From NCBI GenBank assembly GCA_030765235.1, contig JAVCCW010000023.1, forward strand, positions 1 through 45,667: a stretch of 45,667 nt of DNA, read 5' to 3'. This document shows positions 1-45,667 of this stretch, piece after piece; the first letter of the stretch is position 1, and each line of letters begins with the position of its first letter. Under the pieces are notes generated by a model, which saw nothing but the letters and a program-made list of their open reading frames with translations, was not told the DNA's origin and did no database searches. The translations under genes and the position numbers were made by a program. Source of the DNA: Candidatus Gorgyraea atricola (lineage in GTDB: Bacteria > Omnitrophota > Gorgyraeia > Gorgyraeales > Gorgyraeaceae).

Positions 1-700
1 ATCCTCTTCCCTTATTTCCTTGGCATCTTCATCAAACTTAACACTATATGTAAATGGTGCATAAAGCTTATCATCTTCTGTTCTCTTTAATGTCCATTCA
101 AGGAAAAAGCTAAACTGATCCTCTATATTCCATCTTGTATTTTTGTCATATAGATTCCTCATGTTAAGCAGCATATTTAATGCCTGATTAGTAGTAGTCA
201 TCTTGTTATCTTTATCGAAAAATACTTTCATGGTTAGATCATTCTTTTTAGCATCATAGAGTCTTGTCCTCTCATTGGCAGCAGTTATGTCTTTCCAGTA
301 GAACTCCAGAAACCCCTCTTCTGCAAAAATCTCAAGAGTTTTTAAGACTTCCTTAGACCTGGCAAAGTAACCCTTCTCTATAAACTTACAATATTCCCTT
401 ATCCTTGTTTTGAAAGGTTTTTTCAAGTAATCTCCCAGTTCAATCTGAACTTCTTCTGGTAGTTTTTTTATATCTTTACTTGCTAGACTAAATCGTAATT
501 CATGCACACTGGCGTTTGTCTTTCCAGTCAAGTATTTCTTTGTAGAAGCGCTAAGGCCTTTTAGGATATCATCTGAAACAGCAATAGGGCCTTTATCTAA
601 TGTTTCCTTTATTATCCCTGTAGGTGCCTCTGGCTCCTGTGCCAGGCCTAACCAGTAAAAAATCTGGGCAGGTATGTTTTCATAAGCAAGGTTTTTTTCC
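1..700 (-). other. Helical tail at the window edge
   Basis: About 230 residues: amphipathic helices such as GIIKETLDKGPIAVSDDILK, ELGDYLKKPFKTRIREYCKF, LKTLEIFAEEGFLEFYWKDI and LNMLLNMRNLYDKNTRWNIE. The frame is still open at base 1, so the protein continues beyond the window. No motif is recognised. Confidence 0.5.
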
Positions 701-3700
701 TGTGAAGGATCTCCTTGATTATCCATCTGTATATGCGAAAATCTATCCTTGGCCCTCCATGTCTTTGTTCCAAAGGCCATATATTTCTCTATGTTAATAT
801 TATAATCAGGATCAATACTCATAAGATATGTGCCTGCTTTTTCGTCTTTAGGATCCTTGACTACCCAGTGATACTTATTAATCTCGCCTGTATCCTGTCT
901 AAAGGTAATTACAGGGCTATAGGGCCTGTCAAACAAGATAATTTCTTTATACTTACGCTTCTGTCCTGCCTGGACCTGCGTATCGTAATACACATCATTT
1001 ATCTCGCAAAATACAGGCAGTTCAGGATTGTCAGTATATATAGTTATCTTTTCAGTGTTATCTACCAAATCATTGGCAGTTACAGTTATGTATTTAGTTG
1101 TACCTATGACTATTGTCCTGCTCTGGTATGTCTCTATTACATTCTTAACTTCTATATCTCGGCCAGAGGCATCCTGCACTGTCATGGTAATTCCCTTTTT
1201 CCCTTTAGTATCAACAGCATACTTAGGCCTTGATTCTTCTCCTGTATTGTCAATAAACACCTTTTTATTATCCTTCACATAGGTTATTGACTGTACCTTG
1301 TTTGTCTTTTCCGACCTGCGCTCTATGAATAAGGGAACTCTATCTTTGTCTTCTATGGTTATATCTCTGTATTTATTTCCGCTATCATCAATGTCCCAGA
1401 ATCTACCTTTATCCTTATAGAGCTCCTTGTCAAGCACATGGAAAAATATACTGCCGTCTGGGGTAACCTGTAATTTAAGATAGTCTGGAGGAACACCTTT
1501 TTCGCCAAAACCCCATACATAAGATCCTGACTCCAAGCCTTCTTTAGGGATATAATGCCTGGTAAGTGCATCATTAATACGTTTGAACATATTTTTGACT
1601 ATCTCTGGATCTAGCTTTTTAAGCGCAGTACTATCGCTCCTGGACATATCCAGGCCAGGAATAGTAAAGCTGGAGATATTGTTTTGTGTCGAATCAATGC
1701 CTGACTTCTTAAAGACAAATTTATCATTCAGTATCTTTCCAATGCCAAAATGTCCGCCTTTTTCTCCAAGCAGCTTTTCACTACTGATCTTTGCAGGCAC
1801 ATCCTGCACTTCAAATAAATAACCTCCCCAGCAATATCCTGTATTTGAGCCTGGAAGATTTCTCACTATATTCTGCCACTGCTCATAATTTTTCTTCCTC
1901 TGCTCGTCTTCGCCTATTCCATAGCTGCTTTTTCCGTATTCACTAAAATATACTGGCTTACCTGTTTCTACTCCGAATTTATTGATTGAAAGCTGCTTAC
2001 TGTCTTCAAAGTCATTCACAGCATAACTATCTATATAATCCATTACCTCTAAGCAATTACCCTTTAGGTTCGGGTCTTTATCCAGTCTATATTCAAACGT
2101 CTTGATAAAACGAATCATACCTTCTGCACCTTGCCTGTACTCCTCTTGCGCAGCATCCTCATATACGGTTACAGCAGCTTCATAGTCATCCAAGAGGCCC
2201 TTGTCTTCAAGTTCCTTCTTCCATTCTTTAATCCCTATCTTAGCGATATTTTCCTTTTGTTTCTCTCTATTCAAGCCACTCTTTTCCAGCGGCTTTAAAA
2301 ACGTATCTCCTAATGCAGCAAAAAGCTTCTCAGCCTCGTCTTCTCTAAGCTTTTGATTTACTGCATCTTTTCCATTTACTTCAAATTGGCCTTCAAGGAA
2401 TTTCAAGGTGTTGGCAGCAATAACCTCTGTGGACAGATCGCTGGCATGAGGTGTCCAATTCCCAAGCACTATAGAGAAAATATGTTTTCCTGGTATAAGC
2501 GACTCTTTAAAGTTTTTTACCTGTTGTTCCGGCGTAAGCTCTGTATATTTGTATTTACTGCAATATTCCTCTGCAGCAGACTGTAGAAATGATTCATAGC
2601 CAGGGGATAGTTTACCTAAGAACGACTCTACATCCTCATAATTTAACGTGTATTTTGGATATTCATAGTCTTCATCCACGAGTTCGTGTTTCTTAAGGAG
2701 TCTGAAGAAATTCTCTGTTGCCTCTACTACTACCTCTTTCTCAGCTAGCTTACCTCTACCACACGTGAGATTCTGAAAACCAGATAGCTTAGGATGTCCC
2801 CAATCGTATTTTGCCTTTCTTCCCTCGACTCCATTGCCATTGCCATCTTCGTTTGCAAAAAGATTTGGTTCATTAGATACGAAGAAATCTGATACATATT
2901 CTTCGGGTGACCATGTCCTTACATATTTTGCATATTCATCCAGATTCTGGATTCTATCCTGGCGTGCATCTTTTTCGCCTTTATGCTCACCTGCAAAATG
3001 ACCCAGGGCTATCCACTGCCCGCCTCCATTATAGAAATTCCACCTCATTATGTCCTTTGTCCTTTTTACATCATATCTTGATGTACCAAACTCGTAGAAC
3101 CTAAAGGACTTGTTGTTAAACGGGTCAGCAGCTAATATCCTGCCCAGGTCAAAACCTCCTTGTTCCTCAGGTAATAATGATTTAATCCAGTAAGACATAT
3201 CCATGCTGTAATCTCCCTGTAATGTTCCATTAGCAGGTGTCTCATATACAGCTCCTGGTTGATGTTCCTTAAGAATATTTACTTCGCGATCTACTTTAAC
3301 GCCGTTTGCATACCCTACTTCATACCTAAAAGGCTTGCCATCTATATATCTTACCTCATACTGCCTAGGAGGGCCTGTGGGTACATCCCATGCATAAAGC
3401 GGTGGGAGTTCTGTTTGTTTTTTCTGGAGTTTAGAAAGAAAATCTGCAATAATAGGATGTTCTTTTATGTCCTTTAGTAAGCTGGATGCGACACTGGGTT
3501 CAGAATCATCTGGAGGCAAGCTATCATCTTGCTGTGTAGTCTCTTTTGTCTTTCCATAACTTACAGTAGGTAAAATAAGATTTATAATGTCATCTACAAA
3601 AGATGGCGCTGATGTATCAATAGGCTCATTATAAGATGTTCTTCTGTCAGGCTTGCCGCTGTCTGTTGAATCAGGCTTAGTCTTTGTTCTTGTCGTATCA

Positions 3701-6700
3701 GGTGGGGTCGTTCTTCTACTAGGCTTGCCGCTCTCTGTTGTATCAGACTTGGTCTTTGTGCGATCTGCTTTCTTGGCTGCTTCCTCGGCTGCTGCCTTCT
3801 TGGCTGCTTTCTCAGCTTCCTTGGCCTCCTTAACCTTATCAACCTTGACTTTATCGTAGGTGCGATCAAATTTACTCTTATATCCTCTTAAACGCCACTC
3901 ATGTAGATCATCATCCCTAGGACCTGGGGGAGAATTATAAGGCCATTTTACTACCCCTCCATAATTAAACCAGTCAGGCAGTGGGTCAATAATATCATCA
4001 TTTTCTCTTGTCTCAACATCAAAAGGCTTAGGGATATGGCAGTGACCTTTATGATAATTTGTACCTAATTTTATGCTATTATCCTCACCAGTGTCTGGTC
4101 TAAATAAATCAAGCTCTATCTTGTTGGGGAAATTAACCTGAAATTCTCGATACATCTTAGAATTAAAATTATCCTTTGATATATTAAATACAGATCCTTC
4201 TTCGCCGTTTGCTGAGATATGAATCTCTTTTAATCCGCGTGTTCCAAACTCATATGAGCCGTAAAACATGGCTATGTATCTAAAATACCACTTTCTTGAT
4301 GTACGATCATAAGCCATGGCAGGATTACCGTCTTTGTCCAGTAGCAATGCAGCTATCATCGACACTTCAGGTTTACTTCCTGTAAACTCAGCCCTTACAA
4401 AACAATCTGCCATAGTGTCTTCGCCGCCATTTACATTAATAAAAGAGACATTCCATGTGTACTGAGTTATCTTTTGATCTGGATCCAAAGACGCCTTTGT
4501 CAAGCCAAGCTCATCCTTGAAATAATCTACAGGTGCTTTATCAGGATTAGCACCCAGGTACTCGTATATCTTGCTAAACAATTGGTCTGCCGTATATATA
4601 TCCTTGGCTTCCAAGTCTCTTTTTGGCTTGGTTAGAAGCTTGTCGAAAAATAATTCTACAAGTCGTTTCCTGTCCTCACGAAATCCAGAATCAAAAAGCT
4701 CTCTATCGCTAAATATTGCAGAATCGAATATATTCACCTCTTTTACAGCTCTTTCGAAAAATTTCTGGTCCTTTGAATTAAAGGCATTTTGATATTCTGT
4801 GTCTTTATCACCGTGCATATCATACATAAGGCTGCCATCTACCCCTGGAAATCTAGTAAGCCGGCCCAGGTTATCAGTAACAGGGTTATCAAGGACTGTC
4901 CATGCTGAACTGCCTCTATCTCCTTCACCCAGCCATTCTCCCGTACGCATATTGCGTTCTTCAATCACACCATTTTTTGGATGTATAGAGCCATCTATAT
5001 AAGAATATGGTATAAAGCGCATGGTAGGACTCTGGATACTCTTCCTTATACCAAAAGCAAACTCTTCTGTCTTGATCTTGCGGCCAGAAAGAAGCTGATA
5101 TACATCTGTATCATGTTTAAATCTGCTTCTGTGGTTGGCCATTATATCACTCATTTCCCAGCCTTTATCTGTCCTAATAAGAGCCCTATTCACATCCACT
5201 GGCCTATGTAATATAGTATGGATTACATATCTCTCTTTACCAACCGGCCAGTTATTGTTATTTCTATACTCCTCGGCATGTTCATCTCCTATAATATCCT
5301 CGAGCTTCTTTAGGCCAAGCTCTTCTATCTTTGTTTCACCTTTGTACAATCGGAGTCCACTGCGACGAGACTTGGCTGTGAACTTCGTAGCCATGTCTGT
5401 ACCATATGCAAATTCTGTATTATCAGTTGTCACTTCATAGCCAATGGCTTTTACTGGTTGACTCTTGAAATTAAAATACTCTCTTAGATAATCAATAACG
5501 CGGTCAGCAGCATTAGCATACGTAACATTATATACAAGGTTGCCAGCACTATCTCTCTTGTATTTTCCGTCCACTTTCTGCAATTCTCTATTAACAACAA
5601 TGTCGTCTTCTTTTCGGGCAGAACCCTCTGTCCATACAGTCTTTGCCTCAATCGCTTCGACTGAATACTTGGATACAAACTTATCCTCATCTGTTGTAGT
5701 TATGTTCTCGTCAAGCGTACCTTCTCCTTTGATTACCCTAACTGGCTGGCCATAGTTATTTGGGTTTTCTATCCACTTGAATAGGCTGTTTGCAGCGTTT
5801 ACTTTAAAGGTGCCGTCATCGTTAAGTTTTGGTATAGTAGCTTTGTCTTTCTTCATCTCGAATTCTCTTACAGCTGCATAGCCCTCTTTATCAACTGTCA
5901 TGCTCTTTAGTGCTATGTTTGTGCCTTCGAGGAATTCTATGTTGTAAGATACGGTATAATCGCTCATGTCATGATTATATTCGATCTTCATTACTGTCTG
6001 GCCTTTAGGATTTACATATATGCGCTGTGTCTTGCCTAAGCTGTCTTCTACTAGATATACCACCACATCACCTATCACTTTTTCCTGTGTACCTTCTGCC
6101 AGGTAGCCATCCTCATCTATGTGCACGAATTTCTTAAAGCCTGGTTCTACTGTTATCTTTATGCCGTTGCTAGGATTAATGAATGTCCATGTAAAGTCAC
6201 TTGGAGGCACTTTTATCCAGGTCTTAATCTTATTAATGGCTGCTGCCTTCTTCTTATCTGTACCAGCCTGGTCAAACTCATCTTTAGCATCCTGAAGGCC
6301 ATCTGAATAATCTATGTCCAGAAGCAGCTGTTTATACCATCTAAGAGTCTCGTCTACATTATCTTTCGTAAGTCTATTTGCAAGGCCTTCAACTATATTA
6401 AAATAATGGCCCCTTGCTATTGCACCTGCATAGCTTCCGTAAGTAAAGTCTCTTTTTGCAGGCTCACCTTCTTCATCAAGGAGAATACCTTGGTTAATAA
6501 TCCTATTTATCTCTTTTATCTGGTTTTTATCAGATTCTGTTAGGCCATCAAGAGCTCCTGCTCGAGCTACTAATGCTTGGCATCCTGTTACAGATTTTGC
6601 AAAATCGCCATCAATCTGTGGTTCACTTACATCAGCATCAAAAGGCGCCTCGGTAACCTTGCGATCTTCCCTCTCTTCATCCCTTGCTGTTTTTTCTACC

Positions 6701-9700
6701 GGTTTCGCCTCCATCTCTTTTCTGATATTATAAATCTCTCTATCAAGGTCTCTTACTTTTTGTTTAGTACCGCTAAGTAGCTTTATAAAATTGAGTTCCA
6801 TGCCTAGTTTTTTAAAGCCTTCTTTTCCTATACCAAAATCTACCTTAAGCCAGGGTCTTTGCACAGAGACCTGGACTGCAGAACCTGGTGTAAATGGTGA
6901 TTCTGCATACTTGTCTCCATCTTTAACATAACTATAGCTCGCGCCAAAAGAAGTCTCTTCGAATCTAACGTTTGCCCCTAGTTCAACAGATACGGGAGAA
7001 ATACTTGAATAGACCTTTGCTGCTCTCTCAGGAGTATATGTGCCGTATTCTAAGCCAGCTTTCCATGTTATACGATTTAAGCTCGCGGTCACTTCTGCAT
7101 TGGCTTTTAACAAGCTTTCCTTACTGAATTCTTCTTTTGTTGAGTAAGTTAGCGGCAAGGTTATATAGGGAGATATCCCCTCTTTAGTGTTTTCTACGCC
7201 AAGATCTACAGGCTCTAAAGTAAGTCCATGAGGCGCTATTGGTATACGCTGGAACTTAAGTCCAAGTGTCTGTCTTGCTGGCCCGCTTAATCCTCTTGCA
7301 CCACTACTAATCCCTAACTTAGCATGATCTCGATCAAATCGCGTAACCCCAATCCCTATATCAGTTATTAAGTTGCTATAACCAAAGCCGCTTGGGAAAT
7401 TTACGCCGAACTCGTAATGCTCTTTCCAGTAATCTCCTTTAGTAGCATCAAGCTTTGCTGCAGAGGCAGTCTCTGCTAAGAACTTAAGCCTTGCGCCTCC
7501 GCCTATATCAACATAGGCATGAAACATAAAGTCCATGAACTGGTTTCTTATGGCATTAAATGGCTGATCTAATATATCCAATAGATCCTGTACTTCTTTT
7601 ATCTCGTCATCTATGTTTTTCGGGCCTTGTTCTAATGCCCACTCAGTGTCACCGCCCTGCTCAAGGATAATCTTGTCCATGTATAGCTTCTCTAAGTCCT
7701 CGCGTATACCCTTAAGGCGCAATTCGTGCTGCTTAGAGGTAGTGAAATTCATTCCTCCTGAGGACCTTATAGCAATCTCAGTGCCATCCTTCTTGTAATC
7801 TACAGGTAGCAGCCATCGCAATCCTGGCAGGAATTCAGTCTTAAAATGCGGCATATTTCTATATTCTGCAGTAAGGTAAGTACTTTCTTCTATTGTCTCC
7901 CAGAGCTTGGCCCATGTAGTTATGTATTGATTGCTTATTGCTTTCTTTAAGTCAGCGTATATCTTTGACTTTATGTGCTTTGCCTCGACATCTAAGAACT
8001 TCTGGAATAGCTCAGGCTTGTACTTTGCTAACTCTGTAATGGTATAACCCTTACACTCTTTATCTTTTATTCCTAATGCTTTCAGATATTTCTCGGTATT
8101 TAACAGTAGCTGATCTCTATAATTCTTTTTTGCAGCCTCAAGACTTCCAGGAACATCAGGATCATATCCAAAATCTTCCATAAACTTTAAGTACCGAGTC
8201 CTCTGCTCGTTTATCTCGGCCTTGTGCTGCTCGCCCATCTCTATATCAGACGCTATTGTGCCGCCTTCTTGCAAGGCCATCTTATATTTATCTATAGCCA
8301 AACCTACGTCAACTATTCTATCTTCATAATCCTTAATAGCTACATTAGTACCCTGTACAATAGTGCTCCTATATAGATCTCCATCGCGCTGGTAGTAGTA
8401 AGTGTTCTCTGTAGCATTGTACTGCACAGGATCCTTAAACGAACCTTTAATCCCTGCCTCTCTGGACAGGCGCTTCTCAGCATCCTCAACTGCACCAATG
8501 CCTAATTTTATTGCATCACGATGGGTAGTCAGGTTAGTCGTTACGTCCATTCCTTCATAGTCCCCTATGCCTGAAGTCGAACTATTAGACATCATCTCTT
8601 CTATTAACGTAATCCTAGGGTCTTGAGACCTCTCTCCAAAAAGCACCCAGCCTGTTTTGCCAGGCTCCTTAGAAAATATCCTTTCGGGTATCTTTTCTTC
8701 ACTGCCAATTAATTCCCTGACCCATTCCAGGACCTTACCTGCCTCAACCTTTTCCACCTCTGGTGGTAATTCTGCTGTTCCTTGATAGTAATAATATTCA
8801 AAATAGAATTTAGACTCATCTCCTGATGCTGCATCCCCTGTCTTCCTGGCACCTGCGCCAAAATTATCTCCCTTAACCATGGCAATCTCTTTTATCTCAT
8901 CGTATCTTTCAGCAGCCTTTCTAAATTCAGCAGCTATCTTATAATCTCCAATATATGGCGGGGCTTTTAAGGCAAGGATATATCTTGCTATATTAGCCCT
9001 CTTCATACGGGTATTTTCTGCTGATGGCTGTTGATGCTGCAGCTCCCCTAACGCTATGTCAGCCCGCCTGATTTCCTCATCCAGCCATTCATCATCGCGC
9101 ATTGCCTGGTCCTTGTCTTCTAATAGGGCCTCTGTGCTTAATTCAATTGAATAACCATCTTTACTTGCTATATCCAGGATCTTTACGCGTCCGACATTTT
9201 CATAAGGCAGCCATTTATCCACAACCTGGCCGCCTTTTTGAGAGTAAAGCACTCTATACATTGATTTTTTCTGTATATCATCTATAACATCTGAAACGCT
9301 CTTATCGCTATCCTGGTAATAAACCTTGGTGGGCATCCATTCATCATCGTGCTCTATTGCAAGGATATCCCCACTATAGGCCTTGCCGTCAATTACAGGT
9401 GAATAGTCATCTCCAAGAATAGCTTCTCCTTCTTTCACCTCTTTGCGCGCTATAGCCCTGTCAAGTGCTGCCTTGTCCTCAAAACACGCCTTTACAACCA
9501 ATACTGGTTTGGTCTTTTCTGTTCTCTCCCATGTTATCTCGTCTTCTCCTAATGCATTCTTAGTTACTTTGGATTCATATTCATAATATGTAAATTCCTT
9601 TTCTCCCAGTATAGTTGCATATCTTAATTTGGCCTTGCATTTTATCTTTCTATTATTGATCTCTATATCCTCTAACTGCTCCTTCATCTTCTGCATGGCA

Positions 9701-12700
9701 ATATTTACTCCGCTCTCTATTTCGTGAGCTTTAGCTTTGATAACCTCTTCCACAGTGGAAATACCCTGTGCATCTACACCCTTATCTATGAGAAAGATCC
9801 TGATGTTAGCTCCGGAGCGGCCATCATCATCTTTATCTTCTTCATCACTAACCCTCTTAACATCAGTCAACTGTGCCAATTCCCATTCATTAAGTATTTT
9901 GCTACCTGATTCATTGAAGTATAACAGTCTTCCTTTCTGGTGCAGGTGTCCAAGGGTCGTGATTTTCTCGTCCTTCCCGTCGGTTTTGACATGGATTATT
10001 TCGTAGTCGCCTGTCTTATACTCGTCTTGATTATAGATCTTTTCGTACTTTTCTTTACTAATACCCTTGATCTTAAACTCGCCTGTCTTAAGGCCTCTAA
10101 GAACCTGCTTCTGTGTATAACGTATCTCTCCGCCTACAATGCTCATATCTTTGTTCTCATATCTGTAAGGTGCATTGTATTTGTCTCCCTTGCAGATAAT
10201 ATTCAGAGACCCGCCATCTCTGGCAAGATCTTTTGCATTTTCCCTTCTCTGTACTGGCGCTGGTACAGCACCTTCTCCTGTGCCAGGATGTACATAGCCT
10301 TTTTCACCTGGTTTCTTATCCAAATTCCAGCCTTCTGCCATGTCCTTGACTGGACCCATAAGCTGGAGAGGCTTATGCAATGTCTTTTCCAGATCAGGAG
10401 GTGGAGGAGGAGGCGACCCTGCAGAAGGATCGTATGGCGGTTCATACTCAGTTTCACGTGGTCCCTTATCAATCCACTCTCCAAGCTCATTCTTATAGAC
10501 CTCTTCTCCCTCTTCGTCTTCTGGATCTGGGCCAGGACCCGATCCTGCGCTTAAAACTTGAACTTCATGTGATTCCCTGATATCACGGTCTGCACGGTCT
10601 GCTAATACAGGTTTACCTTCTTCGCGTTCTTCCTCAATCTCTTCTTCGTCAGGGGTCTCTTCCTTGGGTTTCTTTAGGTCTGCAGCATATTTTTCAGTCT
10701 CTCCCTTATGTTCTTTTAGCTGCTTCAGATAGTTATCTTCGGTACTTACCAACTCTGAGAGTTTCTCAGGCTCAAGATTTTCTACATCTTGGAGGCTGTT
10801 TATTCCTACCTCAAGGTCCTCTAATGATGAGTAGCTCTTCAGGCTGCTTTCAGTCATGTATGACAAATAGACCAGGGCATTATATGCGCCTGCTTTCTTA
10901 CCTTTGATCTCAGCTTCTATATCAGGCCTTGATTTCTTTAATAAACTAAAAATCTCTTTTTCTTCTTCGCTTGATAAGACTTCTTTTCTCTCTACCTTAG
11001 ATTTCAATGCAGCCAATTTTTCATTCTGCTCATTTAATTCCTCAACTGTCTTTATGGTTTCTTTTGTTTTCTCTAACTGCCTGGCTGCAATTTTCTTTAG
11101 TAAATCCTTATCATTCTCATCCAGCTTCCCTTCCTTAGCCCTTTCTTTGATGGCCTGCAGCGTTTCTGTAGTAGGCAAGTCTGCAATCTCCTTCTCAAGG
11201 CCTCTGATCTGTGCAGATACCGACGCATACTGCTGGGCTTCCTTTATATCAACAAAATCTCCTCCGCTAAACTTATAAAAAATATCACTGACATCAACAT
11301 GTGTAATAGTCGTAAATATGTCTCCTACCCTGCCACCCAGGGAAATAGCTCCTTCATCTCCCTCTATCATGCCTGCTAAATAATGAATAGCGCCAAAACT
11401 CTTTATACCAAGGGCCCCTCCCAAAACAACATCCAATCCATGAGCAGCCTGTAGTACTCCTGCAATCTCAAACTCCACGAACCATATGCCGCCTGCCGCA
11501 AGGAGAATAGCTGCTAAGTTGGGCACTGTGAATATCTTTAATGAACTTGCCAGAGTATTTGCTATGCCCCTTAAAACAATGTTATGCCACTTTCTTAAAT
11601 CTTCCTTTTTCTCTAAGATCTCTTTCTTCTGGTATTCTGTGGATAAGTTCCTGATTTGTCCATACATCCATTCTTTCTGTACTTTAGAGGCCTTGATTCT
11701 TCCCTTTAAGAGATCATCACTCAAGGCCTTTACGAGCATGTTAATTGTCTGCTGGGTAAGCTTGTCTTTATTGGCTGATGCTGTATTTAACATCCTGCGT
11801 ATGGCCTCGAAATTATAACCGCCGAACCTGCCTAATACCTTTTCCAGTTTAGGGTCCCCTATAAGCTTTGTCTGGTCATTCCATTCCTTGCTGTTCAGGA
11901 GATGTTTTTTAGCCCATCTTTCTTCCTTTGCCTTGCGCGAGAACTTGGTCAGGTTAAGTCCGAGTGCTGTAAAGATAGGTGATGCCATACCCTGGATACT
12001 AAAACTATTCTGGAACTTTGCAGCGCCATGGGCAGCTGTAGATGCAGCATCACCAGTCCCTGGGAGTATTGTACTTAAAAACGTGGATACGGCATCAGAT
12101 CCAGGGAGCAGTGTCGTCAAAACGTCTCCACCCCCAAGCAAGCCAAACATTACACCTGTACCTATGCCGCTGATAATAAACATCACAGACCTGCGTTTTA
12201 AAAATCTTAGAGTAGCCCGGAGAATAACATCGTTAGAGATTATATCTGAAAGCATCATCATGAACTGATTCTTAACAAACGCATCACCTAAGCGGTTTGT
12301 GAATCTATTAAACCCTGTGGCTCGCATGTATGAATCTTCTTCGCCCTCAAGTATCACCCTGCCATCTTTATCTAACCTGGCAATATCTGTCTCTACTATC
12401 TCTCGGATCTCATCCTTTGCATATTTCTCTACTACGTCTCTATAATCACTGGCAAGGTTAATAGCGGCAAAGTAACGGTAAAATGCTGTAAAGAACATAT
12501 CCATGAGGTGCAAGCCTTTTTTAGCTACTTTCATAGTAATCTTAAAAGGAACAGCGGGAAGCTTGGCAAGCTTAAAAGGTATGGTTTTAGGATTTTTCCT
12601 TAAATCCTTGATCTCATGCATGGTAGCCTGGCCTAGCCTCTTGAGCTTTTCCTTCATGGGCACCTTTGGTCCCTTTAGCTTGGCATCTACTGTTTGTTTA

Positions 12701-15700
12701 TTCTCAACAACGATCTTATGTATATCCTGGCACATCCTGTAAAGTTTTTTCTGGCTATAGGCGCTTAAATCTCCTGTCTCCCCAACATCCTTAAGCCACT
12801 GGCGTATTTCTTCTGCTGAAGAGTTACGATAGATCCTTCCCTTCTGACGCAGGAACTTAACTCCAGAGCTGGCCAGGAAATTCATAAATGCATTAGCAAA
12901 GCTTAAGCCTATTATTGCCTTTACAACTACAAGGCCAAAAAGGCCTGCAGAAGAAACAACACCAAAACTAGGCACGAGGGCAACTAATGCCACAGTCGCA
13001 ATAGGCCAAAGCACTCCAAAAAGAACGCTGAGCTTTACAATAGAAATCTTCTCGTTCCAACCTCTCAGGATGTCATATATCAATAAAGGTATAAGTCCTA
13101 CTGCTACACTAGCCCAGGAAGCTACCTCATTCGTCCAGAAGCCAGTGTCATATTTTGCTGCCATTCTTTGCTGGATTGTCTCTTTTCTATAGATTAGGAA
13201 TTGGATTGGCTTAGGATACTGGGCTATTAAAGGTATTTGATTGTCTCTATCATCTACGAAGGTCTTATAATGTACGTTTCTGTCTGTAGGATCATAATAA
13301 TAAGGGCCCTTGCCTTTATTGTTATTGTCTAAAACTACCTTGCCTTCCTCAATGGCCTTTTTAATGGAAGGGTGCAGATCTTCTATAGACGGCGGCCCTG
13401 CGCGTATCTCGTCCAAGTTCTTTATATCCTTGGCCTTCTTAAGCATGACTGATAGAGCAGTAAACATTGCAGAGCTGAACGAGCCAACAAGTATCATTGT
13501 CCTATTCACTATAGTCGATAAGTCTATGCCGCCAATGTCAATACCCAGCGCACTGAGCAGACCCACTATACCAATCCCAGCAAATAATACTGCTATCCCA
13601 GCTGCCACCTTAGGCATCATAGGCTGCTTAGAAGTTGCGGTTTTGCGTTTAGACCTTGCTTTGCCTGTTTTTTCAAGGTAAGCCTGATATTTATCGGATG
13701 GCGTGTATTCTAATCTTTCAAATATCTCATCAGGGATAGCTCTTCTGTATTTTTTAATCTTCTTTAAAGTAGCTTTTTCCCATTTTCTATAGAATACTGG
13801 ATTGGATGATTTAAGGTCTATTTCTCCTGCCTTCATTAATCCTTCGTTATGACATATAAATTCATCTAAAGCAAACCATACGGTACGGGCTTTATCTTTA
13901 CCTAGTTCATCAATAAAACCGTTATATAATTCATTATCTTTATTTAAGCCTTCATCAATGCCAATATGTCGGAATTCATGTAATGCTATTTCCTTCAATA
14001 TAAACTCTTTGGTATCTCTAGGTCTCTTGCTAATCTCAGGTAATATAACTGATCTCAAACCTTGATGTCCTGCTGATGCAGGCGGCGCTGCTTCGCCTCT
14101 AGAGTAGTCTTTTCTACCGCCATCGCTACGTATCCAGCCAACCTTTTCCCATACTCCAAATTCGAAACTAAACCAGTTATGTCCAACGACTCTAGTCTTA
14201 CCAAGATCAACTTCGTATGTGCGACTACCATCTCTATTAGCAATTTTAACGACAGATTTCCCTACATAAGTTTCATTGTATTCGAAATTATTTAATATTT
14301 CATTCAGCATTCCTATTGTTTCTGAGGAAAATAGTTTGTCAACATCTGGCTTAAACCCTGAAAAATAATTCCTTATCTTTCTCTTCTTAACCTCAGCTGT
14401 GTCTTTCTTACCAGCAGCCTTACTTATATCTTTTTTGTCAATAGTACAAGATGAGAAGAATATCATCAGACTGACCAATGGTATCAACAGTAAACCAAAC
14501 ATTCTCCTTATGGAGCGAGTACCTATAGCGTCTGCTTTGGCTCGCAATGACAAGCGAGGAATAAGGGCGCCCGCGGCTTTTGCGGGGGCAAGGCCGGTGT
14601 CTGTCTTAGCAACAACAGGGGCGCCCTCCTCTTTAACAGAAACTCTCTTCTTAAGCTTAGCCATGGTCTTGGTCCAAGTCTTTTTCAAGATCGACCGGAT
14701 GCTCGGAGCTTCGGGGGTGAGGTCGTTGCTCGTTAGACTGGCAGGGTCTTCCGAGTACCCTTTAAAATATTTTACTACGTTTGTATTAGAATTATCTATC
14801 AGGACAGTGGTCTTGAATAATGAGCTTAGCTCTGGAGATCCGCCATAATAATCTTCTAGTTCAGCTTTATGCTCGTCAGTAGGGATAATCGCAAAGATAT
14901 TTCTTCCTCTCCAGTGCTTCTGGAGTATCTCTTGTTTGCTTATAGCTACGTCTTTCCCATCTAATGTCCTTGTTACAAAGTAGTTTTCGCCTTTTCTATC
15001 ACTATATGCTCCAACTATTGGCATGAAATGGTCAGGCACCAAGAGAATAAAATTGGTGCCTAAGCTCTCTATCTCATCTATATTTATACTGACTAATTTT
15101 GCATTACTGACTCCGTGTTTCGCAGCTACCTTACTGATCAATTTGCTGTTAATCTTGCCTTCCATTAGATTCTTAAGCATGGTTGCGTCACTCAGGCCCA
15201 GTTTAATCATGTTCACAAGCTCATCACTCATCTCTTTTGCCAATGTATTTCTTGTAACCTTTCCGCCTCCCCACTGCTCAAGCACAACACTAAGCGAATG
15301 TACTCCACAATTAACAGCTGAGACCGCGCCAATAGCTATCTCAGCTGTAATTCCTTTAGTATTCTTTACATCTTTTCCAAAAAGCATCTCTATGATGGAT
15401 TGTGACACTGAAGGATCATCTCGAAGCATCTTATATATAGGTGAGCTTAGTATGGCCTTGGCATCATCAAAAACCTTTTCGACAAATATGTCTACATTGG
15501 CCTGATTCGGCATGCCTTCTAACTCTAAGGTTTGCTTGAGGAGTGTGAAGAAAAGCAATGTTTTTAAGGGGAGTTTTTGAGATTCCTTAGAAGCGAGTAA
15601 TCTGTCAATTTCAGGGCTACCCCTTTCACCATTTCTTACTGCATCATTTAACCATTCATGAGCAATCCCTAATGCAACCATATCCTGGTATCTAGCCTTT

Positions 15701-18700
15701 GCTCCAGTAATCTTTTCTATTGCGATCTTTATCTGGGTATCTTCTCTTCCTTCAATTATATCTATTTCTCTTTCAGCCCTGGAAACTGGCAATTCTATGG
15801 CATTGTCTGCTTCTGTCTTCGGCCTTAACTTGCCGAATGCCTTTATTAACTTTCCTAAACCAAGGCCTGCAGACTTCACAACGCCAAATATAGCCTTATG
15901 AGAAGCTCTTGCCCTGGCCCTCTCAGCAGATGATGATTTTCTAGGAGTGGGCTTCTTGACTGATGGGCTGGTCAATTCTTCTCCGTCTTCGCCTTTTGCA
16001 CCTGCTAGACTTCCATCTCTAGTCTCGCTAATTTTCCAATCCCCATCATAGCCATCTTCAGTACCAACTGTTTTAGGTTTAACTCCAGCTGGAACTTTTT
16101 TGCTGACTTTAAAGGCAGGGCCTTTGCCATCTTCTATTGGTAAGCCTACTACTATAAATTGACCTCTTGAGGTATCATAAGCAAGCTTGAATTGATCATC
16201 CTGGCCGTCTTCCACCTGAAGTTCCTTAGCAGCTTCAGCCGCAGATGTCTCTATTGTCTCGCCGCCAACATCTATCTGGCTAATCTCTGCAACTTTTACA
16301 GCCTTAGGCATCTCACCCTTTGCTTGAGTCTCAAGACCTGTCTCATCATAACCAAGCTGCTGTATTTGAGCATCTTCTGCCTGCACCTTTATCTCTGTCC
16401 TTCTATCAGCGCGACTGAATGTATTTGTCTTTTTGTCATACTTTAAGCTGAAAGACACATTACCTACTGAGATCCTTACATCTTTTCCTTCTTTGGCCAA
16501 CTGCTGTGCACGCTCTATAATATATGGAGCAATAAGATCTGAGGATGTCACGCCTGGTATACCTGTATCAGGCGCTATTCCTTTTTTACTGCCTATATCC
16601 ATGCCTGCGCCTGCGTCTTCTAAAACTCCTCCTGCTCCGATAATAGCAGGCGCCTTAGTCTCCTTGCTTATACTGCTTATATCGCTTGGTGTAAGTCTGC
16701 CCTCGCCTATTATACCTGCATCAATATTTTTCATGTCCAATGCAACATCACTCTGCTGACCATCTATTAATAGGTTCCGCACAGATGCAGAAACAGGACT
16801 ACCAGGCATTACCATGCCTTCAGGAGTCTCCACTGGCTGCTGAATCCTGCCTGAGATATCTTGCTGGCCAGCTCCTGTTAATACTCCTGAGTCTTTTTCT
16901 AATTCTGCACCCACGCCTGCTGGGGCAAGCCCTGCTGCCTTAGAATCTTGCGTTGCTACTGCAGGCGGGTTATTTAGTAATTCTAATAATGCATCTGCTG
17001 CCTGATCTAAATCAGCGCCTGGAGCCAACTGCACATTCACAAGCAACACTTCTTCTGACTTCTTTAAATCTTCTGATTCATCTGGCTTTGCCTCTTTTGG
17101 AGCCTCTAATAATTTCTTTGCTATCCTTCTTGCCTTTGCAGCAGTCCTGTTCTTAGGATTCTTCATTTCTTCGCTAACTTTAACCAAATAATCCATTTGC
17201 TTATCCTGAGGCATTTTCTTAAAGGATTCGTTTATTGCTATCCCGACAGCTGGATCAATGCCTGTCATTTCAGCAAAACTCTCTAATTTCTGAACAGTAT
17301 CCCATGTTATGTCTGCTGTATTTATATATGCAACGTTTGTCAGAAAATCATAAACACTGCATGCCTTTTCCATCCTGGCAGCCATGTCTTTGGCACCTAA
17401 GCCTTGTTCACCTACAAATGAACTCAATATACCTAATTTCTCCTCATTAGATTTCTCCTTCATTACCCTGGTCATAAGACCTTCGAGGCTATTAGCCAGC
17501 TTAACTGAATATGCCTTGTTTTCCTTGCCGGAGAGATTAGAAAGCTTTAATGCATTGGCTGGCATGTGGCTCATCTGTGCCATCTCTGCAAACTCTGGCA
17601 TCTGCGTGATCTTTTCAAACTGCTCAGGATCTTTCTCTTTCATCTGCATAAGCTTTTCAGGCAATTGATTGGCTGGCGTGATTAGCCATGCTGCGAATTC
17701 AGGATCTATATTGCTTAGCATATCATAGACATCAAAGGCCTTGCTCATGGTCTCAGAATCAGACAGTACCCTCACATCATATGAATTGGCTAAATTAGCA
17801 TTTATATCAAGCAATCTCCTCTGGTTTGTCCTGACGAGTTTTTCTTTTTCTGTGCCAGTCTGTCCTATGGCTATGGCATATGCCTTTTTCTTGGATATGC
17901 CCATCTTACGTCCGAGACGCCACACTGTATCAAGGGTTATTATCTGGCCAGGTGTCCATATACCTTTATATAGCTGCACTGGTTCTTTTTGAGTGCCTTG
18001 AATCATGCTATTATACATATTCATAAAGTTAAGCTCTTCTTTTACCTTAATAAGCTCTTTCTTTTCCTCGTCTGAGAGATAGTATTGCTTGACTAGATTA
18101 AGGATAAACTTATCCTGGTCTTTGCCTCCACCAGGAGCAGTACCGTCTATGACTACATTCCTGTAATCCACTAATGCAGACTTCACATCCTTTGAAGAAG
18201 CGCCTGATATGGCATTCTTAAATATCGAGAATAACGGAGACTCGCTCTGGACACCTGAAATAGTCTTTGATATCCTTGCCCTGAACTTCTTAAGGCCTTC
18301 TTTGTCCTCAGCGCGAGCCTTATCTTTGGTAAGCATTATTGCGCTTGTCGGTAACTGGCTTAAGATCCTTACTATCAAGCTAGGAGCACTAAGTGAGAAT
18401 ACATTAAGGACTTTTGTTACTAGCTCTAATGCAGGCACAGCTATGGCTATGGCCAAAATCCCTGTCAGCATAAGACCTTTTTTAAGAGTCATTTTCTTGA
18501 GGTTTAGCTGGCCCTGCATGATCATTCCTATTAAGACAGCTACGGGTAATAAAGCCGGTGCCCATAGAAAAGCAGCTATGCTCAGGCCAAGCGAGAATAA
18601 TGTCTTGCCTATAGAAGCGCCTTGACCCATCATCTTTGGCATGGTAATCTGCGAGCTCAGTGTCTTGACACTAATGCCTTGTTCTTGCAACTTGCGTATA

Positions 18701-21700
18701 TCTTTTTCAACCCTTTCTGTATCTGTCTTTTTCTTACCTATCTTTACAAAATTATCCTTTACGAGCTGATTAGCACCAGCATTTACGTTCTCACCAGTCG
18801 CGTCTATATCCTGGATAAAACTATTCTTGCCTGCTCTTATGCCTTTAGCAGATACATTTTCAATATGTGCATTATCTCCTGCGATGATCTTATTCTCTGT
18901 CACTACATTTGATACATAGGCATTCTTACCTATATTAACACCCTTATCAGACACTACATTTTCTACCTTTGAACCTTCTCCTATCTTTCCTGAAAGGATC
19001 GTGCTTCCTGTAACAAGTGCCCCTGCAGCTATTACAACGCCATCTCCTATAATACAACCGATGACTATAGCTCCCTCGCCTACGATTACGCCCTTACCTA
19101 GCTTAGATTTTTCATCTACCTTTGCTGTGTCAGCAATCTGGGTCGCGAATATATCAACAACAGGTTGTTCTGTCTTTGTTTCAGCCTTTGCCTTAGTCTT
19201 TCTTGTTGTCTCCACTACAGGCGGGGCCTTGTCTTCATGGTGTGCTGTCTGATCCCCGGATAAAGACTCACCTATGATTGTCCTAGCAACCTTGATGTGT
19301 AATATCCTGCTTAATACAAAATCCTTTGCCTTTATTGCAGAACCTTTTATTGCCGCAGCTACCTTGCCCTCATCTTTTCTTGCCTCAGCTTCTTTACTTG
19401 TCAGGACTGACTTTATGTCTCTTACTTCTATCTTCAGGATAGACTTGGTGTCTTCTAATGCCTTATCTGCAAGCTCTCTCTCTGCCTTCTTTTCTTCAGC
19501 AATCTTATCTTCCTCAGATTTTCTGGAGATGCTTACAAGTGCTTCTATGATACGAACATCACGGTTCTCCTTCAGGTCTTTATATTTCTTCTTAATCTCC
19601 TTTGTAAACTTACCCATCTTATTGAAGTTCTTCTCGTGGGACTGTTTTACAAATTCAATATAACCTACCCATACCTCTCCTGTGGCTGTCATGATCTGTT
19701 CGCGCATCTTGTCCTGTGAAGAAGCGCCTAAACTATTCTTGATAAAGTTCTTGAGCTTGTCATCAGAAAGCTTAGAAAGCTCCTCTAAATTAAAGGTCTT
19801 TTTATCCAAGGTAATGCCTAAAAGTCTTTCCAGAGACTCTCTAAGTTCACTTACTGCCTTTTTCTTCTGTGCCACAGCCTTCTTTACACTTCCCAGGTGC
19901 TGCATGGTCTCTGAGAATTCATCTACTATCTTATCAATAGCGCCATCAAAATACCTCTCAATGTTAGCCTGACTATCTTCGCCTTCCTTTAATATATCGT
20001 TATAACGCGATTCAAACCAATCTGCTGAAATATCATGCTCTACCTCATTTGCATCCTTAGTCTTCTTTTTCTGATCAAGATCTTTTTTCTTAAGGACCTT
20101 CTGGGTTTCATTAAATAAATCAACAAAATAATCCTGCAGTTTATCAAATTCCTTTTGCTCCTTTGTGGTAAGATTTTGCTCCTTTTCTAATTCCAGGAAT
20201 CTTTCTTTCTTAGAAAGGACCTTACCCATCTTTATGCCTGCAAGTTCCTGGCTAATTAGATTTTTCTTGTTATAATATATGGCCTCTTCGATCGCATACC
20301 AGTCACTTCCATCCAGCATAAGATTCTGGAATGCCTTTCCAAGCATACCGTTCCTTCCACAGCGACCTACTATCTGCAATACTACTCTGAAGCTCCTTGG
20401 GAGATAATGGGCTTTAACCCTTACACCATACACTGCTGTTGCAAAATAGTTCATCCTTGCTTCATTAAACTCCTCTTTATTGGCAATAGATTCCTCATCG
20501 ATCTTATTGAACAGGTCCTCGGCGACTTCAGCCATGAGCTTTCTTTCAGCCCCAAGTTTCTCATCAGTCAATTGCTTTTGGCCAGGCTGTCTTTCAATCT
20601 GGTTATATCTACCATCAAGCCCTTTAAGCCTATCAAAAATATTACTATATTTATCAGCATCTTTTCCTAATGAGGATTTAAGTTTCTGTATAACCTCGCC
20701 GAGCTTCATAGTCTTTATATCAGTGCCGCGCGAGGTTATAGGAGTAGATATGGTAATCTTCCCGGGCTGGCCTGCTTCTTTTATGAATTTTACTTCATCT
20801 GCTTCTTTAATCAAAACCTGGAACTTGTCTTTAAAGGCCTTTCTACTTAATCCCATTTTCTTCAATTTGCTGTCAAGTTCACCCTTGTCTATTGTCTCAA
20901 AGACGTATTTCTCAAAATCCTTAGCTTCCCTACCGTCTTTAAAAACCTCTAGCTGAGGAGAACCTGGCTCTTCTTCATGAACTCTAATTATCTCATTTAG
21001 GGCGTGCTTAAACTTACTCTTATTGCTGCCGAATATCCTAGGTTTATTGACAATACGCTTTGATACAAAGTGAGATCTCATCTCTATAGTCTTTTTGTTC
21101 AAAAGCAGTTTGTTCTCTTCGCGTGACCCAGAAACAGAACCACTGGCACCTCCAAAAGAACCGACCATCTTGTTCAAAAAGATCAGAGCGTTTATCTTAG
21201 AAGAGGTCCTGTTTTCCGCCTGTATCTGGATTCCCTTGTGCCTGTGCATGGCCTCAAGGGCTGCATGTATATTCTCAGACCTCTGACCCTCAAGCCTTCT
21301 ACCGCTTAATAGATCCTTTAATACTATTACTTTTTCGCCGGTCTCATTGCCCTCTTCATCCTTTGCGTCTTCTATTCCATACTGCACATTTTCCTTATAT
21401 AAATACTCTGCCTCCAGGGCATATTTTACGTCTTCAATGCTAGGCAATTCAACATCATGACCTAAACCCTTTAGGCCCTTTGTTATGTTTGCGATTTGTC
21501 CCTTTATGATACCCTCGCCTTCTTTTGTAATCTTGACCTGGCGATTTACAGTATTATATTCTACGAGATACTGTTTTTCGCCTTTTGTTGCCTTCCAATC
21601 AATGTCCAGGAGACCTCTTGTCTCTTCTCCGACATATGGAGTTAAACCTTCGGCTATCATCCTTGCTATTTCCTTTGTTGCCTGTTTTTTGGACGAGAGG

Positions 21701-24700
21701 CCCTTATCTGCGAATGATGTAATAGCATCTGCCATATCCATGACAGTATCCACTTCGTCAATGGTAATATGGGCTGCCTTGAGTAATTCCTTTAATTTCA
21801 CAGAGTCTGCATCATCCATCTGTAATGCAGAAAGGCCTTTGAATAAAAGTGACTGGAAGTCTGTATAGCATACATCTGAGTTCATTGCATCTAAGGCTTC
21901 TTTACTTGACATCTCATTCTTCATGATCGAGATATTCATGCCCAGGGTTGCAAAGGTAAATCTATTATCCATTGCATCGCGCCATGCAAATTCATATGCT
22001 GTGCCTGTTACAATAGAAGTCTGGCCCATAAGCGTCCTACAGAAAGCAGAAAGTGTCATGCCATAGGTCTTACCCTCTCCTGTCCCAAACTGCACAAGAT
22101 TCCCAAGGCCCATTAAGTGGCCTGTGGTTATCTGTTCATCATACTGATGTGAGCCTGTATTAAGGTTCTGCCCGAAATTCAATATTGCGCCTGCCTCTGC
22201 CATTACCTTATCAGTAAGGCCTTTTGTCCGCGCTTTTTGCTTTAATGCCTCGGTTTCTGTGCGAAGGACTTGCATAAACTGGTTTATATTTTGAAGTGAG
22301 GCATTAAACTCAGCATTGTCCTGTAGCCCTAAGCTCGCTATTGCCTGATTAACATCAATGCCTGTGGACAAAAGCTTATCGCCTGCAACCAGTACCTCTA
22401 ATACTATGTCTTCTATTGTCTTACCGCCTTCCATCTGTTTCTTAAAGTTATCGATCTCTACCTGCGAAACTCCCATATTCTTCAGGATGGTTTCTGGGTC
22501 ACCTTTGTGCGCATTAACTACTCCTTCTATTGTTTTCTGAACATTGCCAAACAAGGCCCCCTTGACGGTCTTAGCGATGTCGGTCCATGACTCTTTACTC
22601 TTAAGCATCTTGTTTATATCAGCTTTTGTCTCTGCGTCAAAAGAACCTGCGAGTTTCTTAAATAATTTTCCGTATTGTCGCCTTATGGCACCTGCCTTTT
22701 CATCTATGAATTGGCCTATCTCTTTTTCAGACTTTGCCTCGTCAAGCTTAGTAAGCCATGCCTCTTGCTCTTCTGATGCCTGATAAACACCTGAGGTATC
22801 TGCCTGGTCTTGAGCATCAGCTGTGTCTACGCTGTCAGCTGTGTCTTGGGTTTGAGTCTGGTCAAATGCATCGCTTCTCTGCTGACTAGTACTTGCATCT
22901 GCCAGTGTTTCTACCAGCTCTACAGCGTTCTTTTTGGATATGCCAAATTCTTTGGATAAAGCCTTAATGCCCTGGGTTGAAGTAGTTAAGTCGCCTGTCT
23001 TTGCAGCTATTGCATTGTTTAAAACAGTATTTGCGCTTTTAAGGAGGGTGTTGAAGGTGGGTAAGTTCATGTTACTGACCTTATTTGTAAGTTTAACTGC
23101 ATCAGGTGCCCTTGACTGCTGCATCTTACTGAACGCGGCTGTAGCGATATTGAGCTTAGCAGAGTCCGTTGTCTCACCAGAGAGTTTCAAAATCATATCA
23201 GCATTAGAGCCTTTGACCTCGCTCTGTATGTCAAAAATCTGCCCTACCGTGAGAGGTCTTTGTGACCAGCTCTCGTTAGATATCTTAGATGCGACCAAGT
23301 CTGATTTTACATGAGAAAGTCCCTTTGCATTAAATATCTTCCTTGAAACATTAGCCACTGTCTTTGCCTTAGGACTGTCTACGCTCTTGGCAAAGTCTTC
23401 AATATTCCACAAGACCTGGCTTTCATTTTCGGAATTACCTATAGTAAATGCTGAATCAAATGTCAGCTGATTTGCAAGTTCAGGGTTAATGCTAGCTACC
23501 TTGTTATAGCCGCTTAACGCACTGACTATATAAGTCTTGGAAATACCCTTTATGCCATTTGTTTCTATAACACCTCTGTACAGTGTATTTCCTGCCTGTG
23601 CTATAGATGTTATGCCTGTCTTTTTCATATGACTGGCTACTTCTGAAACATTTGTAGACTTAAACATGCCTTCTGTAATTTTAACTTCTGTAGTCTTGTC
23701 TGATGTCTTAAGCTCTAATATACTGGCTTTTTTGGGTGCTGTCTTTGTTTCGCTTGGTGCTCTTTTGGCTGGCGTGGCCTTACTGGTTGATTCTCCAGCA
23801 ATTCGCATAGGCGTAGATACAGGAGTTGACTCTGCTGCATCTGTGCTTGGTTTTATTTCACCAGTTTCTTTTGTTTCGCTCGCAGGGGTCAAGGTAACTT
23901 CCATGGTACTGCCGTCAGTACCTGTAGGAGCAAACTGTTGACCTTCAGATGCCATGGTCCTATCAGCACCTTGCCCCACAATAATATCTATGACGCCTCT
24001 GGTAAACCTGGCCTCATTTGCCTTTACACCATCAATAGCAGCGACCACATCTACATCTACGCCACAATTAGAGGCAATACCATTATAATTTTGCACAGAC
24101 TCCTGTCCCGCAGAATACACCGAAGCAAGTTCTGAAGCAGCCTGTTTTATATTGGATAATATATTTTTATTCTCGGATATTACTTTTATAGCAGTATGAC
24201 TACCTCTTGTCTTCTTATCAGCAAAAAGCACTTCTTGAAATGAAACATTCCCTAAGATATTAGAACCACTAGCTACTTCGACCTGTTCTAATGTCTGCAC
24301 TGCCGCCGTCACGGTCTCGCCTTCTTTGTCTGTTAAACCGCCTAAGTTTTCTATTAGAGCTGACAGATCAGAAGTTTCTGTTAAATCACTCTCTCTTGCC
24401 ACGCTTGAAATCATCTCCAGATTCAGCTCCGGAAGGTTATCTTCTGAAATAGCAATTTCCAACGCACTCGATATATCTTCACTATTTGCAATAAAAGATG
24501 TCAGATCTTTATCATTAAGATTGAGGCTATTTAAGCTGTTTAACCCTGAATCCTGCAGATTACTGACTACTTCTTGAGCTGAAACTTCATCTAAAGCATT
24601 TAACTTTGCGCCTATTTCATTTCCGGTCTTAATGTCATTAAGTTTACCTATGTCAAATGTATTGGTTGTCGCATCATATGCATCAGCTACGACCATCCTA

Positions 24701-27700
24701 TTGCTAAACACTATACCTGCCTGTTCAGTGCTTAGTTTGGTATCGTCAAGGCTCATCATAGTATCTGTTATCACTGCCAATGCTCCTATGGCGCCCGGTA
24801 TGCTGACCCCGCTAGATACAATTGCATTTTTTATGCCCTGCGTTACAAGGGTCTTAAAACTTAAGTTCTTTTCAACAGCTATATTGGCCCTTATATTTTG
24901 TAATTTTGTCCTTGCCCTGTTAACTCTATTTTCTATAGAACCTTTGTTTTCAGTAATAATAATCTTGCTTTTCATGCTACCACTTTTCCTGACTTCCTTA
25001 ACTTCGTTTTTCACCTGGATTTTAGACATGTGCCTCTTCAATACATCTACAGTATAATTCTTTGCCCCTCTAGCCTTCTTCAAAGTAAAGTTTGCATCAA
25101 GGGTCTGGGCATCATGCGCATAATATCTACTCTTTGCTATGCCTTTAAATCTCTCTCCTCCGATCCTGCCTGTGCCCTGCAATAATTGGGTCTCTGTCAT
25201 CCTTTCTGCATCTACGATAAAGAGATTAATCTTCCCTCCTTTTTTCTTAAGGAAGTCCAGGCCTGACGAGCCTTTCTTTGCGCCAGTCAATTCAATTTGC
25301 CTTGCGTTCTTAAAGGCATAACCTTCCAGGTTCGTGCCTCTGCCTATAAGGTTTGCATCCCCTACTAACCAGCGCACCTTACCAGTGCTTAATTTTCTTA
25401 ATCCTACTTCCTTCATAGAAATAGTTTCCTTACCGCCGACCATACGTATATGTTTATCTGTAATCAAGCCTTTGTCCTTTAATTTATTTATGAATTGTTT
25501 GTTTTGGCATATGTCTCTTCCACCGCCAATCAGTACAATTTCGCCTGCCTTGACCTTGCCGGTTTTTACAAGATATTTTACAAAGAGCCTTGCTTCTCTG
25601 GTATCGCTGGTTAAGCTGAGATTAAAGTCGCCTTTTCTTGTCTGCTTTTCCATCTTTTTAAATTTTTCCGCTTTGGTCTTTGAAATCTCTCCGTTTTTAT
25701 TTTTAAGATACTTGAAATCTCTGGCTATTCTCGAACCTGTTCCCCCAACCTTTATTTTCAACGTATTAGATTCAGTTACAGCTTTTACTGCGCCGGACTG
25801 AGTAGCACTCACTCCCGCTATATTGTCAAATAATCCCATGAATTCCGTTGACGTCATCCTTATTGAATCAGCAAGAGGTTTACTGATGCGCTTGCCCCAT
25901 GCGATTTCAAGCATCTGCATCTGGCCTTTGGCAAGCTGCAGGTTTTCCACTGCCTCGCCAGAACTATATGCATCCACTCCATCTTTGGCCATCTGATATT
26001 CTGTGCCTATATGATACTCTTGGGCTGAAACACTGTTTGAGAGAAGTTCTGTAATCTCCCTTTCACTATATTTTAACCCCAGCTTCTTGAATTCTTGCGT
26101 AATCTGATGTGCCTTCATTTCTATCGCATTGCTCTCTCTTTCTTTAACATTCTTATCTATAACATCAAGTTTTTTCTTAAAAGTGCGGTCTGAAACCTCG
26201 GATTCTCTAAGCTTGGCTTCTTCCCTGTTTCTAAAATTATCCTTTTGAGATACAATCCCTTTTGACGTGTCGCTAAGTCGCTTATAAAGCATGAATTCGA
26301 GGATCTCCCCTTTAGTATAAGACTTATTATAAGATCTTCCTCTGCCTATGCTTTTATTATATTTTAGTATGCCCTTTGTCTCTGCTTTTACCTGCTTGTC
26401 ACTAAGATTCTTTATTCCCTTTTTACCATTTTTACCTTTTTTACCGTCTAAGGCTTTGATTATTAGTGTCATTTCCCTGGCTGTGTGCATCTTGTTTCCG
26501 CCTCTTGAAAGCGAAGTTACTGGCAGCAAAAATGCAAAGTCAAATTCATCTCCGATTATAGAACCGAGGTTGCATTCCTTCTTTACCTCGGCATCTATCT
26601 TTTCCAGCTCTTTTTCGCTTAATTTGTCAAAGTTTTTCTTGTCAAGCCCCAGTTTTTCAGTTGCTTTTGCCCTGGCATCTGCCATCTTCCCTTTACCTAT
26701 ATCGTATGTTGTGACTACAATGCCTCCTTCTCCAGTGTTCTTTAAATTTGTCTCCCTTCCGACAAGTTTAATCTTGCCTAAACTATCGCCATACAATGTC
26801 TCCATTGTATTGAATAATTTCTTTGCCTCCTCAAATGTATTTGTCGCAAGCCAGGTCATTTTTCCAACCTCGCCTTTTACCATTGTGCGTATAATAGGAG
26901 CTATGACTTCCAGCACTGCTGTCTTTCCTTCTCCTGTGCCTAGAAGGCGGAGGTATCTCCTTGCCTCTGCAACATCACTTTTTACTACGATTGCCTTAAG
27001 TATGCCGTCTATTGCCTTTAGCTGGCCTTCGCTTAATTTGAAATCTGGATTAGAATTAAATACTATTTCGCATGACGTTACATAGTCTATCATGTCATTC
27101 TTCATGTTTTCCAATGACTTTTCTTTTCCCGCACTATCCTTTGTGTCTAATATCTTTTTCTCTTCAAGGAATTCATTTCTTAGGCTCTTAATCTCAGGGC
27201 TCATTTCTCTTTTAACTTGATCCACATCTTGTTCCTTCGCAGCCTCCAATATCAGATGCATCTCGAATTCTTCGCACTTTATTGCGAAATCTTCTCCTCC
27301 TATATCTCTAAGATTCTCTAATTTTTTAATCCTCTCTGCATCCTTGGAATTAGACTTGTCAAGTACCTCTATCTTCTTATTGCTGATGTCTATTACTGCA
27401 TTATCACCTAATTCTGCTATTTTCTCGCGTTGTTCAGTAGTCAGATTCTTGTCAACCTCTTTAAGTTTGGCATTTCTAGCCTCGGTCCTCTTAGACTCGG
27501 TTTGTTTTATAATATGATCTCTCAAACCTTTAGCGTCATGTATTGCAGCCTCGACTATAGTTTTACCTACGGCCTTCACTTTAGCCTTCCATCCTTTGAC
27601 AAGCCTAACATGCTTAATGCCTTTGAGGCCAATATGCCATCTTCCTGCAGTGGCCAGATTTAACGGCGTATGAAGCGCCTGTTTAAGCGACCTGCCCCAT

Positions 27701-30700
27701 TGTTTTAGTCCTGCCATTAATGCTCCTTTTTTACCCCATAAAGCACCTCTTAGACCTTTGCCGCCCTTACGCAAGGCCCTGAAGGTCATTCTCCCTGCCT
27801 TAATGCCGCCTTTTCCCAGTAAGCCGAGAGCAGCGAGCTCACCTATGCCCCACCAGACATTTCTGCCCTTACCTTCTTCATCACCTGTAAAATTCGCAAG
27901 TATTGCACTGCCCATGGTGTATAGTATCGAATTTTTAAAATCTTTGGTAAAGGTTGCATAGATAGAATATAAGGTATGCATTTCCTTTTTAAATACTTGC
28001 TTGTCAAATCCACTTGCGGCATAATCTGTTAATTCAAAAAGCATATTTGTCATGAACTGTACACCATACATAGTGGTGAAGATAAGAAAACCGGTCACTG
28101 CTGATGCTGCCGCATAACTAGTGTAAGAAACACCGCTTGATTTACTTAAGCCCTGGGTCATGTCATGTTTTATGGATTCGATTACATAAGTAAAAGAATC
28201 ACCTGATTTCTTTACTTCTTTTTTATGGTATCTCACATTGTCTTCTTTACCTATTAAACCTGCGGCTGTTTGTGCCCCTCTATGCCATATTCCTTTGACT
28301 GCTACTGTTACCATCCTCTGTATACCTTTATTTGAAACAGCCATAACCTTCCCATCGATCTCCTCAATCAGATAATCCTTTGATGAATCCCCTTTGTAAC
28401 CAAGTTTTTTACTGATCTTTCTATCGAATTTTGCAAGCCAGGAACTTGCAAACCAAGAACCAGATGCCTTTATTGACTTTGTCACATCTACCAATTCATT
28501 GTTCTCATTTACAAATAATCTCGTTCCATGCTCATATACACTAATCTCGCCATCTACATTTTTAAACCTCACTGCGCCATGTATGCCACTAATTTCAATA
28601 TTATAACCAACGCCTATGATAGCTTCGTCGCCATGCGAAAATTCAACTTTATTTTCCTCTCCTTTCGTTGTAATCCAGTAACGGCCGCTTACAGTAAACC
28701 CTTTATCGTCCTTATCTCTGGTTATCTTGATATATTTCGTTTTTGCCTCTAGTCTAGGAGGTGGGCCTCCTCCTTCTGTGCCTTCATCTTTTGTAAAAGA
28801 TACATTTGCGCGGAATGTACCATTCTTTCTGAAATGATGCCCAAGGACAAATGCTGCCTCGTTATCCTTTGTGTAACCAAAAAGTATCTCAGCGCCTTTA
28901 TCAAGTTCAAACTTAGTCCAACCTTTTCCTCTGACGTCTCTATCTTTAGCAGTCTTTATTTTACCCAGTTTAGCTACTGTAAGATATTCTGCTCCAATCT
29001 TTCCTGTCAGATAATCCATACCCTTTAAGTTCACCCATGATTTTTTATCAACATCGATTCTGATTTTACCATTTTCCCGCCTTATTGTTATTGCTATATT
29101 ACCTCTTTCTCCAGCCTTTAGTTCTGTTCTTACTCCCTTATTCTCCGGATCATGATTGTCTAAATATTCATCAAGGTAATATTCGGTAAACTCTGCGCCT
29201 CTTCTTCCATCCCCTACTATCCTACCGCCTATTGTGCCTTTTAGCTGAAATTTACCAAAATTTGTGGAGCCAAACTTCTTAGTAGCTGCTGTTTTGCCTT
29301 CTCCCTTTAGTTGCAGTTTTCCATTCTCGTCTCCCACAAAAGTACCTTCTGTAAAAAGTAGCGTCTGCTTTTGTCCGTCTATTATCATTTCGTGTACAGA
29401 CTTTTTCGTAGACACTACTTTCAGGCCATGGCTCCAAAGATCGCCACGCTCTGTAGAAAATTGTTTCGCGCCTTCCGCTATCTCTGCATGGTCCTCTGTA
29501 CCTATCACATAGTTCACTGTGTCTATAGTAAACCTTGCACCTTTGGCAAAGAAAAGCATCTTCTCATTCTTGACTTCTATAACACCTCTTGTTATATGAT
29601 AAACACCATCTTCATCCCTTATGCCATAGGTATTAGTGATGTAAGTGTTTGGTTTTTTAGAATCGTCTCCATCACCATCGGAAGAACCGCTTGGATCTAT
29701 CCTTACATATCCACCCTTTTTTGTTCTCAATGTGATTACGCCAGAGGATAGAGCAAATACGCCGTTCTTTTTTGTAAAAAACGTTGTTTTGGATTTGCGA
29801 GTATCTTTTAATGAGCCTGGACTCCACTCTCTCATTATTCCAAATCTTTCAGTGATGCCGTCTTCATTTTTCTTCTCAACCACTAAATTAGTCATTAATT
29901 CATAAGTGGTTGCATCCACTTGACTAAATACACGGACCCAGTTATCTTGGTGATTCTGACGCTTAAGGTTTCTGCGCTCGGAATCAGTAAGTTCAATCGT
30001 AACTATCCTGCCAGCAGCTTTAATCTTTACACTACCTCCCTTGAGAAGGTCATCCTTTTTAACATAAACGTCTATAAGACCTGAATCCTTATCCTTTACT
30101 TCTTTAATCTTACCTTTATTTTCCGTGACAACCTTACTACGCTCCTTTCTTGAAGTCTTTTGAACAGCCTGTCCCTGTATTATAGTACGTCCTGGCTTAC
30201 TCAGGTCTTCGCCGGCTACATAATCTTCCATTGCGATGTATGAATTATAGGTACCTTTTATAAAATTTCCGTTTTTGTCGGTCTTCAAAGGTTTGCCATC
30301 TTTCGAGCGAATAACATCGAACATACCATCATTCCTTCTAGATGCATACTCATATGTGTCTCCTGTGGACGAATGGATCATCATGTTAGCTACTTCAGCA
30401 TCCTTATATTCTTTGGTCAACAACCTATCGAACCCTATAACCTCCCTTGTCTTGTGTACGGTTTCATTGTTTTTACCCTTAGTCGTAAGCTTTGCTACTA
30501 CACCGGTCTTGAGCTGTAATTTTCCGTTTCTATAATTCCATGCACCTTCTGTAAACTTCTCTTCTCCTATTGTAAAGGTGCCACCTTCTGCAATATTAAC
30601 TTCCAGACCTTCCCTCCATATCACTTCCTGTCCATTCATTATTATGAAATTTCCAGTTACTTCCAAATTGCCGCCATCTAAGTCTTTTACTTCTACAGAA

Positions 30701-33700
30701 TCTCCTGGAGCAGCCTTTGGCACTTCTGGCTGGATTTCTTTTGTCTTTGTTTCTTCTTTATCTTTTGGCAAGTATTGATTTTCAACTATGGTTTTACCTC
30801 CAACTTCAGCTTCAGCATAAGCTTCAGCATACAAAATTACGAATTCGCCTTTATCCGTTATAGCGAATTCTCCTTTCTTTATTGTGTAATTTTTGAGACC
30901 TTTACCCTCTTTATTAGTGATAATTATCTCTGTGCTATCTTTCTGTTTGAAGGTAAAATCCTTCAGGTTGAAACTTATATTCTCTATACCAGTAAAATCC
31001 ACTTCTTCTCCGCCTATTGTAAGTTTTAGGTCTAGCTTCTGTATGGCAGAAGCTAACTCGTTCTCAAAATTCTCAGAACTATCCTTATCTATAAATATAA
31101 GACCTCCGTACTCACCAATGCTTTCATCTACTTCAAATGCAAACTCTTTCCCTGCTATCTCAAGCGTTACGCCCTGGGTTGACTGTTCCCGTGTCTTCCA
31201 GTTGTATTGAAGAGTATCCTCGCCTTCTGCATCATGGCCATCAACCAAGACTGCTATCTTTCCACCTATTATCTTTACCCCACTATTAAAGGTATCTGTC
31301 AAATACACCGTACCCTCAGAATGTGTGACTGTGCCGTCGTCATTAAAATTAATCTTTCCACCAAGATAGTCCTTGCCGCCATAGCTCACTATTACAAATT
31401 TTTTCAGTTCTTCGACACTCTTTTCTTTGTACGAGCTTTTTACATCTATTTTTGCCTCGATCCATACATCAGCACCTTTAACGAATATCTTTTTCTGGCC
31501 CTCTCTTACATCTATAATGCCTTTATCATTTTCTCCCTTCTTGGCCCTTAATACATTGTCTTTATCTCTATATAAAGTTATGCTGGTTTTTACAGGGGAT
31601 TCTTTTGTTTCTTCTTTTTTAGGATCTGCTGCTTCTTCCTTAGGCTCTTCTATTTTGATATTTCCGTTTTCGACTTTTAAATCAATAATTCCGTTATATA
31701 CATTGAAATTACCATCCGCTCCTTGAGCAAATAAAGTAGAGCCTTCCTCTATAAGGAAAGTCTGGCCAGTAGCTTTATCAGTTATAAGGATGTCTTTTGT
31801 AACTTCGAGAGAGCCGTCTTTTCTTAATTCTATTGCGCTTGCATCGCTTAGCTTAATGCCTTCGATAGAGGTAATCTCTATACTGCCTGGTCCAATTCCA
31901 AAGAACTGCGCTCCGTTTTCACCTATCTCTAATGTTATGTCCTTATTCTTACCTAAACCTTCTATGGTCACGACTCCATAAGTCTTATGGAAGCCTGCCC
32001 ACTGAAATTCTCCGTCAGGCGACTTTTCGGAAAACTCTATTCGCACCTTGCGTTTGCCCAGCTTAGTATCTTCGCCCAGATCAACCTTGCCGAATGCAGT
32101 ATTTAAATAAGAAACATCCTGCCAGGCTGATCCGCCTTCTCTTAACTTAGCAATTCCGTTGCTGTCATTCTTAAGCTTGCTTCCTTCAGTCCATTCTCCG
32201 TAACCGCCCTTGCCCACATCTATGAGCATATTTGCTGAGGTCTCGTCTGTAATCTTTCTGACTAGCTTTCCGCCGCGGTCAAATTCCAGTGAATATTTCA
32301 TCAGACCAGCTATGGTTCTTTTTCCTGTTTCCTTATCATCTTTAACTACTATGTGACCACCTTCTCCGTCCAGGGGCTTCCCGCCTGATTTACTCTCATC
32401 AGACTGCTCAGTATCTGTCTTTGTATCTACCTTTGGTATATCCTTTTTTATGATTCCTACAATCATTGCTTCTGCAATAATGGCCTTATTTCCTATCTTG
32501 ACGAGCCTTGCTCCAGCTTTAAATGTATAGGTAGCACTATTAAATTCAGTGCTCTTCCCTTCGACAACAATCTCATCCAGATCTTTAGTAGTCCGCCATC
32601 CATCGCTGGTCAGCACTGCTTCTACATCTTCAAACTCATGGCCATCTATGGTAGTAACCTTAGATATTTTTATCTTTATATCCAAGTCTTTATTTATGTC
32701 AAACTTCACATTACCCTTATCATCTATCGTGACTGCGATTGTCTGGCCTGGATTAAGGTCAAAACCAAAAATCCTGGTTGCATTAAAGGTTATACTGCCT
32801 TCTAATGCAAGGGCCCTATTACCAAAGTCTAAAGTAAACTGTTTGCCAGCTTCTAAATGCAGGTCACGACTATCGCTAAAGCCGCCTTCACCTGCTGTAT
32901 ATGTTCCTCCTGCAAAGATCTTTCTTCCACCCTTTACTTCTATATCGCCATCGACCCAGGCCTCAGTATTTATATCACCGTAGATCTTACCTTCAGATTT
33001 TTTACTTGTCTGAGGCTTTGTATCTGAAGGGCTAGATCCTCCCTTATCTATCTTAACCCATCCTTTTAACATGCCATCCCAGATAAGCGGGGTCACTTTA
33101 CCGCTTATAAATACTAATTTAACCTTTGAGTCTATTGTAATAGTCTGCTTGGCGTTATTGTCATCGCTCTTCTCGGCGCTTTTCTCTATGGCTTTATCTA
33201 TGGACCATAGATCATCTCCTGCTAAGGTATAAGTAACGCCTCCATGTACAAACTCCTTGCCTATCTTATCTTCTAATGCCTTTTCAAATTCTACGCCTAC
33301 AGGTGTAAGCCTTACGTTTATATAGGTATCCTTTTCTCCTTTAAGTTGCGCAGTGCCTAAAACAAGTTTACCTTCAACATCTTGAACCTCAAACTTTAAG
33401 GTCTGGCCTTCTACCTTGACCTCTACCCACTTATCCGCATCTCCATCTTCTAAGATAAACTGACCTTCCTGAGAGATGATCTTTCCAGTAGCAGCGTCTC
33501 TGTATACAGTGACCTCTGCGTATAGGACCCTTCCTGTCTTGAGCAGGCTCTCTCCGAGACGAAAGCCTGTATTTATTATTAAGGTTTGCTTGGCGCTCCT
33601 GATCCTTATGCTATTGACACTAAAGAGGTTCTGGCGCACAGCTTCTTTATTGTTCTCTATGTAAGTCTGGTAATTCTTGTAACCCTTAGAGTTCTTATCG

Positions 33701-36700
33701 CTGTACCTCTTTTCTGTCTTGTCCTCTATTTCTCCAAGTATCTTCAGGGATTGGTTAAATAGCTCTGCGGCCTCTTTAAAGTCGCCGACTTCCCTGGCTG
33801 CCTGGGCTTTTTTAAAGGTCTCTGAGAATAGCTGCATGTCCACATAATCTGTGTAATCGCTGAGTGGGATTGCTTCGTCGCTCGCGGAGTTTACCCTCCG
33901 AAGCCTTGGCGAAGGAGGGCTCCATCCTCGCAATGACAATGACTCTTTCAAGGCGCCTACTATCTCTGTTAGGGCGGGTTTTGTAAGGCCGAATGGTGTA
34001 AATGCATCCATGAAATCCTTGGCCAACTCCTTATCCTCATCAGAAGGGTTAAGGATGGCCTTGTAGAACCCAATTATATTCTGAAGCGCTATTTTTGTCC
34101 TTTCCGCCTGATCTTTTACGCCAGGAGGAAAGAAATCTGCGCTTGCAAATTTTTCCTTGTAGGTCTCAACAAGGTATTTAGCTAGACCTGCCCAGCCTCC
34201 TTCTTTAAAGGCTTCTGCCATCTCCTTGTAATGGCCAACAAGTTCTTGAGAAAATACCATTGCTGGGAGTGCATGTTGAGGGTCTCCTCCTACAAACAAG
34301 TCACGGATTACCTGATGAAACTCATGGTGGCCATATTCGTGTTTTGCTGTTGGTACAAACTCTTTAGCGATCTCTTCATCAGTGCCTTCTACTAGTTTAA
34401 ATAGAATCATGCCATTACTAGGGTCATAAAGCCCCTTGGTATTTGCGCCTAACTTTGTATCGTTTTCCTTAATATAGCTTTCACTAATGGCGTCGATCTT
34501 TTTATTATTGTTGAGATATTCAATAAAATTCTCCAGGGCCTTATATTCTTCTGTGCCTTTCGTTAGCCCTTCCAGCTCTTTCTCAAGCTCTTCCACAACA
34601 ACATCACGGATATGCAGTGCCTTGTCCTTTCTCTCATTGTCACCCTTTGTGTCTTTATCTACAGGAAGTGCTTTACCTGATTCAGAAGCGAATATAACAA
34701 CAGGTTTTGAGAGCTGTATAGCATCAGAGGGCGCCTGTGTTATCTTTTCAAAGTCTGCGTCACTCTTTATGTTGATATGATTGATCAATCGATCAAAGAA
34801 CTCAGAATAGCCTGGATAGTTTGTTTTTGCCCCCTCTAAAATGTCCAGTGCTTCTTGGCGAGTAAGGCCGCTATTTTGAGTCCTGAGTGCATCATAGGCG
34901 TATTCGTCCTTTTCTTTGTTGTCCGTGAAGTCTTTGTTATTGGATATGGTTATCAGCATATTTATCAAGCCTGACTTTCTATCCGCAGACCAGGTACTCT
35001 TCCTGTAAAGCTCCATATTGCCACTTTCTGTCCTGACAATTTTTATAAGGCTTGCGCCATTGTTATCAAAATCTTCCTCCAGGACTACAGGGGTAGCTGC
35101 GTCCAGGAGATTTCCATCTGGATCTTTATCCTTAAACTCGTTAAGATCAATGCCTAATTTTTCAAGCTGTCCAAGTTTAAGGCGACATACCCTCTTTATG
35201 AACGGTAACTCAGGCTCTACTGGTCTTGGACCAGGGGATTTTGCTGCAAAAGCTGCTATAATCTTGTCTATAGGTAAGCCCTCTGCTTGCGTGCCTCTTT
35301 TTTTAACTGTTTCACGCTCAAGCCGGCCATCGCCTGTCAGCCTAAATAATTCGTCAGACTCACCATTTATTACATCACTTATTACAAGTTCTTCTTGTTC
35401 GTTTACTTTTACAATTTCAACCTCTACTTCGCTCTCTCGGTCTAAGCCTTCAAGGGCATCTTTGTCAACGCCTAATTCTATAAGTAAATCTATAACTTCA
35501 CCGAGCAGCTTAAGCTTATCATCCTGCTTGACTAACCTATCAACTCCTCCAGCGCCTGACTTCTGTATCCACATCTCAGACCAGTTCCCATTCATGAAAT
35601 CTTTGAATGTCTTATAAAATTCTTTGGTTACCTGAGAGGTAGCGCCAGCTTTTTTAGGATCAATTGTCTTTTCAGCTACAATGTATTTTACGGATTCTGT
35701 TTCTACTTCCTTTCCTGCCTTTTCTATCGCATCTTGTTCTGCTTCTGTAAGTATAGTACCTGTATCTTTCCTAGTTTTATGCTTTTCCACAGAGACATCA
35801 GTGTATGGAGCCATTCTTTTTACTGTATTGACAAAGCTGTCAAAACCAGTTAAAACTGAGTTTCGGAAAATAGTATAGATCGGATTTTCACTCTCAATGC
35901 CCCATTTGTTTTTCTTTTTATTCTTAAAAGGCTCTACTGACTTAAGACTTGGCAGGGCTGCCTCAAGGGTTACCCTTGTCATGCTCAACAAGATAGGATC
36001 AGCTGGGGAAAGCAGTATAAGCGTGAGGGCTGCGGTCCACCTCTTCCATTTCTTATACTGGTTATTCCATTTGCCTAAGTCAATGACTTCAGCAGCAGTC
36101 TGCCTGGCTGCATCATAGGCTGCAATGGTTAAGGCCATGGCAACAGTCTTAAAGATAGAGCCGCGGCCGAGATCTCCTGCCCCTTTACCAAGCCACAGAT
36201 ATTTCTCGCTAATCTCTTTCCATCTCTCAAAAACACCCCCGGTTTTGGCTATCTTGCTCGCTAATTTTTTAGAGGCATTTCCGAGAAATTCACCAATATA
36301 CTTGCCTGTTACGTCGAGCGCAACAGATATGCCAAACGTGGTAAAATCAAAGTAAGGATTATCAAAGAGCTTGAGTTTAACCTTTTTCCTGCCATTAATA
36401 GCTTTCTCATCATCTATTTCCTTTACAGTCGGAGAGCCATCCATGCGCCATCTGGCATAGCTTAGCCAAAGATTCTTTATGACGCTATTTCTGAGGACCT
36501 TCAAAAACTTTATATATTTCTTCGCCTTCCAAACCTTTTCCAGCTTGTCTAGGTCCTTCAGGTCCTTTAAGATGCTGTTTGCCAATTTTAGAAGCTTTGG
36601 AGAATCTTTGAGGGCAGCCAATATTTCAGCTTTACTTAAATATTCATGCACTTCTCCCAGGGCCTCTGTTATTTTTGCTACGGTCTGGGCATTCTCAAGC

Positions 36701-39700
36701 TTCTCTATTAACTCCGGTACTTTTTCTAGTTTCTTTAGTTCCTTTAACTTTTCGAGTTTGTCTGCCTGCTCTCCCTCTGGTGTTGGTTTTGCCAGAGAAT
36801 ATACAATCGCAACTATTATAAGAGCAATGGCAAATTTCTCAAAAAAGTACCCAAAGTTATGGACTTCCTCTGTCTTGCCGTCTTTTTCTTTCTTGTGACT
36901 GCTAGCTCGGCTGCCTTCACTATCATAACCATAGGTCATTATTACTTTCTGGTTTTTGGTCATGCTAGCTACTGCGTAGGTAAATGTACTTCCTATTGCC
37001 CGGCCAGCCTGTTCAGCAAGAAAACCTATTATCATGGCAACCAAAGGTCCTAATCCTGCAGCAGTACAGATTATTATTGCCAAAGCGCTGAATATAATGC
37101 CCAGCGTGCCCTTGCCGCTCTTTATAACCTTGGTGTATGTATCAAGATCAGTAACGCTCTTTACTAAATGTCCGTTCTTATAGCTATTCTCAATAGTCGC
37201 GGTGGTGGTATATTTTACTGTGTTGCCGCCTTCTTCCTTGGTCTGGTATCTCTTTCCTTTTTCCCTGTAGGAGGCTATGTTTCCAAAGCCGTCATATTTT
37301 ATGTTCTTTCTTGTAAATATCTGCTGTTCTTTGCGGCCGGATGGGCTATAATTAGTCTGGTCAAAGGATGAGATTTGTCCAAGGGAATTGTAGCGGATAT
37401 TTGACTGGGTATATGGGTCTATCTTATCAAATCTATGTTTATTGCAATTCCAAAATCTAGAGCCAGTACTCTTAAACTCCTTGACCCTGCCTTTTAGGTC
37501 ATATTTAAATCCAGTCGATGTTTCTTCATGGTCATATAAAACTCTGTATTGATATTCTAATTTGGTCACGGGCACTAAGTTATCGTAATAATAGTCCTCA
37601 TCATGAATGGCTTCTATAAGGTTTGTCTCGAAGTCTGTCGTGCCTAGAAGATATGCATAATCCTCGTCGCTTACCACATCTGCATGTCCTAGTAACGTAT
37701 CTTTTTTATATGTCCACTTACTCCAGCATGTTCCTTTTGTATGCTTGGTCGCAATCTGACCGTAGTTATCATAAGTGAGATTAACCTCCCAGCTATATTC
37801 ACTGAGATTCTCATTAGACCCTGTTTCATAGTAATACGTGGATTTTCCATGATCGTGATAATTTCCATAGTAGTAATATGTTCTATGGAAATTAAAAGTA
37901 CCGCGGCTATCTTCTCCATGGAGACTCTCTACGTCAAGGCGATTCATGCCACCATAATAGGTAAGATTAACTACTGAATAGCTGGTAACTTCATAACCTT
38001 CCTCTACGAATGCCCCCCAATCAAGCAATCCTGTTTCATCACCTATTTCATCATATATTTTTATCTCATTACCTATGCCTTTTGTGTTTTCTGTGTTTTT
38101 AAGTTCAGTACCCAGGATCTCTTCTACCCTTAAGGTCTGGCGCACAACAGTCCCATCTATATTATTCACCTTTATCCTCAGCGTCTTCTCAGTAATATAT
38201 TTGTCTCCGCCGCTTAATAGTGCACCTGTTATATCAAAGGTAATGCTACGCGTCCTGGTCCCGACTTTCATATGAGAGTTCTCATCCCTTATGTAGGTAA
38301 TAAAATCGAAACTTTTCTCATCTGAATAGTGGCTGGTCCACTTACTCCTAAGCAGATTAGAAAGTCTATTAGGCTTGGAGAAGGCGGTCAAGTTAATCCC
38401 ATAACTCTCATGATTTATTGCGCCTTTCTGCCTTCCTGCTATGTCTTTAAAAATATCGCTGTATTGGGAACAATATTCATAGAATAAGGAGCTGCCGCGC
38501 ATTATTAAATTCTCCCACTCAAGATTCCCATCTGCATCTACATCTGGCTGATCTGTAAGATTAACACTTATAAGAATATCCCATTGTGCGCTTAATATGC
38601 TTGTCTCTGTAAGAGTAACAGTGCCAAATGAATAGCCATCTCTTCTTCTCAGAAAATATATCAAAGAATTCTTCTCTGGTATAATAGAATCTTGTGAGGC
38701 GACACCCCATTCATCTAAAGACTGCGTGGAATATCCCACAATTACACCCTGATTATTTCTATAACTCTCTATCCTTTGAAGGGTGTAAAACTCTGGGGAG
38801 GCAATGTTATAGTCCCTGATTTCCTCGCCCACCCTGATTCCTTGTTTGTAATAGCCTGCTGTTGTGCTCTTTCTTACAAGGATTCCATTGGTGAGGTCCT
38901 TAAGAACTGTATCGCCAATATTTTCGCCAAAATCAAATAATTCATACGTATCTATCTCCTGCGCAACCTGCCACCTGTATGTAGCGACATAGTGAGACTG
39001 ATTTGCTGTTTCCGACCACCTCCCAAATGCTGCCAACTGCTTAAACACGCTGAGTATCACCTTTCTTTCAACAGCAACCTCGAACGGGTCCTTTGTCAAA
39101 GATTCATTTACATCATCAGTGGCAAGATCATCGTCCTGGGTAACAAACTCATATGAGCAGATTTCTGTAACAAGATAACCGCCTTCATTTACCTTCTTTG
39201 ATGCCACCTGCTTGGTAACAGCAATGGGATCTTCATAATCAGCCGTACTTAAATCTCCATCGTATCCGGGGATATAATCTTTAAATATAGTCTCTGTCTC
39301 TACAGAACCATCTAAGGTGTTTTTCTTTCTCCTTACTTCTTTTATTCCTGATTTGAAATGCATCTGATTATCGGAATTATTAAAATCGTTTATAATATAA
39401 TTACCGGAAGAAAAGTCTGCCCTGTATATGCGGGCCACTACAACATCATATGTAGAGGTCTTGGATACAATTTCGCTATCTTCTATCGCGGTCCACGATA
39501 TTTCCTTCATGCTTTCTACATATTTTGGAGAATCAGGGGAACTGGAATCATAGATTGCATCATAAGTTATCACAACTGTACATAATTCTTTTATCGGATT
39601 TCCGTCCCCATCCACATCTCCGTCCTCATTCACAAAATCTCTGTAGAACTCTTGACGAGAAACATACTGTTTAGAATAGATTTCATTAGAAAGGTCGTGG

Positions 39701-42700
39701 CAGATGATATCAGAGGTATCTATAACTTCAACTACTCTTTTGACATTCTCTATAGTCTCTATTTTTTTCGAGTATTCTTTTATAGTAGATAATTGCCATA
39801 CAGTAGCCTTTAAATCATCTATTGCATATTCCCTGTTTTCAACGACCTTTTTAGCTCTATAAATGCCTTCACTTATTTCCTCTTTCTCACGGTATATAAG
39901 CTGTAGCGACTCTTTGAAATGCAGGCCATCAATATTTACCCAGCTCTCTACGTGGCTGACCGGCATTGTGCTGTCATCATATAGCTCCTCCTCGGCATAG
40001 TAACTATAGGTAAAGGTATCAAAGATATCTTGGTCACCAACACTTATAAGATGCTCTGAGACGCGGACGAGTCTGTCATCTGAAATGCTCTCATTGTTCT
40101 CATCGGTGGCACTGTCATTAAGTAAGGTTTCATATTGGAAATCAACTGATTCTCTTACGAGATTTGTGCCGCTCGGGTCTACGATATTTCTTATGTCTAC
40201 CCACACGACTGTCTCTTCCTCATTTATCTCGTTCTTTCTCTTATCCCTGAATGTATAACGGATATTGTCTGTGTAAAGAATCCCGCCTACATTAAACTTG
40301 GTATTTATGATCTCTACGTGGATCTTACCTTCTTTCTGAGACTCAAAATCTCCAGCTATCTCTCTCCACTCATGGTGGGTCTCCTGTACATATTCCATTA
40401 GTTGTGTGTTTACCTTATATAGGTTTATAGCTTCGTTGTCAGGCACTGAAGAATCTTCCTCCCAGTAGCCATCTTCATTAAAACTGCCTGATTCCCACGC
40501 TCCAATAGCAAAATAGATCTCTATGACATTCACGGTTGTATTAGGCTTTATGGTCCCATCTGTTTCGTCTATTACCTCACGCTCATCAGAATAGTCATAC
40601 CTGATATTGTCCAGTAACAGCTCATCGTCAAACACGTGGAAGGTCTGGGTTATGGTCTTGGTTAGAATCAATTCACGTACATCGTCCCACACGTCCTCTT
40701 TATGGATATGCTGTACAGCCTCAACAAAATAACCTCCACCTTGATAAATGACATCCCAATCAGTGGTGTAATATATGCGTGTCTCTACTACACTGTCAAA
40801 TACGCTGAGTCTATAGTTATACTGCACAGTATCGAGTAAGAATAAGTAATCTTCTGTAGGCGTATAGTTTTCTGAATGTGCGTGATCAGTATAATTATTT
40901 GACCCTTGCACTAAACCTAAAGGTATAGGTACATAGTTTTCCACAACTTGCACTTTGCGTGGATCTTCTGACCCAAAAACTTCTTTCTCGGACTCATATG
41001 CATACTGGACCTTGTCTAAATATCTTTGCTCTTCATCTATGAATCTCCAGTCATAATACTCAATTACCTTTACAGTCTTTAGTCCTTCAAGGGTCTGTCG
41101 TTCGGTAATATATTGCTCTATATTTGAACTCATGGACTGCAAGCCTGGCTCAGTACTTTCAGTATTGGTATAAAGGACATCGTTATCGCCTTTAGTATGA
41201 TAGCGTTCCTGGGTCTTATAAATAGTCTTATTGCCAGGGACATCATATGTGAGTGTAAAATTAGTAACAGTATATGCCTTATGCTTTTTAGGACCTGGCT
41301 TTGACTTATCTGATATACCCTCTGTAGCATATACCTCATACTCTTCATCATCTATTTCATGCAATTCCCTGGTACTCTTAAAAGAAATCTGCAATTCCGT
41401 TTTTATCGAGCCTTCGTATGTCTGCGTGTTGGTAACAACCCTGCCACCTATGCCAGGTATTGGATCCTGTTCAAAGGTCTTCCATGATTTAAATGTGGTG
41501 GTACCTATATACTGATTAGTCGCGTTTATACCTAAACCTGCTTCGTAATTTTTCAAGACATCTACGATAATGCCGTCTTGCTCTTCTTCTCTATAATTAA
41601 GCTGCAGGGCTGTAAGCACTGGCTTATCCATGCCATGTATGGACTCATAATAAGCTGATACGCGTTTAGCACTGCCATCCAATTCATCCACAACTGTATA
41701 GTCCTTTTGAAGATTTATTAAGAATACGCCTGGAGTATCGACCATGTCTATACCAGATAGATCCCCTTGCATGCCTTCAAAGGATTCAATAATAGTAACA
41801 TCTTTACTATCTGTCTCATTGTTTTCAGGATTAATAATTACTTCATCGTCATGGTCCAATGTGTATATGTATCTTACAGAAGATACTATGCCAAGGAACT
41901 TTGTCTCCTGAACCCTTATGTCACGAGTCATGCCATCAAGTTTAGTTTTGCGCTTATCAAGGTATTCCTCTATGGTACTATTAAGGAATGACTCGTTATT
42001 AATGATATCGAAATTCTTTATCGTAGTGATGATTTTCTGCCTATCGGAATCCCAGTCTTTGCTGGTGTTTTGTCTAGAAACAAGGTGTCCCTTACCGTCT
42101 ATAACATCGTAATTTTCTGTGACTTGCTCTAACTTGCCATCTCCTGATATCTGCGCGTAGGACTTTTGAGCTGTTGCAAAGTCAGAGTTAAAGGTGAAAC
42201 CAGCTCCTGATGGCATTACTATCTGGTCCTCACGGTGCGTGACTATGATACTATTTCCAGATGAGTGAAACCCCTTATAGGTAAACCAGCGACCTGTGTG
42301 GGTAATGCCATTACCTAGATATGTATCAGTAATAGTTAAAACTGTAGCATCAGCTAGGCCCTTCATATCCAAGTTCCTCAGGCCAACGCCGTTATAGATG
42401 TATTGGATTTGATATGGACGATCCTGGGTTATATTAGCCCCATTTGTAGCATTGTAGAACTTTACTACAGTGACGAGCTTGCTAGTCCAGTCTAGATCTG
42501 TATCGTGTATAGTCTTATAACTCCTGTATGCCTCGCCTACGACAAGTATGCGGCCCGAAGGCAGGTCTATGTATTCAAATTTCACTGAGAAACTAACAAT
42601 GCCATTCTCTGCAGGATCCCATTCTTTACAAGAGATAGTTGTGCTGTCCTCAAAACTAAAGTGTCTATAATCATTTGTTATATTAGCTACCTCTCCAGCA

Positions 42701-45667
42701 CCTACCCACTTAAACATCTTACCCTGTCCATCAGATACCTGCTTATAGATCTCTTGTCTGTTATCAACTATGGGCTGGCCCTGAAAAGTAGGGATATACT
42801 GGTCAGATCCAATGGCCTGATAATTAACAACTACAGTAATAGTGCTGGTCTTGGCTTCGCCAGATAAGCCTCCGGATGAATGCGTTTCTCTATCTTTCTT
42901 ATACATCTCCTGTTTCACATTCAGATATTGTGTACCAGCGATAAAATCAAAGTAATTATTTACACTGACAAGGCCCCTGTCTTCAGTGGTCTGCCATTCC
43001 TTGTGCGTCTCTGTTACACTGGTACACACGCCTAAATAATAGGTGTACTCAACCAGGATCTTTCTATTATTTGTAGAGTCAAATGCATTAAAGTACCAGT
43101 GGACTGTGGTAGGCAGAGAATAGTCTTCCATCTGTCCAGAAGAGTTTAGATAGGCATCATGGTTTTCTGTAATGGTAACGAGTCTGTTATTTATGTTGCC
43201 GGATTGGTGATTTAGATGTACGCCTTCAAGAGATTTGTAGGTCTTCTGTAGTGCACTTAGATAAGCCTGGCTATCAATATAATCATATGTGCGAGTAACA
43301 CTATAGGCAGCATCTGGTTTTGTAGGATCAGATTCCTTAAGTGTGGTCTGTATAGTAGATAGGTGCTCATCATAGTGATAATCATTAAGATCGCCGGATA
43401 CAGGATTATTGGGCAGCCAGTCTATAGTGTAAGTCACCTGAACCACTTTCCCTGCTTCCTTCATCTTAAAGATGCGCTGTATGGTGCTTGGATCCTCTAA
43501 TATGCGGTCTAGTTCATTCGCTACAATGCCTATCACATCATAGTTTTTAACCACAGTTATGGAGCTGGTATCAACATTTGTCCTGATGTCTTTTTGCGGG
43601 TCTATCTTATAGCTCTCTGAAAACGCGCTCAAATATCTAACATCTGCTATTAGATCATACACTGTATTCTCAGTGACCATGCCTAATGCAGCATCCCATC
43701 TCTTTTCAGTTTTTGTTACATTGCTAAAAATCTCTGTATAAGTGCCGTTAATAGGTACATTCTCGTAAGTATAGGTAAACTGCGTAAGTTTACCTGTCTC
43801 AGGTGCGCTAAAGTACCATTGAATAGTGGTAGGCGCTTCTGTAAATAGCTCCATGGTATTAGAAGAATTTATATAGGCGTCATAGTTTTCTACTACAGTG
43901 ACTAATCTTTCGCCGCCTTCAAGGGATTTCTTTTCCTTATAGCTTTCCTGCTGTGAGCTGAGGTATTTCTGGTCTCCTATCTTGTCATAAGTAGTGGTAG
44001 TTGTAATAAGGTTAGTTCCAGAGGCGCTCTTTCTGATCTCTTGTATGGTTGAAAGGTAAGAGGTGTCCAGATAGTCAAAGTTATAAACAGTCTGCACGAA
44101 TTCGCCGTCTATATCAGCGCCAAAATACCATGTAATGGTAGTAGGTTTATCCAGCAGTGCTAAGTCTGGACCTATAACATCATAACTTTCAACAACTGTC
44201 ACTGCCCTCATATCTGGTGAAGTCTTAGTGAAATCCACATCTCTCTTGTCCTTGTAACTATACTGTAAGTTTGAAAGATATTCGGTCCCGTCTATCACAT
44301 CATATGTCTTTATCTCTTGGGCCAGGACAGAAGTGTTATACACGTTTTCTATTATCTTCTTATGCATCTTTTGTGTCTGCGTATGGAAACCAAACTCCTC
44401 TGTAGTGGTTATGATCCTGTAAGGCATGAAAGTAAAAATTACTTTGAAAGAATTGGCCAGCCTCTTTATTTCATTATCATTAGTATGCCTAAGGAAAGAC
44501 GGTTTTAAAGAGCGCCAAAATATCTGAGCCTTCAGCTTAGTGATAGTAACTATAATTGCAGCTATTGCCGCAAGATCTGCTCCTTCCTGTGTGAGGAGTG
44601 CAGCAACATTGTTTTCGTCTAAGGATGATATGAATGCCCTTGCTGCAGCAGCCTTATCACTGGATGGGTCTTCTTTAGACAGTGTGTCCATAACATCCAT
44701 AAAGCCTATGATGAAACTCAGGTCTTTACTGATTTCCTCATGCTTTGTGTGGAGGCCGAACTCATAGGTGTCTACGATCTGAGTGAGGCTATTGTTTGTG
44801 TAGTTGGGCTTCTGAAAGGATTCCTGTGTAAAGGTCTCGATGCCATGCTCTTTGTTCACTACAGTAGTAACGATTCTATATTCACCATCTATAAAGCGAA
44901 CATCCTTTGTTATTTCCTGGGTGGAGGTGGGGATGCCATATTCAGAGATTTCAGTAGTGGTGGCAAGCGAAGAGTCAGGATCTGTGGATGCTATAACGTT
45001 TCTTAACTCGGTAATTGTAGGGACATCATTCTTTAGCACCATGGCCATGGTCTTCAGCATCATACCACTAGCCTGTTTTAACGAAGAGACGATTTCTGTT
45101 ATTGTAGAGGCGAGTTGTGGATCTACTCCTTCCTGCATCAAAAGCTCTTCTATCTGAGACACATCATCATCAGTAAGAGATAGTATAAAGGCCCTGGCAT
45201 CCTGTGCTTCCTGGCTTGAAGGATCAACTAATGCCAGTGTATCTATGGCATTAACTAAGTCTCCTGCTATCCTGGAGCCAAGAATAACATCCTTAGAGAT
45301 CTCTTCGTGTTTTGTGTGAAAGCCAAATTCATAGGTGTCTATAGCCTGGACTATGTTGGGCTTTGTGTCGTTCAGCTTTCGGTAGGATTCCTGTGTGAAT
45401 GTCTCGATGCCAAGTTCTTTGGTCTTTGCTATGGTGACGATTACAGGATCAGGCAATCCATCTATTGTCCTTTTTTCTTTGGTGATTTCCTGGGTAGAGG
45501 TCAGGATGTCGTATTCGGAGATTTCAGTAATAGTAGTGTCTGCGGAAAAATCACTTGATGTAAGCTCATCTCTAAATGCAGCAAGCTTTTCTATTATGGT
45601 TGAAAGACCTGTATTAAAGCCTATTAGTGCAGCAGGATCAGTCGTATTATCAATCCCTTTGAGGATG
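1..45667 (-). CDS. Giant multidomain protein, partial at both ends (at least 15,222 codons)
   Basis: One minus-strand frame (codons on + triplets starting at base 1) is open across the full window. It has neither start nor stop here, so both protein ends lie outside. The reading is coherent protein throughout, with recognisable motifs in the same frame from 44 kb to 2 kb: SecA-type Walker A and B, a C39-type Cys/His pair, HExxH sites and GH-A acids. The chain is rich in Lys, Glu, Asp and Gly and poor in Cys. It carries at least six hydrophobic clusters separated by soluble domains of hundreds to thousands of residues. The likely role is a cell-envelope or surface machine for adhesion, proteolysis and glycan hydrolysis, which is inference from domain content. 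Giant proteins of this scale are known from Omnitrophota. Residue n lies near (45666 minus coordinate)/3. Alternatives are a chain processed into many pieces, or a natural fusion of formerly separate genes. Confidence 0.96.
700..1800 (-). other. Beta-rich module after the hydrolase
   Basis: Strand-rich sequence follows the barrel: YLKLQVTPDGSIFFHVLDKE, KYRDITIEDKDRVPLFIERR, KGITMTVQDASGRDIEVKNV, SRTIVIGTTKYITVTANDLV, NTEKITIYTDNPELPVFCEI, YSPVITFRQDTGEINKYHWV. It looks like one or two beta-sandwich modules, which are often carbohydrate-binding when placed after a hydrolase. No family is assigned. Confidence 0.5.
1800..3240 (-). other. Candidate clan GH-A glycoside hydrolase domain
   Basis: Strands and acids fit a TIM-barrel hydrolase of clan GH-A. 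An early strand RFYEFGTSRYD is near 3090, then GGGQWIALGHF near 3015. After the helix NLDEYAKYVRTW comes the strand EYVSDFFVSNEPNLF, with the NEP motif (Glu at 2871-2869) that marks the acid/base residue. A later strand DYIDSYAVNDFED is near 2020, and KPVYFSEYGKSSYG carries the candidate nucleophile Glu (1941-1939), followed by a Trp-containing strand TGYCWGGYLFE. The 310 residues between the two acids exceed the usual 100-150, because helical insertions such as ENFFRLLKKHELVDEDYEYP are present. Clan GH-A covers cellulases, mannanases and beta-glucanases, and the substrate cannot be named. A cell-wall or polysaccharide-degrading role would fit a predator. Confidence 0.65.
3638..3781 (-). repeat. 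24-aa (72-bp) tandem repeat, two copies
   Basis: The + strand GTTCTTCTGTCAGGCTTGCC begins at 3638, and its copy GTTCTTCTACTAGGCTTGCC begins at 3710, a 72-bp period. The protein copies are RTKTKSDTTESGKPSRRT and RTKTKPDSTDSGKPDRRT. The repeat is Thr/Lys/Asp/Pro-rich and probably disordered, a spacer next to the TolA-like helix. Confidence 0.85.
3750..3870 (-). other. TolA-like Lys/Ala/Glu helix
   Basis: The protein reads KVKVDKVKEAKEAEKAAKKA and continues AAEEAAKKADRTK, a low-complexity charged single helix as in TolA and similar envelope-spanning rods. It connects the beta-rich region to the 24-residue tandem repeats and then to the candidate hydrolase. Confidence 0.8.
3880..6640 (-). other. 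Beta-rich region, unknown
   Basis: About 920 residues. Strand-rich segments dominate: KITVEPGFKKFVHIDEDGYL, RIYVNPKGQTVMKIEYNHD, YTVSYNIEFLEGTNIALKSM, VIKGEGTLDENITTTDEDKF, and later RKWYFRYIAMFYGSYEF and REFQVNFPNKIELDLFRP near 4200, which resemble a carbohydrate-binding beta sandwich in feel but not by any identifiable signature. A helical stretch with KRLVELFFDKLLTKPKRDLE lies near 4650. There are no membrane segments. It lies upstream, N-terminal, of the candidate glycoside hydrolase, where binding modules are commonly found. Confidence 0.45.
6640..6810 (-). other. Short coiled coil after the barrel-like region
   Basis: The segment SGTKQKVRDLDREIYNIRKE, then MEAKPVEKTARDEEREDRK, is a highly charged amphipathic helix. 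It directly follows the last putative barrel strand (ELNFIKLL) and leads into a small helical domain (KSVTGCQALVARAGALDGLT near 6560). It may pass through or plug the barrel, as helices do in trimeric autotransporters. That comparison is speculation. Confidence 0.5.
6830..7530 (-). other. Outer-membrane beta-barrel-like region
   Basis: About 230 residues consist of alternating hydrophobic/polar strands with turns rich in Gly, Asp and Asn and aromatic ends: AYVDIGGGARLKFLAE, YEFGVNFPSGFGYSNLI, DIGIGVTRFDRDHAKLGISS, RQTLGLKFQRIPI, ISPYITLPLTYS, ANAEVTASLNRITWKAGLEY, PVSVELGANVRFEETSFGAS, SVQRPWLKVDFGIG. About 10-12 strands are visible. This is the pattern of an outer-membrane porin or autotransporter-type barrel, though a soluble beta sandwich is possible. 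If real, it gives the chain an outer-membrane anchor. Confidence 0.5.
7560..10385 (-). other. Soluble mixed alpha/beta region, unknown
   Basis: About 940 residues without membrane segments. The N-terminal part has short strands (KYNAPYRYENKDMSIVGGEI, EFKIKGISKEKYEKI, RLLYFNESG). The middle has charged helices and strands (IRIFLIDKGVDAQGISTVEE, KAKLRYATILGEKEFTYYEY, GYSIELSTEALLEDKDQ). The C-terminal third is helical (DRIVDVGLAIDKYKMALQEG, EHKAEINEQRTRYLKFMEDF). An EFYFEYYYYQGT Tyr-rich patch lies near 8800. No catalytic signature is seen. Confidence 0.4.
10390..10445 (-). other. Polyproline linker
   Basis: The protein reads YDPSAGSPPPPPPDLEK, with six consecutive Pro codons (10425-10408) on a G/A-rich + strand. 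Polyproline runs make rigid extended spacers and can slow ribosomes unless EF-P is present. It marks the boundary between the coiled-coil/acidic region and the next soluble region. Confidence 0.9.
10640..11260 (-). other. Coiled-coil region
   Basis: Long amphipathic helices with heptad-like hydrophobic spacing: SAQIRGLEKEIADLPTTETL, KTKETIKTVEELNEQNEKLA, ALKSKVERKEVLSSEEEKEI, KLSELVSTEDNYLKQLKEHK. It ends in an acidic run (EETPDEEEIEEEREEGK near 10640). It immediately follows the membrane block, so it is likely a periplasmic or cytoplasmic stalk. Confidence 0.75.
11330..12220 (-). other. Second multi-pass membrane region
   Basis: Hydrophobic segments appear at 12190-12110 (SVMFIISGIGTGVMFGLLGG, with DVLTTLLPGSDAVSTFLSTI as a weaker one) and at 11560-11380 (LRGIANTLASSLKIF, NLAAILLAAGGIWFVEFEIA, VVLGGALGIKSFGAIHYLAG). 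Between them is a charged helical stretch of about 170 residues (EERWAKKHLLNSKEWND to KILEKKEDLRKW-type). The region separates the upstream membrane block from the coiled coil that follows. Confidence 0.75.
12850..13670 (-). other. Multi-pass membrane region
   Basis: At least five hydrophobic segments: VAAGIAVLFAGIGIVGLLSA and TMILVGSFSSAMFTALSVM (13650-13450), then VASWASVAVGLIPLLIYDIL (13130-13070), VKLSVLFGVLWPIATVALVA (13040-12970), and FGVVSSAGLFGLVVVKAIIG with LSFANAFMNFLASSG (12970-12870). A soluble loop of about 100 residues (13430-13180) separates the two groups. A basic stretch (VKFLRQKGRIYRN) follows, probably cytoplasmic. This is a genuine polytopic membrane domain inside the chain. 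Confidence 0.85.
13700..14000 (-). other. Second zincin-like domain (HEFRH)
   Basis: HExxH reads HEFRH at 13980-13966, within the helix KEFILKEIALHEFRHIGID. About 35 residues on, ALDEFICHNEGLM contains Glu residues and a His that could supply the third zinc ligand. Upstream (14250-14050) short strands and an Arg/Gly-rich loop (GRKDYSRGEAAPP) are present. The order fits a small gluzincin-type peptidase. It lies C-terminal to the lipoprotein-like signal and N-terminal to a membrane block, so it may work at the membrane surface. The family is not resolved by eye. Confidence 0.6.
14440..14502 (-). other. Internal lipoprotein-type signal sequence
   Basis: Within the giant frame a Met (14502-14500) is preceded by IRR and followed by FGLLLIPLVSLMIFFSSC, a 17-residue hydrophobic core ending in a Cys (14448-14446). 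The residues after it (TIDKKDISKAAGKKD) are polar, as in mature bacterial lipoproteins. The lipobox is imperfect: FSSC, with Phe where Leu/Val/Ile is usual. The ATG is preceded by AAGGAG one base away, closer than a normal ribosome binding site. It could be an internal start producing a lipoprotein form, a fusion scar, or simply a signal-anchor helix. Confidence 0.6.
14530..14760. repeat. GC-rich patch containing a dispersed-repeat fragment
   Basis: This stretch is clearly richer in G and C than its AT-rich neighbours. Near 14540-14560 the minus strand reads TTGTCATTGCGAGCC, sharing TGTCATTGCGAG with the palindromic repeat at 33862-33944. GC-rich runs lie at 14570-14605 and 14700-14760. The frame is kept, giving APAKAAGALIPRLSLRAKAD, which looks like non-protein-like, low-constraint sequence. 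It is plausibly a former intergenic region with repeat remnants, now translated. Confidence 0.6.
14880..15370 (-). other. C39-like cysteine peptidase domain
   Basis: The segment AIGAVSAVNCGVHSLSVVLE puts a Cys (15309-15307) in the N-C-G-x-x-[AS]-L context typical of papain-fold C39 peptidases at the start of a helix. A strand FILLVPDHFMPIVGAYSD follows with the probable catalytic His (15030-15028), 93 residues later, and a NYFVTRTLDGKDVAISKQE stretch gives the closing strands. C39 domains cleave double-Gly leader peptides of bacteriocins in ABC exporters, or act as stand-alone inner-membrane peptidases. Here the domain sits between two SecA-like motors on its N-terminal side and a lipoprotein-like signal on its C-terminal side. 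It could process this chain or a secreted partner, which is inference. Confidence 0.75.
15380..16600 (-). other. Mixed region preceding the C39-like peptidase
   Basis: It starts with a short beta sheet (RISVGNVSFSLKYDKKTNTF, VGGETIETS, GQFIVVGLPIEDG), then a charged disordered stretch with RKSSSAERARARASHKA near 15930, then helices (ELPVSRAEREIDIIEGRED, KLPLKTLLFFTLLKQTLELE). The helical part could be a propeptide-like or docking region for the adjoining peptidase. No known domain is recognised by eye. Confidence 0.4.
16620..16985 (-). other. Gly/Ala/Pro/Gln-rich linker
   Basis: A low-complexity segment with DSKAAGLAPAGVGAELEKD, GAGQQDISGRIQQPVETPEG, IIGAGGVLEDAGAGMDIG. It is rich in Gly, Ala, Pro, Ser and Asp and has no stable hydrophobic core. 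It separates the helical region from a small mixed alpha/beta stretch (ISVGNVSFSLKYDKK near 16460) that leads toward the C39-like peptidase. Confidence 0.65.
16990..18350 (-). other. Helical region, unknown
   Basis: About 450 residues of amphipathic helices with many Met, Lys and Glu residues, for example EKEGLKKFRARISKTI-like stretches, MEKACSVYDFLTNVAYINTA, AEMTGIDPAVGIAINESFKK, and AAKARRIAKKLLEAPKEAKP near 17110. A run of short helices repeating M-x-x-x-x-x-M (LPEKLMQMKEKDPEQFEKIT) lies near 17640. There is no catalytic motif or membrane segment. I do not recognise a family. Confidence 0.45.
18370..18640 (-). other. Membrane cluster after the hexapeptide helix
   Basis: Three to four adjacent hydrophobic stretches: GKTLFSLGLSIAAFLWAPAL, LPVAVLIGMIMQG, LMLTGILAIAIAVPALELV, and a weaker LSAPSLIVRILSQLP. 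A Lys-rich turn (LNLKKMTLKKG) separates the first pair from the third, which suggests that this turn faces the cytoplasm. The cluster is flanked by soluble helical domains on both sides. Confidence 0.8.
18755..19170 (-). other. Left-handed beta-helix (hexapeptide repeats)
   Basis: Hexapeptide repeats of the [LIV]-G-x-G-x-x type run in series: KLGKGVIVGEGAIVIGCIIG, DGVVIAAGALVTGSTILSG, KIGEGSKVENV, NIGKNAYVSNV, IAGDNAHIENV, IRAGKNSFIQDI. This is the signature of left-handed parallel beta-helices found in acyltransferases, gamma-carbonic anhydrases and sugar nucleotidyltransferases. About 20 hexads give 6-7 coils. No catalytic His of carbonic anhydrase or acyltransferase type is evident, so it may be structural, for example a trimerisation module. 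It follows the motor-2 coiled coil and precedes a membrane cluster. Confidence 0.85.
19250..20230 (-). other. Coiled-coil/helical scaffold after motor 2
   Basis: About 330 residues are almost entirely charged helix: KKERFLELEKEQNLTTKEQK, VKKAVAQKKKAVSELRESLE, MGKFTKEIKKKYKDLKENRD, KSEEDKIAEEKKAERELADK. The position after motif VI corresponds to the helical scaffold and wing of SecA, but it is longer and more coiled-coil-like. No zinc-binding SecA C-terminal Cys motif (CxCxSGxxxxxC/H) is seen. It may connect the motor mechanically to the beta-helix and membrane cluster that follow. Confidence 0.65.
20230..22330 (-). other. SecA-like preprotein-translocase ATPase domain (motor 2)
   Basis: This is the best-preserved enzyme in the window. 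QYDEQITTGHLMGLGNLVQF leads into Walker A GTGEGKT (22086-22066), as in SecA, where a DxQxxGG helix precedes TGEGKT. The following strand SIVTGTAYEFAWRDAM parallels the SecA segment VNDYLAxRD. Walker B IDEVD (21762-21748) lies 108 residues after Walker A, about the SecA spacing. A strand pair YLVEYNTVNRQVKITKEGEG near 21540 resembles the start of the SecA preprotein cross-linking domain. Motif V is SRGTD (20733-20719), and motif VI is QIVGRCGRNG (20376-20347) with both Args kept. All ATPase residues visible to me are present. It probably drives polypeptide movement, perhaps of parts of this same giant chain. Fusion of SecA to such a protein is highly unusual. Confidence 0.9.
22330..23690 (-). 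other. Helical region preceding motor 2
   Basis: About 450 residues of amphipathic helices: KITEGMFKSTNVSEVASHMK, then ADMILKLSGETTDSAKLNIA, then a Ser/Gln/Asp-rich stretch near 22880-22800 (QSRSDAFDQTQTQDTADSVD-like) and KSEKEIGQFIDEKAGAIRRQ. There are no membrane segments and no catalytic signature. It leads directly into the N-terminal helices of the second SecA-like domain and is probably an accessory or substrate-handling part of it. That role is inference. Confidence 0.45.
23690..23960 (-). other. Ser/Thr/Pro/Ala-rich low-complexity linker
   Basis: The protein here reads as a disordered linker, for example STPVSTPMRIAGESTSKATP, AKRAPSETKTAPKK and TPASETKETGEIKP. It separates the helical spacer after motor 1 from the helical region that leads into motor 2. 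Such linkers are common between folded domains and are often protease-sensitive. A processing site is possible but no motif is visible. Confidence 0.7.
23980..25080 (-). other. Helical linker region with one hydrophobic patch
   Basis: About 360 residues follow motor 1 on the C-terminal side. Near 24850-24780 a weakly hydrophobic stretch (GVSIPGAIGALAVITDTMM) might be a membrane-associated helix. Around 24560-24490 a Leu/Asn/Ser-rich run occurs (GLNSLNSLNLND) within repeated short helices of the type SALEIAISEDNLPEL and DLSALIENLGGL. A Cys-containing patch (SNCGVDVDVV) is near 24070. No catalytic motif or known family is recognised. It probably acts as a spacer between the two SecA-like motors. 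Confidence 0.5.
25080..27100 (-). other. Divergent SecA-like DEAD-type motor domain (motor 1)
   Basis: Helicase/SecA motifs appear in order. Walker A is GTGEGKT (26940-26920), preceded by a QLKAIDGILKA helix. A SecA-type strand WLATNTFEEAKKLF follows. Walker B is GDEFD (26553-26539). Motif V is GRGTNLEG (25344-25321) and motif VI is QGTGRIGG (25179-25158). Walker A to motif VI spans about 590 residues, within the SecA range. SecA is the cytoplasmic ATPase that drives preproteins through SecYEG. Here two catalytic positions differ: the Asp of GRGTD is Asn, and the last Arg of QxxGRxGR, the arginine-finger position, is Gly. Reduced or lost ATPase activity is likely. About 200 charged helical residues between Walker B and motif V take the place of the usual cross-linking and scaffold parts. 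It could be a regulatory or structural pseudo-motor paired with motor 2. Confidence 0.8.
27700..28180 (-). other. Membrane cluster between the stalk and the first SecA-like domain
   Basis: Two to three hydrophobic stretches are visible: SYAAASAVTGFLIFTTMYGV (about 28120-28060) continuing to QFMTNMLFELTDYAAS, then NSILYTMGSAILANF (about 27930) and GIGELAALGLLGKGG (about 27840). After them the chain becomes strongly basic (KAGRMTFRALRKGGKGLRGA and more Lys/Arg until 27580). By the positive-inside rule, this puts the C-terminal side, and so the following SecA-like motor, in the cytoplasm. The topology is inference. Confidence 0.6.
28500..33640 (-). other. Long beta-solenoid-like stalk region
   Basis: About 1,700 residues consist of short Gly/Asp/Asn-turned strands repeating every 20-40 residues, for example GQFILEDG, GSITFNATRIFGFDL, GIIDLKVENGNIKIEE, GEFAITDKGEFVILY, GKLQLKTGVVAKLTTKG, GVFALSSGVITLRTKKGGY and GVIEVKNEKMLFFAKG. 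The pattern G-x-[IVF]-x-[LVI]-x-x-G-x-[VIF]-x-[LVI] and the scarcity of Cys and Pro fit a beta-helix or beta-solenoid, as in large surface adhesins. Some segments recall FecR-type or filamentous-haemagglutinin-type strands, but no named family is certain. Acidic/Lys-rich linkers (KEEAADPKKEETKE near 31630, KDKEETKTKEIQPEVPK near 30750) split it into at least three blocks. It lies between the TPR-like motif and a membrane cluster, as expected for a rod projecting from a membrane anchor. Confidence 0.65.
33700..33850 (-). other. TPR-like helix pair
   Basis: The segment ETFKKAQAAREVGDFKEAAE followed by LFNQSLKIL matches the tetratricopeptide pattern (A-x-x-x-G-[DN]-[FY]-x-x-A-x-x-x-[FY]-x-x-[AS]-L). 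A single clear unit is visible, and the neighbouring helices are too diverged to count. TPR units mediate protein-protein contacts. It sits directly downstream (C-terminal) of the palindromic repeat insertion and just before the beta-solenoid region, so it may act as a cap or docking element. Confidence 0.55.
33862..33944. repeat. Dispersed GC-rich palindromic repeat inserted in frame
   Basis: About 80 bp stand out as GC-rich. On the minus strand they begin with TCATTGCGAGGATGG, continue through CCCTCCTTCGCCAAGGCTTC and GGAGGG, and end in a GCGACGAAGCAATCCCAC-type tail. This is the typical form of dispersed repeats seen in many uncultured bacterial genomes (TGTCATTGCGAGG...CGAAGCAATC). The core CCCTCC (33894-33899) pairs with GGAGGG (33914-33919). 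The insert is a whole number of codons in effect: it is read through as LSLRGWSPPSPRLRR and onward, without a stop, joining a helical region to a TPR-like motif. Confidence 0.75.
34180..34640 (-). other. Zincin-like metallopeptidase domain (HEYGH)
   Basis: An HExxH zinc-binding motif, HEYGH, is encoded at 34341-34327 and continues as HEFHQ. It sits in a helix preceded by a strand (GMILFKLVE) and followed by an alpha-helical stretch containing SQELVGHYKEM about 30 residues later, whose Glu could be the third zinc ligand. An amphipathic helix (VVVEELEKELEGL) lies upstream near 34620. The order strand, HExxH helix, downstream Glu fits gluzincin-type peptidases. Activity is not proven, and the family cannot be named from sequence by eye. 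A second HExxH site lies near 13970 in the same polypeptide. Confidence 0.6.
34650..36780 (-). other. Helical charged region with weak hydrophobic patches, no recognised domain
   Basis: This stretch of about 700 residues is mainly predicted helix, rich in Lys, Glu, Leu and Asp. Near 36150-36000 there are two moderately hydrophobic segments (VAMALTIAAYDAARQTAAEV and TAALTLILLSPADPILLSM), possibly peripheral membrane helices. The rest alternates acidic loops (DKDALEGLDRESEVEVEIVK) and amphipathic helices. It lies between the YD/membrane block and the HEYGH peptidase-like site, so it may be the prodomain or spacer for that site. I do not recognise a family. Confidence 0.5.
36780..37110 (-). other. 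Transmembrane segments inside and after the YD region
   Basis: Hydrophobic stretches GTLGIIFSALAIIICTAAG and GPLVAMIIGFLAEQAG (about 37110-36985) form a probable hairpin. After the last YD motif a third stretch (EKFAIALIIVAIVYSLAKP, about 36840-36785) follows. Each is long enough to span a membrane. A long Lys/Leu/Glu-rich amphipathic helical region follows toward 36400 (KLEKLKELKKLEKVPELIEK). The segments may anchor the YD portion in a membrane or mark the hydrophobic core often found inside Rhs cocoons. The sequence alone does not decide. Confidence 0.7.
36900..38080 (-). other. YD/Rhs-like repeat region
   Basis: Canonical YD-repeat signatures (Y-[DN]-x-x-G-x-[ILV]) occur in series: YDNYGQIATKHTKG near 37780, YDLKGRVKEF from 37503, YNSLGQISSFDQT from 37392, YDGFGNIASY from 37296 and YGYDSEGSR near 36945. 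The two central units are 96 nt (32 aa) apart. YD repeats in Rhs, teneurin and Tc-toxin proteins form a hollow beta-cocoon around a toxin or act as surface adhesins. A Tyr-rich patch (TYYYYG, STYYYETG) lies near 37860. No Rhs core aspartyl protease motif was recognised. Unusually, a membrane hairpin (see next entry) lies between the fourth and last YD motif. Confidence 0.8.
38100..42470 (-). other. Degenerate continuation of the beta-rich repeat region
   Basis: The protein continues as Tyr/Thr/Val/Glu/Asp-rich beta segments without clean boundaries. Remnants of the upstream repeat recur: VTENYDVIDG near 42125, LLDTVQYNYRL near 40845, LLLDNIRYDYSDER near 40605, ILYTDNIRYTFRDKRK near 40285 and a FDTFTYSYYAEEE strand near 40015. 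The shared pattern is a [VI]-x-Y-x-Y strand followed by an acidic/basic turn and a V-x-V-V-E-x-Y strand. There are no hydrophobic membrane segments, catalytic motifs or Cys clusters that I can identify. It is probably an extension of the same fibrous or shell-like region, with units too diverged for reliable delimitation by eye. Confidence 0.6.
42470..44320 (-). repeat. Beta-rich ~100-125 aa repeats with T-V-V-x-N-Y-D core
   Basis: Five or more diverged units line up in the protein. Each opens with a T-[VI]-[TV]-V-x-[NS]-[YH]-D-x-[IY] strand: TVVESYDVIG near 44190, TVVENYDAYIN near 43895, TVVKNYDVIG near 43560, TITENHDAYLN near 43183 and TVVVNYQAIG near 42840. Spacing is about 300-375 nt. Within a unit a PTTIxWYF strand is followed by a Y-D-x-I-x-x-x-x-Y-L-S-x-x-Q-x-x-Y-K motif. 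Alternating hydrophobic and polar residues with Thr, Val and Tyr indicate beta structure. I do not recognise a named family. The [NS]-Y-D motifs recall a remote relative of YD repeats, which do appear downstream at 38-37 kb. An adhesive or shell-forming role is inference. Confidence 0.75.
44340..45528 (-). repeat. Protein tandem repeat, about 190-aa unit, two copies plus partials
   Basis: Two long units follow each other in the giant protein. One begins with TEISEYDILTSTQEITKE at 45528, the next with TEISEYGIPTSTQEITKD at 44955, a period of 573 nt (191 aa). Inside each, a second marker recurs: EFGFHTKHEEISKD near 45327 and EFGLHTKHEEISKD near 44758. It is followed by a helical stretch with DPSSxxA..ARAFI and a short LMQEG/LTQEG motif. 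A third partial copy of the marker (EEFGFHTQTQKMHKK) sits near 44400. The first 130 or so bases at the window edge hold the helical tail of a preceding unit, so the array probably extends outside. The function is unknown. Tandem domains at this end suggest an extended adhesive or spacer region. Confidence 0.85.

What the first reader, a model, noticed from the sequence alone, without database searches (positions are those of the whole stretch)
1..45667. A single reading frame of at least 15,222 codons fills the window
The minus-strand frame is free of stops across 45.7 kb at about 40% GC, which cannot occur by chance, and it starts and ends outside. Motifs from different families sit in the same frame from end to end, ruling out a patchwork of separate genes. 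Giant proteins on this scale are known mainly from Omnitrophota and few other lineages.
Basis: partly seen in the sequence, partly recalled or inferred. Interest (0 to 1): 0.9.

Follow-up and report, generated by a model that had tools for sequence, protein, structure and literature searches.

The report
Giant Omnitrophota envelope protein gene
The whole window is the middle of one real, enormous bacterial gene, at least 21,861 codons long once the neighbouring contig is added, from the same class as a known cell-eating bacterium whose giant protein it partly resembles; the chain carries two units that look like protein-pumping motors.

Summary
Confirmed: the minus strand (45,666 to 1) is one open frame of 15,222 codons; the other five frames hold 454-1,636 stops. 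A codon model favours that frame in 151 of 151 windows. The window is a whole contig (C23) of a 1.74-Mb genome. Its last 119 nt are the first 119 nt of contig C20, in frame, and the ORF stops at C20:20,037, giving at least 21,861 codons. Collinear homology with relatives' single-contig ORFs supports the join. The start lies beyond the window.

The organism is an Omnitrophota of the class of Velamenicoccus archaeovorus; the two giants share a SecA-like module. The window protein has two SecA-like ATPase units, a C39-protease-like domain, few other recognisable domains and 0.24% cysteine; the C20 part is membrane-rich.

Two giant N-termini in the same genome (C7, C26) have a signal-like start, C39 domains and a c-di-GMP-I riboswitch upstream. 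Family evidence makes that type the likely start; the junction is not shown.

It is a new member of a known kind with under-described features: SecA-like motors, cysteine depletion, probable c-di-GMP switch. Exported contact or attack machinery is the best mechanism, but inferred.

The parts
1..45666 (-). Central part of one giant open reading frame (chain residues 1-15,222 in this report; residue 1 is the first codon in the window, not the true start)
   Evidence: continues in C20
1..119 (-). 119-nt exact, in-frame overlap with the start of contig C20, where the ORF runs 6,639 further codons to its stop (C20:20,037-20,039)
37087..45666 (-). Residues 1-2,860: T/S/D/Y-rich repeat region of YD (Rhs-like) style, by eye
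   Evidence: Sequence; homologous to G016:C35, a 21,570-codon ORF of the same family (residues 1,240-2,353 to 4,262-5,275, E 5.8e-42). No Pfam family at E<=0.01
36790..37083 (-). Two hydrophobic segments (2,862-2,880 and 2,941-2,959), possible membrane hairpin
   Evidence: Hydropathy scan
33877..34749 (-). Zinc-peptidase-like HEYGH motif at residue 3,776 (motif reading recalled)
   Evidence: no peptidase family, two chance-level Pfam matches
24787..27219 (-). SecA-like unit 1 (residues 6,150-6,960; GTGEGKT at 6,243)
   Evidence: BLASTP to V. archaeovorus giant 4,423-4,917, 23% identity, E 2e-8; profile of the window and G042 also finds V. archaeovorus, G140 and G309. No Pfam family alone
20167..22749 (-). 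SecA-like unit 2 (residues 7,640-8,500; GTGEGKT at 7,861, RGTDIK, GRCGRNG)
   Evidence: Pfam SecA_DEAD E 3.2e-22; PDB SecA E 1.8e-21; embedded homologue in 14,821-codon ORF of G241, E 1.6e-36
18871..19140 (-). Left-handed beta-helix (hexapeptide) segment, residues 8,843-8,932
   Evidence: Pfam LbH_EIF2B E 2e-4, below curated cut-off; a UDP-GlcN N-acyltransferase in the PDB, E 0.004
18418..18585 (-). Two hydrophobic segments (9,028-9,083)
14737..15429 (-). C39-peptidase-like domain (residues 10,080-10,310; NCGVHS)
   Evidence: Pfam Peptidase_C39_2 E 0.0078, below cut-off; overlaps homology to G002:C8 ORF (9,978-10,313, 34.5%, E 2e-39)
14446..14511 (-). Hydrophobic segment ending in a lipobox-like SSC (10,386-10,407)
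   Evidence: motif reading recalled
13627..14289 (-). HEFRH zinc-peptidase-like motif at residue 10,563 (motif reading recalled)
   Evidence: Motif only; no Pfam family
11485..13596 (-). Six hydrophobic segments between residues 10,691 and 11,394
   Evidence: 11,083-11,251 and 11,384-11,488 are collinear with G241 6,453-6,627 and 6,642-6,745
1567..3429 (-). Glycoside-hydrolase-like region (residues 14,080-14,700); FSEYG at 14,575 aligns with FTEYG or similar of ORFs that I read as GH2-like
   Evidence: Local match of about 54 residues in 5 of 367 other genomes, best E 9.7e-5; alignment; no glycoside-hydrolase Pfam hit

Best explanation
The window is about 70% of the known length of one giant gene (at least 21,861 codons; window plus C20) of an Omnitrophota in the class of V. 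archaeovorus. SHOWN: one coding frame, in-frame continuation and stop in C20, two SecA-like ATPase units with intact nucleotide motifs, a C-terminal part rich in hydrophobic segments, very low cysteine. INFERRED: the missing N-terminus is of the type seen on contigs C7 and C26 of the same genome, with a hydrophobic export signal (..AFLxYDxAWAxDFSP), YD-style repeats and C39 protease domains, its mRNA headed by a c-di-GMP-I riboswitch. On that reading the gene is switched by c-di-GMP. The chain is exported N-terminus first. The repeat region forms a surface fibre. The membrane-rich C-terminus, with a possible glycan-synthase-like module, anchors it in the envelope. Embedded proteases and a glycoside-hydrolase-like region act on neighbouring cells or on the cell's own coat. 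The SecA-like units use ATP to move polypeptide, perhaps the giant itself, across a membrane.
For: Frame and coding. Join: exact in-frame 119-nt overlap; a search of the genome with window 1-2,000 matched only C23 and C20 (masked C9 not comparable). G241's single-contig ORF matches the joined chain in order at 7,798-8,465, 11,083-11,251, 11,384-11,488 and, in the C20 part, 16,941-17,155. In the same family G002:C8 carries 9,267-9,503, 9,978-10,313 and, from the C20 part, 18,619-18,864 (43.7%, E 9e-47) in one ORF; G001 and G006 likewise pair window and C20 modules in the same order. A window module recurs in C20 (E 4.6e-5). SecA-like units. Hydrophobic segments: 42 in the joined chain, 28 of them in the C20 part (simple hydropathy). 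Cysteine 0.24% (window), 0.37% (chain) against 1.27% in 15 ordinary ORFs. Start type: in G042, G071 and G140 one ORF holds both a signal/C39 start and unit 1; starts of a related kind lie at C7 and C26, with a riboswitch at both and in 10 of 13 same-family loci; the tail of G002's start contig matches the head of its window-like ORF (67% over 67 aa). Glycan-synthase hint: G241 segment, Glyco_trans_2_3 E 3.9e-5, 24 bits, cut-off 27. A giant of V. archaeovorus was seen as peptides, 3-fold up in attached cells (PMC10066038, passage read).
Against: The junction between C7 or C26 and the window is not shown: no shared 17-mer, and the repeat comparison is inconclusive (best window match E 0.21, hhalign probability 0.6%; reverse profile C26 E 3.5e-4 with no single strong repeat, C7 E 1.7). 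C7 and C26 have no BLAST match at E<=1e-6 to the window-like ORFs of G002, G016, G006 and G001, and C7 pieces none by phmmer at E<=0.01. C7 and C26 cannot both be its start, and C13 and C22 are open-frame contigs of unknown place. V. archaeovorus, UBA6210, G140 and G309 giants show no riboswitch upstream at gathering score, nor does complete same-family G015, so a switch is not a rule. RF01051 passes the cut-off in 328 of 384 class genomes, with 7 matches in this one, so it is not specific to giants. ATP-driven motors sit oddly in a chain predicted to be exported. Unit 1 was found in 0 of 18 same-family genomes. The hydrolase and protease calls are mostly motif-level. Both AlphaFold models failed (pLDDT 33.4 and 36.5). 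No expression, localisation or topology data.
Confidence: 0.55

Rival explanations
1. Polyprotein: the giant is translated as one chain but is cut by its own C39-like and zinc-peptidase-like domains into separate envelope enzymes and motor proteins, so the SecA-like units work as freed proteins.
For: Protease-like domains lie inside the chain (C39-like E 0.0078; HEYGH, HEFRH). C7 carries three C39 stretches. Enzyme-like domains sit in other open-frame contigs of the genome, C13 and C22. Proline- or charge-rich linkers at 11,708, 13,960 and 18,935.
Against: No cleavage motif was identified (none was searched for systematically). The whole chain, motors included, is cysteine-poor (0.30% over 6,150-8,500, against a median of 0.72% in 28 SecA-type ORFs of 634-1,066 codons), which suggests one shared environment, though three of those 28 fall at 0.25-0.32%.
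Confidence: 0.25
2. Surface-coat synthesis: the protein mainly builds or remodels the cell's own polysaccharide coat (membrane glycan-synthase-like module plus glycoside-hydrolase-like region), without attacking other cells.
For: The G241 segment homologous to 16,941-17,155 resembles a GT2 or glucan-synthase region. The next ORF of at least 250 codons after the giant is a GH2-type hydrolase (C20:20,505-22,835, E 2.9e-12). The V. archaeovorus giant was itself proposed to form a coat (PMC10066038, passage).
Against: The GT match is below the Pfam cut-off, and our own segment has no Pfam hit. The hydrolase-like match is about 54 residues.
Confidence: 0.2
3. Assembly artefact or a decayed, untranslated frame.
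For: The ORF fills the contig exactly and contigs break at both ends; the genome is held as 30 contigs.
Against: 151 of 151 windows favour the frame. Relatives' contigs of 64,712, 52,332 and 44,463 bases are each one open frame, and the single-contig V. archaeovorus genome has one of 39,687 codons, although 40 kb of it is masked in our copy.
Confidence: 0.03

Closest known systems
Giant ORF product of Ca. Velamenicoccus archaeovorus LiM (39,678 aa in PMC10066038; NZ_CP019384.1, here G071, 39,687 codons stop to stop)
   Same: Same class; one ORF; SecA-like unit 1 homologous (23%, E 2e-8); many membrane segments (42 predicted helices there; 42 hydrophobic segments here); cysteine-poor (0.26% there, unmasked part; 0.37% here).
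   Different: Only the SecA-like unit aligned in BLAST or phmmer, with 40 kb of the V. archaeovorus ORF masked. No riboswitch upstream of its gene at gathering score. Its start motif is FLPEQVAWA; C7 and C26 have FLxYDxAWA.
Giant ORFs (>20 kb) of Omnitrophota in general (Seymour et al. 2023, PMC10066038, passages read; PMC12057145, passages read, cites up to 85,800 aa from a preprint not seen here)
   Same: Length, few annotated domains, transmembrane segments, poor conservation.
   Different: SecA-like motors and riboswitch control are not mentioned in the passages read; the string SecA occurs 0 times in the main text of PMC10066038.
SecA preprotein translocase motor
   Same: Nucleotide motifs and DEAD/P-loop domains in unit 2.
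   Different: Embedded in a giant chain; far below the NCBIfam equivalog cut-offs (113.4 against 814 bits). The genome has one other match, not listed in detail, which I take to be its housekeeping SecA.
Same-family giants G002, G016, G006, G001, G015
   Same: Shared modules in the same order (G002, G006, G001), shared repeats and one module (G016), one C20 module (G015). G002, G016, G006 and G001 also have separate start contigs of the C7/C26 type with a riboswitch.
   Different: Modules differ much between them; the complete G015 giant has 8,190 codons, no riboswitch found, and ends in an AroE-like stretch (my reading of the sequence).

Membership tests
Omnitrophota giant proteins | Single ORF above 20 kb | tested here: met
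   45.7 kb in the window, 65.6 kb joined
Omnitrophota giant proteins | Encoded by an Omnitrophota genome | tested here: met
Omnitrophota giant proteins | Many transmembrane segments, few annotated domains | tested here: met
   42 hydrophobic segments by simple hydropathy; two Pfam families at or above cut-off
Omnitrophota giant proteins | Translated as one product | not testable with these tools
   No proteome held for this genome
SecA family | DEAD-type nucleotide domain | tested here: met
   Unit 2: SecA_DEAD 79.6 bits, cut-off 24.6
SecA family | Full SecA domain set, equivalog score | tested here: not met
   PP_bind 17.1 bits, cut-off 23.5; no SecA_SW; equivalog cut-offs not reached. So SecA-like, not a SecA.
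Rhs/YD-repeat proteins | Pfam Rhs/YD repeat match in the N-terminal region | tested here: not met
   No family at E<=0.01 in residues 1-5,000
C39 peptidases | Profile match with catalytic Cys and His | tested here: inconclusive
   Window domain E 0.0078, below cut-off; C7 domains E 2.8e-29, above cut-off
Clan-A glycoside hydrolases | Whole catalytic barrel with acid/base and nucleophile | tested here: inconclusive
   Nucleophile-side stretch only; fold model failed
c-di-GMP-I riboswitch control | RF01051 aptamer above gathering score upstream of this gene | tested here: inconclusive
   Present upstream of C7 and C26 giant starts; link of those starts to the window ORF not shown

The most novel reading that the evidence does not exclude
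A giant, cysteine-depleted envelope protein carries its own SecA-like motors in the same chain and uses them to drive itself, or effector segments cut from it, across a membrane (its own or a neighbour's), with the gene switched by a c-di-GMP riboswitch when the cell attaches.
Probability: 0.12. Interest if true: 0.9.

Novelty: new member of a known kind. Interest (0 to 1): 0.55.

Why it matters
Giant Omnitrophota proteins are known but described as having few domains and obscure roles. Three features here make their role testable: SecA-like ATPase units embedded in giants of several families (this genome, V. archaeovorus, UBA6210, G140, G309, G241, and cut off at a contig end in G001); strong cysteine depletion (none in 14,821 residues of G241); and a c-di-GMP-I riboswitch in front of giant-gene starts in this family. 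Together they point to exported, attachment-regulated machinery with its own motors.

Tried and rejected
Structure prediction failed for the hydrolase-like region (single sequence, pLDDT 33.4) and for SecA-like unit 1 (three sequences, pLDDT 36.5), so no fold search was run. PDB by sequence: only SecA and weak hexapeptide matches, plus one chance-level hit, for residues 4,801-9,800; none at E<=1 for residues 1-5,000 and 10,223-15,222 (residues 9,801-10,222 not searched); only two chance-level hits for the first 5,000 aa of C20. PHROGs: none for residues 9,601-14,600 and the first 5,000 aa of C20, so no sign of a phage origin there; the rest was not scanned. Rfam in the window: none. Viral contigs: three scans, no relative confirmed. 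C7/C26 repeats against window repeats: inconclusive. A SecA-like reading of a GGGKT motif in G002:C8 did not hold with our profiles. A guess, from reading the sequence, of a glucan-synthase-like module in C20 was not supported directly; only the homologous G241 segment gave weak matches.

Literature: V. archaeovorus paper PMC9004380 not held; the West-Roberts preprint is known only from PMC12057145 passages. Search SecA + Omnitroph + giant: one paper, PMC7203096, of which I later saw passages on other words. Search c-di-GMP + riboswitch + Omnitroph: none. PMC8542988, PMC11573180 and PMC13153191: passages only.

Full report
Observation. The window's minus strand is one open frame of 15,222 codons; the other frames hold 454 to 1,636 stops. 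A codon model trained on six ordinary genes of this genome prefers this frame in 151 of 151 windows with stops scored neutral, so the frame looks coding along its length.

Context. The window is the whole of contig C23 in a genome of 1,744,161 bases, 30 contigs, 97.6% complete. The last 119 nt of the minus strand equal the first 119 nt of contig C20. The frame continues there for 6,639 new codons to a stop at C20:20,037-20,039, so the joined ORF is at least 21,861 codons. The other end matches no other contig (masked C9 not comparable). Other contigs of the bin also overlap exactly at their ends, by 82-127 nt, so such overlaps look like assembly-graph joints.

Independent support for the join. 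G241's contig C10 (44,463 bases, one open frame) matches the joined chain in order at four places, the last in the C20 part. In the same family, G002:C8 (11,893 codons), G006:C76 (14,110) and G001:C159 (5,010) each carry both window and C20 modules in one frame. G016:C35 (21,570 codons, open at both ends) matches the window's repeat region (E 5.8e-42) and residues 9,282-9,442 (E 1.7e-7). A window module recurs in C20 (E 4.6e-5).

Identity. A profile of SecA-like unit 1, built from the window and G042, matched 5 of 384 class genomes: those two, G071, G140 and G309. The named collection returned two records: NZ_CP019384.1 (Ca. Velamenicoccus archaeovorus LiM) and DISM01000001.1 (UBA6210). Their lengths equal the contigs of G071 and G042.

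Anatomy. At E<=0.01 Pfam sees little but SecA_DEAD (E 3.2e-22) and P-loop_SecA at its cut-off; a SecA_PP_bind and two hexapeptide matches are below cut-off. Two SecA-like units lie at 6,150-6,960 and 7,640-8,500, both with GTGEGKT and later motifs that I recognise from memory as SecA-like. Unit 2's best other-genome match is embedded in G241's giant; the other matches listed are ORFs of about 570-1,340 codons. That list is cut short, and at most two candidates a genome were scored. Unit 1 also hits V. archaeovorus, UBA6210, G140 and, split over two contigs, G309; unit 2 also hits a piece at a contig end of G001 (E 3.8e-6); no shuffled sequence matched. Further: a C39-like domain, two zinc-peptidase-like motifs, a short glycoside-hydrolase-like match, and 42 hydrophobic segments, 28 in the C20 part. 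Cysteine is 0.24% in the window part and 0.66% in the C20 part, against 1.27% in 15 ordinary ORFs. Eleven giant ORFs or pieces, one from each of eleven relatives, have 0.00-0.42%.

The missing start. A profile of four relatives' N-termini, each with a hydrophobic signal and C39-like domain, found giant starts on C7 (3,273 codons, leaving the contig) and C26 (775 codons, leaving the contig), and one weak match on C29 (E 0.018). C7 and C26 starts each lie downstream of a tRNA-Glu and directly downstream of a c-di-GMP-I aptamer (58.5 and 59.8 bits, cut-off 35). Of 14 other-genome family loci fetched I tested 13 (L153 starts mid-gene); 10 of 13 have an aptamer of RF01051 or RF03167 above gathering score just upstream, one more is below threshold (33.2 bits), two have none. 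RF01051 is common in the class (328 of 384 genomes over cut-off, 7 matches here), so presence alone is not special; position is the point.

The link of those starts to the window is indirect. G002's start contig C38 carries this start and aptamer, and its tail repeats match the head of C8, the contig that carries window and C20 modules (67% over 67 aa; five shared 17-mer positions, the only pair among those compared). Complete G015 has the start motif and a C20 module in one ORF, but no aptamer. In G042, G071 and G140 a signal/C39 start and unit 1 share one ORF. Against this, no direct link was found for our own contigs, C7 and C26 have no BLAST match at E<=1e-6 to the window-like ORFs of G002, G016, G006 or G001, and C7 has no phmmer match to them at E<=0.01.

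Mechanism. Low cysteine, the export-signal type of start, the C-terminal part rich in hydrophobic segments, protease-like and hydrolase-like parts, and the published report that a V. archaeovorus giant rises 3-fold in attached cells (PMC10066038, passage) fit exported contact machinery. The SecA-like motors do not fit easily: they need ATP. Either they face the cytoplasm, act in cis during export, or act in another cell; this is unresolved. A polyprotein is the strongest rival.

Novelty. Giant ORFs are known: >20 kb in 77 of 116 Velamenicoccia genomes (PMC10066038, passage) and up to 85,800 aa (PMC12057145, passage). One search lists larger open frames than ours, some of which may run through masked stretches. 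In the searches made I found no print mention of SecA-like units in these giants or of riboswitch control; the key preprint was not available.

Noticed in passing
Own genome C25:63,099-73,763 (+) joined to C16 (L080:3-12,026 +), 122-nt exact in-frame overlap: A second giant (7,523 codons): signal-like start, HEAT repeats, six AAA_5 stretches and a C-terminal VWA with a DESGSMGS motif. Best PDB match is eukaryotic Midasin (E 1.8e-148, 7 stretches), next CobS (E 1e-12): a bacterial Midasin-architecture protein. The join lies in a repeat region.
   Followed up: partly
L073:9,842-9,767 (-) and L085:660-735 (+): c-di-GMP-I riboswitches directly upstream of two paralogous giant-gene starts, each behind a tRNA-Glu; an aptamer is present in 10 of 13 same-family loci tested.
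   Followed up: yes
G241:C10 (L129-L131), 14,821-codon open contig: No cysteine at all in 14,821 residues, although it holds a SecA-like unit with SecA_DEAD, P-loop, PP_bind and SecA_SW all above cut-off.
   Followed up: partly
Own contigs C13 (L077) and C22 (L083): Both are open from end to end and carry enzyme-like domains (C13: HEAT, NDK, and UDPGP below cut-off; C22: cNMP-binding, RamC_N, TIM barrel), probably pieces of further giants.
   Followed up: partly
G358:C2, G035:C9, G382:C62, G153:C68: Open frames of 57,756, 45,037, 39,957 and 35,884 codons carrying the C39-type module (masked stretches not excluded). Of G035:C9 (135,114 bases) the 120 kb fetched are one open frame.
   Followed up: partly
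C20:20,505-22,835 (L005:505-2,835): The next ORF of at least 250 codons after the giant's stop is a GH2-type glycoside hydrolase (Pfam E 2.9e-12), followed further on by an RND efflux set.
   Followed up: no
G015 giant, C-terminal 300 residues (L203): The 8,190-codon giant appears to end in a shikimate-dehydrogenase-like stretch (read from sequence; Pfam gives only F420_oxidored, E 7.5e-4, below cut-off), suggesting capture of a housekeeping enzyme.
   Followed up: no
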